From Acidovorax benzenivorans (GTDB taxonomy: Bacteria; Pseudomonadota; Gammaproteobacteria; Burkholderiales; Burkholderiaceae_C), in assembly GCF_028680575.1 (NCBI RefSeq), contig NZ_JAPCKI010000020.1, positions 1 to 64,000 on the forward strand: a DNA stretch of 64,000 nucleotides. The letters run 5' to 3'. Positions within the stretch are counted from its first letter, which is position 1. Every line of letters begins with the position of its first letter. Shown piece by piece: positions 1-64,000 of the stretch. Made by a program: the position numbers and the translations under genes. The notes below the pieces were generated by a model. That model had not been told where the DNA came from. It worked only from the letters and a program-made list of their open reading frames with translations, and did no database searches.

Positions 1-102
1 CACCATCGCCTGCTCGAACCCATCGGATACATCCCACCGGCAGAAGCTGAGGCAAACTACTACCGGCAACTCGCCAGTCAGGGCACCGAGGTGGTGGTCT
101 GA
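1..102 (+). CDS. IS3-family transposase OrfB, C-terminal end (cut by window edge)
   Basis: Reading frame 1 gives 33 residues and a stop. They contain RLLEPIGYIPPAEAEANYY, the conserved tail of the DDE integrase subunit (OrfB) of IS3-family insertion sequences. The catalytic core lies upstream of the window, so I cannot say whether the gene is intact. The stop codon is followed directly by a sequence that looks like the right terminal inverted repeat of such elements, which fits a complete right end. Family assignment rests on recognition of this tail motif. Confidence 0.8.
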   Translation, partial: HHRLLEPIGYIPPAEAEANYYRQLASQGTEVVV

Positions 103-141
103 CTTAAACCAAACAGCCTCCTCGAAACCCAGGGCGATTCA
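102..141 (+). mobile_element. Right end (terminal inverted repeat) of the IS3-family element
   Basis: After the transposase stop comes ACTTAAACCAAACAGCCTCC, and the stretch closes with GGCGATTCA, so the element would end in TCA at 139-141. This resembles right ends of the IS3 family, which carry TCA at the tip. The next base begins a different, broken transposase frame, as expected for an insertion junction. The left end and any target duplication are outside the window. Confidence 0.6.
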
Positions 142-256
142 GTTGCCGCAGTCAGCGCTCAAGAGCAGTACGCCGATGCAGGCGATGAAAGAGTGGTACC
201 AGACCCACCCGCACCTGTTTCACAAGCGACCATATGATCGTCCGGGATGAGACAGC
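142..256 (+). pseudogene. Decayed integrase-core transposase remnant (IS481-like C-terminus)
   Basis: A frame ending here reads LPQSALKSSTPMQAMKEW, then HPHLFHKRPYDRPG, a stop (TGA at 248-250), DS and a second stop. Proteins of this kind usually end RPGCD(S/T), so the TGA probably replaces a TGC cysteine codon. The 5' part is missing because the IS3-family end at 141 abuts it. It is therefore a fragment broken by insertion and decayed by a nonsense change. The exact IS family is uncertain (IS481 or another rve-type element). Confidence 0.6.
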
Positions 257-307
257 TAGCCAAGACGCGGCAGACGGGCATCGTGCACTTGATTCGTATT
301 TACAACA

Positions 308-790
308 TCACTTCCAACATGCTTCAATGGCAGCGGCCTTATTTGAGAACCCAGTGTAATTGATTAAATTTTTTCGACCCAAATGATCAATTTCAAAATC
401 ACCGCAACGATCAGAAGCCATTGATGCACCCGATTTTCGAGCAGCCTTTACAGAGTAGACATCTCGAACTCCCGCCGTGACCACAACAGATAAATCATAA
501 ACCGGTGTACCCTGACCGGGCACTGGCGACACCGTAAATCGCGATGGAAACTGAGAAGAGTCAGTAACGGCGGTACCAGCGCTATTCTGATCATACCGAA
601 AATTCTCCGTATAAAAACGCTCCATCCACTGCTGAGCCGCAATCAATATCACCCTAGCCTCTGCCCTTCGCGAGCGAGCAACATACTCCCGGTATGATGG
701 ATAAGCCACAGAAGCCAAGACACCAATAATAGCCACCACCACCATTACCTCAATCAAAGTAAATCCCGCATGATTTCTGATTTTAATCAT
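308..790 (-). CDS. pilE: Type IV pilin, PilE-like minor pilin
   Basis: The 160-residue protein has a short basic leader ending in Gly9, then FTLIE with Glu at mature position +5, and a long hydrophobic helix. This is the class III signal of type IV pilins, cut and N-methylated by prepilin peptidase PilD. Two C-terminal cysteines (about residues 128 and 158) could form the D-region disulfide loop. It is the last gene of the minor pilin operon: its ATG overlaps the pilY1 stop (ATGA), with GAGGA upstream. It probably takes part in the pilus tip or initiation complex, not as the major pilin, because it sits with pilVWXY1. The name pilE is by position and similarity. Confidence 0.85.
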
Positions 791-3700
791 TGGTTAGTCC
801 TCAATCCTGGGATTTCACGCCACTGCAATCGTGGAGAACTGCTCGTACACAAGACTGCATCCGCACTGCGCCCAGTAACTCGCTTGGCGCGCTGGCCAGG
901 GCTGCAAATAGGCGTGTCCTTAGTACACGTAGCCCCCACGCAGGTACAGCCAGATTCACCAGCCTTGCACGACTTTGTAAATGGCTTTTTTGTTCTATCG
1001 TTAACCACTTTGACCTTTTGATCTCCGATCTCTTTACCCGCAATGATCACTTTCTGCGAAGAAACAGTGATGGTGCCTTGGGTGTTCCGTTCAGGCCTAC
1101 CGGAGATCGGATCAACAGTGTAAAGAGATGCATTGGGAGTGGCCGTGCATTCATTGACGTCGCTTTTCGGGCGCACTGTGACAAATGACATTACCCCAGC
1201 ATCTAACGATGGGTCCGACAATACAGCCTCTGAAGTCGCCGGCAAATTGAAATACCAACCATCGTGCACCTCCCAATCGAGAGTAGCACCTGTGTTCAAA
1301 GTCAGCACGCCATCCGCAGCACGAGTATAACTCCGAGCAATCAGCGTCGTAAGGCCAGTCGGTAACGCTCTGCCACCCGATGCACCCATACCTGGGCGAT
1401 CCCAAATACCGTACGCGCGTTGAATGACGCCAGCACTCGGAAAATCACCGGTTTCAAAAGCATTCCCCGTAGCAAAAGTCACCATCAAGCCACCCTTCCC
1501 CATGTATAAAACCTGAGGAGCAGTAGTGATTGGCAATGGAATAACCTGATTGGATATATTTGTGTAAGTTGCCTTGTATAGAGGCGTGTTCACCCCGGAA
1601 TTTTTGAATGCAACATCCCAAGTAACAGGATTACTAGACCCGATATTAAACTTCCACAAGTTGCCCTTAAGGTCCCCAGCATACACAACATCAGCGGTCC
1701 CATTACCATCAACATCTTCCCAACGAGGCGCAGACAAACCATTACCCGCCCCAGCATCTGCCACTATTTTCACATATCGACCGGACCAACTATTACCATT
1801 AGGCCCCTCCATGAATAGCACAAACAATACCGCTTTACCAGTAATTGATTTATTCCCGTTACCAAGAAGCAACGCATATTTTCCATTATTTAACTTAACG
1901 ACAGGTAGAGCCTGGTTAGAAGCAGAGTGAACAGAAACATCACCGGTGATATACCCCAAATCATTATCATCATCCGAAGTGAACTGCCACCTGAATACAC
2001 TAGCAGCATTAGATTCAACCAGATCGTCAAGCTGAGTCGCATCGAGGGCAAAAACACCCCTACCACCCCTCCCTAAAGTGCCAAATGCATACGTCTTCCA
2101 ATCCGATCCGACCTTTACGTCTGCCGTGAATGGATTTCCATCGACATATGGCCACACTGTCCCGGTTGGCCTGTCTTCTGTACCTGTTACAAAATTAGCG
2201 CCATTGAGTTTAGTGCTTGCTGTTGTGGCCCGCTGCAGGGGTATCTCGGCCAGTCTGTTAGCCAAAGCGCCTGGCACATAGGCAAAGACCTCAGCCCCAC
2301 TTTCAGGATTGAAGGCATGCAACATTCCATCGTTAGCTGCAACCCAAAGCAATTTCCCCCTGCTTTTGTGGGCACTTAAAAATGCGGCATATCCATCTGC
2401 AGTCATGCCAGGCATGGTAGCGCTCGGAGCACTCTGTATCCATGGTGTTCCATTGACCACTGGTCCAAGCAGACCACCAGATCTTTGCCGAAGTCCATTC
2501 AAACCCTCAAGGCTTTTATCACCCCGGATGTAATTCAGGGCCAGTTGGGCATTCGAGGTAGACAACACGTTAATGCTGGCAGTTGTCATTTGGGTTTTAT
2601 ACGCAGCAGGCAGAGATGCCCACCTGAACGGAACCCCGGCAGATGCGCCATTATCACTATTGGTAATAATTTTCCTGTTAGCACCAGCATTAGCGCCTGC
2701 TGCGGCTTCAAGAAGCGCACCAGCCTCCCACGTAGGCAGCTCAGCAAACTCGCCTTCCGAGTCAACTTTATAAGCCTCCAAGGCGCCGGTCACAGTAGTG
2801 CTATCAAACTTCACAACATATTTATATCCGTTCGCGACCAACTGAGCCGACGAAACAGCAGGAGCCGCATTCGAGTTTTTAGCAGCATTATCTAACGCTT
2901 GTCGCAATTGTGCTTCCAACAATTCCGGGCGACGTGCAAGAAAATATCCATCGGGCACACCATCGGACCCAATGCTGCCATCGGCACGAACACTATCCCA
3001 AGACTCTTGAGTGGATGGCATAACGACGTTACTGAACGTCCCATCCGCGTTTTTTGCGCTAGATTTAAAAGATCCATATTTTCCAGCGTACCAAAGTGGA
3101 TCCTTAATCAAGGCGTCGACTTCCCCAACCATATTAAATGTCATGCCCACCAAATAGTCCGCATTTTTGACCGAGCAGTAATTCGCCAAAGTAGGAATCG
3201 TTGGATCTCCAGTTGCACCGGTGCCAGTGACACTGCAAACAGTATCCTTATATTTCGTAGTGCCCGTCAGAATAGTATTTTGATATGCAGCATCTCCACA
3301 TAGATATTCTGATGTGGCAGGCATGCCAGACAAAAGGTTGAATGTCGAACTACCTCCACCATGTTGATGCGTAAGGTAGCGGCCGTTAGCGTTCACCCCA
3401 CTTTTTTGAACACCAATCACACTAAACCCGTGAGTTCCGGCGGCACCACCACATACACCAGGGATATCTGTGGTTATTTTAATATCCCACCCAGAAGGGG
3501 ATGCAGCATTAGCTATTAGATCGTATCTAAGAAATCCCGTAATATCCATATCATAGTCACCACCCATCAAAATATCATTCCAGGTGACTATAAATGCACC
3601 GTATGTTGGACCGGAACTTATCGAAGCAAATGTCAAAGGCGCGCTCACATTGCCCCCACCCTGCACACTTTCAGGTGTTATGTAAACGTACTTTTTAGGA

Positions 3701-5685
3701 TTAGTCCCAGGGACCGGGACATCAATACGAGGAGCGCCACCGGAAAGCGATGCCGCCATGGTTTTTACTTTGAGTGCATTTTCGATTTTATTCAAATCAG
3801 CCGGCGGGGTGGCTAAAGTTCGGATTTTTGTTGTATTTCCATAAAGTGCTGCACCGGCAATTTGATAGGTTCCACCCATTGCAGGCGCTTCTGGGCAGAT
3901 ACCGTTAACATCCGACAACTGCCCCACTGTTTTCGCAGCACAAGAATTTTTGTCATCTGCAGTCGTTAAGCCCTTGCCCGATGTAGATCCCACGGACCGC
4001 AATGTCCCAGTGATTCCCTCCGCATCTCCAATTTTGTTCACAAACGAGTCCAAACCGGCGCTTGAGTTTGGCAAAGTGCCAAACAGCGAGCCCGCTTGCC
4101 CATCAAAACTCAAGCCACTAGAGGAAAACGCAAGAACATTGAGAGGTCTGCACACGCCGTTTCCGTATTTGGCGCGCGCAGTGGCACTGGCCAATGGATC
4201 GCTCCAAGTGGCAATGGGCATGCCAACACTTGTATCAGCGGTAGTAGTCGATGGATTGTTTGGTGTAGGAGTTGATCCGTTGTAAGCATAATATTGCAAC
4301 GCTTGTACTACCATTTCCCCGATTGGATTTCCCCAAGCAGGTAAATTAGTTTCATTTGAAGCACTCGGAGTGCTACCCCCACCATAACTATTACCAGAAG
4401 TTCTACCATATAAAACGATCGAGTCAAATGCTTTGATAGCCCCCGCACCTGTTGCGCGACCATCCGGAGCAGGGAGTGTAGCCGAGCAACCTGATGACGG
4501 ACTGTGACAGAACACTCCCGTATTTCGATTTATTTCATCTTCCAGATCGCGAACATTTTTTCTCAACGCTCCGGCAGTATTTTTACGATCATAACTTCCA
4601 GTAATTAGTCCAAATTCAACACGCGCTGCATCACCCAAATTTTTCGGATAACCAAATTCTTGTAATAATCCATAGGGTTTAAAATTGGTCGTGGAGGTCG
4701 GCGGGAAAGCTTGACAATGCTCTTCTCCAAGAAATGCGGGGTCGCAGACTTTAGTGCGCACATTTAAATCAGGCCCAATCCCTGAATATGTGGCCCCATC
4801 TGCGGTGCGCGATGGAATCGTAATTTCATGTTTTACAACGCCATTACCTTTGTCCGCATCTGAATAAAAACGAGCAAGCTTAGGACCAAAAGTCCCTTTA
4901 TTGTAGTTGTCTGGGCTATCTCGCCACCGGCACAATTGGATTTCTACTGTTGACCAGAAACGTACATTGCCTTTTACCAGCCGCATGATCGGCACAGACG
5001 CCTTGGGATCTTCACTACTCCCAGTGACACAAATACTTAAACCTGCGTATACATTCGCATTGGCACCTGTAGTCTTTGTCAGATCCGCTTGTGTGAATGG
5101 CGTGTAATCCCGGATATCAGCTTCTTTGTAATATTTAACAAATGAATGTGCATCCCACACAAGCCTAGAACCCATGAGCACAGTAGAACCGTTTGTGTCT
5201 GTGGAGCGAAAACCACCATAAAGCATACGACGAACCGTGTCCAACCGTGTCATCGTGGCCCAATTAAGGAAATTGCCACTCCAGTGCGACTGCGCAGACG
5301 AACAACTATATTTGATAGACGTCACTGTCCCTACAGTAACTGAAGTCTGAATAGCAAGAGCGCTGGGTTCATACTGACCAGTGGAAGTGCTATAGGAATA
5401 ACACTTGGTCGCATCGAAGTATCCGTAATACTTAAATGTCGGTTTAAATGTTGTATCTATAATTCCATCGCCATCAAGATCTTCAAAATCTGTATAGACC
5501 GGCCCGAAAATCAAGTGGTCTTTAGATGCCGTCAACATAATCATCGGCTTATTAGCCGTTGTTACTATATTTGGCGGTATCGCAGGCTGGGGCGTAGATA
5601 CTTCTTGAGGGCTTGCAAACACAGCGGGAGCGCTGGACAAACCAATGCCAAGCAGCGCAATTCTAAAAAACTTTTCAAATTTCAC
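787..5685 (-). CDS. pilY1: PilY1/PilC-type pilus tip adhesin and assembly protein
   Basis: About 1630 residues. PilY1 sits at the tip of type IV pili, supports adhesion and promotes pilus extension. A signal peptide runs to about residue 25 (ending PAVFA). An early EF-hand-like loop, DLDGDGIID, may bind calcium. The C-terminal half holds the conserved PilY1 beta-propeller, with [19 protein letters not shown], the acidic loop [13 protein letters not shown] matching the known calcium site, and [20 protein letters not shown]. The N-terminal half has no clear MIDAS motif of a von Willebrand A domain. The frame opens at a TTG (5712), but the GTG at 5685 after a G-rich stretch gives a normal signal peptide, so I chose it. 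Its stop overlaps pilE. Confidence 0.9.
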
Positions 5686-5738
5686 GACACACCCCCAAAA
5701 CAATCTAAGCAAAGCAACAGTAGACTATCGACATAAGC

Positions 5739-6509
5739 CTAAGGGAAAAATACAGACTGCAAAACAACCTGCGTCCTTTGCGAATATCCAAAACCTCGAG
5801 CTGTAATACGGTACATCGTTGACCATTGATTAGCTTTCTCTCCGGTAGACGTCACCTGCGTTTCTGCAATATTAATTCGCACATGCTTGCGCTGAAAAAC
5901 TTCGATCAGGTACTCGGGTTGTTTAGCAACACCGCGCATCGGAGGTACTCCGGTATAGGTGCCTAGCGGAACACCTCCTGTAAAAGTATCGCAGTGGTCA
6001 CTGCTAACTGGGTTGCGCCCTGGCTTATCGTCCTCATTGTCATTCCAAAGACCACCCTTGCCTACGGGCCACCATGGCTCGGCAACAGCAGAATTCACTG
6101 CAGTAGCGGCAGCCCAGTCAGTCAGAAAATAACTCGCGTCGTCTTTAAGGCACAGTCCTTGAGCGCAATCGCTGGTGAAACTACTAGGATTGATGCCGTC
6201 AGTATCCACAGTAGTAGTATTTCTCTGGCAAGAGGCATTGGTCATCAAAAACCCAAGAGGAGCATTGTCTATATCTCTCTCTGCGTCTCTCAGCGCAGAC
6301 TCTGCAGCTTGGCGAGCGGCTTCTTGATCCATTTGATTCCGCGCCATTCCCTCCGCAAGCATAGACTGACGAGCCGTCCACACACTAATCCCTGTAATAG
6401 CCACCAAAAACAGAAGGACAACTACCAAGGCAACGCCTCGCTCCTTATGCCGAAACGAAATTTGCGACATCCATTCACGCGACGACACAGATTTGCATAT
6501 ATATTGCAT
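5739..6509 (-). CDS. pilX: PilX-type minor pilin
   Basis: The 256-residue protein has a basic stretch RHKERG followed by a hydrophobic helix (GVALVVVLLFLVAITG), then AEGMARNQMDQEAARQAAES. This is the usual N-terminus of PilX/PilV-class minor pilins, which lack the FTLIE form. PilX primes pilus assembly with FimT/PilV/PilW and PilY1. The ATG at 6509 has an AGGA seven bases upstream on the coding strand, so I prefer it over the internal ATG at 6470. The gene lies between pilW and pilY1 in the same direction with short gaps, so co-transcription is likely. Confidence 0.88.
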   Translation of the reverse strand: MQYICKSVSSREWMSQISFRHKERGVALVVVLLFLVAITGISVWTARQSMLAEGMARNQMDQEAARQAAESALRDAERDIDNAPLGFLMTNASCQRNTTTVDTDGINPSSFTSDCAQGLCLKDDASYFLTDWAAATAVNSAVAEPWWPVGKGGLWNDNEDDKPGRNPVSSDHCDTFTGGVPLGTYTGVPPMRGVAKQPEYLIEVFQRKHVRINIAETQVTSTGEKANQWSTMYRITARGFGYSQRTQVVLQSVFFP

Positions 6510-6519
6510 TATCTATATC

Positions 6520-7638
6520 CTAATAATACTGCTTAAGATTGTTTCTCAATCCAAAAACTTCTACATACCGTGTTATGGTGTCACCAGACGGCTGGTTTTT
6601 AGACGCATCACTGCAATCAAGATAAGTTCGTGGCGAGCTTGCTTTGTCAGCAATTCGAGTATTTCCACCCATCGTGCGCGATAGCACACAAACCCTTACA
6701 GCAGTAACACGCTGCCAAGAAGTCAAAGTCAGACCATTCAAAGTCACGTTTGCCAGCGCATTCATTTCAGTTGCGGTGTAATAACGGGACGGCGACAAAG
6801 AGGCGTCTGTGTCATACACACCATATGTAAATTGGATGTTCTCCACCCCCGGAATAATTGGCTGATAAGCAGTTGCATCAGCTGTACCATGTGGGCTTTG
6901 CCCATTGCCACTACAGGCCAAGCTTTTAGTGGTGACGTCATTTTGATCTACTGAAATTTTGACTTCACTTAACGTAAATCGATTAGACACAAACACGGGC
7001 AGCTGCGGTGGTATATTCTCAACGGTCGCCGTATGAGGAGTCGCAGGTGGAGCCCCTCCAGAATTCTTCTTTCTCTCCGCATTGCTAGGATCACCTCCAG
7101 CCCCGGCAGGCGCTACGTCGGCGCCCGTGCAATCTGCGCGCCTCCCAGTACTTTTCCCCATCTCTGCAGTGTCAGATGTGAAGTAATTAATAACAATCGT
7201 GTCAGGTGCAGTCGCGTCGACCGAAGGGCAGGTACTCGTAGCAACGTCAAATTTGCCACCGTCACACCCATAAATTCCGGTTTGAAAAGCAACCGGCGGC
7301 CAGCCCGTATCTATATTCTGCCAATCTGTAACGGCCTTTGGCACAGTGGGCAGCGGAGGATAGGTGTCGTACATACCTTGCTGCGTAGCGTCTGGAGCAA
7401 TGGGAAGTGCATTAGCTGGATAAAATCCGGCATTCATGATTTCACGCCCTAGCATTTGCATTATGTATGCACCAGTCTCCCGACTATTACTATTGCGATC
7501 CAATGAACGCTGCGACTCGCGCGAGGCCAAGTAAGTGTATGCCGCAGCAATTACGATTACCAAACTAATGGTCATGGCTACCAACAATTCGATGATCGTC
7601 AGACCTCGCTGATAATTATTGGATTTATACATAAGCAT
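6520..7638 (-). CDS. pilW: PilW-type minor pilin
   Basis: About 372 residues from the ATG at 7638. The start reads MLMYKSNNYQRGLTIIELL: a short leader, Gly, then LTIIE and a hydrophobic helix, the type IV prepilin signal. The later part is a large globular domain with several cysteines, usual for PilW. The open frame continues upstream, but that would bury the prepilin motif inside and overlap pilV, so I reject the longer start. The ATG lies one base after the pilV stop and shows no good ribosome site, suggesting translational coupling to pilV. Confidence 0.88.
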   Translation of the reverse strand: MLMYKSNNYQRGLTIIELLVAMTISLVIVIAAAYTYLASRESQRSLDRNSNSRETGAYIMQMLGREIMNAGFYPANALPIAPDATQQGMYDTYPPLPTVPKAVTDWQNIDTGWPPVAFQTGIYGCDGGKFDVATSTCPSVDATAPDTIVINYFTSDTAEMGKSTGRRADCTGADVAPAGAGGDPSNAERKKNSGGAPPATPHTATVENIPPQLPVFVSNRFTLSEVKISVDQNDVTTKSLACSGNGQSPHGTADATAYQPIIPGVENIQFTYGVYDTDASLSPSRYYTATEMNALANVTLNGLTLTSWQRVTAVRVCVLSRTMGGNTRIADKASSPRTYLDCSDASKNQPSGDTITRYVEVFGLRNNLKQYY

Positions 7639-7639
7639 A

Positions 7640-8287
7640 TCAGGGTATAAAAGAAAAACGAATACAACGAGCTCCGTCAGGAACTGCTGCGTCCTCAGGG
7701 CAGCAAGTTTGCTGCGCCATGCCCGCCTCACTACCCGTACATATAGGCGGCGCAACTAGGACAGGAGTATCTGCATTGGGATCGTCTACCTGATTCTTAT
7801 CAAACCACATCATCGTCACATTGAAACCATCGCGACGGTCTCCCTCTATCCAACCAGCACCCTGCGGCAAACCGGCTCGTACACGCTGACGCCATATCTT
7901 CAAATCATAGGTAGCCCGCTCTGCCGTGGTGCATACCGATGTTTCGCAGTTTTTGCTTATGGTTAGCGGATCTGCCTGCTGAGTGGTCCAATTGTCGCCA
8001 AGAAGATATAGTGAAGTTTTTACAACACCCTCTTCTGCAAAACTCGTACCCGCCGCATCTGCATTTACGCGTACACGCTCAGAAAAGTCAGACAACAACA
8101 TGGATGCCGATGAGCGCGCCCACGTGTTGATTTTGTACTTGCTCGTTGCAGCTTGAAGCCCGGCGATTCCCAGTAGGCCAATCGAAAGAACCAGAACAGC
8201 CACCATCATCTCGACCAATGTTACTCCACGAGATCTCGTCAACAATGATGGATTTTCTCTGGCTGAGAGTAATTTTTCTTTTGGCAT
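7640..8287 (-). CDS. pilV: PilV-type minor pilin
   Basis: The 215-residue protein carries RSRGVTLVEMMVAVLVLSIG near residue 20: Gly at the cleavage point, VTLVE with Glu +5, then the hydrophobic helix. This is typical of PilV minor pilins, including the following LLGIAGLQAA. A C-terminal cysteine-rich part (QQTCCPEDA) is also common. The ATG lies one base after the fimT stop, with AGGG about a dozen bases upstream, so the genes are tightly coupled. It should work with PilW, PilX and PilY1 in pilus initiation. Confidence 0.88.
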   Translation of the reverse strand: MPKEKLLSARENPSLLTRSRGVTLVEMMVAVLVLSIGLLGIAGLQAATSKYKINTWARSSASMLLSDFSERVRVNADAAGTSFAEEGVVKTSLYLLGDNWTTQQADPLTISKNCETSVCTTAERATYDLKIWRQRVRAGLPQGAGWIEGDRRDGFNVTMMWFDKNQVDDPNADTPVLVAPPICTGSEAGMAQQTCCPEDAAVPDGARCIRFSFIP

Positions 8288-8288
8288 T

Positions 8289-8885
8289 TCACTTGTACCC
8301 TGCGCAAGTTTTATCCGAAGGAATAGTTCGAGTACGACCTAACCCGTCCATGCATATATTTATAGAAAATTTATCATTCAGTGGATTGCTGACGTCTTGA
8401 TAGACAATATTGAATTGGCCTGCGCTGCTCAAACCTGGAGCCCCTCTGGCATTAAAAAGAAATTTTTTCTTGCTATCTTGAGTTTGCAAAAGATAATCAC
8501 TACCCGTGGTCGGGCGAGCTAAAAGCATATCTACCGAATCAGCCGGGGCACTAGCGCCACTATCACAGCTTGGATTTAAAAATGCGATCCACCCCACCTG
8601 CCAATCTGTACCCGAGGTGGTACAAGCAGGCGCCACGCCGCCTGCCGAGCTACTCATACACATCGTCACACAGGTATTGCGATTCACAGCTTCGTTCCGG
8701 GCCTTTAGCACGCTGGCAGTGAACTCACCGCCCAGGTTCGTTAGCTTGCTACGCACAATGAAATCTCGCACCGAAGGCGCGGCGAGGCTGGCCAAGATTG
8801 CGGCCATAGCAATCGTTACCAGCAACTCGATCAATGTAAAACCTTGCGCCTGATGTAGACGCGAACGGTAAGCGTGCATAGTCAT
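8289..8885 (-). CDS. fimT: FimT/GspH-type pseudopilin
   Basis: About 198 residues from the ATG at 8885 (a second ATG at 8879 is equally possible). The N-terminus MTMHAYRSRLHQAQGFTLIE has the prepilin site Gly|FTLIE, and the following LLVTIAMAAILASLAAPSVRD is the classic FimT/GspH helix. The GspH domain fills the rest. It is the first gene of the minor pilin operon, so the promoter should lie just upstream, in the region overlapping the divergent hypothetical gene. The frame is open 35 codons further upstream, but that would bury the leader. Confidence 0.88.
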   Translation of the reverse strand: MTMHAYRSRLHQAQGFTLIELLVTIAMAAILASLAAPSVRDFIVRSKLTNLGGEFTASVLKARNEAVNRNTCVTMCMSSSAGGVAPACTTSGTDWQVGWIAFLNPSCDSGASAPADSVDMLLARPTTGSDYLLQTQDSKKKFLFNARGAPGLSSAGQFNIVYQDVSNPLNDKFSINICMDGLGRTRTIPSDKTCAGYK

Positions 8886-9034
8886 GTCTAAATTATCGCG
8901 CCACGGTCCCTGTGCAAGTAGCCACTCGGATGTCCAGCCGTACCGTCGGTCGTTCTGAGTTGCCTCAGGTGTCCATTTTTTCCGCATCACATTGGGCTTC
9001 CCCTAGTTTGATGTTGTCAGCTTCTGCAGAGACA

Positions 9035-9427
9035 ATGGCGCTCGCCATGACCACACCGCAGCGCTCTGACAACCCCTCGCCCACCGACGCATTCGACCCG
9101 GATTCAACCCTGGCATTCCAGCGCCGGATGGAGCGGGCGCCGGAGTGGTTTTGCTCTTTTTTGGCGGGTAACAGCAGGGAAAAGAGCCGCTTGCGACGAG
9201 AGATGGCCACCATGAAAGGCTCGGTGGTCTGGCTGGTGCAGCAGCGTCGTCAGGGCACTTGGAGTGCGAAAGAGCGTGCCCATTTGCGCGATGTGATGCG
9301 GTCAGCGTCTTCGGTCAGCCCCTATTTGTTCATCTGGGTGATTCCCGGCTCGATGCTGCTGCTGCCCTTCATGGCCTGGTTTCTGGACAAGCAGCGCAAA
9401 CGCCGGGAACGCCAACTTTTGCGGTAG
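9035..9427 (+). CDS. Conserved small hypothetical protein with C-terminal hydrophobic segment
   Basis: About 130 residues. I do not recognise a named family. The sequence is charged and helical in the middle (RRMERAPEWFCSFLAGNSREKSRLRREM) and ends with a membrane-like segment (SPYLFIWVIPGSMLLLPFMA) and a basic tail. This tail is faintly like the region after the membrane segment of LETM1 proteins; that is only an impression. Starts at 9035 and 9047 are both possible, and AGAGA precedes the first. It is transcribed divergently from fimT, is GC-rich like the downstream DNA and marks the edge of the A+T-richer pilin block. Confidence 0.6.
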   Translation: MALAMTTPQRSDNPSPTDAFDPDSTLAFQRRMERAPEWFCSFLAGNSREKSRLRREMATMKGSVVWLVQQRRQGTWSAKERAHLRDVMRSASSVSPYLFIWVIPGSMLLLPFMAWFLDKQRKRRERQLLR

Positions 9428-9493
9428 CGCCGCGCTCACACCAAGAGCACGCCAGATAGCTAACGACAGCCGTAGAAAGACGGCTAAAAACGC

Positions 9494-10612
9494 TCAGGCC
9501 CAGTTGCTGCTGATGACGACCAGCATGCCCGCCCCCACCAGCCCCAGTTGCCAGCGCAGGGCCGTGGACCATGATGGCACGTGACGTTCCACGCGCAAGT
9601 ACAGCAATCGGCCGACTGCCAGCGACAGAACAAATGCCAGCAACATGCCCATTGCGTTCAGCACTGGGGAGGCTGGCCAGAGGTGGCTGACCACCGCGTT
9701 CACCACCAGGCACACCGCAAAGTGCACCAGAAACACCGAATACGACATCTGGCCGAGCTTGACGAGAGGTGACACACCGGAGAAGCCACGCATGCGAGCA
9801 GAGCGCATGGCCACCACCAAACACAGGGCCGTGACCGCTGCCACGGCAATACGTGCGCGAAAGTCCACCGCCAGCGCCCCCCCCGCCAACAACACCATGA
9901 CCCCTATCCACGCCTGCGCCCGAGGCGCTCGCGCTGCCCAGTAGGCCAGCATGCCCAGACCGTAGGCACCAAAAAAATACAGTGCCCACATGTCCAACCC
10001 CGCCATGCGATTGAACACCCACAACGAGGCACCCGCCATCAGCAGCACCAGCCCCTGCGACAGGGCTGCCGCGTGGTGCTGAACCCAGCGCGCTGGCAGT
10101 GCGCGCACACCCGCCAACATGAGCACGGTCAGCGCAAAGAGCTGGAAGTCGATGGCCACGTACCAGACGCCCGCCGACAACGCGTCTTCACCCATGATGT
10201 CTTGCAGCAGTAAAGCATTCGCCAACAGTTGAGACAAGGTGGGCTGGTCGGGTACGGAGTGGTGCTCCATCCCAGGTCGCACCAGGGCCGAGACCACCAC
10301 CGCCAGCATCAGCGCCACGGCATACGGCACTACCAGCCGGACAAAACGCTTGGCGATGGCGGTGCCAGCATGATCAAAACGCGCCACGCCTTGTGGCGCC
10401 AGACTGGCAGCAGCCAGATAGCCCCCGAGCACCAGAAACACCTGCACCGCCATGCGCCCATAGTCATACAACCAGGCCATGAGGGCCGGTGCCAAGGGAT
10501 GGGCGATGTCGGACATCGGGCCATAGAAGGCCAGGTGATGCCACACGATGGTGGCGCAAGCCATGCCCTTGATCATGTCGATCAGGGGCGTGCGGGAGGT
10601 GGACGAAGACAT
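9494..10612 (-). CDS. Acyltransferase 3 family membrane protein (OafA/YrhL-like)
   Basis: About 372 residues. The start TPLIDMIKGMACATIVWHHL has the Asp and His pattern seen at the N-terminus of acyltransferase 3 proteins, followed by about ten hydrophobic segments. The family moves acetyl or other acyl groups onto surface polysaccharides or glycolipids from the inner membrane. The ATG at 10612 begins MSSSTSRTPLID; the longer open frame adds 39 residues without family features. Nothing nearby names the acceptor. It lies downstream of the substrate-binding protein on the same strand, but the 240-base gap argues for its own promoter. Confidence 0.8.
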   Translation of the reverse strand: MSSSTSRTPLIDMIKGMACATIVWHHLAFYGPMSDIAHPLAPALMAWLYDYGRMAVQVFLVLGGYLAAASLAPQGVARFDHAGTAIAKRFVRLVVPYAVALMLAVVVSALVRPGMEHHSVPDQPTLSQLLANALLLQDIMGEDALSAGVWYVAIDFQLFALTVLMLAGVRALPARWVQHHAAALSQGLVLLMAGASLWVFNRMAGLDMWALYFFGAYGLGMLAYWAARAPRAQAWIGVMVLLAGGALAVDFRARIAVAAVTALCLVVAMRSARMRGFSGVSPLVKLGQMSYSVFLVHFAVCLVVNAVVSHLWPASPVLNAMGMLLAFVLSLAVGRLLYLRVERHVPSWSTALRWQLGLVGAGMLVVISSNWA

Positions 10613-10852
10613 GTGGTTCGGCGTGGACTCCGGCGGACAAAACGCCACCGGACATCCCAATCCACCCACGTTAGCCCCGTCTATTGGGTCTAGCGCCAAG
10701 ACGGACTGCACACGGGATGGGAGTGACAAAACCCGTTATTGTCCTCCGACAGAGATTTTTTTGCACGATGGCTCTGTCTCCTGCTGGTCTGCCGTCACCG
10801 GCAGCGGGCCGGATGACCAAGAGCCCGGCTACCGCTCGGCTTGTGGAAGCCC

Positions 10853-11983
10853 TCAGTACCGCAGGCTGCCTTCCGCATCCACGATGGCCAGCTCTACATA
10901 AGAGGAGCCATTGTGGTTGCGTGGCGAATACTTCACGCCGAAACGGCCGAAGGCAATTTCACCCGCGTCTTCCATCGTTTTGGAGAACGACTCGGTGGTC
11001 AGGTTACGCCCCGTACGGCGCAGCCCTTCCACCAGCAAACGCGCATGGACAAAACCTTCAAACTGCGAGGCCGATGGCTGGGCGCCGGGCGACTTGGCGC
11101 GCAGCAGGCCCAGGTATTCGGCCACCACCGGGATAGTGGTGTTGCGCAGTGAAGGCATGATCTGCGCAAGGATGATGCCCCGCGCCTTGTCCTTCAGCTC
11201 GCGCTGGATCACATCCATGCTGGCCACAGAGAACCCGTAGTACGCCGGCCGCGCTGCGGTGGCCTGCACGGCCTTGATGTAGCTGGTGAAAGTGGTGCCC
11301 GCAGTGGCCACAATCACCGCCTGGGGCTGGGCTTTTTCGGTCGCCTGCGCGGCTGCGGCAAAGTCGGGCTGCTTGGGGTCCACCTTGATTTCGGCCACAA
11401 AGGGCAACTTCTCCTCGTCCGATGCCTTCTTGAGCTCGGCCATCAGCGTTTTGCCCAGGCCGTCGTCCTGAAAGAACACCGCTACACGGGTGATGCCCTG
11501 CTGGCGCAGCTGCGACACGACCTTGTTGGCCTCGCTCGCGTAACCCGCGCGGACATGAAACACGTAGGGATTGAATGCATCGCGAAACACCGAGGCTCCC
11601 GTGACGGGGCCAAACAGCAGGGTGCGCTGCTCCTTGATCAACGGCAGGATGGCTGCCGTCTGGGCCGTGCCGGTGCTGTTGAAGATCATGAACACCTTGT
11701 CGGTTTCCAGCAGCTGGCGCGTGTTCTCCACGGCTTTTTGCGGGTCGAAAGCATCATCGAGCGTGGTGTAGCGGATCATGCGGCCATGCACACCGCCCTG
11801 CGCATTCACCGCATCGAACAGCAGGCGTGAGCCCTCGCCGTATTGCGCCGTCTGTGCGCCCAGCGGCCCCGACAGCACCACCGAGGCCCCCAGGCGGATC
11901 TCGTCGGCCGTCACGCCTTCATTGCGGGCGTGTACCAAGGTGGTGGCGCACACGGCCAGCAGGCACAGAAAAGCACGGAACAT
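10853..11983 (-). CDS. Periplasmic ABC substrate-binding protein, Leu/Ile/Val type
   Basis: About 376 residues. A signal peptide (FRAFLCLLAVCATTLVHA) is followed by EGVTADEIRLGASVVLSGPL, the opening of the peripheral-binding-protein domain of branched-chain amino-acid type (LivK/AmiC-like, Peripla_BP_6). The ATG at 11983 gives a normal signal peptide; the frame opens six codons earlier. No permease or ATPase is adjacent, so it is a lone binding protein that must share a transporter or act in sensing. The ligand cannot be told from sequence. The neighbours are unrelated enzymes. Confidence 0.82.
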   Translation of the reverse strand: MFRAFLCLLAVCATTLVHARNEGVTADEIRLGASVVLSGPLGAQTAQYGEGSRLLFDAVNAQGGVHGRMIRYTTLDDAFDPQKAVENTRQLLETDKVFMIFNSTGTAQTAAILPLIKEQRTLLFGPVTGASVFRDAFNPYVFHVRAGYASEANKVVSQLRQQGITRVAVFFQDDGLGKTLMAELKKASDEEKLPFVAEIKVDPKQPDFAAAAQATEKAQPQAVIVATAGTTFTSYIKAVQATAARPAYYGFSVASMDVIQRELKDKARGIILAQIMPSLRNTTIPVVAEYLGLLRAKSPGAQPSASQFEGFVHARLLVEGLRRTGRNLTTESFSKTMEDAGEIAFGRFGVKYSPRNHNGSSYVELAIVDAEGSLRY

Positions 11984-12128
11984 CAGGCATCTCCCTCGCA
12001 AAATGGTGGTAAACCGGCAAGAACAACACCGATCTTTGATTATTTTTCATCACCATTATCTGCAGAGCCCCTCACCGCCTCACGCGGGTTTCCCCTTGAA
12101 TGCACCACGTCAAGCCCCCTCAAAGACA

Positions 12129-12164
12129 TTCGCCCGCCATGTGCTGGCGCACATGGCGGGCGAA
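12129..12164. repeat. Strong 16-bp hairpin downstream of nitronate monooxygenase gene
   Basis: TTCGCCCGCCATGTGC at 12129-12144 is exactly complementary to 12149-12164, with loop TGGC. It lies about 85 bases after the monooxygenase stop. No T-run follows on either strand, so it is not a classic intrinsic terminator. It may stabilise or end a transcript with help from another factor. Confidence 0.6.
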
Positions 12165-12249
12165 ACAAGCTACAAGGTGTTGTGAGGTGGGAGTGGCGAA
12201 GTGGCCCTGGATGCGCGGGACCACCTCCACACCATCACGCAACGCGGGT

Positions 12250-13203
12250 TCAGAGCTTGAGGCGGGCCCGGGCTGCCTCGTATTCGCCGCGCAGCTTGGC
12301 GACCAGTTCGGCAGTGCTGGTCACCGCGTTGATGGAGCCAATGCCCTGGCCGCAACCCCAGATGTCCTTCCAGGCTTTCTTGGCATCGCCGCCAAAGTTC
12401 ATCTTGCTGGGGTCGGACTCGGGCAGGTTGTCTGGGTCCATGCCCGCTGCACGGATCGATGGTGCCAGGTAGTTGCCATGCACGCCGGTAAACAGGTTGC
12501 TGTAGACGATGTCGTCCGAGTTGCCGTCCACGATGGCCTGCTTGTAGGCGTCACTGGCGCGAGCCTCGTGTGTGGCAATGAACGCCGAGCCGACGTAGCC
12601 AAAGTCCGCGCCCATGGCCTGCGCAGCCAGCACTGCGCCGCCGCTGGCGATGGAGCCGCTCAAGGCCAGCGGGCCGTCGAACCACTGACGGATTTCCTGA
12701 ATCAGTGCAAACGGGCTCTTGGTACCCGCGTGGCCCCCTGCGCCCGCCGCCACGGCGATCAGGCCGTCGGCGCCCTTTTCAATCGCCTTGTGCGCAAACT
12801 TGTTGTTGATGATGTCGTGCAGCACCACACCACCCCAAGCATGCACGGCCTGGTTCACGTCCTCACGCGCGCCCAGGCTGGTGATGATGATTGGCACCTT
12901 GTACTTGGCGCACACCTGCATGTCGTGTTCCAGGCGGTCGTTGCTCTTGTGCACGATCTGGTTGATGGCAAAAGGCGCGGCAGGCTTGTCGGGGTTGGCC
13001 TTGTTGTAAGCGGCCAGGGTCTCGGTGATCTCGGCCAGCCATTCGTCCAGCAGCTCGGCAGGGCGTGCGTTGAGCGCGGGCATGGAGCCCACCACACCGG
13101 CCTTGCACTGCTCAATGACAAGCTTGGGGTTGCTGATGATGAACAGCGGCGAGCCGATGACGGGCAGCGACAGGTTTTGCAACACGGGAGGCAGTTTGGA
13201 CAT
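12250..13203 (-). CDS. Nitronate monooxygenase family flavoprotein
   Basis: The 317-residue protein has the TIM-barrel pattern of nitronate monooxygenases (formerly 2-nitropropane dioxygenases): PVIGSPLFIISNPKL at the start, GVVGSMPALNARP, and the phosphate-binding loop around AAGAGGHAGT with the family histidine. It then has ALSGSIASGGAVLAAQAMGA and GSAFIATHEA. These FMN enzymes oxidise alkyl nitronates such as propionate-3-nitronate, but members also act as other flavin oxidoreductases, so the substrate is open. The start MSKLPPVLQN follows a repeat-containing gap. Codon use is like the neighbours. Confidence 0.85.
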   Translation of the reverse strand: MSKLPPVLQNLSLPVIGSPLFIISNPKLVIEQCKAGVVGSMPALNARPAELLDEWLAEITETLAAYNKANPDKPAAPFAINQIVHKSNDRLEHDMQVCAKYKVPIIITSLGAREDVNQAVHAWGGVVLHDIINNKFAHKAIEKGADGLIAVAAGAGGHAGTKSPFALIQEIRQWFDGPLALSGSIASGGAVLAAQAMGADFGYVGSAFIATHEARASDAYKQAIVDGNSDDIVYSNLFTGVHGNYLAPSIRAAGMDPDNLPESDPSKMNFGGDAKKAWKDIWGCGQGIGSINAVTSTAELVAKLRGEYEAARARLKL

Positions 13204-13225
13204 GGCAACAACTTCCAGGAACAGG

Positions 13226-13291
13226 TTTTGATTGAAATAGCCCTCTAGCGCTTATTCAATATGCGCAAGAAGCTATTATTTTTATAGTAAA
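13226..13291. repeat. AGCTAT/AGCGCT dispersed palindromic repeat, copy 1
   Basis: GAAATAGCCCTCTAGCGCTT, ATTCAATATGCGCAAG and AAGCTATTATTTTTATAGTA show the complete form: an outer ATAG arm, an inner AGCGC/GCGC pair and an AGCTAT...ATAG arm. It lies just upstream of the nitronate monooxygenase start, so it may overlap its promoter. Confidence 0.75.
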
Positions 13292-13347
13292 GACCTGCAC
13301 CCTGCACAGGCCTTGTCTCACTCATCCACGGGCGATGGGGCTCGCCC

Positions 13348-15138
13348 TCAGAAGGCGTCCAGAGCCAGCTCGGTCACGCTGGCAGCGCCTTCCACAATGC
13401 TGTCGCGCAAGCCGGGTGCCTTCACCAGAATGTGGTCGGCGTAGAACTGGGCCGTGGTGATTTTTGCGCGCATGAAGGCTTCGTCCTGTCCCTTTTGCAA
13501 CAGGTCTTGCGCCACCAGCAGGCTGCGCGCCAGTTGCCAGCCCGCCACCACATTGCCCGCCAGCATCAGGTAGGGCACGCTGCCCGCAAACACGGCGTTG
13601 GGCTGGGCCTTGGTGCCACCGGCCACAAAGTCGATCACGTCGAGCAGCGCCTTGCGTGCGGCCGTCAGGCGCTTGGCCACGGCCAGCGCAGCAGGCGTGC
13701 CACTGGCCAGCAGGTCGGCCTCGGTCTTCTCGATCTGCGCAGCGATGCCCTTGGCCACCTGGCCGCCATCGCGTGCCGTCTTGCGGCCCACCAGGTCGTT
13801 GGCCTGGATGGCGGTGGTGCCTTCGTAGATGGTCAGGATCTTGGCGTCGCGGTAGTACTGGGCTGCGCCGGTTTCTTCAATGAAGCCCATGCCGCCGTGC
13901 ACCTGCACGCCCAGGCTGGTCACTTCCAGGCTGGTCTCGGTGCTGTAGCCCTTGACCAGCGGCACCATAAATTCGTAGAACGCCTGGTTTTGCTTGCGCG
14001 TCTCGGCATCGGGGTGGTGGTGGGCAGCATCGAACGCGGCAGCCGCCACAGTGGCCATGGCGCGGCAGCCTTCCACGGTGGCGCGCATGGTCATGAGCAT
14101 GCGCTTCACGTCGGGGTGGTGGATGATGGCGGCGCTGGCAGCAATGGAGCCGTCCACAGGGCGGCTTTGCACGCGGTCCTTCGCGTACTGCACGGCCTTT
14201 TGGTAGGCGCGCTCGGAGATCGCAATGCCCTGCATGCCCACGGCGTAGCGCGCCGCATTCATCATGATGAACATGTATTCAAGGCCGCGGTTTTCCTGCC
14301 CCACCAGGTAACCCACCGCACCGCCATGGTCGCCGAACTGCAGCACGGCCGTGGGCGATGCCTTGATGCCCAGCTTGTGCTCGATGCTCACGCAGTGGGC
14401 GTCGTTGCGCGCGCCCAGGCTACCGTCCTGGTTGACCATGAACTTGGGCACCACGAACAGGCTGATGCCCTTCACACCCTCGGGCGCGCCCTGCACGCGG
14501 GCCAGCACGAGGTGGATGATGTTCTCGGCCATGTCGTGCTCACCGTAGGTGATGAAGATCTTGGTGCCGAAGATTTTGTAGGTGCCATCAGGTTGCGGCT
14601 CGGCGCGCGTGCGTACCAGGGCCAGGTCCGAGCCCGCCTGGGGCTCGGTCAGGTTCATGGTGCCGGTCCACTCGCCGGTCACCAGCTTCTCCAGGTACGT
14701 GGCCTTGAGCTCATCGCTGCCCGCCGTGAGCAGCGCCTCGATGGCGCCGTCGGTCAGCAGCGGACACAGCGCAAAGCTCATGTTGGCGCTGTTGGTCATC
14801 TCGATGCAGGCTGCGCCAATGGTCTTGGGCAGGCCCTGGCCGCCGAAGTCGGATGGGTGCTGCAGCCCTTGCCAGCCGCCTTCGCCGTACTGGCGAAAGG
14901 CTTCCTTGAAGCCGGGGGTGGTGGTGACCACGCCGTCTTTCCAGCTCGATGGGTTCTTGTCGCCTTCGAAGTTGAGTGGAGACAACACCCCTTCATTGAA
15001 CTTGGCGCACTCTTCCAGCACAGCGGCCGCCGTGTCCAGGCCTGCATCTTCAAAGCCGGGGATCTGGGCGATTTGTTCAATGTTGGCCAGGTGCTCGATG
15101 TCGAACAACATGTCCTTGACGGGGGCGGTGTAGCTCAT
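13348..15138 (-). CDS. Acyl-CoA dehydrogenase, DmdC/long-chain type
   Basis: 596 residues, longer than the usual 380-residue acyl-CoA dehydrogenase, matching the 3-methylmercaptopropionyl-CoA dehydrogenase (DmdC) and long-chain subgroup with a C-terminal extension. Visible motifs are GEWTGTMNLTEPQAGSDLA for flavin and substrate binding, IFGTKIFITYGEHD, and a C-terminal VQVHGGMGFIEETGAAQYYRD. It takes electrons from acyl-CoA and passes them to ETF, which is encoded just upstream. GGAG precedes the ATG. The etfA terminator lies only about 27 bases before the start, so expression relies on read-through or a promoter inside etfA. The chain-length preference cannot be read from sequence. Confidence 0.88.
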   Translation of the reverse strand: MSYTAPVKDMLFDIEHLANIEQIAQIPGFEDAGLDTAAAVLEECAKFNEGVLSPLNFEGDKNPSSWKDGVVTTTPGFKEAFRQYGEGGWQGLQHPSDFGGQGLPKTIGAACIEMTNSANMSFALCPLLTDGAIEALLTAGSDELKATYLEKLVTGEWTGTMNLTEPQAGSDLALVRTRAEPQPDGTYKIFGTKIFITYGEHDMAENIIHLVLARVQGAPEGVKGISLFVVPKFMVNQDGSLGARNDAHCVSIEHKLGIKASPTAVLQFGDHGGAVGYLVGQENRGLEYMFIMMNAARYAVGMQGIAISERAYQKAVQYAKDRVQSRPVDGSIAASAAIIHHPDVKRMLMTMRATVEGCRAMATVAAAAFDAAHHHPDAETRKQNQAFYEFMVPLVKGYSTETSLEVTSLGVQVHGGMGFIEETGAAQYYRDAKILTIYEGTTAIQANDLVGRKTARDGGQVAKGIAAQIEKTEADLLASGTPAALAVAKRLTAARKALLDVIDFVAGGTKAQPNAVFAGSVPYLMLAGNVVAGWQLARSLLVAQDLLQKGQDEAFMRAKITTAQFYADHILVKAPGLRDSIVEGAASVTELALDAF

Positions 15139-15164
15139 GGATGTCTCCAGAAAATCGAAATTTC

Positions 15165-15196
15165 GTCAAAAAAAAGGCATCGCAAGCGATGCCTTT
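15165..15196 (-). terminator. Intrinsic terminator after etfA
   Basis: On the minus strand a perfect 11-bp stem, AAAGGCATCGC with GCGATGCCTTT (15173-15183 and 15186-15196), is followed by a T-run. It sits between the etfA stop and the acyl-CoA dehydrogenase start, both on the minus strand. Confidence 0.88.
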
Positions 15197-15214
15197 GTGC
15201 GCACAGGGGCGTTC

Positions 15215-16147
15215 TTACAGGGCCTTGACCAGTTCAGGCACGGCCGTGAACAGGTCGGCTTCCAGGCCGTAGTCGGCCACGCTGAAGATCGGCGCCTCAG
15301 GGTCCTTGTTGATCGCCACGATCACCTTGGAGTCCTTCATCCCGGCCAAGTGCTGGATCGCACCCGAGATACCGGCTGCCACATACAGCTGCGGTGCCAC
15401 GATCTTGCCGGTCTGGCCCACTTGCCAGTCGTTCGGTGCGTAGCCTGCATCCACCGCCGCACGGCTGGCACCGAGAGCGGCGCCCAGCTTGTCGGCCAGC
15501 GGGGTCATGACTTCGTCGAACTTTTCCTTGCTGCCCAGCGCGCGACCACCGGAGACGATGATCTTGGCTGCGGTCAGCTCGGGGCGGTCGCTCTTGGCGA
15601 TTTCGCTGCCCACGAAGGTGCTCTTGCCGGCGTCTGCAGTGGCAGCGGCCGTTTCGACGGCAGCAGAGCCACCGGTGGCGGCAGCGGCATCAAAGCCGGT
15701 GGTGCGCACGGTGATGATCTTGACGCTGTCGGCGCTTTGCACCGTGGCAATGGCGTTGCCAGCGTAGATGGGGCGCTCGAAGGTGTCGGCTGCGATCACC
15801 TTGGTGATGTCGCTGATCTGAGCCACATCGAGCTTGGCCGCCACGCGGGGGGCCACGTTCTTGCCACTAGCGGTGGCGGGGAACAGGATGTGGCTGTAGT
15901 TGCCAGCGATGGCCAGCACCTGGGCGGCCACGTTTTCTGCCAGGCCGTGTGCCAGGCCGGGGGCGTCTGCGTGGATGACCTTGGCGACACCAGCGATCTG
16001 GCCAGCAGCAGCGGCGGCTGCGGCGGCATTGTGGCCAGCCACCAGCACATGCACGTCGCCACCGCACGCCACAGCGGCCGTGACGGTGTTCAGGGTGGCG
16101 CCCTTGATGGACGCGTTGTCGTGTTCAGCAATAACGAGTACCGACAT
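15215..16147 (-). CDS. etfA: Electron transfer flavoprotein alpha subunit
   Basis: 310 residues, the normal length. The C-terminal FAD domain shows [20 protein letters not shown], the [20 protein letters not shown] region and [20 protein letters not shown], the signature of EtfA. With EtfB it forms the soluble heterodimer that carries electrons from acyl-CoA dehydrogenases to ETF:ubiquinone oxidoreductase. The start codon follows the etfB stop directly, and a strong terminator follows. The neighbouring acyl-CoA dehydrogenase is the natural electron donor. Confidence 0.95.
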
Positions 16148-16897
16148 TTAGATCACCTTCGCTTCGTTCTTGAGTTTCTCGACCAGGGCGGCCACGTCCG
16201 CCACCTTGATGCCAGCGCCGCGCTTGGCGGGCTCGGTCACCTTCAGGGTCTTCAGGCGCGGAGCCACGTCCACGCCGAGGTCTTCGGGCTTGACGGTATC
16301 GAGCTGCTTCTTCTTGGCCTTCATGATGTTGGGCAAGGTGACGTAGCGGGGCTCGTTCAGGCGCAGGTCGGTGGTGATGACGGCGGGCAGTGTCAGGGCC
16401 AGGGTTTCCAGGCCGCCGTCCACTTCACGGGTCACGCTGACCTTGTCGGCCGACAGTTCCACCTTGTTGGCGAACGTGGCCTGGGGCAAGTCGGCCAGGG
16501 CCGCCAGCATCTGGCCGGTCTGGTTGGCGTCGTCGTCGATGGCTTGTTTGCCCAGGATGATGAGGCCGGGCTGCTCTTTGTCCACCAGGGCCTTCAGGAG
16601 CTTGGCCACGGCCAGGGGCTGCAGCTCGGCGTCGGTCTCGACCAGGATGGCGCGGTCGGCACCAATGGCCATGGCGGTGCGCAGGGTTTCCTGGCATTGG
16701 GCTACGCCGCAGGAGACTGCGATGACTTCGGTCACCAGGCCTTTTTCTTTCAGGCGCACGGCCTCTTCAACGGCGATTTCGTCAAAGGGGTTCATGCTCA
16801 TCTTCACGTTGGCGATGTCTACACCTGTGTTGTCCGACTTCACGCGGACCTTCACGTTGTAGTCCACCACGCGCTTGACAGGGACCAAGACCTTCAT
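16148..16897 (-). CDS. etfB: Electron transfer flavoprotein beta subunit
   Basis: 249 residues, typical of EtfB. It opens [20 protein letters not shown] and has [20 protein letters not shown], the hallmark of the beta subunit, and an AMP-binding region near [11 protein letters not shown]. It is the first gene of etfBA. The upstream region has a 12-bp perfect palindrome at 16929-16940 that looks like a regulator site for fatty-acid or branched-chain catabolism genes. Confidence 0.95.
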
Positions 16898-16925
16898 TGC
16901 TGCGGCTCCTAGAGTTGGTTGAATT

Positions 16926-16947
16926 GACGTTTACGTAAACTAGAACA
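16926..16947. promoter_or_regulatory. Palindromic operator upstream of etfBA, LiuR-like
   Basis: GTTTACGTAAAC at 16929-16940 is a perfect palindrome, preceded by TTGAC, about 32 bases before the etfB start. I recall that sites of the MerR-family regulator LiuR, which governs branched-chain and fatty acid breakdown in proteobacteria, have a TTTACGTAAA core. The match is by eye and the regulator is not in this window. Confidence 0.5.
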
Positions 16948-17120
16948 TTCTATGTCGCACTGCAGCGAAACCGCTACGGAGCCACCACACAGACTGCACA
17001 ATCACAAAAAAGAACGATCGTGCTTTTTGCGAATTATAGGCGAGTGAACCCGGACAGTGTCTAGAGTTTGCTGTCGCCTGCGCTACCGGGCACCCGCCGG
17101 GGTATCACCCTGCAACCGGA

Positions 17121-18449
17121 TCAACTCGCCGAAGCCGGTGCTGGCGCGGGAGCCCCACCCGGCGACATCGCTGCAGGGACTGCGCCATCGACCTGCACAT
17201 GCATGACCCGCTGGGGATAGGGGATTTCGATCTGGTGGGCTCGCAGCGCACTCAAGATGGCCCGGTTGATGTCCGAGCGCAGTCCCAGCGATCCGTTTTC
17301 AGGGTCTGCAATCCAGAAGCCCACGGTGAACTCCAGCCCGTCGGCACCAAAGGCCGACAGCGCGGCGCTAGGGGCGGGGTCACGCAGCACCCGCGGGCTG
17401 ACCAGGGCGGCATCGGTCAGCAACTGGGCCACCTGGTCCACATCGCTCTCGTAGGCCACGCTGACCACGGTGGACATCCACACGCGCGGGTCCGACAGCG
17501 ACAGGTTTTCCACCCGCTGGGTGATCAAGAGTTCGTTGGGCACGATGGATTCGCGCCCCGAGGGCGAGCGGATGACGGTGTAGCGGGCATTGATCTGCGT
17601 GATGCGCCCCTCAAACGTATCGAGCTTGACGTTGTCGCCAATGCGCATGCTGCGCTCGGCCAGGATCACAAACCCGCTCACGTAGTTGGCCGCCAGCTTC
17701 TGCAGGCCAAAGCCAATGCCCACACCGACCGCACCGCCCAGCACCGACAGCGCAGTCAGGTCAATGCCCACCGACGACAAGGCCACCAGCAAACCCACAA
17801 ACACCAGCAGCGCCCGCACCGCATTGCTCACCGCCTTGCGCAGCGACAACTCGGCGCCCGTGGCCGAGCGCAGCAGCCGCGACTCGATGGCCGCCGATAT
17901 CCACAACGCAATCAGTAGCACCGCACCGGCGGTGACTGCCCCTTCGATGATGGTGCGCACCGACAGCGTAGCCCCGCCCACCTTCCAGTGGATCTGGTCC
18001 AGCTCGTCCAGCACCAGCGGCAGCAGCCCGGTAACCCACAGCACCATGCCCAGCCAGGCCATCCAGGAGATGGAGCGCTCGATAGGCCGCACCCAGGCTG
18101 CGTCCGGATAGGCCACCTGCAGCACCTTCACGCCGATGCGAATGACCACCAGCGCCACCAGCACCGGAATCGCAACCTTGAAGGCGGCCAGCGCCACCCA
18201 GTGGTGCAGCAGCGTGCGCGCGATGTAGGCCAGACTCAGCAACACCAGCGGGAACAGCGCGCCATCCACGATCCGCACGCCAAACAGGATGGAGCGGGGG
18301 TCCCCCCGGCGCAGGCCGCGCTGCAGCAGCGCTACCAGCCCCCAGGCCAGCCCCACACAAACCGCCAAGGCAGCCAGCTCCACCAACACCGTGGGGCTGA
18401 GAAAGGCCCGCACCCACTGGCCCACATCGTCAAGCATTGGCTTGTCCAT
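17121..18449 (-). CDS. Mechanosensitive ion channel, MscS family (MscK/YjeP-like core)
   Basis: About 442 residues. Several N-terminal membrane segments precede the MscS core. The pore helix reads TALSVLGGAVGVGIGFGLQK, the Gly/Ala-rich TM3 of the family. It is followed by LAANYVSGFVILAERSMRIGD and the beta domain (TFEGRITQINARYTVIRSPS), then the alpha/beta C-terminus. It should open under membrane tension. The ATG at 18449 starts MDKPMLDD. The upstream enoyl-CoA hydratase-like gene ends 12 bases before this ATG, so the two may be co-transcribed. Confidence 0.9.
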   Translation of the reverse strand: MDKPMLDDVGQWVRAFLSPTVLVELAALAVCVGLAWGLVALLQRGLRRGDPRSILFGVRIVDGALFPLVLLSLAYIARTLLHHWVALAAFKVAIPVLVALVVIRIGVKVLQVAYPDAAWVRPIERSISWMAWLGMVLWVTGLLPLVLDELDQIHWKVGGATLSVRTIIEGAVTAGAVLLIALWISAAIESRLLRSATGAELSLRKAVSNAVRALLVFVGLLVALSSVGIDLTALSVLGGAVGVGIGFGLQKLAANYVSGFVILAERSMRIGDNVKLDTFEGRITQINARYTVIRSPSGRESIVPNELLITQRVENLSLSDPRVWMSTVVSVAYESDVDQVAQLLTDAALVSPRVLRDPAPSAALSAFGADGLEFTVGFWIADPENGSLGLRSDINRAILSALRAHQIEIPYPQRVMHVQVDGAVPAAMSPGGAPAPAPASAS

Positions 18450-18460
18450 CGTGCGAGACC

Positions 18461-19249
18461 TCAACGCTTCCAGGCGGGCTGGCGCTTCTCGGCAAAGGCG
18501 CGAGCGCCCTCTTGGGCGGCCGCATCCATCATGTTGGTGGCCATGGTCTGGCCCGCCAGCTGATACGCGGCGTCGATGCCCAGCTCACGCTGCTGGTACA
18601 CCAGCGCCTTGCCCATGGCCACGGCCACGCGGGGCTTTTGCAGGATGGACTGCACCAGTTGCTCGACCTCGGCATCCAGCGTATCCGCAGTCACCACCCG
18701 GTTCACCAGCCCTTGCGCCAGCGCAGTGGGCGCATCAATGAAATCGCCGGTGAGCAACATTTCCATCGCCCGCTTGGCCGACACGTTGCGCACCAACGGC
18801 ACGCTGGGCGTGGCACAAAACAGGCCGTAGTGGATGCCGCTGGTGGCAAAGCTGGCGCTGTCGGCCGCCACGGCCAGGTCACACTGCGCCACCAGCTGGC
18901 ACCCTGCGGCCGTCGCCATGCCCTGCACCCGCGCAATGACGGGCACGCTGAGCTTGTGGATGGTCAGCATCATGCGGCTGCATTGCGCAAACAGCTTTTG
19001 GTAGTACGCAAGCTCCGGGTTCGCCGCCATGTCCTTGAGGTTGTGCCCGGCACAGAAGGCCTTGCCTGCTGCGGCCAGCACCACCACACGCACCGACTCG
19101 TCGCGGCCCGCATCGTCCAGCGCCTGCTGCAGCGCAGACAGCATCTCTGCACCCAGGGCGTTGAAGCGGGCCGGGTCGTTCAGGGTCAAGGTGACCACGC
19201 CGCGCGCATCACGGGTGGTCTGCAGCAGTTCATGGGCATTCGTCGTCAT
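18461..19249 (-). CDS. Enoyl-CoA hydratase/isomerase family protein, ECHDC3-like, lacking catalytic glutamates
   Basis: 262 residues with the crotonase fold: AGHNLKDMA in the oxyanion-hole loop and RVQGMATAAGCQLVAQCDLA for the second loop. In true enoyl-CoA hydratases a Glu follows the GG turn and a second Glu lies about 20 residues on (PE.. region). Here the first site reads CQLVAQCD, with Gln, and the second TSGIHYGLFCATPSVPL, with no acid. This pattern is that of the ECHDC3 branch, so ordinary hydratase activity is doubtful. GAGAAATAATG gives a good start. It lies just upstream of the MscS gene. Confidence 0.85.
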   Translation of the reverse strand: MTTNAHELLQTTRDARGVVTLTLNDPARFNALGAEMLSALQQALDDAGRDESVRVVVLAAAGKAFCAGHNLKDMAANPELAYYQKLFAQCSRMMLTIHKLSVPVIARVQGMATAAGCQLVAQCDLAVAADSASFATSGIHYGLFCATPSVPLVRNVSAKRAMEMLLTGDFIDAPTALAQGLVNRVVTADTLDAEVEQLVQSILQKPRVAVAMGKALVYQQRELGIDAAYQLAGQTMATNMMDAAAQEGARAFAEKRQPAWKR

Positions 19250-19297
19250 TATTTCTCCAGTGTTTGCGCGACACGAGGCCGCCGAAACCGGCGCGGC

Positions 19298-19388
19298 TCC
19301 AGGCCAGTGCCACCGTGGAACTGGCTTTGCCAGGCCACGGGTGGCGTCCCCCTTGGGGGGAAGACGCCGCAGGCGGCTCAGGGGGAAG
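19298..19388 (-). repeat. CCCCTGAG-type 3'-end repeat, copy 1
   Basis: On the minus strand this stretch starts a few bases after the stop of the histone-deacetylase-family gene with CCCCCTGAGCCGCC and continues through GGGGGACGCCACCCGTGG to CACGGTGGCACTGGCC. It is nearly identical to 55684-55767 in opposite orientation. G/C-rich arms can form hairpins. Confidence 0.75.
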
Positions 19389-20342
19389 TCAAAGATCAGC
19401 CAGAACGCGCAAGTGCGCCTCCACGCTGCGCGCCAGCGGCCCCATCACGTAGCCACCCTCCAGGCACGACACGATGCGACCCTTTGAGTAACGGCGGGCC
19501 ACATCTTTCACGCGCTGGGTGATCCAGGCGTAGTCCTGCTCGGTCAGGCCCAGTTGGCCCATGTCGTCCTCGCGGTGGCCGTCAAAACCTGCGCTCACAA
19601 AGATCATCTCGGGCTTGAAGGCCTCCAGCCGGGGCATCCACATCATTTCGATGATCTCGCGGATGTCCATGCCGCGCGTATAGGCGGGCACGGGCACGTT
19701 GACCATGTTGGGGGCGGGATCGTGGTCGCCGCTGTAGGGGTAGAACGGGTGCTGGAAGATGCTGACCATCAGCGCACGCGAGTCGCCCGCCAGGATGTCT
19801 TCGGTGCCGTTGCCGTGGTGCACGTCAAAGTCCACCACCGCCACGCGCTGCAGGTTGTAGCGCTGCAGCGCATATTTGACGGCCACCGCCACGTTGTTGA
19901 AAAAGCAAAAACCCATGGCCTTGTCACGGCAGGCATGGTGCCCTGGGGGGCGCACGGAGCAGAAAGCGTTTTCGACCTCCCCCGCCATCACGGCGTCGGT
20001 AGCCGCCAACGCGGCACCAGCGGCGCGCAGCGAGGCTTTCCAGGTGTGGGCGTTGATGGAGGTGTCGGTGTCGATCTGCGCATAACTGGGGCCGCCGGCC
20101 ATCAGCTCTTCGTTGAGCCGGTCCGACAGGCCACGCAAGGCCGCAATGTGCATGCGGCCATGGGCCAGTTCGATATCGGCCAGCGAGGCTTCGGGGGCTT
20201 CGTAGCGCTCCAGCGCGTCCCCCACGCCGGTGACCAGCAAACGGTCTTCAATCGCGTCCAGCCGCTCGGGGCATTCGGGGTGGCCCGGGCCCATCTCGTG
20301 TTTCCAACAATCCCGGTGGGTGAAATAGCCCGTCTTGCTCAC
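19389..20342 (-). CDS. Histone deacetylase family protein (acetylpolyamine/acetoin-type amidohydrolase)
   Basis: About 317 residues from a GTG at 20342. It reads SKTGYFTHRDCWKHEMGPGH near the start. The catalytic core has RPPGHHACRDKAMGFCFFNN with the paired histidines, VVDFDVHHGNGTEDI with the zinc-binding Asp and His, SAGFDGHREDDMG with the second zinc Asp, and the terminal EGGY. These zinc enzymes remove acetyl groups from lysine, polyamine or related substrates; the bacterial substrate is unknown here. The frame is open to 20405, but that would overlap the divergent MoxR gene, and the GTG start matches the family N-terminus. Confidence 0.88.
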   Translation of the reverse strand: MSKTGYFTHRDCWKHEMGPGHPECPERLDAIEDRLLVTGVGDALERYEAPEASLADIELAHGRMHIAALRGLSDRLNEELMAGGPSYAQIDTDTSINAHTWKASLRAAGAALAATDAVMAGEVENAFCSVRPPGHHACRDKAMGFCFFNNVAVAVKYALQRYNLQRVAVVDFDVHHGNGTEDILAGDSRALMVSIFQHPFYPYSGDHDPAPNMVNVPVPAYTRGMDIREIIEMMWMPRLEAFKPEMIFVSAGFDGHREDDMGQLGLTEQDYAWITQRVKDVARRYSKGRIVSCLEGGYVMGPLARSVEAHLRVLADL

Positions 20343-20395
20343 AGTCTTGTCCCCGCGTCTCGCATTTTTTGCAGTTTTTCGGATAACGTCGCGCC

Positions 20396-21316
20396 ATGAA
20401 TGCACAGCACAAGATCAAATCGCTTCTGGATCAGCTTAACACGGTGATCGTAGGCAAAAAGGCCCAGGTACAGGACTGCGTGGCCTGCCTGCTGGCGGGC
20501 GGCCACCTGCTCATCGAAGACGTGCCTGGCGTCGGCAAGACCACGCTGGCGCACGCGTTGTCCCACACCTTTGGGCTGCAGTTTTCGCGCGTACAGTTCA
20601 CCGCTGACCTGATGCCCAGTGACCTGACCGGCGTGTCGGTGTACGAACGGGGCAAGGAAGCCTTTGTGTTCCACCCCGGCCCGGTGTTTGCCCAGGTGCT
20701 GCTGGCCGACGAAATCAACCGCGCCAGCCCCAAGACGCAAAGCGCCCTGCTCGAAGCGATGGAGGAAAAGCAGGTGTCGGTCGAGGGCGAAACCCGCGCC
20801 CTGCCCCACCCCTTCTTTGTGATCGCCACCCAGAACCCGCACGACCAGCTGGGCACCTTTGCGCTGCCAGAGTCGCAGCTCGACCGCTTCTTGATGCGCA
20901 TCTCCATTGGCTACCCCGACCGCGCGGCCGAGCGCCTGCTGCTGTCGGGCGCTGACCGGCGCGACATGGTGAGCAGCCTGCTGCCCCTGCTGTCCGCCGA
21001 AGAACTGGCCGAACTGCAACGCCAGGTGCAGGCCGTGCACACCGCCGACCCGTTGCTCAACTACGTGCAGGATCTGATCGCCGCCACCCGCTCGGGCCGC
21101 TGGTTTTTGCAGGGCCTGTCGCCCCGCGCGGGCATTGCCATGCTGCGCGCCGCCAAGGCCCAGGCGCTCATCAGCGGGCGCGACTACGTGGCCCCTGACG
21201 ATGTGCAGGCGGTGCTGCCACAAACCATTGCCCACCGCCTGGTGCCCGTGGGCGACGCCGGGCGCGGCGCGGTCGAACAGGTGCGCGCCATGGTCGATGC
21301 CGTGCCGCTGCCCTGA
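20396..21316 (+). CDS. MoxR-family AAA+ ATPase
   Basis: 306 residues. Walker A is EDVPGVGKTTLAHAL, Walker B LLADEINRASPKTQSALLEA, followed by EAMEEKQVSVEGETRALPHP and FFVIATQNPHDQLGTFALPE (sensor 1), all diagnostic of MoxR. These ATPases act as chaperones for partner proteins encoded next to them, often DUF58 and von Willebrand A proteins. Here the DUF58 gene starts only three bases after the stop, and a TgpA-like gene follows. This three-gene set is common in proteobacteria and is linked to cell-envelope upkeep. Confidence 0.93.
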   Translation: MNAQHKIKSLLDQLNTVIVGKKAQVQDCVACLLAGGHLLIEDVPGVGKTTLAHALSHTFGLQFSRVQFTADLMPSDLTGVSVYERGKEAFVFHPGPVFAQVLLADEINRASPKTQSALLEAMEEKQVSVEGETRALPHPFFVIATQNPHDQLGTFALPESQLDRFLMRISIGYPDRAAERLLLSGADRRDMVSSLLPLLSAEELAELQRQVQAVHTADPLLNYVQDLIAATRSGRWFLQGLSPRAGIAMLRAAKAQALISGRDYVAPDDVQAVLPQTIAHRLVPVGDAGRGAVEQVRAMVDAVPLP

Positions 21317-21319
21317 GCA

Positions 21320-22363
21320 ATGGAATCCGCTGCCCCCCCTCCCCTCACCACGGCCACGGGCTGGCGCAGCATGGCCGCGCGGCTCAACCCCATGGCCCCC
21401 CTTCGCAAACGGTTTCAGCGCTGGTGGCAGGCGCGTTTGCCGCTGTCCGACACGCTGCAACTCACCCAGCGCAACGTCTACATCCTGCCCACCGGCTCGG
21501 GCTGGATGCTGGCGCTCACGCTCGTGGTGCTGCTGGTGGCCTCCATCAACTACCAGCTCAACCTGGGCTACCTGCTGACCTTTTTGCTGGCAGGCAGCGC
21601 GGTGGTGGGCATACACATCTGCCACGCCAACCTGCGCGGCCTGACGTTGCACCTGAAGGCGCCGGAGCCGCATTTTTTGGGCACCAGCACGGCCTTTGAG
21701 ATTCAGCTTTCGAGCGAGCGCAAGTCGCCGCGCTATGGCATTGCCCTATCGGTGCACGGCACGGGCAAGGCTGAACACCACTGGGCCTGGACGGATGTGC
21801 CCGGCCAGGGCCAGGCCAGCGTGCAGGTCGCCTTCCAGCCTGGGCGCCGGGGGCTGCACCGCGTGCCCAGCTTGACGGCCGAGACGCGGTTTCCGCTCGG
21901 CACCTTCAGGGTGTGGACCTACTGGCGCCCCGCCTCCGAGGTGCTGGTGTACCCAGCGCCCGAGGTGCCACCACCGCCCCTGCCGCCGGGCGAGCCCCGC
22001 GCGGGCGGCACCGGCAACGCGCCATCGCAGGGCATTGGCGAATTCGACGGCGTGCGGGCCTACCGGCGTGGCGACCCACTCAAACTGGTGGTCTGGAAGA
22101 AGGCGGCCAAGTCGCTGGCCACCGGCACCGACGACCTGGTGAGCCGCGACGCCCAGCAAGCCCAGCGGCATGAACTGTGGCTGGACCTGGCCCACGCGGC
22201 CCTGCCCAACCATGAAGCCCGCGTGTCGCGCCTGACGGCCTGGGTGCTGCAGGCCGACCGCCTGGGCCTGGACTATGGCCTGCGCCTGCCCGGCACCGAG
22301 ATCGCCCCCGACGCCGGTGCAGCCCACCGCCGCCGCTGCCTGGAGGCCTTGGCGCTGTGTTGA
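21320..22363 (+). CDS. DUF58 domain membrane protein, MoxR partner
   Basis: 347 residues. Two adjacent membrane segments (about residues 60-105: GWMLALTLVVLLVASINYQL and LLTFLLAGSAVVGIHI) precede a beta-rich part. The DUF58 signature follows near residue 235: GEFDGVRAYRRGDPLKLVVW, then WKKAAKS. The family has a von Willebrand-A-like fold and pairs with MoxR ATPases. It lies between moxR and tgpA genes, so the three probably form one operon. A dispersed palindromic repeat fills the gap after its stop. Confidence 0.88.
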   Translation: MESAAPPPLTTATGWRSMAARLNPMAPLRKRFQRWWQARLPLSDTLQLTQRNVYILPTGSGWMLALTLVVLLVASINYQLNLGYLLTFLLAGSAVVGIHICHANLRGLTLHLKAPEPHFLGTSTAFEIQLSSERKSPRYGIALSVHGTGKAEHHWAWTDVPGQGQASVQVAFQPGRRGLHRVPSLTAETRFPLGTFRVWTYWRPASEVLVYPAPEVPPPPLPPGEPRAGGTGNAPSQGIGEFDGVRAYRRGDPLKLVVWKKAAKSLATGTDDLVSRDAQQAQRHELWLDLAHAALPNHEARVSRLTAWVLQADRLGLDYGLRLPGTEIAPDAGAAHRRRCLEALALC

Positions 22364-22382
22364 TTTACTGCGACCAACTTCA

Positions 22383-22446
22383 GAAAAAATTGGCCTCAAG
22401 CGCCCATCCTTATTGTCTCGAAAGCTATCATTTGAATAGCGCCATG
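22383..22446. repeat. AGCTAT/AGCGC dispersed palindromic repeat, copy 2
   Basis: GCCTCAAGCGCCCATCC is followed by AAAGCTATCATTTGAATAGC. The same two-part design (an AGCGC arm and an AGCTAT...ATAGC arm) recurs at about eight places in this window. It lies between the DUF58 and TgpA-like genes. Confidence 0.7.
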
Positions 22447-22478
22447 CATCCCCTTGCCCCCACCATCGCCGCGCTGCC

Positions 22479-24530
22479 ATGACCCTGCGCCAAACCCTCG
22501 ACTCCCTGCCCCGTGACGCGCGCGACACGCTGTTTTTGCTGTTTGTGATCGCCTGGGTCATTGCGCCCCAGATCAATGTGCTGCCCGTGTGGGCCAGCCT
22601 GCTGGCGGCCGGGCTGATGCTGTGGCGCGGCTGGCTGGCCTTCAAGGGGCGCCCGCTGCCAACGCGCTGGGTGCTGGCCATTCCGCTGGTGATCGCAGTG
22701 GCGGGCACGCTGTACACCCACCGCACCATCCTGGGCCGCGATGCCGGGGTGACGCTGATCGTGATGCTGCTGGCGCTCAAGATGCTGGAGCTGCGCGCAC
22801 GGCGCGATGCCCTGGTGGTCTTCTTCCTGGGCTTCTTCACGATGCTCAGCAACTTCTTCTTCTCGCAGTCGCTGTTCACGGCCGCCGCCATGCTGGTGGC
22901 GCTGCTGGGGCTGCTCGCGGCCCTGGTCAACGCCCACATGCCCGTGGGGCGACCACCGCTGTCGCAGGCGCTGCGCACCGCAGGCACCATGGCGCTGCTG
23001 GGCGCGCCCATCATGGCAGCGCTGTTCATGCTGTTCCCGCGCATGGCGCCGCTGTGGGGCATGCCCAGCGACACGATGAGCGGGCGCAGCGGCCTGTCGG
23101 GTGTGATGAAGGTGGGCAACATTGCCGAACTGGCACTGGACGACAGCGTGGCCATGCGCGTGCGGTTTGACACCTCTGACGGCGCCGCGCCACCGCAGAG
23201 CGACCTGTACTTCCGCGGCCCGGTGTTCGGCACCTTCGACGGCGTCGAATGGCACCCGGTGTCGCCCCGCCCCGGCGATTATTCGCAGGCACGCGCCAGC
23301 GCTGCAGCCAACCTGCGTGTGAGCGGCCAACCTGTGCGTTATGAGGTGACGCTGGAGCCCCACCAGCGCCCGTGGCTGCTGCTGCTCGACGCCGCCGTGG
23401 ACAAACCTGCCGTCGCGGGCATGGACACCTTCATGACGCGGGACCTGCAGTGGCTGACCAGCCGCGCCGTGACCGACGTGGTGCGCTACAAGGCAGAGAG
23501 CTACACGCAGTTTGCGCATGGCCCCAGCGCACCCACTGCGGGCCTGCGCACCTACACCGAGCTGCCCACCGGCTTCAACCCCCGCACCCTGGCGCTGGCC
23601 CTGCAACTGCGCAATGACCCCCAGCTCAACCCCAACCCCGCGCAGGACAACACCGAGGCCCTGATCAACGCCGCCCTGAACCGCCTGCGCACCGGTGGGT
23701 ACGTCTACACGCTGGAGCCGGGGGTGTACGGCCAGCACACAGCCGACGAATTCTGGTTTGACCGCAAGGAGGGGTTTTGCGAGCACATCGCCTCGGCGTT
23801 TGTGGTGCTGATGCGCGCGCTCGACATCCCGGCCCGCATCGTCACAGGCTACCAGGGCGGCGACCGCAACCCCGTGGACAGGCTCTGGACCGTGCGCCAG
23901 AGCGACGCACATGCCTGGGCCGAAGTCTGGCTTGCGGGGCGCGGCTGGGTGCGGGTAGACCCGACCGGCGCCGTGTCACCCGGCCGAACAGGCGCCTTTC
24001 AGCGGCTGCGAGCACCCCAGAGCGCGTTTGCCACCGCCGTGGGCACGGTCATCAGCCCGGGCCTGGCGCAGAACCTGCGCGCCGTGTGGGAGGCCGTCAA
24101 CAACAGCTGGAACCAGTGGGTGCTCAACTACACACAAAGCCGCCAGCTAGACCTGCTCAAGTCCTTGGGTTTTGAATCGCCCAGTTGGCAGGACCTCACC
24201 ACGGTGCTGGGCATCCTGATCATCGTAGCCGCGCTGGGTGGTATGGCCTGGACGCTGTGGGAGCGCAGCCAGCACGACCCCTGGCTGCGCCTGCTGGCCC
24301 GCGCTCGCCAACGCCTGGCCCGCGCCGGGCTGGTATTGCCCGATACCCTGCCACCACGCGCCATGGCAGAGCGGGTGCAGGCACAATTCGGCGCACCCGC
24401 CGCTGCCGTGGCCGACTGGCTGCTGCGGCTGGAGCACCTGCGCTACGCCCCCCACCCCGAAGCCGCTCTGGGCGATTTGCGGCGGGAGTTCCGCCGTATG
24501 GCCTGGCCGAAAAAGTTGAATCCCCCCTGA
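22479..24530 (+). CDS. TgpA-like transmembrane transglutaminase (DUF3488/DUF4129)
   Basis: 683 residues. Five or six N-terminal membrane segments (to about residue 190) form the DUF3488 part. A periplasmic transglutaminase core follows: FDRKEGFCEHIASAFVVLM with the catalytic Cys near residue 434, RQSDAHAWAEVWL with His, and VRVDPTGAVSPGR with Asp. A further membrane segment and a C-terminal DUF4129-like tail complete it. This matches TgpA of Pseudomonas, a periplasmic protein of unknown substrate linked to envelope integrity. The final codons and the stop lie inside a CCCCTGAG-type repeat (NPP-stop). Confidence 0.9.
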   Translation: MTLRQTLDSLPRDARDTLFLLFVIAWVIAPQINVLPVWASLLAAGLMLWRGWLAFKGRPLPTRWVLAIPLVIAVAGTLYTHRTILGRDAGVTLIVMLLALKMLELRARRDALVVFFLGFFTMLSNFFFSQSLFTAAAMLVALLGLLAALVNAHMPVGRPPLSQALRTAGTMALLGAPIMAALFMLFPRMAPLWGMPSDTMSGRSGLSGVMKVGNIAELALDDSVAMRVRFDTSDGAAPPQSDLYFRGPVFGTFDGVEWHPVSPRPGDYSQARASAAANLRVSGQPVRYEVTLEPHQRPWLLLLDAAVDKPAVAGMDTFMTRDLQWLTSRAVTDVVRYKAESYTQFAHGPSAPTAGLRTYTELPTGFNPRTLALALQLRNDPQLNPNPAQDNTEALINAALNRLRTGGYVYTLEPGVYGQHTADEFWFDRKEGFCEHIASAFVVLMRALDIPARIVTGYQGGDRNPVDRLWTVRQSDAHAWAEVWLAGRGWVRVDPTGAVSPGRTGAFQRLRAPQSAFATAVGTVISPGLAQNLRAVWEAVNNSWNQWVLNYTQSRQLDLLKSLGFESPSWQDLTTVLGILIIVAALGGMAWTLWERSQHDPWLRLLARARQRLARAGLVLPDTLPPRAMAERVQAQFGAPAAAVADWLLRLEHLRYAPHPEAALGDLRREFRRMAWPKKLNPP

Positions 24531-24625
24531 GCGGCTTTGCCGCTTCCCCCCAGAGGGACGATGCCCTCGCGGCGGGGCGGCCCTTGCTTGGCATCCCTGG
24601 TATTGGTGCGCGCCGGTATCGGACG
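24522..24625 (+). repeat. CCCCTGAG-type 3'-end repeat, copy 2
   Basis: CCCCCCTGAGCGGCTTTGCC begins within the last codons of the TgpA-like gene, so the stop TGA belongs to the repeat. It continues with CTTCCCCCCAGAGGGACGAT and GCGGGGCGGCCCTTGC. The copy at 45441-45537 is very similar, and those at 33265-33363 (reverse) and 49183-49284 (reverse) are related. Confidence 0.75.
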
Positions 24626-24658
24626 CTACAGGGAGCAACAACTTGACGAACAACTGAC

Positions 24659-25768
24659 ATGAAGAAGACAGCACGATGGACCACGGCAGCTATATTTTTA
24701 ATAGCTGCTTGTGCACTACCCGCTAGCGCAAAGCCCGAAAAACCCTCCAAGCCTGCCACCACTAGGCACAACGCAAAAAATGGCCAGAGTGGAGGTAACG
24801 CCAGGGCCCCGGTGCTCTACGCATCGCGCCCCGAGGCCATGGACTTTGCCGACGACCTGGCCGCGCGCCGCGACCTCGATCGCGAATGGGTGCGCCAGGC
24901 GATGGGTCAGGCGCACTTTCTGCCCCAGGTGCCCCGCCTCATGCTGCCGCCCGCCAAGGGCACGGCCAAGAACTGGCGCGTGTACCGCAGCCGCTTCATC
25001 GACCCCATCCGCATCCGTGCAGGCGCCCGTTTCTGGCAGGAGAACCAGGCCACGCTGGAGCGGGCCGAGCGCGAGTTTGGGGTGCCCGCCGAGATCATTG
25101 TCGGCATCATCGGCGTGGAGACCATCTACGGCCAGCAGATGGGCACCTACCGCGTGATGGACGCGCTGGCCACGCTGGCGTTCGACTTTCCGTCGGCCCA
25201 CCCTCGCGCCAAGGAGCGCACCGAATTCTTCCGCCGCGAGCTGGAACAGTTTTTGAGCCTCACCAACCGCAGCAACACCGACCCCTTCGAGCCACGCGGC
25301 AGCTACGCCGGTGCCATGGGTCTCGGCCAGTTCATGCCGTCGAGCTGGGTGCGCTACGCGGTGGACTTCGACGGCGACGGCCGTGTGGACCTGTTCAACA
25401 GCCCGGCCGACGCCATTGGCTCGGTGGCCAATTACTTCCGGGGCCATGGCTGGACGCCCGACATGCCCACGTACTACGGCGTGCAGTTCGACGCCGCGCG
25501 CCTGCAGCTCGATGATCTGCTCGCCCCCGACATCCTGCCCACCTTCAGCGCGGCCAGCATGCTGGCCAAAGGCGCGGTGCTGGACGCCCAGGGCGCGCAG
25601 CACACCGGGCCGCTGGCGCTGGTGGAGCTGCAAAACGGCAGCGAGCCCCCCAGCTACGTGGCGGGCACCGAGAACTTCTATGCCATCACACGCTACAACT
25701 GGTCCAGCTACTACGCGATGGCCGTGATCGAGCTGGGCCGCGAGGTGGCGGCGGCGCGCGCACGCTGA
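24659..25768 (+). CDS. mltB: Lytic murein transglycosylase B
   Basis: 369 residues. It cleaves peptidoglycan between MurNAc and GlcNAc with anhydro product. After a signal peptide comes the SLT_2 domain: [18 protein letters not shown], then [20 protein letters not shown] with the catalytic Glu (about residue 160), [15 protein letters not shown] and [20 protein letters not shown]. All are diagnostic of MltB. The signal peptide core ([15 protein letters not shown]) is encoded by a dispersed palindromic repeat. The predicted protein has no clear lipobox, so it may be soluble in the periplasm. It follows the TgpA-like gene by 128 bases. Confidence 0.92.
24686..24731. repeat. AGCTAT/AGCGCT dispersed repeat inside the mltB signal-peptide codons, copy 3
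   Basis: CAGCTATATTTTTAATAGCT, then GCTTGTGC and GCTAGCGC, shows both arms of the window-wide repeat. Here it lies in frame, covering about codons 10-24 of mltB, and its translation forms the hydrophobic core and cleavage region of the signal peptide. Confidence 0.75.
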
Positions 25769-25967
25769 CCCGGCATACGCGCACCGGAGCGCTTTCGGGG
25801 AGGGGCTGCTACACACCGCAGGCCGACAGGAGGACGGCCGCACGGCCGAGGTGGGGTTTGGCGGCGCCCGCAAGCGCACTTGCGCAAGTCAGTCCACAAT
25901 GCCCGGCTTGGACCGCACCCCCGGCAGCACAGCTGCAGCGGCACGCATCTTTGCCCCCACCTTCCCC

Positions 25968-26960
25968 ATGCCTGCATCACCTTCTTCAACGCCCGCTGCA
26001 GACGCCATCGTTCGTGTGCGCGGCGTGAGCAAAACCTACGCGGGCGGCTTTCAGGCGCTCAAGAACATCGACCTGGACATCCGCCGCGGCGAGATTTTTG
26101 CCCTGCTCGGGCCCAACGGGGCGGGCAAGACCACGCTCATCAGCGTGATCTGCGGCATGAGCAATGCCACGGCCGGCTCCATCACCGCCGACGGTCACGA
26201 CACCGTGCGGGACTACCGCGCAGCCCGCGCGACCATTGGCCTCGTACCCCAGGAGCTGCACACCGATTCGTTCGAGACGGTGTGGGCCACAGTCAACTTC
26301 AGCCGGGGCCTGTTTGGCAAGGCGCCCAACCCCGCGTTCATTGAGAGGATCCTCAAGGACCTGTCGCTCTGGGACAAGAAGGACAACAAGATCCTCTCGC
26401 TGTCGGGCGGCATGAAACGCCGCGTGCTGATTGCCAAGGCGTTGTCGCACGAGCCCAAGATTTTGTTCCTGGATGAACCCAGCGCGGGCGTGGACGTGGA
26501 ACTGCGCCATGACATGTGGCGCCTGGTGCGGGCGCTGCGCGATGCGGGCACCACCATCATCCTGACCACACACTACCTGGAAGAAGCCGAGGACATGGCC
26601 GACCGCATCGGCGTGATCCGCAAGGGCGAACTGATCGTGGTGGAAGACAAGGCCGTGCTGATGCGCAAGCTGGGCAAGAAGCAGTTGACCCTCACATTGC
26701 AGCAGCCCATGCAGCAGGTGCCCGCAGCGCTGGCCCGCTGGCCGCTGGTGCTGGGCCAGGACGGCACCATGCTCACCTACACCTTCGACACGCAACAGGA
26801 AGACACGGGCATTGCAGCCCTGCTGCGCGCACTGGCCGAACACGGCATTGACATCAAGGACCTGCACTCCAGCGAAAGCTCGCTCGAAGACATCTTTGTG
26901 AGCCTGGTGCACCAAGACCAGAACCAGGCCCCCTCCGCACAGAAAGCGCCCCAAGCATGA
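25968..26960 (+). CDS. ABC transporter ATP-binding protein (ABC-2 type exporter)
   Basis: About 330 residues from the ATG at 25968. The nucleotide-binding domain has Walker [15 protein letters not shown], signature [17 protein letters not shown], Walker [15 protein letters not shown] and the H-loop [14 protein letters not shown]. The C-terminus has the accessory part usual for drug or polysaccharide exporters of the CcmA/YadG type. The frame opens earlier (25851, 25899), but no better ribosome site was seen and the family begins near [12 protein letters not shown]. Its last codon overlaps the permease start (ATGA), so they form a two-gene exporter similar to YadG/YadH. Confidence 0.9.
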
Positions 26961-27727
26961 CCGGCCTGAACCTCCATGGCGTGCGCGCCATCTACCGTTT
27001 TGAAATGAACCGCGCGTTTCGCACCTGGATGCAGAGCCTGATCGCCCCCGTGCTCTCCACGGCGCTGTACTTCATCGTATTTGGCTCCGCCATCGGCTCG
27101 CGCATGGGCGACATCGGCGGCGTAAGCTACGGCGCCTACATCATCCCCGGCCTGCTCATGCTGTCGCTGCTCTCCGAGAGCATCTCCAACTCGGCCTTCG
27201 GCATCTACATGCCCAAGTGGTCCGGCACCATCTACGAGCTGCTCAGCGCGCCGGTGAACTGGGTGGAAGTGCTGCTGGGCTATGTGGGCGCGGCGGCCAG
27301 CAAATCACTGCTGGTGTCGGTGCTCATCCTCACCACGGCCCGGGTGTTCGTACCGTACGAAGTAGCGCACCCGGTGTGGATGGTGGGCTTCCTGGTGCTC
27401 ACGGCCATCACGTTCTGCCTGTTCGGCTTCATCATCGGCCTGTGGGCGGACAGCTTTCAAAAGCTGCAGGTCATCCCCCTGCTGGTCATCACGCCGCTGA
27501 CGTTTCTGGGTGGTGCGTTCTACAGCATCAACATGCTGCCACCGTTCTGGCAGACGGTTTCGCTATTCAATCCGGTGGTCTATCTCATCAGCGGGCTGCG
27601 GTGGGCGTTCTACGGCCAGGCCGATGTGCACATCGGCGTGAGCACGGGCATGACGCTCGTCTTCATGGCCCTGTGCCTGGGTGTGGTGTGGTGGGTGTTC
27701 AAGACCGGGCACCGCATCCGGCGCTGA
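26957..27727 (+). CDS. ABC-2 type transporter permease (YadH-like)
   Basis: 256 residues with six predicted membrane segments. It opens with [20 protein letters not shown] and carries [20 protein letters not shown], the ABC-2 signature region near the C-terminus. It pairs with the ATPase gene that it overlaps by four bases. The transported compound is unknown. A TTCGACAGGCTCAG-type repeat follows in the gap before the convergent substrate-binding-protein gene. Confidence 0.9.
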
Positions 27728-27769
27728 GCCCTGGGCCCGAAAGAACCTCTTCGGGCTGATCCAGCAAAA

Positions 27770-27858
27770 CCGTTCGGGCTGAGCTTGACTGTCCTGAGCT
27801 TCGTCGAAGGGTCGACGCCTTGCGCGGCGCTTCGACAGGCTCAGCGTGAACGGTTCAG
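27770..27858. repeat. TTCGACAGGCTCAG-type intergenic repeat, copy 1
   Basis: CCGTTCGGGCTGAGCTTGAC, CCTGAGCTTCGTCGAAGGGT and GGCGCTTCGACAGGCTCAGC form nested inverted repeats between two convergent genes. I know this type as a widespread intergenic palindrome of proteobacteria. It may act as a bidirectional terminator. A shorter copy lies at 55852-55912. Confidence 0.7.
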
Positions 27859-27875
27859 GGTGTGTTGTTGAAGGC

Positions 27876-29219
27876 TCAGTACCGCTGCATGTTGCAGCTG
27901 TGCGGCTGCTGCGCCTTGGCGGCTGCGATCTGCCGCACCACGCGGAAGCCGTAGCCCGAGCCTTCGACGTCGAACCTCACACCCGGCACACCCTTCTTGT
28001 CCATCACGCCCACCACCAGCGCCTGCTGGAACTGGTGGTCCGCCGCGCGCATGCTGCCACCCTGGCCCGAGAGCTGCACCTTGGCGTTTTCCATCTGCCG
28101 CGCCACAGCCACTGCGTCGGTGCTGCCCGCACGTTCGATGGATTGCGCCAGCACCTCCACCATGAGCTGCATGCGCATGTGCACGTAGTCGTCCTGCGGC
28201 TTGGGAAAGCGCGTGCGGAACGACTGGTAGAACGCCTCGCTCTGCGCGCCCGGCACGTTGGGCAGCCAGTCGGCCACGGCCACTACCTTGCCGATGCCTG
28301 CATCGCCAATCGCGGCCGGAGCGCCCAGCGCATTGCCGTAGAAGGTGTAGAAGCTGCCCTCGTAGCCCACGTCCCGCGCGGCCTTGACCAGCAGCGTGAG
28401 GTCGTTGCCCCAGTTGCCGGTCACCACGGCCTGCGCGCCGCTGGTCTTGATCTTGACGGCGTAGGGCGCAAAGTCCTTCACGCGGCCGATGGGGTGCAGC
28501 TCTTCGCCCACCACCGCCACATCGGGGCGCTGGGCGGCCAATTGCTTCTTGGCCTCGCGCAGCACGGCCTGACCAAAGCTGTAGTCCTGGCCGATGAGGT
28601 ACACGCTCTTCAAGGACTTGTCCTCGCGCATCACTTCCATCAGTGCCGCCATGCGCATGTCGGCATGGGCGTCAAAGCGGAAATGCCAGAAGCTGCACTT
28701 CTCGTTGGTGAGGATGGGGTCCACCGCCGAGTAGTTCAGAAAGATCACGCGCTTGTTCGGTTCGCGCTCGTTGTGTTTGTTGATGGCCTCGATCAGCACG
28801 GCGGCCGTGGACGACGAATTGCCCTGCAGGATGACCTGCGCGCCATCGTCAATCGCGGCGCGCAGGGCCGACAGCGCCTCTTCGTTCTGGCCCTTGCTGT
28901 CGTAGCGCTCCAGCACCAGTTGGCGGGGGCCGCCCACGGCGGCGGGCAGTTGCACGCCACCGCGCGCGTTCACGCGCTCCAAGGCCCAGTAGATGTTGCG
29001 GTACACGGCCTCGCCCGTGTTGGCGAACGGGCCGGAAAGGCTTTCGATGAGCGCCAGCTTGACCGGCTTGGCCTGGGCCACCGCTGCGGGGGCCGGGGCT
29101 TGTGCCCATGCGGCAGTCACCGGAGCCAAAGCGCCTGATACGGCGATGGCGGCCGCCCAAACGGCGTGACGTAATGCCGCAGCGCCTGATTTCAAGCCCA
29201 CAGATTGCAATTTATTCAT
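27876..29219 (-). CDS. Periplasmic ABC substrate-binding protein, Leu/Ile/Val type
   Basis: About 447 residues. The N-terminus has a long signal peptide ending near TAAWAQA, followed by KPVKLALIESLSGPFANTGE, the opening strand of the Peripla_BP_6 fold. Later motifs such as YLIGQDYSFGQAVLREAKKQ agree. The ATG at 29219 begins MNKLQSVG; the frame is open further upstream, but without a signal peptide. No permease or ATPase gene is next to it. The ligand is unknown. It is divergent from the hsp20 gene, sharing a 92-base promoter gap. Confidence 0.85.
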   Translation of the reverse strand: MNKLQSVGLKSGAAALRHAVWAAAIAVSGALAPVTAAWAQAPAPAAVAQAKPVKLALIESLSGPFANTGEAVYRNIYWALERVNARGGVQLPAAVGGPRQLVLERYDSKGQNEEALSALRAAIDDGAQVILQGNSSSTAAVLIEAINKHNEREPNKRVIFLNYSAVDPILTNEKCSFWHFRFDAHADMRMAALMEVMREDKSLKSVYLIGQDYSFGQAVLREAKKQLAAQRPDVAVVGEELHPIGRVKDFAPYAVKIKTSGAQAVVTGNWGNDLTLLVKAARDVGYEGSFYTFYGNALGAPAAIGDAGIGKVVAVADWLPNVPGAQSEAFYQSFRTRFPKPQDDYVHMRMQLMVEVLAQSIERAGSTDAVAVARQMENAKVQLSGQGGSMRAADHQFQQALVVGVMDKKGVPGVRFDVEGSGYGFRVVRQIAAAKAQQPHSCNMQRY

Positions 29220-29311
29220 GGCATTTTTCCCTTGAAATGCGGCGTGGCCGCACACACCTCTCTGCCATGCGGCGACCACGTCGAGAGCCGCGCAGTGTAT
29301 AGGAGTTACCC

Positions 29312-29704
29312 ATGATCTTCGCCCCCATGATCCGCCGCGCCGCTTATGCCCAAGCCCCCCGTTCCGCCGATCTGGCGCTGCAACGTTTTCTGATGGGCGC
29401 GCTGGCACAGCCTGCAGCCACAGCACCCGCCGCTGGCTGCAGCGTGACGCAGGACGACAAGGCCACCACCCTGCAACTGGATGTGCCCGGCCTGGCCCGC
29501 GAGCAGCTCTCGATCAGCATTGAAGGCCAAGTGGTGCAGGTGCAAAGCGTAGAAGGCGCGCCGCGCAAGGTGCAGCGCGCATGGGAGTTGCCCACCGAGA
29601 TTGACGCCAGCGCCAGCACCGCCAAGCTGGAAAACGGCGTGTTGACCCTGACACTGGTCCGCCTGGAGCCTGTGAGCAAGGCCACCACGCTGACCATCCA
29701 CTGA
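29312..29704 (+). CDS. Small heat shock protein, Hsp20/alpha-crystallin family
   Basis: 130 residues. The alpha-crystallin domain runs from about residue 42: KATTLQLDVPGLAREQLSIS, then RAWELPTEIDASASTAKLEN and GVLTLTLVRLEP, with the A-x-x-x-N-GVLxLxL signature. It is a short form with an abbreviated N-terminus and no obvious C-terminal IxI tail. Such proteins hold unfolding proteins in solution. GGAG precedes the ATG at good spacing. Confidence 0.9.
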   Translation: MIFAPMIRRAAYAQAPRSADLALQRFLMGALAQPAATAPAAGCSVTQDDKATTLQLDVPGLAREQLSISIEGQVVQVQSVEGAPRKVQRAWELPTEIDASASTAKLENGVLTLTLVRLEPVSKATTLTIH

Positions 29705-29737
29705 AGCGGGTTACCCCCAGGGCGATGGCGCATGGCG

Positions 29738-29810
29738 ACCATCGCTATATTTTCAATAGCAATCAAGGCATGATGCACTAGCGCTTCATGCCTTTTTTGC
29801 TTGTTTTTCT
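29738..29810. repeat. AGCTAT/AGCGCT dispersed palindromic repeat, copy 4
   Basis: CGCTATATTTTCAATAGCAA is followed by GGCATGATGCACTAGCGC and CATGCCTTTTTT. The GGCATGA and TCATGCC arms with the T-run look like an intrinsic terminator for the hsp20 gene. The segment lies between hsp20 and the convergent MacB-like permease gene. Confidence 0.65.
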
Positions 29811-29875
29811 CCCACAGGCCTGCGCAGGCTTGGTGAGACACGCCAAGGCATCCCTCCAGCCGCCCAGGGCCCTAC

Positions 29876-31081
29876 TCACTCATGCCGCAGCGCATCGATG
29901 GGGTCCATGCGCGCAGCGCGCCGCGCCGGGAAGTAGCCAAACACCACGCCAATCCCGGCGGAGAATACAAACGACAGCAGGTTCACGCCGGGGTTGAACA
30001 GGTAGGGCACGCCCATCAGCCCCGACAGCGCGAGCGACGCACCCGTGGCCAGCACGATGCCGATGAGCCCACCCAGTGCAGCCAGCACCACGGCCTCGAT
30101 CAGGAACTGCAGCAGCACCTCGCGCTCCAGCGCGCCGATGGCCAGGCGCAGGCCGATCTCGCGGGTTCGCTCGGTCACGCTCACCAGCATGATGTTCATG
30201 ATGCCGATGCCGCCCACCAGCAGGCTCACGGCGGCCACGGCGCCCAGCAGCGTGGTCAGCACCTTGGTGGTGCCCGAGAGCGTGTCGGCCAGCTGTTTGG
30301 TGTCGAGCACGTTGAAGTTGTCTTCGTCCGAGTCTGAGAGCTTGCGCAGCTCGCGCAGCAGCTGCGTCAGGCTGGCCTTCACCCTCTCTGGGTCGCTGCC
30401 ATCCTTCATCGACACCAGCAGCGTGTTCACCCGCGTGTTGCCGGTCACGCGACGCTGCAGCGTGCGCAGGGGCACCAGCACGGTGTCATCCTGGTCGTTG
30501 CCAAACGCACCCTGCCCTTTGGACGCGAGCACGCCCACCACCTCGCACGAAAACGCCTTCACGCGCAGCTGGCCGCCCACGGCATCGGCGGTGCCAAACA
30601 GCTCGCGCCGCACGGTTTCTCCGATCAGGCAGACGGCGGCACCCGCGCGCAATTCCGCATCGGTAAAGACGCGGCCGCTGCGCAGCGTCCAGTTGCCGGT
30701 CTCCAGCCAGGCGTTGGTGCTGCCGATCACGCTGGTCGTCCAGTTGCGCCCGCCCACCACGGCGGTGGCGGCGGCGCGCGCCTCGGGCGCCACGGCCAGG
30801 ATGCCGCCGATCTGCTGCGCGATCACGTCGGCATCGGTGTCCTTGAAGGCCGGGGCGCCGGTGCCGCCGCCGGGCCCCATGCGCTGGCCGGGGCGTACCT
30901 GCAACAGGTTGGTGCCCAGGCCCGAGATCTGGTTCTGGATGGCCAACGTGGCGCCGTTGCCCAGCGTGACCATGGTGATCACTGCGCTCACGCCGATTAC
31001 GATGCCCAGGATGGTGAGGAAGGAGCGCATGAGGTTGCGCCGGATGGAGCGCAGCGCCAGCAGTAATGTGTTGAGCAGCAT
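29876..31081 (-). CDS. MacB-like ABC transporter permease (FtsX-type)
   Basis: About 401 residues. One N-terminal membrane segment (SFLTILGIVIGVSAVITMVT), a large periplasmic MacB_PCD domain, then three membrane segments with VGGIGIMNIMLVSVTERTRE and GLRLAIGALEREVLLQFLIE, the FtsX signature. It ends ARRAARMDPIDALRHE, as MacB does. The start overlaps the ATPase stop (TGATG). In E. coli MacB the ATPase is fused to this domain; here the two are separate genes. With the adaptor and outer-membrane factor it forms a tripartite efflux pump. Confidence 0.92.
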   Translation of the reverse strand: MLLNTLLLALRSIRRNLMRSFLTILGIVIGVSAVITMVTLGNGATLAIQNQISGLGTNLLQVRPGQRMGPGGGTGAPAFKDTDADVIAQQIGGILAVAPEARAAATAVVGGRNWTTSVIGSTNAWLETGNWTLRSGRVFTDAELRAGAAVCLIGETVRRELFGTADAVGGQLRVKAFSCEVVGVLASKGQGAFGNDQDDTVLVPLRTLQRRVTGNTRVNTLLVSMKDGSDPERVKASLTQLLRELRKLSDSDEDNFNVLDTKQLADTLSGTTKVLTTLLGAVAAVSLLVGGIGIMNIMLVSVTERTREIGLRLAIGALEREVLLQFLIEAVVLAALGGLIGIVLATGASLALSGLMGVPYLFNPGVNLLSFVFSAGIGVVFGYFPARRAARMDPIDALRHE

Positions 31082-31857
31082 CAGTGGTCCCCTGAATCCG
31101 AGGAGACCACGGCCGGTGCGGTAGATACCGCAGCAGTGTCCAGGCCCTTGGGGTGCGGATTCGGCGCGTCGCTGTCCACCACCCCGTCCACGAACCGCAC
31201 GATGCGCCGCGCGTACTGGGCCATGTCGGGCTCGTGCGTGACCATCAGCACGGTGATGCCATGGTCCACATTCAGGCGCCACAGCAGCTCCATGATCTCG
31301 AAGCTGCGTTGCGTGTCGAGGTTGCCGGTGGGCTCATCGGCCAGCAGCACATCAGGCTCGGTGACGATGGCGCGTGCAATCGCCACGCGCTGCTGCTGCC
31401 CGCCCGACAACTCGGCGGGGGTATGGTGCTCCCAGCCCGTGAGGCCCACGGCCGCCAGCGCGCGCGCTGCCGCAGCGTGGCGTGCGGTGGCCGACTCACC
31501 CCGGTACAGCAGGGGCAGCTCCACATTCTCTTGCGCCGAGGTGCGTGCCAGCAGGTTGAAGCCCTGGAACACAAAGCCAAAGTAGCGCCGCCGCAGCCGC
31601 GCCCGCTCGTCGCGCGAGAGCGACTCCACATGCACGCCCTTGAACAGGTATTCGCCCGTGGTGGGCCGGTCCAGGCAGCCCAGGGTATTCATGGCCGTGG
31701 ACTTGCCCGAGCCACTGGGGCCCATGATGGCCACGAAGTCGCCCTGCGCGATGTCCAAGTCCACGCCCTTAAGCGCCTGAAAGGCCAGTGCCCCTTCGCC
31801 ATAGACCTTGGTCACGCCACGCAGGCGGATGATGGGAGTGTCGCCCGCCACGCTCAT
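31081..31857 (-). CDS. MacB-like ABC transporter ATP-binding protein
   Basis: 258 residues. Walker A IMGPSGSGKSTAMNTLGCLD, signature ELSGGQQQRVAIARAIV, Walker B VLLADEPTGNLDTQ and H-loop LMVTHEPDMAQYARRIV match the LolD/MacB class. The Cys-Leu-Asp after Walker A is a class mark. The start overlaps the adaptor stop (ATGA), and its stop overlaps the permease start, so translation of the three genes is linked. It drives efflux of an unknown drug, peptide or siderophore-like compound. Confidence 0.92.
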   Translation of the reverse strand: MSVAGDTPIIRLRGVTKVYGEGALAFQALKGVDLDIAQGDFVAIMGPSGSGKSTAMNTLGCLDRPTTGEYLFKGVHVESLSRDERARLRRRYFGFVFQGFNLLARTSAQENVELPLLYRGESATARHAAAARALAAVGLTGWEHHTPAELSGGQQQRVAIARAIVTEPDVLLADEPTGNLDTQRSFEIMELLWRLNVDHGITVLMVTHEPDMAQYARRIVRFVDGVVDSDAPNPHPKGLDTAAVSTAPAVVSSDSGDH

Positions 31858-33209
31858 GGCTTGGCCCCTGCCGCGCGCTGGTCGGTGATCACGGCCATGC
31901 CGGGGGTGAGTCCTTCGCCAGTCACCTCGGTGTGGCGGCCATCGCTGATGCCCACCTGCACATCGATGGGCTTAGCGGCACCGTCCTGCAGCACCCACAC
32001 CTGCCGCGTCTTGCCCGCCTCGCCCCCCGCACCCGGTTTGCGTGGGCCCGAGCCTGAGCGGGGCATGCGCGGCATGAGCTGCGACATGATGCCGCCGCTA
32101 CTGCTGCTGCCGCCCGATGCAGCAGGCTTGGCACCACCCTCACCCGGCTTGCCCTCCGCACCCGCAGCCTGCGCGGGCGTGAAGCGCAGCGCCGTGTTGG
32201 GCACCAGCAGCACGTCCTTTCGCTCGGTGGAGGTGATGGTGGCTGCAGCCGTCATGCCGGGGCGCAGGCTCATGTCGCTGTTGTTCACCTCCAGCCAGGT
32301 GATGTAGGTCACCACGTTGTCCGTCTTGGTGGAGCCAAACGACACCCGCGTGACCTGGGCCGGGTAGCGGCGAGAGGGATAGGCACTGACCGTGAAGCTA
32401 GCGTCCTGCCCCACCTTGACCGAGCCCACATCGGCCTCGTCCACGCTCACATCCAGCCGCAGCCGCGTGAGGTCTTCGGCCACGGTGAACAGCGTCACCG
32501 CTTGCAGCGATGCGGCCACCGCGTTGCCGGGCTCTACCGTGCGGGTCAGCACCACGCCGTCGATGGGCGAACGGATGGAAGCCTTGGACAGGTTGGTCTC
32601 GTCGGTGGACAGCGCGGCGCGTGCATCCTCTACCGTGGCGCGTGCGCTGGTTTCATCAGCGCGGGCGCGGTCCAGCGTGGCCCGGCCTGCGTCCAGCTCG
32701 GAGGCCGATGGCACCTTGCCGCCGGACAGGCGGGCGACTTCTTCGAGCCGACCAAAGTTGGCAATAGCCTCCTTGGTGGTGGCCACGGCCTGGGCCAGGC
32801 GGGCCTGCGCCGACGCCAGCGAGGCGCGCGAGCGCAGCACCTGGGATTCGAGCTTGGCGGTGTCCAGCTCCACCAGCAGCTGCCCCTTCTTGACCTTGTC
32901 GTTCACATCCACCAGCACGTTGCGCACGGTGCCCGACAGCTCGCTGCCAATGGTGACCGAGCGCGTGGGCTGCAGCGTGCCGTTGGCCGACACGGTGAGT
33001 GTGAGATTGCCCCGGCGCAGCTCTTCGGTGACATAGGTGGGTGCAGTGCTGGCGCTCTGGCGCGTCTGCCAGGCGTAGACACCGCCCGCCACGATGGCCA
33101 GCGCTGCCACACCCAGCCACAACGACGTACGCTGCCACCAACGGCGCCTGCGGTCCGCACCCAGAAGTGCTTCGAGGCTGGACGAAGGAGAGGAAGGTTT
33201 ATCAGTCAT
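31854..33209 (-). CDS. macA: MacA-like periplasmic adaptor (membrane fusion protein, HlyD family)
   Basis: 451 residues. One membrane segment near residue 32 (SLWLGVAALAIVAGGVYAW), then the lipoyl half (TIGSELSGTVRNVLVDVNDK VKKGQ region), a long helical hairpin, and the beta-barrel with IRSPIDGVVLTRTVEPGNAV. These fit MacA. An unusual Gly/Ser/Pro-rich insert with a run of serines (near residues 360-410) lies between the barrel and the membrane-proximal part. Order in the operon is outer-membrane factor, adaptor, ATPase, permease. Confidence 0.9.
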   Translation of the reverse strand: MTDKPSSPSSSLEALLGADRRRRWWQRTSLWLGVAALAIVAGGVYAWQTRQSASTAPTYVTEELRRGNLTLTVSANGTLQPTRSVTIGSELSGTVRNVLVDVNDKVKKGQLLVELDTAKLESQVLRSRASLASAQARLAQAVATTKEAIANFGRLEEVARLSGGKVPSASELDAGRATLDRARADETSARATVEDARAALSTDETNLSKASIRSPIDGVVLTRTVEPGNAVAASLQAVTLFTVAEDLTRLRLDVSVDEADVGSVKVGQDASFTVSAYPSRRYPAQVTRVSFGSTKTDNVVTYITWLEVNNSDMSLRPGMTAAATITSTERKDVLLVPNTALRFTPAQAAGAEGKPGEGGAKPAASGGSSSSGGIMSQLMPRMPRSGSGPRKPGAGGEAGKTRQVWVLQDGAAKPIDVQVGISDGRHTEVTGEGLTPGMAVITDQRAAGAKP

Positions 33210-33264
33210 AAGATCAAATCAGTTACTCATAGCGCATGAAACTGGCGCGGCCAAAGCGCAGGCA

Positions 33265-33363
33265 GCCGAGCAAGGGCCGCCCCGCAGCGAGGGCTGCGTC
33301 CCCCAGCCCGCATTGCGCAGCAATGCGAGAGCGGGGGGGAAGGCGCGCAGCGACTCAGGGGGG
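33265..33363 (-). repeat. CCCCTGAG-type 3'-end repeat, copy 3
   Basis: Read on the minus strand it begins just after the stop of the outer-membrane-factor gene with CACCCCCCTGAGTCGC and ends with GCGGGGCGGCCCTTGC. It fills the gap between that gene and the adaptor gene. Confidence 0.7.
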
Positions 33364-33367
33364 TGCT

Positions 33368-34822
33368 TCATGTCTTCCAGCCACCGCCCAGTGCCTTGTA
33401 GAGGCGCACATGGTCCGCCGCGACGGCAGCGGTGGTGATGGCCACGCTTTCTTGCGTGGACAGCAGCGTGCGCTGCGTCTCCAGCACCGCCTGAAAGTCG
33501 ATGAGGCCGCTGCTGTAGCGCTGCTGCGCCAGCAGCGCCGCATTGCCCGCTGCATCGGCGGCGGCCACCAGGCGCGTTAGCCGCTCGCGGTCGCCACGCA
33601 GGGCCACCAGCGCGTTCTCCACATCCTGCAGGGCCGTGAGCACCGTGGCCTCGTAGGCCACGCGAGCCTGCTCCAGCGCTGCCGACTGCACGCGCACCTG
33701 GGCGCGGGCGGCACCACCGTCCAGCAGCGGGATGGACACACTGCCCAGCAAGGCGCTGGTCACCGCACCACCGCCCGACAGCGCGCCCAGCGTGAGGGCA
33801 CGCAGGCCCAGCGAGCCGCCGAGGGAGAAGCTGGGGTAGCGCGCCGCATCGGCCTGCGACACGCGCGCCAGGGCGGCAGCAATGCGCTGCTCGGCCGCAC
33901 GCACATCGGGGCGCTGGCGCAGCGTCTCCGCCGGGATCGCCAGCGCCAGTTCTGCCGTGGGCTGCGGCACGGGCGCGCTGGCGGCCAGGGCCGCGTCGAG
34001 CGCGCCGGGCACCTGGCCCGTCAGCACGGCCAGGCTGTAGCGCGACTGCGCCAGACTGGCTTCGAGGGTGGGAATCTGCGCGGCGGTCTGCTCTGCGGCG
34101 GCGCGGGCTTGCTCGGTGACGAGCGAGGTGGTCAGCCCGGCCTGCAGACGCCACTGCGTGATCTGCAGGGTCTCCTGCTGGCTGGCCAGGTTGCTGCGCG
34201 CAATGGCCAGGCGCTGCTGCAGCCCGCGCAGCTCGATGTAGTTGACGGCCACCTCGGCGGCCAGCGACACCTGCACGTCGGCCAGACTGGCCTCGGCTGC
34301 GCGGGCATCGGCCTCGCTGGCGTTCACGCCGCTGCGCAGGCGGCCAAACACGTCGGGCTCCCAGCTCGCATCAAAACCGGCTTGAAAGGTATTGTCCGTG
34401 CCGTTGCTGGCCCGGCTGCGCTGCGCCGAGGCGGATGCGCCCACGCTGGGCAACAAGCTGGCCGACTGCACATCCACCTGGGCTCGGGCCTGCCGCAGCG
34501 CAGCCTGCGCGGTGCGCACGCTGGTATTGGCCTGCAGGGCCTGTTCTACCAGCGTGGTCAGCAAGGGGTCGTCCAGGCGCTGCCACCACAGGGCCAGGGG
34601 CGTGGCCGCTGCACCTTGCACGGTGCCGCTGGCCCCGTTGCCTGCCCAGGCCGGGGGAACAGCCACCACGGGCAACGTGCCGTCTGTGGGTGCCAGGCTG
34701 GCGCACCCGGTGGCGGCCAGCACACACAAAGTCAGGGCCGCATGCCTCCAGGGCGCCGCGCGCAAGGTGCGCGTTGCGCGGGCGGTGGGTGCGCCTGGAG
34801 AGGCCGGGTAGAGAAAACGCAT
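33368..34822 (-). CDS. Outer-membrane efflux lipoprotein, NodT/TolC family
   Basis: About 484 residues. The N-terminal lipobox LAATGC (Cys near residue 40) marks a lipoprotein. Two OEP repeats follow, with typical long helices (SASAQRSRASNGTDNTFQAG, SWEPDVFGRLRSGVNASEAD) and AIPAETLRQRPDVRAAEQRI, the conserved junction motif of NodT proteins. It forms the outer-membrane channel for the adaptor and MacB-like proteins encoded after it. The ATG at 34822 is preferred over the TTG two codons upstream. A TTGTGAGC/GCTCACAA inverted repeat lies 30 bases upstream. Confidence 0.9.
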   Translation of the reverse strand: MRFLYPASPGAPTARATRTLRAAPWRHAALTLCVLAATGCASLAPTDGTLPVVAVPPAWAGNGASGTVQGAAATPLALWWQRLDDPLLTTLVEQALQANTSVRTAQAALRQARAQVDVQSASLLPSVGASASAQRSRASNGTDNTFQAGFDASWEPDVFGRLRSGVNASEADARAAEASLADVQVSLAAEVAVNYIELRGLQQRLAIARSNLASQQETLQITQWRLQAGLTTSLVTEQARAAAEQTAAQIPTLEASLAQSRYSLAVLTGQVPGALDAALAASAPVPQPTAELALAIPAETLRQRPDVRAAEQRIAAALARVSQADAARYPSFSLGGSLGLRALTLGALSGGGAVTSALLGSVSIPLLDGGAARAQVRVQSAALEQARVAYEATVLTALQDVENALVALRGDRERLTRLVAAADAAGNAALLAQQRYSSGLIDFQAVLETQRTLLSTQESVAITTAAVAADHVRLYKALGGGWKT

Positions 34823-34851
34823 GGGCAAGGGCTACGCAAGGGAAAACCCCA

Positions 34852-34876
34852 TTGTGAGCAGCGATTGCGCTCACAA
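34852..34876. promoter_or_regulatory. Inverted repeat upstream of the efflux operon
   Basis: TTGTGAGC (34852-34859) and GCTCACAA (34869-34876) are perfect inverted 8-mers nine bases apart, about 30 bases before the first gene of the efflux operon. The half-sites equal those of the symmetric lac operator, but the spacing differs, so no LacI protein is implied. It is a likely repressor or activator site. Confidence 0.5.
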
Positions 34877-34987
34877 CGTACCCACTGGGTCAAGCCCGCG
34901 TAAAGAATTGATGCAAGGCGACGACTGCGCCACCGCCTGTCGCCGCACCGCGCAGACGGCTCAACACGCCGTTGGCCCAGGCTCCGC

Positions 34988-35983
34988 TCAGTGTGCGTGC
35001 AGCGACTCGTCGCGCAACAGCACCACGGGCGCAAATGCCCGAGCCCGGTATTCGCTGGGGCTGTACCCCACATGCGAGCGGAACGCCCGGCTGAAATGCG
35101 CGCTGTTGCTGAAACCCCAGGACAGCGCAATGTCGGTGACCGAGCGCTGTGCATGCGCCGGGTGGCGCAGGTCACGCAGGCAGGCCTCCAGGCGGCGGCG
35201 CTGGATCATGGCGGCCAGGGTTTCCTCGTCATCAGCCACCGCGTTGTACAGGTGCCGCTTGCTGCAATTGAGCGCCTGGGCCATGCGGTCGATGGTGAGG
35301 TCCGGGTCGCCCAGGTGGCGGTCGATGTACTGGCTGATGCGGTCGCGCAGGGCCTCGCGCTGCGACAGCAGGCTCTCTTGCCCGTTGCGCTCCAGCAGCG
35401 ACAGCTGCACCAGGTGCGTGATCACATCGGCCACGCCATCGGCGGCGGCATCCGACATGGTGGGCAACTCGGAAAATGCAGCGCGCATGGTGTCCCAGGC
35501 CAGACGCGACACGCCCGAGGTGCCCGAAAAGCGCTGCACCATCAGGTCGTCCAGCTTGAGCTTGCGCTCGGGCAGTTGCTCCTTGGGAATCATCAGCACC
35601 ATCTGGCGCACGGCCTCGGGGTTGCTCACGGCATAGGCGCGCGTGGTGTCGTACACGCTCCACTCGCCGGGCGACAGCCACACCTGGCGCCCGTTCTGCT
35701 CAAAGCACGCGCGCCCTTCCAACTGCACCACCACCTTGATGTAGGCGCGGTCGCTGCCCCGGATGAGGCTGGGGGTGCGCACCACACGGTGGCGGCTCAC
35801 GTTCAGCTGGCACAGGTTCACATACCCCGCCCTGCCGGAGGTGATGTGGCCCGCAAAGGCCTCGTCGCCAAAGGCATCGGACTCCAGCCCGCCAATGAGG
35901 CGCCACACCGCATCGCCCCACAGGTGCAGGCGGTCGCGCGCAGGCACAGCGTCGGTCGATACCTCGGTCAGGGGGTGGGCCAT
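34988..35983 (-). CDS. AraC-family transcriptional regulator (FeaR-like)
   Basis: 331 residues. The N-terminal AraC-binding-like domain has the cupin-type strands (VVVQLEGRACFEQNGRQVWL, SPGEWSVYDTTRAYAV). The C-terminal two helix-turn-helix motifs are DPDLTIDRMAQALNCSKRHL and RSVTDIALSWGFSNSAHFSR followed by AFRSHVGYSPSEYR. It is divergent from the ABC importer and aldehyde dehydrogenase genes, so it most likely activates them in response to the imported compound. Regulators of this layout often sense aromatic or amine compounds. It could also affect the efflux operon that follows it in the same direction. Confidence 0.9.
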   Translation of the reverse strand: MAHPLTEVSTDAVPARDRLHLWGDAVWRLIGGLESDAFGDEAFAGHITSGRAGYVNLCQLNVSRHRVVRTPSLIRGSDRAYIKVVVQLEGRACFEQNGRQVWLSPGEWSVYDTTRAYAVSNPEAVRQMVLMIPKEQLPERKLKLDDLMVQRFSGTSGVSRLAWDTMRAAFSELPTMSDAAADGVADVITHLVQLSLLERNGQESLLSQREALRDRISQYIDRHLGDPDLTIDRMAQALNCSKRHLYNAVADDEETLAAMIQRRRLEACLRDLRHPAHAQRSVTDIALSWGFSNSAHFSRAFRSHVGYSPSEYRARAFAPVVLLRDESLHAH

Positions 35984-36203
35984 GGTGTCTCCAGTGCGGG
36001 GGTGCGCAAGCCTGATGGTTATGCGGCTGAATTATCGGACGCCCAGGTACCCCGCGCCACCAAGGGAAATCCGGGTAAACCCGTTGCCGCTTGCACGCTG
36101 AGGCAAGCGTTTTGTGCACGCTGAGCGCAGCGCGCAGGAGCCCGTCTACCTACGATTCCCAGCACGGCGTGCACCACGCAGGCCCCATCCGAGGAGACAC
36201 ACA

Positions 36204-37412
36204 ATGACAGCACACCAACCCTCCAAGCGCCAGTGGATCAAAGGCGCCGCCGCCACGGTCGGCACCCTGGCTGTGGTACCCCAGCTGTGGGCCCAAGGCA
36301 GCAGTGCCAGCCCCGTGCGCATCGGCTACGCCATCGCGCGCACAGGCCCCTGGGCGGCCGGTGCCCAGGTCAGCCAGGAGCCCAACTACCTGCTGTGGGC
36401 CGAACAGGTGAACGTAGCAGGGGGCCTGAACATCAAGGGCACCAAGCGTCCCATCGAACTCATCGGATATGACGACCGCAGCGAGACCGAAACCTGCGTG
36501 CGCACCTACGAAAAGCTGATGGGCAGCGACAAGGTGGACCTGATCCTGCCGCCCTGGGGCTCGGGTGCCAACTTCGCCATCGCACCGCTGGCCAACCGCT
36601 TCGGCTACCCGCTGCTGGCGCCCACGGCGCTGTCGCGCAAGCTGATCGATATGAACCTGCCTTACTTCTTCTCCCTGCTGCAGCAGCCCGACAAGATGAT
36701 GGGCGCGCTGGTGGACATGCTGGTGGCCAACAACGTCAAGACCATTGCCATCGTCTACATGGACGACCTGTTTGGGCTGGAGAACTTTGCTGCGCTGAAC
36801 AACGCGCTCAAGAAGACCAGCATCCAGGTGCAGGAGCGCAAGAGCTACCCGCTGGGCGTGAAGGACCTGGCGCCCGTGCTGCGCGGCATCAAGGACCAGA
36901 ACCCCGACGCCTTCATCGGCATCACCTATCCGCCCGACACCATCCTGGCCAGCCGCCAGGCACGCGAAGTGGGCCTGACCCCAAAGTTCTTCTACGCCGC
37001 GGTGGGCACGGCCTTCCAGCTCTACAAGAACGTGATGGCCGCCAACACCGAGGGCGTGATTGGCATGGGATCTTGGAGCGTGAAGACCAGCCCCGAGGCC
37101 AAGGCGTACTTCGACGCCCACGTGAAGAAGTTCAACAAGGAGCCCGACCGCTGGGCCAGTGGCCACGCCTGGGCGGGCCTGCAGATCCTGCAGCAGGCGG
37201 TGGAAAAGGCGGGGCTGGACCGCAAGGCACTGCGCGAGCACATCGCCAAGAACGAGTTCAAGACCATCTTGGGCGGCATCCGCTTCCAGGGCAGCGAAAA
37301 CGCCTCCATTCCTGGCACCGTGAGCCAGTGGCAGGGCAACGACTTCGAGGTCGTGTGGCCCAAGGACCGTGCTACAGCACAGCTCAACACATCCAAACCC
37401 GCCTGGAAATAA
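36204..37412 (+). CDS. ABC substrate-binding protein of the aldehyde dehydrogenase-linked importer
   Basis: 402 residues. The signal (KRQWIKGAAATVGTLAVVPQ, ending LWAQG) has a KR pair but not a clear twin-arginine motif. The Peripla_BP_6 fold starts VRIGYAIARTGPWAAGAQVS. It heads a complete five-gene importer (binding protein, two permeases, two ATPases). GAGGAGACACACA precedes the ATG at 36204, so I prefer it over earlier starts. With an aldehyde dehydrogenase as sixth gene, the substrate is probably an aromatic or other carboxylate or aldehyde-yielding compound, not leucine. Confidence 0.88.
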   Translation: MTAHQPSKRQWIKGAAATVGTLAVVPQLWAQGSSASPVRIGYAIARTGPWAAGAQVSQEPNYLLWAEQVNVAGGLNIKGTKRPIELIGYDDRSETETCVRTYEKLMGSDKVDLILPPWGSGANFAIAPLANRFGYPLLAPTALSRKLIDMNLPYFFSLLQQPDKMMGALVDMLVANNVKTIAIVYMDDLFGLENFAALNNALKKTSIQVQERKSYPLGVKDLAPVLRGIKDQNPDAFIGITYPPDTILASRQAREVGLTPKFFYAAVGTAFQLYKNVMAANTEGVIGMGSWSVKTSPEAKAYFDAHVKKFNKEPDRWASGHAWAGLQILQQAVEKAGLDRKALREHIAKNEFKTILGGIRFQGSENASIPGTVSQWQGNDFEVVWPKDRATAQLNTSKPAWK

Positions 37413-37416
37413 CAAA

Positions 37417-38295
37417 GTGTCTTTGACCTCCTGGGCCGAACTGGTCGCCAGTGGCCTCATTACCGGCGGCATCTATGCGCTAGTGGCCATGGGCCTGAAC
37501 CTGCAATATGGGCTGATGCGCATCATGAACATCTCGCATGGCGAGTTTCTGATGCTGGGCGCCTTCCTCACCTGGTCGGCGCACACCCTGTGGGGCATCT
37601 CGCCGCTGCTGCTGATGCCGCTGGCTTTCATCGCATTGTTTGTGTTGGGGGTCGTGGTGCACGCGCTGTGCTTCAAGCGCCTGGCGGCGCGCGCGCCGAA
37701 CGTGGACGTGTTCGAGGCGCGCAGCCTGATGGTGGGCTTCGGCCTGATGTTCCTGGTGCAGAACACCGCACTCCTGATCTGGGGCGGTGACCTGCGCGGG
37801 TACGAATACCTGGCCGACCCGGTGCAGATTGCGGGCATGCGCTTCACCGAGAACAAGCTGGTGCTGTTTGGCGTGGCACTGGCGCTGTCGGCCGCGCTGA
37901 TCGCGCTGCTCAAGCTCACGCTGCTGGGCAAGGCCGTGCGGGCACTGATGCAGTCGCCCACCGGGGCGCAGCTGGTGGGCATCAACACCCGGCGGCTGCA
38001 CCCGATGATGTTCGGCATTGGCCTGGGCCTGTCGGGCGTGGCGGGTGCGCTGCTGTCCATGACGTATGAGATTTCGCCATCGATGGGCGAGCCCTACACC
38101 GTGACCGCCCTCATCGTCATCACACTGGGCGGCTTTGGCAGCCTGGCGGGCAGCCTGGCCGGTGGTCTGCTGCTCGGTGTAGTCGAAGCCCTGGGCATGC
38201 ACTTCAGCAGCCCGTCTCTCAAGATGCTGCTGAGTTACGCGGTGTTCATCGGCGTGCTGATCTGGCGCCCCAACGGACTGTTCTCCAAAAAATGA
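37417..38295 (+). CDS. livH: Branched-chain-type ABC permease, LivH family
   Basis: About 292 residues from the GTG at 37417, four bases after the binding-protein stop. It opens SLTSWAELVASGLITGGIYA and has LNLQYGLMRIMNISHGEFLM, the LivH signature, plus VGINTRRLHPMMFGIGLGLS and LGGFGSLAGSLAGGLLLGV. Eight or more membrane segments are visible. The frame extends upstream into the binding-protein gene, but the GTG gives the family N-terminus. Confidence 0.92.
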   Translation: MSLTSWAELVASGLITGGIYALVAMGLNLQYGLMRIMNISHGEFLMLGAFLTWSAHTLWGISPLLLMPLAFIALFVLGVVVHALCFKRLAARAPNVDVFEARSLMVGFGLMFLVQNTALLIWGGDLRGYEYLADPVQIAGMRFTENKLVLFGVALALSAALIALLKLTLLGKAVRALMQSPTGAQLVGINTRRLHPMMFGIGLGLSGVAGALLSMTYEISPSMGEPYTVTALIVITLGGFGSLAGSLAGGLLLGVVEALGMHFSSPSLKMLLSYAVFIGVLIWRPNGLFSKK

Positions 38296-39224
38296 CTTCC
38301 CTTCATTCCAACAAGCCTTGGCTGGCACTGGCTGCGGGGGTGGCGGTGGTCGCCACTCTGCCCTGGCTGGTGTCCGAGTTCGCCACCTCGGTGCTTCTCA
38401 GCTGCCTGATGTACATCGCGCTGGCCACCAGCTGGTCGCTGTTCTGCGGTGCCACCCGCTACCTCTCACTCGCCACGTCAGCCTTCTTCGGCATTGGTGC
38501 GTACACCAGTGCCACGCTGCTGACCGTACTGCCGTGGCCGCTGGTGATCCTGTCCGGTGCGTTGATTGCCTCCATCGTGGCGGTCGTGATGGGCGCTGCT
38601 GTGCTGCACCTGCGCGGCACCTACTTTGCCGTGCTGACCTTCGGCATGACGGAGCTGATCCGCCACGCCGTCACCTTTGTCGAAAAGCAGGTGTCCGGCA
38701 CCGTAGGCCGCGTGCTCACCGTGGTGCCCAGCAATGAGACGGTATACCTCACGGTGCTGCTGATCGCCGCAGCCGCAATTGCCACATCCATTGCCATCCA
38801 GCGCAGCCGCTTTGGCCTGGCGCTATCGGGCATTGGTGCGGACGAGCAGCGCGCGCAGACCCTGGGCGTGGACACGCGCCTGGCCAAGATCGCGGGCTTT
38901 GGCATCACTGCCGCCTTCGCAGGCGCCGTGGGCGCGGCCATGGCGGTGCGCTGGACGTACATCGAACCCGCAGCCGTGTTCAGCCCCTTCATCGGCTTCC
39001 AGACCGTGCTGATCGCGCTGATCGGCGGCGCCACCAGCCTGGGCGGCCCCATCCTCGCGGCCATCGTGTTCAGCCTGCTGGCCGAAACGCTGCGCCTGCA
39101 GCTGCCCTACGGCTACATGATGGTGCTGGGCCTGCTGCTGATCCTGTGCGTGATGTACCTTCCCAATGGCCTGGCCACACTGTGGCAACGGCGCAAGCCT
39201 GCTGCGGAGGCGCACCATGGCTGA
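38292..39224 (+). CDS. livM: Branched-chain-type ABC permease, LivM family
   Basis: 310 residues with about nine membrane segments. The family motifs TSWSLFCGATRYLSLATSAF and FFGIGAYTSATLL appear early, and FQTVLIALIGGATSLGGPIL near the end. The start overlaps the livH stop by four bases, and livG starts inside its 3' end, so the operon is compact. Confidence 0.92.
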   Translation: MTSLHSNKPWLALAAGVAVVATLPWLVSEFATSVLLSCLMYIALATSWSLFCGATRYLSLATSAFFGIGAYTSATLLTVLPWPLVILSGALIASIVAVVMGAAVLHLRGTYFAVLTFGMTELIRHAVTFVEKQVSGTVGRVLTVVPSNETVYLTVLLIAAAAIATSIAIQRSRFGLALSGIGADEQRAQTLGVDTRLAKIAGFGITAAFAGAVGAAMAVRWTYIEPAAVFSPFIGFQTVLIALIGGATSLGGPILAAIVFSLLAETLRLQLPYGYMMVLGLLLILCVMYLPNGLATLWQRRKPAAEAHHG

Positions 39225-40005
39225 AGCCCTTTTGACCATTGACAGCGTGACCGTGCGCTTTGGCGGCCTGACTGCCGTGGATGGCGTGAGCGCCACGCTG
39301 CACACGGGCGAGCTCATCGGCATCATCGGCCCCAACGGTGCGGGCAAGACCACGTTTTTCAACGCCATCTCGGGCGTGCAGCCGCCCACCTCGGGCACGC
39401 TGGTGAGCGGCACCGACAACCTCACCGGCAAAGGCCCGCACCACTACGCGGCCCACGGCATTGCGCGCACCTTCCAGACGCCCCGCGTGTTTCCCGACAT
39501 GACGGTGCGCGACAACGTGCGCTTTGGCATGCAATTCGCGGGCCGCCACCGCCAGGGGCCCGTGGGCCTGCGCAATGAAGACGAGATTCTGGAGATGCTG
39601 GGCCTTGCCCACCTGGCCGATCGCCCTGCAGCCGACGTGACGCCTTCGCAGCAGCGCCTGCTGGAGATCGGCATGGCCTTGGGCACGCGCCCGCGCCTGT
39701 TGCTGCTCGACGAGGTGGCCGCCGGCCTGACCGAGGCCGAGGTGGACGCCATGGCCCAGCGCATCCGCCGCCTGCGCGACGACTGGGGGCTGACCGTGGT
39801 GTGGATCGAGCATGCGGTGACCACCCTGCTCAAGTACGTGGAGCGCGTCCTGGTGCTGCACCAGGGCCGCAAGATCGCCGACGGCACGCCCGCCGAGGTG
39901 GTGCGCGACCCGCACGTCATCGAGGCCTATCTGGGTGACGAGATGACCCAGAACGCAAAACACGCAAAACACGCAGAACACGCGGAACAAGGAGCCACGG
40001 CATGA
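39217..40005 (+). CDS. livG: Branched-chain-type ABC ATPase, LivG family
   Basis: About 262 residues. Walker [19 protein letters not shown], the livG insert with ARTFQTPRVFPDMTVRDNVR, and Walker B LLLLDEVAAGLTEAEVD are clear. The signature motif is weak: DVTPSQQRLLEIGMAL stands where LSYGxQRxLEIA is usual. The C-terminus carries a short repeat, AKHAKHAEHAEQ, encoded by four 9-base units (39953-39988), which is not part of the family. The start at 39217 overlaps livM by eight bases. Confidence 0.9.
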   Translation: MAEALLTIDSVTVRFGGLTAVDGVSATLHTGELIGIIGPNGAGKTTFFNAISGVQPPTSGTLVSGTDNLTGKGPHHYAAHGIARTFQTPRVFPDMTVRDNVRFGMQFAGRHRQGPVGLRNEDEILEMLGLAHLADRPAADVTPSQQRLLEIGMALGTRPRLLLLDEVAAGLTEAEVDAMAQRIRRLRDDWGLTVVWIEHAVTTLLKYVERVLVLHQGRKIADGTPAEVVRDPHVIEAYLGDEMTQNAKHAKHAEHAEQGATA

Positions 40006-40712
40006 GCGGCGCCCACCTGCAAGTACAGAACCTGACCACGGGCTACCACGGCTTTCAGGTGCTGCAGGACCTGACGCTGGAGGCCGCGCCCGGCATCACT
40101 GTGATCGTGGGCCCCAATGGCGCGGGCAAGACCACGTTGCTCAAGGCCCTGGCGGGCCTGCTGCCGCGCCAGGGCACGGTGCAGTTGGACGGCCAGAGCG
40201 TGCCCGCGATGAATGCGACGGCCTGCGTGCAACGCGGCCTGGCGCTGGTGGCCGAGGGCCGCCAACTCTTCCCTCAGATGACGGTGACCGAGAACCTGGA
40301 GCTGGGCGGCTGGTTGGTGCCATCGCGCACACGCGCAGAGCGGTTGCACCAGGCATTCGAGGACTTCCCCCGCCTGAAGGAACGGGCCCAGCAACTGGCG
40401 GGCACCATGAGCGGCGGCGAGCAGCAGATGGTGGCCGTGGCCCGCGCCATGATGAGCGGCCCGCGCCTTTTGATGCTGGACGAACCCTCACTGGGCCTGG
40501 CACCGCGCATGGTCGATGAACTGCTGGCCATCGTGCAGCGCATTGCCGCGCAGGGCGTGACGGTGCTGATGGTGGAGCAGAACGTGCGCAAGGCGCTGCA
40601 GATTGCGCAGCGCGGCTATGTGCTGGAGCGCGGACGCATCGTGGCGTCTGGTGATGCCTCTGATTTGCTGAAGTCCGACGTGGTGCGCCAGGCCTACCTC
40701 GGCGTCGCTTGA
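40002..40712 (+). CDS. livF: Branched-chain-type ABC ATPase, LivF family
   Basis: 236 residues. Walker [21 protein letters not shown], the LivF stretch RGLALVAEGRQLFPQMTVTE, signature GTMSGGEQQMVAVARAMM and Walker B LLMLDEPSLGLAPRMVDEL are all present. ATGA overlaps the livG stop, and AAGGAG lies upstream. It completes the importer. Confidence 0.93.
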   Translation: MSGAHLQVQNLTTGYHGFQVLQDLTLEAAPGITVIVGPNGAGKTTLLKALAGLLPRQGTVQLDGQSVPAMNATACVQRGLALVAEGRQLFPQMTVTENLELGGWLVPSRTRAERLHQAFEDFPRLKERAQQLAGTMSGGEQQMVAVARAMMSGPRLLMLDEPSLGLAPRMVDELLAIVQRIAAQGVTVLMVEQNVRKALQIAQRGYVLERGRIVASGDASDLLKSDVVRQAYLGVA

Positions 40713-40759
40713 ACACCTCCTCCCATTTTTTCTCTCTTCTTTTTCAGGAGCTTTCTTCC

Positions 40760-42211
40760 ATGACTGCCATTTCCATGCTGATCAACGGCGAGCGCGTGCA
40801 AGCCACCGGCGGCGCTACCTTTGAGCGCCGCAACCCGCTTGATGGCTCTGTCGCCACCATCGCGCCCGCTGCCACGGTGGCCGATGCCGTGGCAGCCGCA
40901 GACGCGGCCGCCAAGGCCTTCCCCGCCTGGTCCGCCCTGGGCCCTAGTGCCCGCCGGGCGCTGCTGCTCAAGGCCGCCCACGCACTCGAAGCCAAAACCG
41001 AAGCCTTTGCCGCTGCCATGGCCGCAGAAACCGGCGCCTCCGGCATGTGGGCCGGTTTCAACGTGCACCTGGCTGCGGGTCTGCTGCAAGAGGCTGCGGC
41101 ACTGACGACACAGATCGCTGGCGAGGTGATCCCGTCCGATGTGCCCGGCAGCCTGGCCATGGGCGTGCGCCAGGCCGCTGGCGTAGTGCTGGGCATCGCA
41201 CCGTGGAACGCGCCCGTGATTCTCGGCGTGCGGGCCATCGCCACGCCACTGGCCTGCGGCAACACGGTGATCCTGAAAGGATCGGAGCTGTGCCCGGCCA
41301 CACACGGCCTCATCATCGAGGCGCTGCAAGAAGCAGGCTTGCCCGCAGGTGTGGTGAACTTTGTGACCAATGCCCCCGCCGATGCAGGCGCCGTGGTCGA
41401 GGCCATCGTGGCCCACCCCGCAGTGCGCCGCGTCAACTTCACCGGCTCCACCAAGGTGGGCCGCATCATTGCGCAAACCTGCGCCAAGTACCTCAAGCCC
41501 GTGGTGCTGGAGCTGGGCGGCAAGGCCCCGCTGCTGGTGCTGGATGATGCCGATATCGACGCCGCAGTCGCAGGCACGGTGTTTGGTGCATTCGCCAACT
41601 CAGGCCAGATCTGCATGTCCACCGAACGCATCATCGTGGACAACGTCGTGGCCGACGAGTTCGTCGCCAAGCTCGGCAAGCGCGCCAAGGCCCTGCCCCT
41701 GGGCGACCCGCGCAAGGGCCCGGTGGTGCTGGGCTCGGTGGTGGACATGACCACCGTGCACCGCTGCAACGCAATGATCGACGACGCGCTGGCCAAGGGC
41801 GCCAAGCTGGTCTGCGGCGGCAAGAGCGACAGCACGCTGATGCAGGCCACCGTGCTCGACCACGTCACGGCCGAGATGTTGATCTACCGCGAGGAGTCGT
41901 TCGGCCCGGTCAAACCCGTGGTGCGCGTGAACGGCATGGAGGAAGCCATTGCCTGCGCCAACGACAACGAATTCGGCCTGTCGTCCGCCGTGTTCAGCCG
42001 CGATGTAGCCAAGGCGTGGAACGTGGCGGCACGCATCGAGTCGGGCATCTGCCACGTGAATGGCCCCACGGTGCACGACGAAGGCCAGATGCCTTTTGGG
42101 GGCGTGAAGAGTTCGGGCTACGGCCGCTTTGGCGGCATGGCCGGGGTGCGTGAATTCACCGAACTGCGCTGGATCACGGTGCAAACAACGCCGCGTCACT
42201 ATCCGTTCTGA
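40760..42211 (+). CDS. NAD(P)-dependent aldehyde dehydrogenase (salicylaldehyde/vanillin dehydrogenase-like)
   Basis: About 483 residues. The ALDH core shows GIAPWNAPVILGVRAIATPL, FTGSTKVGRIIAQ, the catalytic Glu in LELGGKAPLLVL and the catalytic Cys in FANSGQICMSTERIIVD. The ICMSTERIIVD variant is frequent in aromatic aldehyde dehydrogenases (salicylaldehyde, vanillin, benzaldehyde). CAGGAG precedes the ATG at 40760. It is the last gene of the importer operon and divergent from the AraC regulator, so it probably oxidises an aldehyde made from the imported compound. Confidence 0.88.
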   Translation: MTAISMLINGERVQATGGATFERRNPLDGSVATIAPAATVADAVAAADAAAKAFPAWSALGPSARRALLLKAAHALEAKTEAFAAAMAAETGASGMWAGFNVHLAAGLLQEAAALTTQIAGEVIPSDVPGSLAMGVRQAAGVVLGIAPWNAPVILGVRAIATPLACGNTVILKGSELCPATHGLIIEALQEAGLPAGVVNFVTNAPADAGAVVEAIVAHPAVRRVNFTGSTKVGRIIAQTCAKYLKPVVLELGGKAPLLVLDDADIDAAVAGTVFGAFANSGQICMSTERIIVDNVVADEFVAKLGKRAKALPLGDPRKGPVVLGSVVDMTTVHRCNAMIDDALAKGAKLVCGGKSDSTLMQATVLDHVTAEMLIYREESFGPVKPVVRVNGMEEAIACANDNEFGLSSAVFSRDVAKAWNVAARIESGICHVNGPTVHDEGQMPFGGVKSSGYGRFGGMAGVREFTELRWITVQTTPRHYPF

Positions 42212-42275
42212 ACATCAAAAAATATAGCACCCAGCGCATGATCCACCTGCGCCAGGTGCCATTTTTATTCGGAAT
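42212..42275. repeat. AGCTAT/AGCGC dispersed repeat, copy 5 (degenerate)
   Basis: AAAAAATATAGCACCCAGCG, then GATCCACCTGCGCC and GTGCCATTTTTAT, keep the ATAGC and AGCGC/GCGC parts of the family in a worn form. The copy overlaps the end of tsaD, between two convergent genes, and may serve as terminator. Confidence 0.5.
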
Positions 42276-43314
42276 CCACGGTGATGGCATCCAGTGGCCA
42301 GCGCGGCTTCACGTCAAAGGCGTAATCGGTGTTGGCCTGCTGCTGCCCAGCCTGCAGCCGCATGGCCGCCGCCATGGCAATCATGGCGCCATTGTCGGTG
42401 CACAGGTGCAGCTCGGGGTAATGCACCCGCACCTTGGCAGCGGCGCAGGCGGCGTTGAGCTGGGCGCGCAAGTGCCGATTGGCCCCCACACCACCGGCGA
42501 CCACCACACGTCGCAGACCTGTCTGCTTGAGCGCGGCCAGCGTCTTCTTCACCAGCACTTCGACAATCGCGGCCTCGGTGCTCGCCGCCAGGTCGGCCTT
42601 GCGCGCCTCTAGCTCGTCACCCAGCTTCTTGGCCTGCGTGAGCACCGCCGTCTTGAGCCCGGCAAAAGAGAAATCGAGATTGCCACTGTGCAGCAGCGGG
42701 CGCGGCAGCTTGAAGGCCGTGGCATCGCCCTGCTCAGCCAGGCGCGACAGCGCAGGGCCACCGGGGTAGCCCAGGCCCATGAGCTTGGCGGACTTGTCGA
42801 ACGCCTCGCCAGCCGCATCGTCAATGGTCTCGCCCAGGATCTCGTAGTGGCCCACGCCGTCCACACGCATCAACTGGGTGTGGCCGCCCGATACAAGCAG
42901 GGCCACAAAGGGGAACTCCGGCGGGTCGGCGCTGAGGAAGGGCGACAGCAGGTGCCCCTCCAGGTGGTGCACGCCCAGCACCGGCTTGCCCAATGCAGCG
43001 CCTAGCGCACAGGCCACTCCTGCCCCCACCAGCAACGCACCCGCCAAACCAGGGCCGCGTGTATAGGCCACCACGTCCACATCGGCCAGCGACTGGCCGG
43101 ACTCCGTCAGCACCTGTGTTGCCAACGGCAGCACACGCCGGATATGGTCACGACTGGCCAGCTCTGGCACCACGCCGCCATAGGCCTGGTGCATCTCGAT
43201 CTGGCTGTGCAGCGCATGCGACAGCAGGGTGGGCACAGCATTGCCCGTGGTACGGACCAATGCCACGCCCGTTTCGTCGCACGAAGATTCAATACCCAGG
43301 ATCAGCAAACTCAT
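42265..43314 (-). CDS. tsaD: tRNA N6-adenosine threonylcarbamoyltransferase TsaD
   Basis: 349 residues, the usual length. It opens [17 protein letters not shown], then has [17 protein letters not shown] and the metal-binding HHLEGH near residue 118, followed by [10 protein letters not shown] and [16 protein letters not shown]. TsaD transfers the threonylcarbamoyl group to A37 of ANN-decoding tRNAs and is essential in most bacteria. It stands alone between unrelated genes. Confidence 0.96.
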
Positions 43315-43374
43315 GCCCCGAGTGTAAGAGCCTGCTTACGATCTCCCTGGGCTGGCCCGCCACGGCAACCCTGC

Positions 43375-44535
43375 TTACCAGCGGTCCGACCGCATGCGCA
43401 GTTCCCAGTTGCCGCTGCGCAACTCGTACACCCCCACCGCACCGTAGCGTTGTTCGCCCTTGTCGTCCCAGGTCATGGTACCGATCACCGGGGCGTAGCC
43501 GTTGATGCTGTGCAGGGCCTTGGTGATGTCTTTGGGGTCGGCGGACTTGGCTTTCTGGATGGCGGCAGAGAGCACATAGGTGCTGTCGTAGCTGTAGTGG
43601 CCGCCGTAGGCCGGGGGCTTCTTGAAAGCAGCGATGTACTTTTCAAGGAAAGGCTTGCCTGTGGTGAACTCCTTGGCCTCCAGCACGGGTGAGGTGGCGT
43701 AGAGGCCCTGCACAATGCCCGCGCCCTTGGTCATGTCGGTGGTCTTGATGGTGTCGCCGCCCAGCAGGCTGACCTTGGTGTGGTCCACCTTCTTGAGCGC
43801 TTCGAGCAGCGCCAGGGCCTGGAAGTCGTTGAGGGTCGAAACAATCACCTCCACATTGGCCGCCTTGAGTTCACCAGCCAGCGCGTCAAAGGCAACGGTC
43901 TTGTCGTCGAACGACTTGCGCACCACCACTTCTTTTTTCTCGGCCTTGAGCTGCTGGGCCGCGCCGTCGGCCAGGCCCTTGCCATAGGGCGTGCCGTCAT
44001 CCAGCGCGGCATAGCGGGTGGCGCCCAGCTGCGTGGCAGCAAACGAGCCAATGGCGCGGGCCTGCAGGGTGTCGTTGGCCACCATGCGGAAGGTGGTCGG
44101 GAAGCCCAGCTGCGTGAACTTGGGGTTGGTGGAGATGGCGATCTGCGCGATGTCCTTGGCGGCGTAGATGGGGGCGGTTTCGATGCTCACGCCCGAATTG
44201 AGGTGCCCCACCACCGCCACCACCCCCACATCCACCAGCTGCTGAGCAACAGCCTTGCCGGTGGCAGCGTCGGCCTTATCGTCCACAGACACGACCTCCA
44301 GCGTCACGCGCTTGCCGTCCACGGTGTAGCCGGACTTGTTGAGTTCGTCCACCGCCAGCTTGACGCCATTGAGCAGATCCTGCCCCAGCGCGCCCAGAGG
44401 GCCGCTCAGAGGCTGTGCAACACCAATTTTGATGGTGTCCGGCACTTTGCCGCATCCGGTCAGGAGTGCGGCAGTCGCCACTGCGGTCAAGGCCAGACTG
44501 GCCGAGAAGCGGCGCCGGTTCATGTGCTTGTTCAT
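43375..44535 (-). CDS. Branched-chain amino-acid ABC substrate-binding protein (LivK-like)
   Basis: 386 residues. The N-terminus MNKHMNRRRFSASLALTAVA ends in TAALLTGCGK, which holds a lipobox-like LLTGC, so it may be a lipoprotein. IKIGVAQPLSGPLGALGQDL opens the binding fold, with AVVGHLNSGVSIETAPIYAA and DDGTPYGKGLADGAAQQLKA typical of LivK/LivJ. It is closest in look to true Leu/Ile/Val binding proteins among the four in this window. No transporter genes adjoin it. It is divergent from nasT. Confidence 0.88.
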   Translation of the reverse strand: MNKHMNRRRFSASLALTAVATAALLTGCGKVPDTIKIGVAQPLSGPLGALGQDLLNGVKLAVDELNKSGYTVDGKRVTLEVVSVDDKADAATGKAVAQQLVDVGVVAVVGHLNSGVSIETAPIYAAKDIAQIAISTNPKFTQLGFPTTFRMVANDTLQARAIGSFAATQLGATRYAALDDGTPYGKGLADGAAQQLKAEKKEVVVRKSFDDKTVAFDALAGELKAANVEVIVSTLNDFQALALLEALKKVDHTKVSLLGGDTIKTTDMTKGAGIVQGLYATSPVLEAKEFTTGKPFLEKYIAAFKKPPAYGGHYSYDSTYVLSAAIQKAKSADPKDITKALHSINGYAPVIGTMTWDDKGEQRYGAVGVYELRSGNWELRMRSDRW

Positions 44536-44791
44536 GCAAAAAACTCCATTTCAGTGTGTCTGTGTGTGCAGATGTATATGCGACGCCCCGCTAGGTGAGC
44601 TACCGGGTATGCCCTCCCACGGCGTCAGTATTAGCAACTTTCAGGCCCCGTAACGGGGGCCATGACACCCAGGCGTGGCGGGCTTGGGGCCACTATTTCC
44701 CTGAGTGAAGGGCCGCCCCAGGGGCCGCACGGGGCCATGCACCACCCCGGCGCACCAATTTGTGGCGTAAAAATTGCTTATGCTCGCGGGT

Positions 44792-45418
44792 ATGAATGAG
44801 GCTTTGCGCATCGTGGTGGTTGCCCCGGATCTGGCAGTCACCGACCCTGACGACGAACACGCCGTGGAGCAGGCGGAGCGGTCGCGGGCGCTGCGCATCG
44901 GGCTGCTGGAGAACAACTTCAATCTGGTGGCCACGCTGCCCGCCGACGTGTTTCTGAGCGAACGCATCGCCCAGTTGCAGCCCGACCTGATCATCGTGGA
45001 CGCCGAGAGCGAAGCCCGTGATGCACTGGAGCATGTGGTGATGGCCACGCGCGACGAGCGCCGCCCCATCGTGATGTTCACCAACGACGAAGACACCTCG
45101 CACGTGAAGGATGCGGTGGCGGCAGGCGTGTCTGCTTACATCGTGGCGGGCCTGGCACCGCAGCGCATCCGCCCCATTCTGGACGTGGCCATGGCGCGCT
45201 TCCAGCACGAACAGGCCTTGCGCGCCGAGCTGGCCGACGCCAAGACCGAACTGCGCGACCGCAAGACTATCGACCGCGCCAAGGGCCTGCTGATGCAGCG
45301 CCAAGGCCTGACCGAACAGGCCGCCTACGAAAAGCTGCGCAAGACGGCCATGGACAAGGGCCTGAAGCTGGTGGACGTGGCCCAGCGCATGCTGGATGTG
45401 ATGGACCTGCTGGGGTAG
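44792..45418 (+). CDS. nasT: ANTAR-domain response regulator and RNA antiterminator NasT
   Basis: 208 residues from the ATG at 44792 (44780 also possible). A receiver-like domain has LIIVDAESEARDAL with an Asp near residue 70, but the acidic pair at the end of strand 1 is altered (IVVVAPDLAV), so it may not be phosphorylated normally. The C-terminal ANTAR domain (about residues 148-205) reads RKTIDRAKGLLMQRQGLTEQ, AAYEKLRKTAMDKG. ANTAR proteins bind paired hexaloop RNA hairpins and prevent termination. The nrtABC, nitrate transporter and nirB leaders here carry such hairpins. NasT is normally held by NasS, but no nasS gene is beside it. Confidence 0.92.
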   Translation: MNEALRIVVVAPDLAVTDPDDEHAVEQAERSRALRIGLLENNFNLVATLPADVFLSERIAQLQPDLIIVDAESEARDALEHVVMATRDERRPIVMFTNDEDTSHVKDAVAAGVSAYIVAGLAPQRIRPILDVAMARFQHEQALRAELADAKTELRDRKTIDRAKGLLMQRQGLTEQAAYEKLRKTAMDKGLKLVDVAQRMLDVMDLLG

Positions 45419-45440
45419 AGGTAGGGAACATCCCCCTGAG

Positions 45441-45537
45441 CGGCTGCGCCGCTTCCCCCTTCTCTCGACTTGCTGCGCAAGTCGGGAAGGGGGACGATGC
45501 CCTCGCTGCGGGGCGGCCCTTGCTCGGCATCACTCGC
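45441..45537 (+). repeat. CCCCTGAG-type 3'-end repeat, copy 4
   Basis: CCCCTGAGCGGCTGCGCCGC and GGGGACGATGCCCTCGCTGC with GGGGCGGCCCTTGCTCGGC follow the nasT stop by some 20 bases. An inner hairpin (GACTTGCTGCGCAAGTC) interrupts it. It matches 24522-24625. Confidence 0.75.
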
Positions 45538-45622
45538 CTAGGCCGCGCCCAAGGCTACAGCCCTCTCCAAATGGTGCAACGCACAAAGGCGGTGCGATCA
45601 CCCTCACATTGATGAGTGCATG

Positions 45623-45693
45623 CCAGTTTTTAAGCTCGATGGGCTTCTTGCGCTTATTAATCAAGCGCAGGCAGCTATATATTCCATAGCACC
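45623..45693. repeat. AGCTAT/AGCGCT dispersed palindromic repeat, copy 6
   Basis: CTTCTTGCGCTTATTAATCA with AAGCGCAGGCAGCTATATAT and TCCATAGCACCC is one of the better preserved copies, with both arm pairs. It lies about 30 bases upstream of the sigma-54 promoter of nrtABC. Confidence 0.75.
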
Positions 45694-45721
45694 CAACGCT
45701 CCAACATGGCGCAGCGCGCGC

Positions 45722-45737
45722 TGGCACGCGCTTTGCA
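45722..45737 (+). promoter_or_regulatory. Sigma-54 promoter of nrtABC
   Basis: TGGCACG (45722-45728), four bases, then TTGCA (45733-45737) match the sigma-54 consensus TGGCACG-N4-TTGCW at every defined base. The predicted RNA start is near 45748, just before the first leader hairpin. Sigma-54 promoters need an enhancer-binding protein, here most likely NtrC; no perfect NtrC box was seen upstream. Confidence 0.85.
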
Positions 45738-45747
45738 TTGCTCAGTG

Positions 45748-45917
45748 CAAGACCAATGCAGGTCTGACCACTGACAGCACTGACCCAACGGCGGGCCGGT
45801 GCTGACAAGGAGCCCCGGACCCGTTCCAGGCTCCACCAAGGACAAAGGCGTCCCCACCCGCACCCGGCTTTGCTTTGCAGCAGCCAGGCGCGGTGTGAGG
45901 ACGCCTTTTTTGTTTTT
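45748..45917 (+). ncRNA. NasT (ANTAR) target leader RNA of nrtABC with terminator
   Basis: Hairpin P1 at 45750-45765 has arms AGACC/GGTCT and hexaloop AATGCA. Hairpin P2 at 45775-45804 has a 12-bp stem with one mismatch and one wobble and hexaloop AACGGC. Both loops fit the ANTAR rule of A at position 1 and G at position 4. A third small hairpin (45840-45853, GGAC/GTCC, loop AAAGGC) overlaps the 5' arm of the terminator. The terminator pairs GGCGTCC (45847-45853) with GGACGCC (45899-45905) followed by TTTTTTGTTTTT. NasT bound to the paired loops should block the terminator and allow nrtA transcription. Confidence 0.82.
45844..45917 (+). terminator. Regulated terminator in the nrtABC leader
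   Basis: AAAGGCGTCC and GGACGCCTTTTTTG are 46 bases apart and end 21 bases before the nrtA ATG. The 5' arm is shared with a small alternative hairpin, making this a switchable attenuator. Confidence 0.85.
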
Positions 45918-45937
45918 CACGCCACCAGGGATGCCCC

Positions 45938-47182
45938 ATGACCGATCTGTTGAAAACCAGCCTCAACCGCCGCACCGTGCTGCAGGCCGCCACCGTGGGC
46001 GCTGCGGGTGTGAGCCCCGCGCTGCGCGCGCTCGTCCACGCAGCGGGCTCCGACGCCCCCGAGAAGAAGGAAGTCAAGATCGGCTTCATCCCGCTGACCG
46101 ACTGCGCCAGCGTGGTCATGGCCTCGGTGCTGGGGTTCGACAAGAAATACGGCGTGACCATCGTCCCCAACAAGGAAGCCAGCTGGGCCGGCGTGCGCGA
46201 CAAGCTCGTGAACGGCGAACTGGACTTTGCCCATGTGCTCTACGGCCTGGTCTATGGCGTGCACCTGGGCACCGCTGGCCCCAAGAAGGACATGGCAGTG
46301 CTGATGAACCTGAACAACAACGGCCAGGCCATCACCCTCTCCAAGGCGCTGGCCGACAAGGGCGCCGTGGATGGCCCGTCCCTGGCCAAACTGATGGCCA
46401 GCGAGAAGCGCGAATACACGTTTGCGGGCACCTTCCCCACCGGCACCCACGCGATGTGGATGCACTACTGGCTGGCAGCGGCAGGCATCAACCCGCTGTC
46501 GGGCGCCAAGCTCATCACCGTGCCGCCGCCACAGATGGTGGCCAACATGCGCGTGGGCAACATGGACGGCTTTTGCGTGGGCGAGCCCTGGAACCACCGC
46601 GCCATCATGGACGGCATCGGCATCACGGCCAACACCACGCAAGACATCTGGAAGGACCACCCCGAAAAGGTGCTGGGCACCACGGCCGAATTCGTCAAGA
46701 AGTACCCCAACACCACCCGCGCCGTGATGATGGCCGTGCTGGAAGCCAGCCAGTGGATCGACGCCAGCCTGTCCAACAAGATGAAGATGGCCGAAACCGT
46801 GGCGGGCAAGGCGTATGTAAACACCGGCGTGGACGCGATCAATCAGCGCATCCTGGGCCGCTACCAGAACGGCCTGGGCAAGACCTGGGACGACCCCAAC
46901 CACATGAAGTTCTTCAACGACGGCGCGGTGAACTTCCCCTACCTGTCGGACGGCATGTGGTTCCTGACCCAGCACAAGCGCTGGGGCCTGCTCAAGAGCC
47001 ATCCCGACTACCTGGCCGTGGCCAAGGAGGTCAACCAGGTGGACCTGTACAAGTCGGTGGCCAGCGCCATGAAGATCAGCGTACCCAAGGACGTGATGCG
47101 CACCAGCAAGTTCATCGACGGTGTGGTGTGGGACGGCAAGGACCCCGCCAAGTACGCCGACGGTTTCAAGATCAAGGCCTGA
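45938..47182 (+). CDS. nrtA: Nitrate ABC transporter substrate-binding protein NrtA
   Basis: 414 residues of the NrtA/NMT1 type. The N-terminus SLNRRTVLQAATVGAAGVSP looks like a Tat-type signal, so it should be exported, unlike cytoplasmic NasS. The core has KIGFIPLTDCASVVMASVLG, TFPTGTHAMWMHYWLAAAGI, VPPPQMVANMRVGNMDGFCV and GEPWNHRAIMDGIG, typical of nitrate-binding NrtA/NasS proteins. It heads nrtABC and is preceded by a sigma-54 promoter and an ANTAR leader. AGGGATGCCCC precedes the ATG. A cyanate-binding relative (CynA) is possible but less likely given the regulation and neighbours. Confidence 0.9.
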   Translation: MTDLLKTSLNRRTVLQAATVGAAGVSPALRALVHAAGSDAPEKKEVKIGFIPLTDCASVVMASVLGFDKKYGVTIVPNKEASWAGVRDKLVNGELDFAHVLYGLVYGVHLGTAGPKKDMAVLMNLNNNGQAITLSKALADKGAVDGPSLAKLMASEKREYTFAGTFPTGTHAMWMHYWLAAAGINPLSGAKLITVPPPQMVANMRVGNMDGFCVGEPWNHRAIMDGIGITANTTQDIWKDHPEKVLGTTAEFVKKYPNTTRAVMMAVLEASQWIDASLSNKMKMAETVAGKAYVNTGVDAINQRILGRYQNGLGKTWDDPNHMKFFNDGAVNFPYLSDGMWFLTQHKRWGLLKSHPDYLAVAKEVNQVDLYKSVASAMKISVPKDVMRTSKFIDGVVWDGKDPAKYADGFKIKA

Positions 47183-47247
47183 CAACGGCCCCACCCCAGC
47201 GCCCACCCGGCCCATCCCCGCAAGCAAGCCCTGCACAGGAGAAAACC

Positions 47248-48210
47248 ATGGTCAGTGCCGTCTTTCACTCCCCATTGGATGCAGCCCCCGTGGCTGCACA
47301 GAATGCTATGACTAATGTAGCTAGCAGCGCTTTACCATCAAGCGCTAGAGGCCAAAAACACTCAAAGCCTGCAACCGCAGGCACTGGGACAGCCACCCCG
47401 GCGGCCCCAGCCCGCGACTGGGCTGCGCTGTCGCGCAGCTTCTGGATGGCGGTGCTGCCGCCGCTGTGTGGCCTGGGCTTGCTGGTGGGCCTGTGGGCGG
47501 TGGTATCCACCACCACGGGCGGCAGCATCCCCAGCCCCAGGGACACCTGGCTGCAGGCGCTGGAAGTGTTCAGCAACCCCTTCTACCGCAACGGCCCCAA
47601 CGACCAGGGCGTGGGCTGGAACGTGCTGATGAGCCTGCAGCGCGTGGCCATCGGCTTCGGCATGGCGGCGCTGGTGGGCATTCCGGCGGGGTTTGTGATC
47701 GGACGCTTCAACTTCCTGTCGCGCATGTTCAATCCGCTCATCAGCCTGCTGCGCCCTGTGTCGCCCCTGGCCTGGCTGCCCATTGGCCTCTTGGTGTTCA
47801 AGGGCGCCAACCCGGCCGCCATCTGGACCATCTTCATCTGCTCCATCTGGCCCATGATCATCAACACCGCCGTAGGCGTGCAACGCGTGCCGCAGGACTA
47901 CATGAACGTGGCCCGCGTGCTGAACCTGAGCGAATGGAAGATCGCCACCAAAATCCTCTTCCCCGCCGTGCTGCCCTACATGCTGACCGGTGTGCGCCTG
48001 GCCGTGGGCACCGCGTGGCTCGTGATCGTGGCCGCCGAGATGCTGACGGGCGGAGTGGGCATTGGCTTCTGGGTGTGGGACGAGTGGAACAACCTCAACG
48101 TCAAGAACATCATCATCGCGATCTTCGTGATCGGCATCGTGGGCCTCGTGCTGGAGTACGCCCTCATCAAGCTGGCCACTGCATTCACGTTCGAAGAGGT
48201 AAAAGCATGA
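47248..48210 (+). CDS. nrtB: Nitrate ABC transporter permease NrtB
   Basis: 320 residues. About 60 residues of low-complexity N-terminal tail precede the permease core, which has FWMAVLPPLCGLGLLVGLWA, PSPRDTWLQALEVFSNPFYR, SLLRPVSPLAWLPIGLLVFK and MLTGGVGIGFWVWDEWNNLN, typical of NrtB. Codons about 19-38 of the tail come from a dispersed palindromic repeat. ACAGGAGAAAACC precedes the ATG. The frame is open far upstream, but that is chance in GC-rich DNA. Its stop overlaps the ATPase start. Confidence 0.92.
   Translation: MVSAVFHSPLDAAPVAAQNAMTNVASSALPSSARGQKHSKPATAGTGTATPAAPARDWAALSRSFWMAVLPPLCGLGLLVGLWAVVSTTTGGSIPSPRDTWLQALEVFSNPFYRNGPNDQGVGWNVLMSLQRVAIGFGMAALVGIPAGFVIGRFNFLSRMFNPLISLLRPVSPLAWLPIGLLVFKGANPAAIWTIFICSIWPMIINTAVGVQRVPQDYMNVARVLNLSEWKIATKILFPAVLPYMLTGVRLAVGTAWLVIVAAEMLTGGVGIGFWVWDEWNNLNVKNIIIAIFVIGIVGLVLEYALIKLATAFTFEEVKA
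47301..47362. repeat. AGCTAT/AGCGCT dispersed repeat inside nrtB, copy 7
   Basis: GAATGCTATGACTAATGTAG, then GCAGCGCTTTACCATCAAGC and GCTAGAGGCC, show both arms. It is in frame and encodes residues NAMTNVASSALPSSARG of the NrtB tail. Confidence 0.75.
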
Positions 48211-49046
48211 ACACGACCACCACTGCAGCATCCGCACACCCCTCCATGAGCACCAAGTTCATCGAGGTCCACGGCGTCGAGCAGACTTTCAAGACCGCCA
48301 AGGGCCTGTTCCCGGCGCTGCGCGACATCAACCTCACGATTGCCAAGGGCGAGTTCGTGGCGCTCATCGGCCACTCGGGCTGCGGCAAGTCCACCTTGCT
48401 CAACCTGATCGCGGGCCTGACCACACCCACCAACGGCGCTCTGCTGTGCGCCAACAAGGAGATCCGGGGCCCGGGCCCCGAGCGGGCCGTGGTGTTCCAG
48501 AACCACTCGCTGCTGCCGTGGCTTACCTGCTTCGACAACATCTACCTGGCGGTGGAGCGCGTGTTTGGCGGCAAGGAGAGCAAGGCCCAGCTCAAAGCAC
48601 GCACCGACGCCGCACTGGCCCTGGTGGGCCTCACGCCCGCAGGCCAGAAGCGCCCCGGCGAGATCTCGGGTGGCATGAAGCAGCGCGTGGGCATTGCCCG
48701 CGCCCTGTCGATGGAACCCCAGGTGCTGCTGATGGACGAGCCCTTTGGCGCACTGGACGCACTCACCCGTGCCAAGCTGCAGGACGAGCTGCTGGAGATC
48801 GTCGCGCGTACCCAAAGCACCGTGGTGATGGTGACGCACGACGTGGACGAAGCCGTGCTACTGTCCGACAAGATCGTGATGATGACCAACGGCCCTGCAG
48901 CCACGATTGGCGAGGTACTGGCCGTGGACCTGCCCCGCCCCCGCAAGCGCGTGGAACTGGCCGAAGACCCGCAGTACGTGCACTACCGCAAGGCGGTGAT
49001 TGACTTCCTCTACACGCGGCAGGGCCACGTCGAAAAAGCCGCTTGA
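48207..49046 (+). CDS. nrtC: Nitrate ABC transporter ATP-binding protein (NrtC/NrtD-like, single-domain)
   Basis: 279 residues. It has Walker A LIGHSGCGKSTLLNLIAGLT, then AVVFQNHSLLPWLTCFDNIY, signature EISGGMKQRVGIARALSMEP and Walker B LLMDEPFGALDALTRAKLQD. Cyanobacterial NrtC carries an extra regulatory substrate-binding domain; this protein ends after the ATPase, so it is NrtD-like in form. ATGA overlaps the nrtB stop. A strong terminator follows at 49082. Confidence 0.92.
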   Translation: MNTTTTAASAHPSMSTKFIEVHGVEQTFKTAKGLFPALRDINLTIAKGEFVALIGHSGCGKSTLLNLIAGLTTPTNGALLCANKEIRGPGPERAVVFQNHSLLPWLTCFDNIYLAVERVFGGKESKAQLKARTDAALALVGLTPAGQKRPGEISGGMKQRVGIARALSMEPQVLLMDEPFGALDALTRAKLQDELLEIVARTQSTVVMVTHDVDEAVLLSDKIVMMTNGPAATIGEVLAVDLPRPRKRVELAEDPQYVHYRKAVIDFLYTRQGHVEKAA

Positions 49047-49081
49047 GCGGCCGGGTCGGCGACGCCCCAGACACCCGAAAC

Positions 49082-49117
49082 AAAAGGGCTCTGACCAGAT
49101 CGGTCAGAGCCCTTTTT
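49082..49117 (+). terminator. Intrinsic terminator after nrtABC
   Basis: An 11-bp stem GGGCTCTGACC/GGTCAGAGCCC, with loop AGATC, is flanked by AAAA and TTTTT, so the stem can extend to 15 bp. It can work in both directions and separates nrtABC from the convergent CBS-domain gene. Confidence 0.92.
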
Positions 49118-49182
49118 ACAGCGTAACGTCAAAGGTAACCGCCGACAGAACGCGCGCTGACTCAAGCCAGTGCCCCCGCGCG

Positions 49183-49284
49183 CAAAGGCCGCCCCGCCGC
49201 GCCGGGGTGGCCCCCCTTTTCGAATGGCGCAGCCGTACGACAGAAGGGGGGGGAAGGCGCGCAGCGCCTCAGGGGGCGGCCCCT
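49183..49284 (-). repeat. CCCCTGAG-type 3'-end repeat, copy 5
   Basis: On the minus strand, GCCGCCCCCTGAGGCGCTGC starts a few bases after the stop of the CBS-domain gene and GCGGGGCGGCCTTTG ends it. The middle is diverged from the other copies. Confidence 0.65.
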
Positions 49285-49289
49285 TACCG

Positions 49290-49727
49290 TTAATGCGTGC
49301 CTGTGATGTAGTTTTCCAACTGCTCAATGATGAATTTTTGCTCGGAGATGATGTCCTTGACCAGGTCACCGATGGAAATCATGCCCACCAGCTTGCCGCC
49401 ATCCACCACGGGCAGGTGACGCAGGCGGTTGTTGCTCATGAGTTGCATGCACTGCTCGCTGGTCTGGTCGGGGCGCACGAACATCACGGCCGAGGTCATC
49501 ACATCCTTGACCTGCGTGACGGCCGAGGTGCGCCCCATGAGGGCAATTTTGCGGGCGTAGTCCCGCTCTGTGAAGATGCCGGCGATGGCCGTGCCCTCGG
49601 TCACGATGAGCGCACCAATGCCCTTGTCAGCCATGAGCTGGAGGGCATCCAGCACAGAAGCTGCGGGGGTGATGGTGTGGACGGTGGCGTCGGGTTTGGA
49701 CTGAAGAATCTTGGCGACTGCGGTCAT
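49290..49727 (-). CDS. CBS-domain pair protein
   Basis: 145 residues made almost wholly of two CBS domains (about 8-65 and 75-130). Visible are VLDALQLMADKGIGALIVTE, GIFTERDYARKIALMGR and RLRHLPVVDGGKLVGMISIG followed by DLVK. Such stand-alone pairs bind adenosine nucleotides and regulate partners that cannot be named here. The ATG at 49727 has AGGGAGGTTTCC upstream, so the longer frame is rejected. Confidence 0.88.
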   Translation of the reverse strand: MTAVAKILQSKPDATVHTITPAASVLDALQLMADKGIGALIVTEGTAIAGIFTERDYARKIALMGRTSAVTQVKDVMTSAVMFVRPDQTSEQCMQLMSNNRLRHLPVVDGGKLVGMISIGDLVKDIISEQKFIIEQLENYITGTH

Positions 49728-50265
49728 GGAAACCTCCCTCGTGAGAACGAAAACGGGCACAGAGAGATTTCAGCCCATAAGCCCCGTGCGCGCAACCCAC
49801 GCAAGCCCCATTTGCGGCGCTTTTTGATCATCTTGTTGCACGGCGAATGCAACGGATGTTTCTGCCCCGTTGCATCCCGCCTTACCCGAAACAAACTGAA
49901 AAGAAGCGAAACCGCAGCGAGACGACGCCACCGGCCCAGCCCGGCACGATGGAGCCCATGTTCAACGCACCGGCCACACATCCATCACCGGCTTCTGCAA
50001 CCCACCGGCGCCCAGCGGTATCCACGGTAACCCGTCGGTATTGCGAAGGCGACCAGGCGACACGGAAGCCTCAGAGGATTGTTTCCAATACTGGAACAGT
50101 TAGTTCGCGACTCAGTGGTTTTTCTCTGAACAGCACCGGCGTACAGTTCATCCCATCGATGAGCCGAACCCGCAAGGCGACTCACCGAACCCGGTGCGAA
50201 GCGAGTCGTTTTTGATCTTCACCCGGTTTTTTTGAGACGCTTTTTTAACTTCAAGGATTTCCATC
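49728..50265. other. 538-base gap with inverted repeats, no convincing gene
   Basis: No open frame here has a credible ribosome site and codon use. ATGCAACGG (49847-49855) and CCGTTGCAT (49867-49875) form a perfect inverted repeat with an 11-base spacer. At 50178-50213 CGACTC and GAGTCG enclose an inner ACCG/CGGT pair and are followed by TTTTT, an intrinsic-terminator shape 52 bases before the first DUF4148 gene. This could be an attenuator or end an unseen small RNA. Confidence 0.5.
50178..50213 (+). terminator. Terminator-like hairpin upstream of the DUF4148 pair
   Basis: CGACTC at 50178-50183 pairs with GAGTCG at 50203-50208, followed by TTTTT. It faces the DUF4148 genes, so it would end a transcript that starts upstream in the gap, or attenuate the genes. 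Confidence 0.5.
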
Positions 50266-50556
50266 ATGAACAACACCGCACGTTTCCTGTCTATCGCCGC
50301 TGTGGCCGCTTTCGCTTCCTTTGGTGCCCAGGCTGATGAAGCCGATGCTTCGCAGTTCGCCACAAAGTTTGAAACCAGCCGCACCCGCGCTGAAGTGGTC
50401 GCCGAAGCCGCCACCGCAGTGCAGATGCGCAGCCAGGAGCCCGCAGGCTCCCGCGTGGTGACCTACAAGTCCACGGTTGACCGCGCCGCTGTGCGTGCCG
50501 AAGCGGCCGCTCAAGCCATGCGCACTGGCCGCGTGGGCCCTGCTGAAGGCGGTTGA
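50266..50556 (+). CDS. DUF4148 domain secreted small protein (first of tandem pair)
   Basis: 96 residues. A signal peptide (RFLSIAAVAAFASFGAQA) precedes a small alanine- and charge-rich domain with FATKFETSRTRAEVVAEAAT and GSRVVTYKSTVDRAAVRAEA, the DUF4148 pattern found in many Burkholderiales. Function is unknown. The DNA of the first 50 codons is almost the same as that of the next gene, so the two arose by recent tandem duplication. It is probably periplasmic. Confidence 0.85.
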   Translation: MNNTARFLSIAAVAAFASFGAQADEADASQFATKFETSRTRAEVVAEAATAVQMRSQEPAGSRVVTYKSTVDRAAVRAEAAAQAMRTGRVGPAEGG

Positions 50557-50640
50557 TTCAACTTTTTGAATCCACGGCTTCACCCTTCGCGTATTCCAGA
50601 TACCTCGTCAATATTTTTTGAATTTCACAGGAGTTTCATC

Positions 50641-50934
50641 ATGAACAAGACTGCCCGTTTCCTCTCTATCGCCGCTGTGGCCGCTTTCGCTTCCTTTGGT
50701 GCCCAGGCTGACGAAGCCGATGCTTCGCAGTTCGCCACCAAGTTTGAAACCAACCGCACCCGCGCTGAAGTGGCTGCTGAAGCCGCTACCGTGGCCCAGA
50801 CCCGCAGCATTGAGCCAGCAGGTTCGCGTGTGGTGACTTACAAGTCCACGGCTGACCGCGCTGCTGTGCGTGCCCAAGCTGCTGAAGCCCTGCGCACTGG
50901 CCAGATTTCGTCCGGCGAAATCGGCTCCATGTAA
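50641..50934 (+). CDS. DUF4148 domain secreted small protein (second of tandem pair)
   Basis: 97 residues. The signal peptide and first half match the preceding gene nearly base for base, including ATCGCCGCTGTGGCCGCTTT. The C-terminus diverges (EALRTGQISSGEIGSM). ACAGGAGTTTCATC precedes the ATG, a better ribosome site than that of the first copy. A strong terminator follows. The pair is probably one transcript. Confidence 0.85.
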   Translation: MNKTARFLSIAAVAAFASFGAQADEADASQFATKFETNRTRAEVAAEAATVAQTRSIEPAGSRVVTYKSTADRAAVRAQAAEALRTGQISSGEIGSM

Positions 50935-50979
50935 TTCGCTCGGCCTGCACCACGGTGCAGGTGGAAGATTGCAAATGCC

Positions 50980-51017
50980 AAAAAGGCCGAGGCCCCTGTG
51001 GGGGCCTCGGCCTTTTT
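50980..51017 (+). terminator. Bidirectional terminator after the DUF4148 pair
   Basis: AAAAAGGCCGAGGCCCC and GGGGCCTCGGCCTTTTT with loop TGTG form a 17-bp perfect stem. It lies between the DUF4148 genes and the convergent gluconate TRAP operon and can serve both. Confidence 0.93.
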
Positions 51018-51086
51018 CATGGCGCTTCGTCAAAAAAAGAAGAGCGCCATCGCAGCGTGAAGGCCGCCAAGGCCCTCCGCCAAGAA

Positions 51087-52106
51087 CTACTTGCCGGCGC
51101 GCGCCTGGGCCACCGCTGCCTGCACTTCCTTCCACAGGCCTTCACCCACGTTGGCCGCGATGCTGGCGTTCACTGCACTGAGCTTTTCGCGCATGCGGTT
51201 GGCTTCGGCAGCGGGCAGTTCGTTGACCTGCATGCCCTTGCCCTTGAGGTCGGCCAGCGCCTTGTCTGCCTCGGCCCGTGTGTCCTGGCGCTCGAAATCG
51301 CGGCTCTTCTTGGCGGCATCAAGCAGCACCTTCTGCTCGGCCTTCGAGAGGCCATCCCAATACTTCTTGCTCACCAGCACGATCCAGGGGCTGTAGACGT
51401 GATTGGTCACGGTGAGGTACTTTTGCACCTCATAGAACTTGCTCGACAAGATGGTGTTGTAGGGGTTCTCCTGGCCATCCACCGTCTTGGTTTCGAGGGC
51501 AGTGAAGAGTTCCGAGAACGGCAGCGGCACCGCGTTGGCGCCCAGGGTCTTGAAGCTGTCGAGGAACACGTTGTTCTGCATCACGCGCAGCTTGATGCCG
51601 TCCATGTCTTCCAGCTTGTTAACCGGGCGTTTGCTGTTGGTGAGGTTGCGAAAGCCGTTCTCCCAATACACCAGGCCCACCAGGCCCTTTTCCTGCAGCT
51701 TGTCCATCACCTTCTGGCCCACGGGGCCGTCCAGCACCACGTCGGCTTCCTTGGCGTTATTGAACAAAAACGGCGTGTCCCAGATCGCCATTTCCTTGGT
51801 GATGCCCACCAGCGTGGCGGTGGAGCCCACCATCATCTCCTGCGCACCGCCGATCAGGGCCTGCTGCATTTGCACGTCCGAGCCCAGCGCGGCAGCGCCA
51901 ATGGCGCGCATCTTCATCTTGCCGCCCGAGGCCTTTTCCACTTCCTGGGCAAACAGCTTGGTAGCACGACCCTGGTTGGAGTCCTCGTTCAGGCCGTAGC
52001 CAAAACGGATGATGCGCGGCTTGAAGTCTTGCGCTGCGGCCTGGAACGAGCAGGCGATGGCAGCGACCGACAGGGCGGCGAGCAAGGTACGGCGGAAAGT
52101 TTTCAT
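51087..52106 (-). CDS. TRAP transporter substrate-binding protein, DctP family (probable gluconate/sugar acid)
   Basis: About 339 residues. Signal peptide FRRTLLAALSVAAIACSFQA ends AAAQD. The DctP fold shows IIRFGYGLNEDSNQGRATKL, DGIKLRVMQNNVFLDSFKTL and a central ALETKTVDGQENPYNTILSS; the Arg in KLRVMQN and the GQENP motif are family marks for carboxylate binding. It is the last gene after gntK-dctQ-dctM, so gluconate or a related sugar acid is the likely ligand. The ATG at 52106 gives the normal signal. Confidence 0.9.
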   Translation of the reverse strand: MKTFRRTLLAALSVAAIACSFQAAAQDFKPRIIRFGYGLNEDSNQGRATKLFAQEVEKASGGKMKMRAIGAAALGSDVQMQQALIGGAQEMMVGSTATLVGITKEMAIWDTPFLFNNAKEADVVLDGPVGQKVMDKLQEKGLVGLVYWENGFRNLTNSKRPVNKLEDMDGIKLRVMQNNVFLDSFKTLGANAVPLPFSELFTALETKTVDGQENPYNTILSSKFYEVQKYLTVTNHVYSPWIVLVSKKYWDGLSKAEQKVLLDAAKKSRDFERQDTRAEADKALADLKGKGMQVNELPAAEANRMREKLSAVNASIAANVGEGLWKEVQAAVAQARAGK

Positions 52107-52152
52107 GGTTGTCTCCATTGGCGAGGGGGAAGGGAAAATGAGTGAAGGCAAG

Positions 52153-53454
52153 TCAGCGCAGCCACACCACAGGTGCAGTCACGATCTGGGGAAAAACGAC
52201 CAGCAGCGCCAGGATCAGCACATAGGTGAAGAGGAACGGGTTCACACCCTTGATCACGCTGTGCATCGAGATGCGCCCCACCCCGGCCACCACATTGAGC
52301 ACGGTGCCCACGGGCGGGGTGATGAGGCCAATGGCGCCGTTGAGCACAAACATCAGGCCGAAGTACACCGGGTCGATCCCCGCCTTGACGGCAATCGGCA
52401 GCATCACGGGCGCGAAGATCAGGATGGTGGGCGTGAGGTCCAGCGCCGTGCCGATCAGCACCAGCACGATCATCATCACGGCCATCAGGAGACGCGGGTT
52501 CTCCACCAGCGGGCCCAGCCAGCTGGTCAGCACATTGGGGAGATCGGCCAGGGTGATCATGTAGCTGGCCACCTGGGCGCCTGCGCACAAAAACATCACG
52601 ATGGAGGTCGTCTTGGCCGCACGCACCAGCACGCCATAGATGTCGGCCAGCTTCATCTCGCGGTGGATGAACAGTGCCACCACCAGCGCATAGAACGCAG
52701 CCACCACGGCGGCCTCGGTAGGGGTGAACACGCCGGTCTTCATGCCGCCGATGATGATGAGCGGCATCAGCATGGCCCAGAAGGCGCGCACCGTGGCGCG
52801 CAGGCGATCCTTGATGGGCAGCGGCTCGCCTTTTGGCAAGTCCATACCGCGCAGCACCCAGCGCCAGGCAAAGATGAGACCTGCGCCCATCATCAGCCCC
52901 GGCACGATGCCTGACACGAACAGTGCCGAGATCGAGGTGTTGGTCGTCACGCCGTAGATCACAAACGGCATGGACGGCGGAATGATGGGCGCGATGATGC
53001 CGCCCGAGGCAATCAGCCCGGCAGACGTGTTCATGGGATAACCTTGCTGGCGCATCATGGGCAGCAGGATGGTGGCCAGCGCGGCCGTGTCGGCCAGGGC
53101 CGACCCGCTCATGCTCGCCATCAGCACCGCAGCGCCGATGGCCACGTAGCCCAGCCCACCCCGGATATGCCCCACCCAGGCCTGCGCCATGTCGATGATG
53201 CGGCGGCTGATGCCGCCCGAGTTCATCAACTCACCCGCCAGGATGAAGAAGGGCACGGCCAGCAGCGGAAAACTGTCCACCCCAGCCACCAGGTTCTGTG
53301 CGAGCAACTGCGCGTCCCAGAAGTCGAGCACCCAGGCCATCCCGGCGCCCGTGAGCACCAGGGCCAGGCCCATGTTCATGCCCGTGCCCATCAGCACCAG
53401 CATGCCCAGCGAAAAAACAAGAAAAGCCTGCGCTTCAGGTCCCATGGCCATCAT
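52153..53454 (-). CDS. TRAP transporter large permease, DctM family
   Basis: 433 residues with about twelve membrane segments. Family motifs are FPLLAVPFFILAGELMNSGG, ASMSGSALADTAALATILLP, GIIAPIIPPSMPFVIYGVTT and NGAIGLITPPVGTVLNVVAG. It uses a sodium gradient with DctQ to move the ligand brought by DctP. The ATG follows the dctQ stop by three bases. Confidence 0.93.
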   Translation of the reverse strand: MMAMGPEAQAFLVFSLGMLVLMGTGMNMGLALVLTGAGMAWVLDFWDAQLLAQNLVAGVDSFPLLAVPFFILAGELMNSGGISRRIIDMAQAWVGHIRGGLGYVAIGAAVLMASMSGSALADTAALATILLPMMRQQGYPMNTSAGLIASGGIIAPIIPPSMPFVIYGVTTNTSISALFVSGIVPGLMMGAGLIFAWRWVLRGMDLPKGEPLPIKDRLRATVRAFWAMLMPLIIIGGMKTGVFTPTEAAVVAAFYALVVALFIHREMKLADIYGVLVRAAKTTSIVMFLCAGAQVASYMITLADLPNVLTSWLGPLVENPRLLMAVMMIVLVLIGTALDLTPTILIFAPVMLPIAVKAGIDPVYFGLMFVLNGAIGLITPPVGTVLNVVAGVGRISMHSVIKGVNPFLFTYVLILALLVVFPQIVTAPVVWLR

Positions 53455-53457
53455 TGC

Positions 53458-53970
53458 TTACTCCACCTCAGCGCCATGACCGAGGTCCAATGGCTTGCGT
53501 TGAATCAATTCGATGGTCGCCATCACGCCAATGGCCACCGCGCACAAAAAGGCGGGCAGTGGCAGCAGGGCCACTGGGTAGGCCATGACGACCGAGCGGC
53601 TGCCCATGCCCACCACCACCTGCTGCCAGGCGCCCCAGGCCAGCATGGCGCTGGCGGTGATCACCAGCAGGCGGATGACGGCGGTGAGCACGCCAAACGC
53701 TACAGGGCGCTTGGCCAGCAGACCGGCCAGGCTGGTGAAGGCCATGTGCTCGCCTGCGGGGTAGGCCGCTGCGGCGCCGATAAAAACCATCCAGACAAAC
53801 AGCAGGCGAGACAGCTCTTCGCTGGCCGCAACGCCGCTGCCAAAGCCGTAGCGCAGCACCACGTTGATGAACACGGCCACGGCCATCACGCCCAGGCAGC
53901 TGGCCATGAGCACCTGGGATATCCGGGCAAAACGGCTCTGCGGCACGGCATGTTGTGCAGGGGAACTCAT
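53458..53970 (-). CDS. TRAP transporter small permease, DctQ family
   Basis: 170 residues with four membrane segments. It has VFINVVLRYGFGSGVAASEE and LSRLLFVWMVFIGAAAAYPA, the DctQ signature (N-VxLRY, EELSRxLFVWMxFxGAA). The start overlaps the gntK stop (ATGA). It pairs with the DctM protein encoded next. Confidence 0.92.
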   Translation of the reverse strand: MSSPAQHAVPQSRFARISQVLMASCLGVMAVAVFINVVLRYGFGSGVAASEELSRLLFVWMVFIGAAAAYPAGEHMAFTSLAGLLAKRPVAFGVLTAVIRLLVITASAMLAWGAWQQVVVGMGSRSVVMAYPVALLPLPAFLCAVAIGVMATIELIQRKPLDLGHGAEVE

Positions 53971-54488
53971 GCGGTCTCCTTCGTTGCAAGCCAGGCCGAG
54001 GCCTGTTGCTGCAGCGTGGGCAGGTCTAGCAACGCATCCAGGCGCAACACACCGGCCTCGCCCACAGGCGACTCCAGCGTGGCGAACTGGCTGTCCACCA
54101 AGGCACTGGAGAAAAAGTGGGAGCCCGCGCGGGCGGCCACTCGCTGGCCTGCATTGGCGCGGTCAATCTCCAGAAAAACGAACCGCAGCCCAGGGCAGGC
54201 GTTGCGCAAGCGATCTCGATAGGCTCTCTTGAGCGCGGAGCAGGTGAGAACCACGCCCTGGGGCTGGCCCTGCAACAGCTGCCCCAACGTGGCCAGCCAG
54301 CCCTCGCGGTCCGCATCGGTCAATGCAATGCCCTGGCGCATCTTTTCGCGGCTGGCGGGGCTGTGGTGGTCATCCCCTTCGATCAGCGGCAGGCCTTCGG
54401 CCTGGGCCAAGGCAGAACCCAGGCTGGACTTGCCACAGCCCGCCACACCCATGACGACCAAAAAAGCCGGTGACGCTTGAAAACTCAT
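53967..54488 (-). CDS. gntK: Gluconokinase GntK
   Basis: 173 residues from the ATG at 54488. P-loop VVMGVAGCGKSSLGSALAQA, then LIEGDDHHSPASREKMRQGI, LTDADREGWLATLGQLL, LTCSALKRAYRDRLR and HFFSSALVDSQFATLE match gluconokinase, which makes 6-phosphogluconate. The chosen ATG fits the family length, but it has no ribosome site and lies inside an operator. An in-frame ATG at 54587, seven bases after GGAGG, would add 33 residues that run through a terminator hairpin, so the true start is uncertain. It heads the gntK-dctQMP operon. Confidence 0.9.
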   Translation of the reverse strand: MSFQASPAFLVVMGVAGCGKSSLGSALAQAEGLPLIEGDDHHSPASREKMRQGIALTDADREGWLATLGQLLQGQPQGVVLTCSALKRAYRDRLRNACPGLRFVFLEIDRANAGQRVAARAGSHFFSSALVDSQFATLESPVGEAGVLRLDALLDLPTLQQQASAWLATKETA

Positions 54489-54507
54489 ATTGGTAGCGCT
54501 ATCCAAA
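54489..54507. promoter_or_regulatory. GntR operator 1
   Basis: TTGGTAGCGCTATCCAA (54490-54506) is a near-perfect palindrome around AGCGCT, the form expected for a LacI-family repressor. It abuts the annotated gntK ATG. Its partner is at 54603-54621. Confidence 0.65.
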
Positions 54508-54514
54508 CAATCCA

Positions 54515-54540
54515 TAAAAAAGGCATCCGCTCTGGATGCC
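54515..54540 (-). terminator. Terminator hairpin in the gntK leader
   Basis: On the minus strand GGCATCC and GGATGCC (loop AGAGC) are followed by TTTTTT. It lies between the probable promoter and the gntK ATG at 54488, within a leader frame that is in phase with gntK, so it can act as an attenuator. Confidence 0.65.
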
Positions 54541-54601
54541 GCAAAAACTGTGGCAAGTTCTGCAACTTGGTCCAAAATGGCTGGCATTGCCTTGCCTCCG
54601 T

Positions 54602-54622
54602 GTTTGGACAGCGCTATCCTAA
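54602..54622. promoter_or_regulatory. GntR operator 2
   Basis: TTGGACAGCGCTATCCTAA (54604-54622) is an imperfect palindrome with the same AGCGCT centre as operator 1, spaced about 115 bases from it. It lies in the divergent promoter region of gntK and gntR, which would let one repressor control both and possibly form a loop. Confidence 0.65.
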
Positions 54623-54656
54623 CCAGATCAACCCCAACCCCCATGAGGGTTAACCC

Positions 54657-55682
54657 TTGAGCAAATCCGAGACAAAACGCCGCTCCAGCGGCCGCATCAC
54701 GCTGAGCGACGTGGCCAAGGCCGCAGAGGTCAGCCCCATCACGGCGTCCCGCGCCCTCCGTGGCGAACGCGGCGTGGCGCAAGAACTGGTACAGCGCGTA
54801 AAAGCCGCCGCCGAGCAACTGGGCTATGTGCCCGACCCGGCCGCCCGTGCACTCGCTTCACAGCGCAGCGTTCAAGTGCCGGTGCTGGTACCCCTGCTGT
54901 CCAACGCTCTGTTTGTGGACGTGCTGGAGGCCGTGCACCGCACGCTGTTCCCGCAGGGCTACCAGGCGCTGATCGGCGTCACGCACTACGACCCGCAGGA
55001 GGAGGAGCAACTGCTGCGCACCTATCTCGCGCACCGCCCGGCGGGTCTGCTGGTGACCGGCTTTGACCGCACCGAAGCCGCACGCCACCTGATTGCGGCC
55101 AGCGGCGTGCCCTGCGTGCACCTGATGGAGATGACCTCGGCCCCCGGCGTGTTCTGCGTGGGCTTTTCACAGCAGGACGCAGGCCACAGCATGACGGCCC
55201 ACCTGCTGGCGCGGGGCTACCAAAAAATCGCTTTTGTCGCGGCCCAACTGGACCCGCGCACCATGCAGCGCGCCGAGGGCTACCGCCGCTGCCTGCGCGA
55301 AGCAGGCCTGTACGACCCCAAGCTGGAGCTGCTGAGCCCCCAGCCCTCATCCATGCGGCTAGGCAGTGAACTGCTGGAAGAGCTGCTGCGCACACGCCCC
55401 GGAGTGGACGCTGTGTTCTTCTGCAACGACGACCTGGCCCAGGGCGGCCTGCTGGCCGCACAGCGCCTGGGTATTTCTGTGCCCGGCCAGGTGGCCATTG
55501 CAGGCTTCAACGACCTGGCAGGCAGCGACCAGATGCTGCCGCCGCTGACCACCGTGCACACCCCCCGCTCTGCCGTGGGCGAGGCCAGCGCGCGCATGCT
55601 GCTGGCGCTGATGCGCGGCGAGGTGCCAGAGCACAACTCGGTCAATCTGGGGTTTGAGCTGACGGTGCGCGAGAGTACGTAA
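54657..55682 (+). CDS. gntR: LacI-family repressor of gluconate genes, GntR
   Basis: 341 residues from a TTG at 54657, which has GAGGG seven bases upstream; no in-frame ATG fits. The helix-turn-helix is ITLSDVAKAAEVSPITASRA and the hinge ends PDPAARALASQRS. The rest is a periplasmic-binding-like effector domain (VPVLVPLLSNALFVDVLEAV, VFFCNDDLAQGGLLAAQRLG). It is divergent from gntK and two LacI-type palindromes lie in between. Gluconate or 6-phosphogluconate is the probable inducer. Confidence 0.92.
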   Translation: MSKSETKRRSSGRITLSDVAKAAEVSPITASRALRGERGVAQELVQRVKAAAEQLGYVPDPAARALASQRSVQVPVLVPLLSNALFVDVLEAVHRTLFPQGYQALIGVTHYDPQEEEQLLRTYLAHRPAGLLVTGFDRTEAARHLIAASGVPCVHLMEMTSAPGVFCVGFSQQDAGHSMTAHLLARGYQKIAFVAAQLDPRTMQRAEGYRRCLREAGLYDPKLELLSPQPSSMRLGSELLEELLRTRPGVDAVFFCNDDLAQGGLLAAQRLGISVPGQVAIAGFNDLAGSDQMLPPLTTVHTPRSAVGEASARMLLALMRGEVPEHNSVNLGFELTVREST

Positions 55683-55683
55683 G

Positions 55684-55767
55684 CCCCCCTGAGCCGCTAC
55701 GCGTCTTCCCCCGAGGGGGACGCCACCCGTGGCCTGGCGAAGCCAGTTCCACGGTGGCACTGGCGAT
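55684..55767 (+). repeat. CCCCTGAG-type 3'-end repeat, copy 6
   Basis: CCCCCCTGAGCCGCTACGCG, GAGGGGGACGCCACCCGTGG and CCAGTTCCACGGTGGCACTG follow the gntR stop directly. It is nearly the reverse complement of 19298-19388, so these two form a subfamily. Confidence 0.78.
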
Positions 55768-55851
55768 GGCGTCGTGCCAGTTTCCAGCACTGTGCAAAAT
55801 GCAGGGCACCCCAGCCCCATCAGCATCCAAAGATACAAAAGCCGTCCACAC

Positions 55852-55912
55852 TGGGCTTGTCGAAGCGCCGCGCAAGGCTTCGACAGGTCCAGCCAGAACG
55901 GTTCGGAGGGGT
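55852..55912. repeat. TTCGACAGGCTCAG-type intergenic repeat, copy 2
   Basis: GGGCTTGTCGAAGCGCCGCG and AAGGCTTCGACAGGTCCAGC form an inverted repeat between the convergent gntR and chemoreceptor genes. It is a short relative of 27770-27858. Confidence 0.68.
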
Positions 55913-55928
55913 CGAAAGCGAATCCGAC

Positions 55929-57590
55929 TCAGACCGCAGCCAGGGCGCGGCTGGACGACGATGCGCCCTTGCCGGCCCGCATCTCCTTGCGCAGCGCCAC
56001 TGCATCCCGCGACTGGGCGGGCGCTGCGGCGTCGATGCGAAACACCTGCACGGTCTCGGTCATGCTCTGCGCCTGGCCGTTGAGCTGCATGGCCGAGGCG
56101 GCGTTTTCTTCCACCAGAGCGGCGTTCTGCTGCGTGATGGTGTCCAGCTGAGCCACCGCCGAGTTGACTTGCGAGATACCGCTGAGCTGCTCGTTGGACG
56201 CACTGTGGATCTCACCGATCAGCGTGTTGACCCGGCGCACCAGATCCAGCGACTCGGTCATGGTCTTTTGCGCAGCGTCGGTTTTTTCATGGCCCTCGGT
56301 GACCTTGGCGGCAGAGTCGTCAATGAGCTGACGAATCTCCTTGGCGGCCGAAAGCGTGCGGTGCGACAGGCTGCGCACCTCCGACGCCACCACGGCAAAG
56401 CCCCGCCCCTGGTCCCCAGCCCGCGCGGCCTCCACCGCTGCGTTGAGCGCAAGAATGTTGGTCTGGAAGGCGATGGAGTCGATCAGCTGCGTGATCTCGC
56501 TGATGCGGCCCGACGCGGCTTGGATCTGCTTCATCGTGTCGGCCACGCCATCGACAGCGGCGCCGCTGCGTTCGGTGACTTGGGTGGCCTGGGTGGCCAG
56601 CACCGTGGCTTGGCGCGCGGACTCGGCAGTTTGCTTAACGGTACCGGTGATCTCCTCCATCGATGCGGCCGTCTGCTCCAGGTTGCTGGCCTGCGCCTCG
56701 GTGCGGGACGACAGGTCCTGGTTACCCTGGGCAATCTCGCGGGTCGAGACTTGCATGTGCTCGCTCTCCTGCCGGGCGTCGCGCACGATGGACAGCAGGT
56801 TCACATTAAGCTGGGCCAATGCCTTCTGCAACTGGCCCACGGTATCGCTACGCGATGCCGAGAACTTCTGCGTGAGGTCGCCCGCAGCCATGCGGTTGGC
56901 CCACAGCAGCATCTGCGACAAAGGCGCCACCGTGACCTGGTGCAGGTACACCGCCATGCCCAGCGCCAGCAACACCACCCCCAGCCACGCAGCGCCCGAT
57001 GCCAACGACAGCGTGTTCCCACCCAGCCAGGCAGCGCACCACGAGGTCACCACCAGCAGCATGGTGCACACCGTCATCTTGCCCCGCGGGCCCAGCGCCA
57101 GAGCCCGGCCCACGCGGCCCCACAGCGTGTTCTTGATCAATTGCCCGGCCGACAGCCTGTGCACCAATGTGCCCGCCTGCTTCTCGGCCTGCATCTGCTT
57201 GTAGAGCGCGTCGGCCCCCTGAATCTGCTCGCGTGTGGCTTCGGTACGCACCGACATGTAGCCCGTGGGCTGGTCGCCCTGCATGAGCGGGGTGACGTTG
57301 GCCATCACCCAATAGAACGTGCCGTCCTTGCGCCGGTTCTTGACCGGGGCCGACCAAGGGACGCCTTTGGCGATGGTGTCCCACATGTCCCGGTAGGCCT
57401 CCTCGGGCATGTCGGGGTGCCTCACGATGTTGTGGGGCTGGCCAAGCAGCTCTTCCTTTTCGTACCCGCTCACCTCGATGAACATCGGGTTGCAGTACAG
57501 GATCCGACCCTTCAGGTCGGTGGTGGAAACCAGGGTCTGGCCCTGGGGAAAAGGATACTCATGCTGGCTGACCGGAAGATTCATTCTCAT
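55929..57590 (-). CDS. Aer-like PAS-domain methyl-accepting chemotaxis protein
   Basis: 553 residues. An N-terminal PAS domain (about 20-120) has [20 protein letters not shown] and [20 protein letters not shown] with DMW, then [11 protein letters not shown]: the Aer pattern, which binds FAD for energy taxis. Two membrane segments (about 170-220) and a HAMP-like region follow. The signalling hairpin tip reads [20 protein letters not shown], then [20 protein letters not shown]. There is no large periplasmic domain, so it senses the cell interior. AGGAG precedes the ATG at good spacing. It probably steers cells towards favourable redox conditions. Confidence 0.93.
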
Positions 57591-57964
57591 CGGAAACTCC
57601 TAGAAAAAGTCTTACTTCTGCACTGCTGCGGGCTCCACCTGAAGCCATCTTATAGAAGCAGCTGTGACAAAAGCAAACATTTATTGCGCAACTGCACAAG
57701 CCCCTTTGGTCAATAGAATTGCGAATAAATGATATTTATGAACAATTATAAATCATTAATATCATTTATGCAATATTTGCTCAAACATTTTTATCGGTAA
57801 GAGCGATGCCATCCTCCGCGATGCCTCTCGGTCGCGCCATGCACCAATAAAAGGCGCTACAGAAAAAGGCACCACCGTCGCGCAGATTTGGGCGCGCACA
57901 CGCAAGACATTCAGGGCTAGAAGAACCAAGGCGGGCAAGAGGCACCAAGCTGGTGCAATCCATC
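57591..57964. other. A+T-rich gap upstream of the chemoreceptor and nitrate transporter leader
   Basis: No gene is supported here. ATAAATGATATT (57725-57736) and AATATCATTTAT (57758-57769) form a 12-base perfect inverted repeat in a very A+T-rich stretch, which may hold the chemoreceptor promoter and a regulator site. Near the right end lies an NtrC-like box listed separately. Confidence 0.5.
57942..57956. promoter_or_regulatory. NtrC-like enhancer box upstream of the nitrate transporter
   Basis: GCACCA, AGC, TGGTGC make a perfect palindrome of the NtrC type (consensus GCACCA-N3-TGGTGC) and the next base is A. Its centre is about 42 bases before the predicted start, closer than usual for a sigma-54 enhancer. 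Confidence 0.6.
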
Positions 57965-57980
57965 TGGCACAAGCATTGCA
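57965..57980 (+). promoter_or_regulatory. Sigma-54 promoter of the nitrate transporter gene
   Basis: TGGCACA (57965-57971), four bases, TTGCA (57976-57980) fit the sigma-54 consensus with one change. The predicted RNA start is near 57991, at the foot of the first leader hairpin. Confidence 0.82.
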
Positions 57981-57990
57981 AGCCGTTCCA

Positions 57991-58116
57991 CTGCGGCCCT
58001 TGCAGGGGCTGCGCATGCCCTGTGCAACGGCGCACACAAGGGCGGCAAGGACGAAGGCGTCCCCACCTGCTGCTTCGGCATACCGACGCAGCCCGGTAGG
58101 GCGCCTTTTTTGTTTT
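57991..58116 (+). ncRNA. NasT (ANTAR) target leader RNA of the nitrate transporter gene
   Basis: P1 at 57993-58012 has arms GCGGCCC/GGGCTGC (one wobble) with hexaloop TTGCAG, which does not follow the A1/G4 rule. P2 at 58021-58036 has perfect arms TGTGC/GCACA and hexaloop AACGGC, identical to the nrtABC leader. GGACG-AAGG-CGTCC (58049-58062) is an alternative hairpin that takes the terminator 5' arm. The terminator pairs AAGGCGTCC (58054-58062) with GGGCGCCTT followed by TTTTG. Confidence 0.78.
58054..58116 (+). terminator. Regulated terminator in the nitrate transporter leader
   Basis: AAGGCGTCC pairs with GGGCGCCTT (one wobble), followed by TTTTGTTTT. It ends 17 bases before the ATG at 58133. 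Confidence 0.82.
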
Positions 58117-58132
58117 GTGGCCGACGAGGGTC

Positions 58133-59380
58133 ATGAACACCGCTACCTTTTTTGTGCGACATCCCATGCTTCCATTTCGGCAGTTCCTCCAATCCGGCCA
58201 CGCACCCACGCTGTGGGCGTCGTTTCTGTACTTCGGCTTTTCGTGCGCGGTGTGGGTCATCAACGGCGCGATGGCGCCGTTCATCCGCGAGAGCTTTCAA
58301 CTCTCGCCCACCCAGATGGGCATGATGCTGTCCATCCCCATTTTTGCGGGGGCGCTGCTGCGGTTTCCGCTGGGCATCCTGGCGCAGTACATCGGGCGCA
58401 AGCGCGCCACGCTGGTCGAGATGGCGGGCATCTTTTTGGCCATGGGCTATGGCTACCTGTTCGTGCACACCTTCAACGACTTGCTCGCGCTGGGCATCCT
58501 GCTGGGCGTGGCGGGGGCGAGCTTTGGTGTGGCGCTGTCGCTGGGCTCTGGCTCGTTTCCACCGCGCTACAAGGGCCTGGCCATGGGCATCGTCGGCGCG
58601 GGCAATGTGGGCACCGCCGTGGCCGCGCTGCTGGCGCCAACACTGGCCCAGAAGTTTGGCTGGCAGGCGGTGTATGGCTTCGCCGCTGTGAGCGTGGCCG
58701 TGCCCGCCGTGGTGATGGCGGTGTACGCCAAGGAGCCACCCGACCTCGCGCCCCACGCCACGTTCCGCGAGCACATCGCCTGCCTGTTTGAAAAAGACGG
58801 CTGGGCCTTCAGCCTGATCTACGCCGTGACCTTTGGGGGCTTCATCGGCCTGACGGCCTTCTTGCCCAGCTACTTCTACGACCAGTTTGGCGTGAGCAAG
58901 GTGCAGGCGGGGCAACTGACCATGCTGGCGGCCTTTTTGGGTGCAGCGCTGCGGGTGATGGGCGGCTGGCTGTCGGACCACTGGGGTGGCGTCAACACGC
59001 TCACGGGCGTGCTGGCTGTGACGGCCGTGAGCATGGTGCTGTGTGGCCTGGCCGAAAACTCCTTGCCGGTGACGATGCTGTTGTTTCTGGTGTGTTTTGC
59101 CGCCTTGGGAGCAGGCAACGGCGCGCTGTTCCAACTGGTGCCACTGCGCTGGCCGCTGTCTACTGCGGTGGCTGGCTCGATGATTGGCGAGATCGGCGCA
59201 CTGGGCGGTGGCCTCATCCCCAACGGCATGGGTTTTTCTCGCCAATACACCGGCACCTACCTCTGGGGCTTCGTGGGCATCGCGGTGTGCGCCGCAGCCA
59301 TGCTGGTGTTGTTGCGCGTAATGCAGATCCGCTGGACCCGCACCTGGGCGGAGAAGGGTGGTCGGGCACGCAGTGCCTGA
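58133..59380 (+). CDS. Nitrate/nitrite transporter, MFS family (NarK/NasA type)
   Basis: About 415 residues with twelve membrane segments. NINGAMAPF-like FSCAVWVINGAMAPFIRESF at the start, FRFPLGIL-type GALLRFPLGILAQYIGRKRA, the nitrate signature SLGSGSFPPRYKGLAMGIVG with AGNVGTAVAALLAP, and CFAALGAGNGALFQLVPLRW as second signature are typical of NarK/NasA. It imports nitrate in exchange for nitrite or with protons. The ATG at 58133 is chosen; the frame is open to a TTG at 58115 that lies in the terminator. The sigma-54 promoter and ANTAR leader point to assimilatory use. Confidence 0.92.
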   Translation: MNTATFFVRHPMLPFRQFLQSGHAPTLWASFLYFGFSCAVWVINGAMAPFIRESFQLSPTQMGMMLSIPIFAGALLRFPLGILAQYIGRKRATLVEMAGIFLAMGYGYLFVHTFNDLLALGILLGVAGASFGVALSLGSGSFPPRYKGLAMGIVGAGNVGTAVAALLAPTLAQKFGWQAVYGFAAVSVAVPAVVMAVYAKEPPDLAPHATFREHIACLFEKDGWAFSLIYAVTFGGFIGLTAFLPSYFYDQFGVSKVQAGQLTMLAAFLGAALRVMGGWLSDHWGGVNTLTGVLAVTAVSMVLCGLAENSLPVTMLLFLVCFAALGAGNGALFQLVPLRWPLSTAVAGSMIGEIGALGGGLIPNGMGFSRQYTGTYLWGFVGIAVCAAAMLVLLRVMQIRWTRTWAEKGGRARSA

Positions 59381-59409
59381 GCTGGCGATAGCCAGCCAAT
59401 GCGCTGCGC

Positions 59410-59481
59410 GCCTTGATTTCAAGCAAAACCACCATCAAGCGCCCTACCCATATGCATAGACAGCTATCTTTTAAATAGCAA
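59410..59481. repeat. AGCTAT/AGCGC dispersed palindromic repeat, copy 8
   Basis: CCACCATCAAGCGCCCTACC and AGACAGCTATCTTTTAAATA followed by GC match the family. It fills the gap between the convergent transporter and kinase-phosphatase genes. Confidence 0.7.
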
Positions 59482-59492
59482 ACGCATTCGCC

Positions 59493-61250
59493 TCACCGAG
59501 GCAGAAACAGCAGCCAGTACACCAGCAGCAGGTTCACCAGCACGCTCACTGCCAGCGCGATCTTCCACAACGCCGTGGCATCGCGTTGCATCAGCGGCTG
59601 TGGGCCGGGAGCTGACAGGGGGCGTGAAGCCCCCCGCTCCAGCGCCAGCAGCAGTTCTTCAGCGGTTTCAAAACGCTGCGTGCGCTGGCGAGCCACGGCC
59701 TTCAATGCAATCTGGTCGAGCCAGATGGGCACGCTGGGGTTGTGGCGGCTGGGGGCTACCGGGTCGCGGTGGTAACGACCCAACTGGTACTGAATCACGT
59801 CGCCATAAGGCAGGCGGCCATGGCTCAACAGCTGGTACAGCGTGACGCCCAGGGCAAACAGATCGCTGCGCGCATCGGGCAGTTGGCCCTCCGAGTCACC
59901 GTTCTTTTCATAGCCCGGCCACTGCTCGGGGTTCATATAGCTGGGGGTGCCTGCGTGCAGGCGGCGCGTGGCCTCGGGCTCGCGGCCTGACAGCGCCACG
60001 CCCAGGTCCAGCACCCGCAGCACGCCGTCATCGCCCAGGTGCAGGTTGTCGGGTTTGATGTCGCGGTGCACCACCCCTTGCCGGTGCAGCCAGCCCAGCA
60101 CCTGCGCCGCCTGCATCACCACCGACACGGCCTGCGGCACGCCCAGGTGCTGGCGGCCGCGCAAGCGCTGGCCCAGGGTCTGGCCCGCATGCCAGTCATA
60201 CAACAGATAAAACGCGCTGGCACCCGGGCTTGCGCCGCCCTGCTCCGGGGGCCAGATGCTCAGGCGCGCCAGGTGCACGGCCGCGTGGCCCGACTGCATG
60301 CGCCGGGCCACCCAGGCCTCGTGCGCCAATGTGGCGCGCTCTTGTGCGTCGTGCGCGCGGGCGGGCACCAGCGTCTTGAGGGCATACAGCCGCTGCGTGG
60401 CCGGGTCGCGCACCTGGTAGATGCGGTGCACACCGCTGTCGGCCACCAGCGCGGTCACCACCAGGCCATCCACCGGCTCGCCCACCTTGAGCAGCGGCAA
60501 CACCGGCAAGTGCTGCGCCCGGCGGGACTCGTCCTGCAAGGTGCCTTCCAGCGCCCCTTGCACCCGCACCACCAGCGCGGTCACGTTGTCGGTGCTGCCC
60601 CTGCGCAGCGCAGCCCTCGTGATCTCCTCGCTCAGAGTCTGGGCACTCGCGCCAACCTGTAGAAGCTGGCGCAGCTCGCGTTCGGGCAGGCTGCCGTGCA
60701 CGCCGTCGGACAGCAGCACCAGCAGGTCGCCGCTGTGCAGTTCGCCCTGGCTGTAGTCCACCACCACATGGTCGTCCAGGCCCATGGCGCGGGTGAGCTG
60801 GTGCGCAAAGTCGCGCTGCGCCATAACGTGGTCGGTCGTCAGCAGCTGCAGTCGGCCGCTGCGCAGCAAATAGGCGCGGGTGTCGCCCACATGGGCCAGC
60901 GTGTACGACTGGCCGCGCAACACGACGGCAGTGAGCGTGGTCAGGCCCACGGCGGGCTGGCGGCGCCGGTTCATCGACGCGAGCCAGCCGTTGTGGGCAC
61001 TCAGAATGCGGTCCAGCGCCACGGTGGTGTCCCAGGTGTCGGGCGTGGCGAAGTAGTCGTTCACCAGCGTGTTCACCGTGGTCTGTGCGGCTTCGCGGCC
61101 GTTGCCACCGGTGCTCACGCCATCGGCAATGGCTGCGATGGCGCCGCGTTCGCGGTCGCGCCCCTGCCCCAGCACCAGGGCGGCAAAGTCTTCATTGACT
61201 TCGTTGCGCCCGGCCTGCGAGGTGTGGCCGATGTCCAGTTCAAAGCTCAT
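59493..61250 (-). CDS. Fused PP2C-type phosphatase and Ser/Thr protein kinase, membrane-anchored
   Basis: About 585 residues. The N-terminal PP2C domain (about 1-235) has GRNEVNEDFAALVLG, AIAAIADGVSTGGNGREAAQ, LAHVGDTRAYLLRSG, LVLLSDGVHGSLPE and GSTDNVTALVVRV with the metal-binding Asp residues. The kinase domain (about 270-550) has ALKTLVP with the Lys, GVVHRDIKPDNLHLGDDG with the catalytic Asp near residue 394, and LDLGVALSG in place of DFG. A final membrane helix (VSVLVNLLLVYWLLFLP) anchors it. In Pseudomonas a kinase gene also lies between nasA and nirB, which suggests a link to nitrate assimilation. The ATG at 61250 has GGAG upstream. Confidence 0.9.
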   Translation of the reverse strand: MSFELDIGHTSQAGRNEVNEDFAALVLGQGRDRERGAIAAIADGVSTGGNGREAAQTTVNTLVNDYFATPDTWDTTVALDRILSAHNGWLASMNRRRQPAVGLTTLTAVVLRGQSYTLAHVGDTRAYLLRSGRLQLLTTDHVMAQRDFAHQLTRAMGLDDHVVVDYSQGELHSGDLLVLLSDGVHGSLPERELRQLLQVGASAQTLSEEITRAALRRGSTDNVTALVVRVQGALEGTLQDESRRAQHLPVLPLLKVGEPVDGLVVTALVADSGVHRIYQVRDPATQRLYALKTLVPARAHDAQERATLAHEAWVARRMQSGHAAVHLARLSIWPPEQGGASPGASAFYLLYDWHAGQTLGQRLRGRQHLGVPQAVSVVMQAAQVLGWLHRQGVVHRDIKPDNLHLGDDGVLRVLDLGVALSGREPEATRRLHAGTPSYMNPEQWPGYEKNGDSEGQLPDARSDLFALGVTLYQLLSHGRLPYGDVIQYQLGRYHRDPVAPSRHNPSVPIWLDQIALKAVARQRTQRFETAEELLLALERGASRPLSAPGPQPLMQRDATALWKIALAVSVLVNLLLVYWLLFLPR

Positions 61251-61391
61251 GCACCAGCTCCATGCAGGTTCCATGCCCAAGGTGGTGCACGCACGCACCG
61301 CCCCGCACGGTCCCGACCCCGGTCACCCCACCCAGCCACGCGCCATGCCGTGCGGACAGTGCAAGGTCACCCCACATCAGTGCACAAACTC

Positions 61392-61407
61392 TGGCACGGG
61401 CATTGCT
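61392..61407 (+). promoter_or_regulatory. Sigma-54 promoter of nirB
   Basis: TGGCACG (61392-61398), four bases, TTGCT (61403-61407) match the consensus TGGCACG-N4-TTGCW. The predicted start is near 61418. Upstream, CAGTGCA occurs twice (61357-61363, 61378-61384), 21 bases apart or two helical turns, a possible activator site. Confidence 0.85.
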
Positions 61408-61417
61408 TAACCAAAAC

Positions 61418-61548
61418 AACGGCCCAGCAGGGCCACGCAATTCAGCGGTGCAACGGCGCACCAAGGGGTTGTATGGACGAAGGCGTCCCCACATGCGGTT
61501 TCGATGGAATGTCGGAGCTGCATCGTGTGGACGCCTTTTTTGTTTTTT
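61418..61548 (+). ncRNA. NasT (ANTAR) target leader RNA of nirB
   Basis: P1 at 61421-61434 has arms GGCCC/GGGCC around AGCA, or a four-pair stem with hexaloop CAGCAG; neither fits A1/G4. P2 at 61447-61462 has arms GGTGC/GCACC and hexaloop AACGGC, the same as in the two other leaders. GGACG-AAGG-CGTCC (61475-61488) overlaps the terminator 5' arm. The terminator pairs GGCGTCC (61482-61488) with GGACGCC (61529-61535) and ends TTTTTTGTTTTTT. Confidence 0.78.
61480..61548 (+). terminator. Regulated terminator in the nirB leader
   Basis: AAGGCGTCC and GGACGCCTTTTTTG end 35 bases before the nirB ATG. Sequence and layout copy the nrtABC leader terminator. Confidence 0.85.
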
Positions 61549-61582
61549 GCATCGCTCAGGCGATGGAACCGACGGAGTCACG

Positions 61583-64000
61583 ATGAAAAAGCTCAAACTG
61601 GTGATGGTGGGGAACGGCATGGCCGGTGTGCGCACGCTGGAAGAGCTGCTCAAGATTGCCCCCGATCTGTATGACATCACGGTCTTCGGGGCCGAGCCGC
61701 ACCCCAACTACAACCGCATTCTGCTGTCGCCCGTGCTGGCTGGCGAGCAGACCATCGACGAAATCATCCTCAACGACTGGTCGTGGTACGCAGACAACCA
61801 CATCACGCTGCACACCGGCTTCACGGTCAATGATGTGGACCGCGTGCGCCGCGTGGTGAGCGCCACCAGCAAAGACGGCGATGTGATCACCGCCGAGTAC
61901 GACCGCCTCATCATCGCCACGGGCTCCAACCCCTTCATCTTGCCCATCCCCGGCAAAGATCTGCAAGGCGTGCTGGCCTACCGCGACATTGCCGACACCC
62001 AGGCCATGATCGACGCAGCCGCCACGTACAAGCACGCGGTGGTCATCGGCGGCGGCCTGCTGGGCCTGGAGGCCGCCAATGGCCTGATGAAGCGCGGCAT
62101 GCAAGTGAGCGTGGTGCATGTGGGCGACTGGCTGATGGAGCGCCAACTGGACGATGTGGCCGGCAAGATGCTGCAAAAGTCGCTGCAAGAGCGCGGCATG
62201 CAGTTCTTGATGAAAGCGCAAACCCAAGAGCTGGTGGGCAACGCCGAGGGCCGCGTGGCCAGCGTCAAGTTCAAAGACGGCACCGAAGTGCCCGCCGACC
62301 TGGTGGTGATGGCTGTGGGCATCCGCCCCAACACCGCCTTGGCCGAAAAAATGCGCCTGCACGTGAACCGGGGCATTGTGGTGAGCGACACGCTGCAAAC
62401 CACCACCGACGCGCGCATCTACGCCGTGGGTGAATGCGCTGCGCATCGGGGCATCGCCTATGGCCTGGTGGCTCCGTTGTTTGAGCAAGGCAAGGTGCTG
62501 GCCAACCATTTGGCCGAGTTCGGCATTGGCCGCTACCAGGGCTCGCTCACGTCCACCAAGCTCAAGGTCACGGGCATCGACCTTTTTTCAGCGGGCGACT
62601 TCCAGGGCGGCGACAACACCGAAGAAATCGTGATGAGCGACCCCTTTGGCGGCGTGTACAAGAAGCTGGTCATCAAGGACGACAAGCTGGTGGGCGCCTG
62701 CCTGTATGGCGACACCGTGGACGGCAGCTGGTACTTCAAGCTACTGCGCGACGGCCGCAGCGTGACCGACATCCGCGACAAGCTGATGTTTGGCGAGAGC
62801 AACATCGGCGACGTGGGCCACCAGGGCCACAACAAGGCCGCCGCCATGGCTGACACCGACGAAGTCTGCGGCTGCAACGGCGTGACCAAGGGCGCCATCT
62901 GCAAGGCCATCAAGGACAAGGGCCTGTTCACGCTGGATGAAGTGCGTAAGCACACCAAGGCCAGCGCATCGTGCGGCTCGTGCACGGGCCTGGTCGAGCA
63001 GATCATCATGTTCACGGCGGGCGGTGACTACAGCGCCACGCCCAAGACCAAGGCCATGTGCGGCTGCACCGACCACGGCCACCAGGCCGTGCGCGAAGCC
63101 ATTCGCACCCACAAGCTGCTGTCCATTGCCGATGTCTTCCAATTCATGGAATGGAAGACGCCCAACGGCTGCGCCAGCTGCCGCCCCGCCGTCAACTACT
63201 ACCTGATCAGCACCTGGCCCAAGGACGCCAAGGACGACCCGCAAAGCCGCGCCATCAACGAGCGCAGCCACGCCAACATCCAAAAGGATGGCACCTACAG
63301 CGTTATCCCCCGCATGTGGGGCGGCGAGACCACGGCCGACGAGCTGCGCCGCATTGCCGATGCGGCCGACAAGTACAACATCCCCACCATCAAGGTCACG
63401 GGCGGCCAGCGTATCGATTTGCTGGGCGTGAAGAAGGAAGACCTGGTCAATGTGTGGAAGGACATCGGCATGCCCAGCGGCCATGCCTACGCCAAGGCGC
63501 TGCGCACCGTCAAAACTTGCGTGGGCAGCGAGTGGTGCCGCATGGGCACCCAAGACAGCACCCAGATGGGCAAGGACCTGGAGCGCGCAATGTGGCGCAT
63601 GTACGCCCCGCACAAGGTCAAATTTGCCGTGAGCGGCTGCCCGCGCAATTGCGCCGAAGCAGGCATCAAGGACGTGGGCATCATCGGCGTGGACAGCGGC
63701 TGGGAGATGTACGTGGCTGGCAACGGCGGCATCAAGACCGAGGTGGCGCACTTCTTCACCAAGCTCAAGACCGCCGAAGAGGTGCTGGAGTACACCGGCG
63801 CGTTCTGCGAGCTGTACCGCCAGGAAGGCTGGTACCTGGAGCGCACTGTGCACTACGTGAGCCGCGTAGGCCTGGACTATGTGAAGAAGCGCATTCTGGA
63901 AGACGAAGCCGGTCGCAAGGCGCTGTGGGAGCAACTGCAGTTTGCGCTGGATGGCGAGCCCGATCCCTGGTTCGATTTCGACAAGGCCGCCGTGGACACG
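61583..64000 (+). CDS. nirB: Assimilatory nitrite reductase [NAD(P)H] large subunit NirB (3' end outside window)
   Basis: 806 codons are present and the frame is open to the window end; full NirB is usually about 815-850 residues, so little is missing. It reduces nitrite to ammonia with NAD(P)H. The N-terminal flavin/NAD domain has KLVMVGNGMAGVRTLEELLK and AVVIGGGLLGLEAANGLMKR. Two BFD-like cysteine sets follow: Cys429, 431, 464, 467 and Cys493, 495, 530, 533. The siroheme and 4Fe-4S site has Cys646-x5-Cys652 and Cys686-x3-Cys690. CGGAG precedes the ATG. The small subunit nirD is expected just outside. It is controlled by the sigma-54 promoter and ANTAR leader. Confidence 0.95.
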   Translation, partial: MKKLKLVMVGNGMAGVRTLEELLKIAPDLYDITVFGAEPHPNYNRILLSPVLAGEQTIDEIILNDWSWYADNHITLHTGFTVNDVDRVRRVVSATSKDGDVITAEYDRLIIATGSNPFILPIPGKDLQGVLAYRDIADTQAMIDAAATYKHAVVIGGGLLGLEAANGLMKRGMQVSVVHVGDWLMERQLDDVAGKMLQKSLQERGMQFLMKAQTQELVGNAEGRVASVKFKDGTEVPADLVVMAVGIRPNTALAEKMRLHVNRGIVVSDTLQTTTDARIYAVGECAAHRGIAYGLVAPLFEQGKVLANHLAEFGIGRYQGSLTSTKLKVTGIDLFSAGDFQGGDNTEEIVMSDPFGGVYKKLVIKDDKLVGACLYGDTVDGSWYFKLLRDGRSVTDIRDKLMFGESNIGDVGHQGHNKAAAMADTDEVCGCNGVTKGAICKAIKDKGLFTLDEVRKHTKASASCGSCTGLVEQIIMFTAGGDYSATPKTKAMCGCTDHGHQAVREAIRTHKLLSIADVFQFMEWKTPNGCASCRPAVNYYLISTWPKDAKDDPQSRAINERSHANIQKDGTYSVIPRMWGGETTADELRRIADAADKYNIPTIKVTGGQRIDLLGVKKEDLVNVWKDIGMPSGHAYAKALRTVKTCVGSEWCRMGTQDSTQMGKDLERAMWRMYAPHKVKFAVSGCPRNCAEAGIKDVGIIGVDSGWEMYVAGNGGIKTEVAHFFTKLKTAEEVLEYTGAFCELYRQEGWYLERTVHYVSRVGLDYVKKRILEDEAGRKALWEQLQFALDGEPDPWFDFDKAAVDT

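Follow-up and report, generated by a model that had tools for sequence, protein, structure and literature searches.

Three nitrate-use operons of Acidovorax benzenivorans very probably form one nitrate-assimilation regulon that, as read from the DNA, is controlled by two serial gates, a sigma-54 promoter and a NasT-type RNA switch. The window, which is the whole stretch of 64,000 nucleotides that we analyzed, contains all three leaders. A first-pass annotation had described the same order of promoter motif, hairpins, and terminator at 45722, 57965, and 61392, before nrtABC, a NarK-type transporter gene, and nirB, and every one of these elements is found at its place. The same annotation spoke of unlinked operons, but the three leaders are neighbors on one strand and lie <16 kb apart. 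The small regulon that it proposed holds up, as a covariance model (E up to 0.1, strict filters) returns these three sense leaders only from the whole genome, and NasT is the only ANTAR protein found there.

The first unit carries, on the plus strand, nrtA (45938..47182; a nitrate-binding protein by domain profile, with a twin-arginine N-terminus by eye), nrtB (47248..48210; permease, TIGR01183 above cut-off), and nrtC (48207..49046; ATPase, TIGR01184 above cut-off). The second leader precedes a gene for a NarK-family nitrate/nitrite MFS transporter (58133..59380, +), with TIGR00886 as the best match, below its cut-off, together with MFS_1. The third gene, nirB (61583..64000, +; NirB model above cut-off), extends past the window and is followed 3′, beyond the window, by nirD (by eye), a nasA-type reductase gene, and cobA; the CobA model is above its cut-off and the NasA-type models are below theirs.

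Leader Structures and Proposed Mechanism

In the nrt leader, H1 is a GACC-AATGCA-GGTC hexaloop hairpin with A1 and G4 (45751..45764; folding, alignment), H2 is a long hairpin with the loop AACGGC (45775..45804; folding, alignment), and H3, the proposed antiterminator hexaloop, is GGAC-AAAGGC-GTCC (45840..45853; pattern, fold), overlapped by the 5′ arm of an intrinsic terminator (45844..45911; folding). The narK leader contains H2 with the loop AACGGC (58017..58043; folding), H3 as GGAC-GAAGGC-GTCC (58049..58062; pattern, alignment, fold), and a terminator (58054..58111; folding). The nirB leader has GGCCC-AGCA-GGGCC at the H1 position (61421..61434; folding), H2 as GGTGC-AACGGC-GCACC (61447..61462; folding, alignment), H3 again as GGAC-GAAGGC-GTCC (61475..61488; pattern, alignment, fold), and a terminator (61480..61541; folding). 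All of these features are on the plus strand. The terminators, as annotated, contain AAGGCGTCC and a T run, and relative to dinucleotide shuffles, their folding is better by 5.5 to 7.0 s.d., and none of the 200 shuffles made for each leader does as well. The upstream hairpin regions fold more weakly (z = -1.86, -1.92, and -2.12), and here 7, 10, and 4 of 200 shuffles do as well.

The annotated second hairpin with an identical AACGGC loop was recovered in all three leaders, each time closed by C-G. The hairpin claimed at the RNA start survives as a hexaloop in nrt (AATGCA) but in nirB its loop has only four bases (AGCA), and the narK start hairpin is without an A1/G4 hexaloop. Taking these two hairpins as the functional pair, as the annotation did, therefore fails in nirB and narK, and H3 had been missed. 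We dropped H1 + H2 as the ANTAR pair because nirB leaders have the H1 tetraloop and H3 overlaps the terminator. In all three leaders, H3 (GGAC-RNNGGC-GTCC) overlaps the 5′ arm of the terminator and is mutually exclusive with it, an arrangement that matches the published ANTAR switches of EutV and NasR. Judged by sequence and fold, the two hairpins conserved as a pair are H2, with its AACGGC loop, and the terminator-overlapping H3. The predicted fold of the nrt leader before the 3′ arm of the terminator is made comprises H1, H2, and H3, with a further hairpin between H2 and H3. In the narK and nirB leaders, G1 and C6 of the H3 loop are able to pair, which leaves a four-base loop and is seen in the narK fold, and H3 does not appear when the nirB leader is folded to minimum energy up to mid-terminator. 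The first loop position of H3 is A in nrt and G in narK and nirB. No Rfam family matches the leaders at gathering thresholds.

From these elements, we infer start sites, a role for NtrC, NasT binding, read-through, and operon extent as follows. At the first gate, sigma-54 RNA polymerase, most likely driven by NtrC under nitrogen limitation, would start transcription from the TGGCAC-N5-TTGC site of each unit. Left to itself, the 5′ leader would fold as a strong intrinsic terminator. At the second gate, NasT would bind the hexaloop hairpins H2 and H3 on the nascent RNA, plus H1 in the nrt leader. The loop and 3′ arm of H3 would serve as the 5′ arm of the terminator, so that with H3 held by NasT the terminator could not form and transcription would reach nrtABC, narK, and nirB-nirD-nasA-cobA.

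Sigma-54-Type Promoters and NtrC-Like Sites

Sequence patterns place sigma-54-type -24/-12 elements on the plus strand at 45722..45736 (TGGCACGCGCTTTGC, nrt), 57965..57979 (TGGCACAAGCATTGC, narK), and 61392..61406 (TGGCACGGGCATTGC, nirB), and the GG-N10-GC element is present in all three units at a distance that fits the leader. A single site of this kind carries little meaning because the 5.49 Mb genome contains 36 matches to the strict pattern, compared to 15 to a reversed control pattern. A site does, however, precede all three leaders as well as 49 of the 55 H3-type leaders in other loci (the latter with a slightly looser pattern, the shuffle control covering H3 + terminator only), which is not chance given the density of ∼0.0004 strict sites per 125 bases that we calculate from the genome count. 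The sequence elements thus support the annotated sigma-54-type promoters and ANTAR-type leaders. A further sigma-54-like site lies just 5′ of nasT (44763..44777, +, TGGCGTAAAAATTGC), and 24 of the 30 same-genus loci have a similar site 22-28 nt 5′ of the nasT match.

Upstream DNA was scanned with GCACY-N5-RGTGC, which we take to be the NtrC site consensus, allowing up to 1 mismatch. One NtrC-like site lies upstream of the nrt promoter (45581..45595, +, GCACAAAGGCGGTGC, 1 mismatch, at -141) and another directly upstream of the narK promoter (57942..57956, +, GCACCAAGCTGGTGC, 0 mismatches, -23 from the promoter element); the scan shows none upstream of the window's own nirB. Across the genus, this consensus is matched at 22/26 nrt leaders (67/1300 block shuffles), 10/12 narK leaders (20/600), and 9/18 nirB leaders (63/900), one nirB leader having been left out for too little upstream DNA. 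The annotation had proposed control by two signals. The nitrogen-limitation part is favored by this enrichment in genus leaders, but not at the window's own nirB, and the nitrate or nitrite part assumes a sensor, of which the known form, NasS, was not found. In Acidovorax citrulli, an ntrC deletion strain cannot grow when nitrate is its sole nitrogen source, in favor of the two-gate reading, whereas nasT goes up rather than down without ntrC, a point against it (PMC10052978).

NasT and the Closest Known Systems

By domain profiles, nasT (44780..45418, +; start codon 44780 or 44792) encodes a pseudo-receiver and an ANTAR domain, with the receiver match below the Pfam cut-off. The reference chain used for comparison is presumably EutV. 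In a hand-counted alignment, NasT Y181, M189, R159, and K160 match EutV Y164, M172, R142, and K143 (numbering of PMC8934654), and the position of EutV K147 is an R in NasT. An insertion of ∼14 residues comes after strand 1 of the receiver domain and, among the NasT of 80 loci, is shared by almost all from Comamonadaceae and Oxalobacteraceae. We considered this insertion as a replacement for NasS and rejected it because it does not track the sensor: it is also present in several loci with a lone NrtA, is shortened in others of that kind (L146, L154, L158, L159, and L160), and is missing or short in Cupriavidus, whose only family match is NrtA.

This type of ANTAR switch is already known; the unusual part is that the known nitrate informant of NasT was not found. 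In common with EutV of the Enterococcus faecalis eut genes (PMC3369931 and PMC8934654) are two small hairpins with six-base loops, a constant G4 and a C-G closing pair, the overlap of the second hairpin with the terminator, and the RNA-contact residues kept in NasT. Here, in contrast, the targets are nitrate genes of a Gram-negative with sigma-54-type promoters, the nrt leader has a third hexaloop and the extra hairpin between H2 and H3, and H3 loop position 1 is G, not A, in narK and nirB; A1 mattered in the EutV tests (PMC3369931). NasS-NasT control of nas genes in Paracoccus, Azotobacter, Pseudomonas, and Bradyrhizobium (PMC3795266, PMC5424462, and PMC6759348) shares the NasT-type ANTAR protein, a leader of hairpins and terminator, nitrogen-limitation control on top, and several target units. 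It differs in its NasS, which was not found in this genome, and here NasT adjoins nrtABC and has the receiver-domain insertion. The Klebsiella nasF leader, target of NasR, likewise belongs to nitrate genes and offers an ANTAR target of two hairpins that have terminal C:G, A1, and G4; NasR, however, senses nitrate itself via a NIT domain (PMC7496416), and the domain search of NasT showed no NIT domain.

Candidate Nitrate Sensor

A NasS-like protein was found in 0/47 genus genomes, our own included (search E up to 1e-10), which exposes a gap, in that NasT is kept although the search did not find the textbook sensor for it. The A. benzenivorans genome encodes two strong NrtA-type proteins, both with twin-arginine N-termini and permease/ATPase neighbors (by eye), and nine more weak NMT1_2 matches (E 1.7e-11 or worse); neither strong protein is a cytosolic NrtA-like protein without signal peptide, as expected of NasS, whose gene usually lies beside nasT. 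In Massilia-type relatives, an NrtA copy without export signal or transporter adjoins nasT, mostly ahead of a leader, and looks like a re-evolved NasS. With no NasS found and such a lone copy beside nasT, NrtA may be the nitrate sensor and is the best candidate for it.

Twin-arginine proteins fold in the cytoplasm before export, so unexported NrtA could bind NasT. We tentatively suggest, as a possibility to which we give less than even weight, that in Burkholderiales the nitrate sensor acting on NasT is NrtA itself, which would bind NasT while unexported and release it on nitrate entry; the feedback loop would be closed because nrtA lies downstream of a terminator under NasT control. An NrtA copy of Massilia and Pseudoduganella would later have split off, lost its signal and transporter, moved ahead of the leader beside nasT, and become a second, independently evolved NasS. 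Were NrtA to serve both purposes, a transport protein would report its own substrate to an RNA switch, and the export route would explain how a periplasmic protein can signal to NasT. The gene beside nasT annotated "nasS" in such bacteria may be nrtA.

The second gate could instead be blind to nitrate, with NasT always free for want of NasS and only sigma-54/NtrC control counting, which we regard as unlikely. The 0/47 count favors it, as does a Paracoccus nasS mutant that expresses the pathway without nitrate (PMC3795266). However, leaders kept over many genera are hard to explain if always bypassed, and two genomes without any NrtA-family match (L163 and L164) show no leader in the upstream DNA of nirB and narK, which points to a needed partner; L164 DNA holds one minus-strand match to the leader model, with none of the gene set after it. 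We also rejected the idea that every NasT leader needs NrtA. In three genomes with an additional lone copy, nrtABC has a sigma-54 site and no H3 leader, and one lone-type NrtA gene (L170) is preceded by the leader, so the relation is more complicated.

It is quite improbable that nitrate sensing, or the switching of NasT, falls to a different protein encoded nearby. One candidate is a fused PP2C/protein kinase (59493-61298, -; domain profiles), whose gene sits between narK and nirB, and the other a free protein encoded after nirB with repeated GRQRMLSQRM motifs, which we take to resemble the P-boxes of nitrate sensors. In L163 and L164, a gene whose product has a similar phosphatase part at its N-terminus (by eye) lies between nasT and narK, but these are the genomes with no leader seen before nirB and narK, and we know of no contact between NasT and either protein. 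NrtA stays our preferred candidate.

Leaders among Relatives

From 82 loci, we extracted 57 same-genus leaders (26 nrt, 12 narK, and 19 nirB). The leader patterns left out 25 loci, 24 of which gave no leader (8 belong to other genera); L052 was excluded for its different terminator arm, and three narK leaders with a degenerate H1 were retained. The covariance search proposed with the annotation recovered narK or nirB leaders in some of the genomes missed by the patterns (for example, G006, G007, G017, and G021).

NasT might nevertheless bind H1 and H2 only and act on RNA polymerase or otherwise, H3 being a terminator arm plus a look-alike. This is very unlikely in our estimation. An H1 hexaloop with A1 and G4 is present in 24/26 nrt and 8/12 narK leaders (by eye), and A1 + G4 are constant in H2 (57/57, by eye), while the H3 loop starts with G in 29 of 57 leaders and A in 28. 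Nevertheless, H1 is without such a hexaloop in 17/19 nirB leaders (by eye), whereas H3 and its G4 are each present in 57/57. In other genera, H3 with an overlapping terminator recurs far above shuffles, upstream of 55/78 NrtA-family genes (80 named loci) compared to 10/1560 shuffles, and its 5′ arm changes with its 3′ arm. One locus that carries H3 is L173 of Cupriavidus necator, of the nasT-nrtABC type. The 23 remaining regions among the 78, in which no H3 was seen, include lone copies, gamma NasS-type genes, and also some nrtABC. H2 + H3 as the NasT target is also consistent with H3 stems that differ yet pair (GGAC/GTCC, AGAC/GTCT, GAAC/GTTC, and CTTC/GAAG). The nrt leaders all share one H3 stem, and the other genus leaders hardly vary in theirs; most of the evidence for compensatory change is therefore from other genera, in which the search itself required pairing. 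In the narK/nirB alignment, one column is U in 8/33 rows and is paired in both forms.

Ordinary terminators of upstream genes plus chance hairpins are scarcely credible as an explanation, for although intergenic terminators are common, these structures follow a promoter-like site and precede the gene that such a promoter would drive, are found by the covariance model only before these three operons, and recur in whole order in other genera. Nitrate genes throughout a large bacterial order are here seen to carry a known ANTAR switch, in most cases together with a sigma-54-type promoter. In the other genera, H3 loop position 1 is A in 49 and G in 6 of 55 leaders, the search having allowed only A or G.

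Leaders in the Window

The leaders of nrtABC (nrt), the NarK-type transporter gene (narK) and nirB are genuine and well conserved, and they represent a known kind of RNA switch in which an extra hexaloop is often present here; the switch is mostly linked to sigma-54-type promoters, and its known sensor, NasS, was not found in 47 genomes of the genus. The host genome comprises 5.49 Mb in 43 contigs, the window being bases 1-64000 of contig 12. nrtABC lies at 45938-49046 with nasT close by, the NarK-family transporter at 58133-59380, and nirB from 61583 past the window end, beyond which follow nirD (by eye), a nasA-type reductase and cobA. The first-pass annotation had placed a sigma-54 site, two hairpins (H1 and H2) and a terminator at 45722-45917, 57965-58116 and 61392-61548, and re-inspection of the sequence bore this out for all three leaders. 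The TGGCAC-N5-TTGC pattern has 36 matches genome-wide versus 15 for a reversed control. Terminator z-scores are -6.97, -5.54 and -6.24, and none of 200 shuffles folded as well in any case; for the upstream hairpin regions the margin over shuffles is just 1.9 to 2.1 s.d. A search of Rfam against the window returned zero families at gathering thresholds.

A further hexaloop hairpin, H3, had been missed. It reads GGAC-AAAGGC-GTCC in nrt and GGAC-GAAGGC-GTCC in narK and nirB, and lies just ahead of and inside the terminator; its loop and 3' arm form the terminator 5' arm, so that H3 and the terminator are mutually exclusive. When the nrt leader is folded to before the terminator 3' arm, the best structure holds H1, H2 and H3 together. 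The H3 of narK folds with G1 paired to C6, leaving a four-base loop, and the best fold of the nirB leader up to the same point lacks H3; these two folds count against the H3 model for narK and nirB.

Just ahead of nasT is a sigma-54-like site (44763-44777); 24 of 30 same-genus loci have one 22-28 nt before the nasT match, a spacing that may leave this mRNA nearly without a leader. Between narK and nirB lies a fused PP2C phosphatase/protein kinase (59493-61298, minus strand); in two loci from other relatives, L163 and L164, a gene between nasT and narK resembles it, by eye, in the N-terminal part.

Conservation and Covariation

From 82 loci around nasT (30), narK (22) and nirB (30), 74 of them same-genus and 8 from other genera, the promoter plus terminator pattern extracted 57 leaders, all same-genus (26 nrt, 12 narK, 19 nirB); no leader came from 24 loci, and L052 was set aside. 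All 57 contain H3, with G at loop position 4 throughout and A (28) or G (29) at position 1; the search pattern fixes its 3' arm, and the independent part of H3 is therefore the 5' arm. H2 keeps A1 and G4 in every leader. By eye, H1 has both in 24/26 nrt, 8/12 narK and 2/19 nirB leaders; in the window, the narK and nirB leaders are without them. In nirB leaders without the first hexaloop (e.g., 61418-61445), a CAACGR-like motif precedes a tetraloop-type hairpin and a CGCARTTC-like motif follows it, largely kept with exceptions; the latter is able to pair with GRGTTG, lengthening H2.

Among the aligned nrt leaders, H1 and H3 are nearly invariant, and H2 changes on both sides at three pairs (as many pairs in 218/500 shuffles, as many cells in 2/500). 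The narK/nirB alignment, 33 rows including two nrt leaders, has H2 and H3 paired in 95.1% of cells, and 8 cells changed on both sides (0/500 shuffles as many) across 4 pairs (28/500). Terminator pairing is likewise kept. At column 55, a U in 8/33 rows is paired in both alternative forms, with A (7) or G (1) in the terminator and G (6) or A (2) in H3.

Other Genera and Regulon Extent

Scanning species genomes with a NasT alignment yielded at least 582 loci, of which the top 80, predominantly from Burkholderiales, were kept. Among these, the nearest named relatives of NasT are Acidovorax (L105, 97%; A. kalamii, 96%). A terminator-overlapping hexaloop (C-closed, A or G at position 1, G at 4, at least 3 pairs) lies upstream of 55/78 NrtA-family genes in the set versus 10/1560 dinucleotide shuffles, and 49 of the 55 leaders have a strict sigma-54 site. 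The bases at loop positions 1 and 4 and the three-pair minimum were imposed by the search itself. The second H3 pair is AU in 46, GC in 3, and UA, GU and CG in 2 each; the third is GC (47), AU (5), UA (2) or GU (1); the fourth is GC (35), AU (11), CG (2) or UA (2), and unpaired in 5. Most leaders, with exceptions, keep a regular spacing, in which H2 precedes H3 by roughly 21-31 bases and H1 by roughly 47-62. Further upstream hexaloops (stem of at least 4) number 0 in 3 leaders, 1 in 31, 2 in 19 and 3 in 2; a third hexaloop is therefore frequent, not universal.

A covariance model covering H2 and the terminator, built from 33 leaders including the window's narK and nirB, was searched with stricter filters, at the loss of some weak matches. 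In the host genome it matched nirB (E 1.6e-22), narK (E 2.6e-16) and nrt (E 5.7e-7), and it hit the nirB terminator once in antisense orientation (E 0.01). With filters of this stringency the regulon therefore has three members, all inside the window, in keeping with the small regulon proposed earlier. The same search found a match in 36/36 genus genomes and in 5/24 outside the genus, three of these weak (E 0.009 to 0.04).

PMC3369931 defines the dual hexaloop and reports matches in Burkholderia; leaders of the present type may already be in its tables. PMC6759348 describes a NasT regulon with several targets, and PMC12316311 predicts that in beta and gamma groups nasT-type genes have sigma-54 promoters. 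Related work includes PMC7496416 (NasR and the Klebsiella nasF leader), PMC4724949 and PMC10052978 (Acidovorax citrulli ntrC). Judging by titles and abstracts, we found no paper on NasT without NasS, NrtA as NasT partner, or three-hairpin NasT leaders.

NasT and Its Sensor

NasT is the sole ANTAR protein detected in the host genome. Its closest solved relatives are 1s8n and 6wsh, which we take to be Rv1626 and EutV, together with NasR (4akk) and AmiR (1qo0). In a hand-counted alignment NasT is identical at 4/5 positions checked among the EutV RNA-contact residues named in PMC8934654; the fifth, K147, is R.

NasS, the known nitrate sensor of NasT, is described in PMC3795266 as a cytosolic NrtA relative. 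Two proteins of the host genome are strong NrtA types; by eye, each has a twin-arginine N-terminus and sits in an nrtABC-type cluster. Nine further matches, to the broad NMT1_2 family, are weaker. No NasS-like hit occurred among 47 genus genomes (42 of them with completeness of 90% or more and contamination of 5% or less), where all matches are NrtA, its fragments, a second NrtA (34-37% identity) or weak remote ones. The remote NasS of locus L099 matches NrtA at E 8.6e-38, so these searches should see a NasS that remote. Among 30 genomes (the host and 29 named), nine of nrtABC type (G062, G064, G067-G069, G079-G082) have a single NrtA-family match, and two, those of L163 and L164, have none. 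These two have sigma-54 sites ahead of nirB and narK, where neither terminator nor hexaloop leader was found; a leader scan of DNA around the locus was empty for L163, and for L164 it gave a single minus-strand match that no gene of the set follows. In a one-contig same-genus genome (G032:C1:1271302-1272541), nrtA is interrupted by stops and nasT is kept, a natural test of the idea that NrtA is the sensor.

In Massilia, Pseudoduganella and Janthinobacterium, a lone NrtA-like gene adjoins nasT, with no NrtB or NrtC in the DNA examined around these loci. Judged from reading frames, the lone genes lack a signal peptide (the start in L148 is ambiguous). On a quick tree with flagged long branches, 12 of 13 lone rows group with one nrtABC-type NrtA on a single branch, which lies within that of the betaproteobacterial NrtA proteins and apart from the NasS set of low identity; at least two changes are needed to account for all 13, the thirteenth (L156) being doubtful. 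The nitrate-binding positions of NrtA are kept. Leader order was inspected in ten loci (L146, L148, L150, L151, L154, L157-L160, L168): in eight the lone gene is followed by a hexaloop leader, with a CobA-like gene in between in L159 and L160, and in L150 and L168 none was seen. The resulting order, nasT, putative sensor, leader, structural genes, is that of Paracoccus (PMC5424462). Could the lone protein be a second NasS? Against this, L163 and L164 retain nasT without any NrtA, three genomes with a lone copy have an nrtABC without an H3 leader, and the lone-type gene of L170 has the leader in front of it.

Other Neighboring Genes

A second NirB (37-38% identity) occurs in 12 same-genus genomes (G001, G005, G006, G008-G011, G013-G016, G021), each within about 2 kb of an ANTAR match that forms the C-terminal part of a 438-571-residue frame, NasR-like by eye. 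The NrtA of a second nrtABC-type cluster (L004:7536-8942; Pfam NMT1_2) has a long N-terminal extension, and a sensor-kinase- and regulator-like pair (by eye) precedes the cluster. Locus L005 encodes proteins with a GRQRMLSQRM-type motif, nitrate-sensor-like by eye, in the nirB-nirD gap and after cobA (about 600-1364 and 6652-7584). In the window, 50266-50556 and 50641-50934 encode a tandem pair of closely similar small proteins with signal-like N-termini, by eye an apparent duplication.
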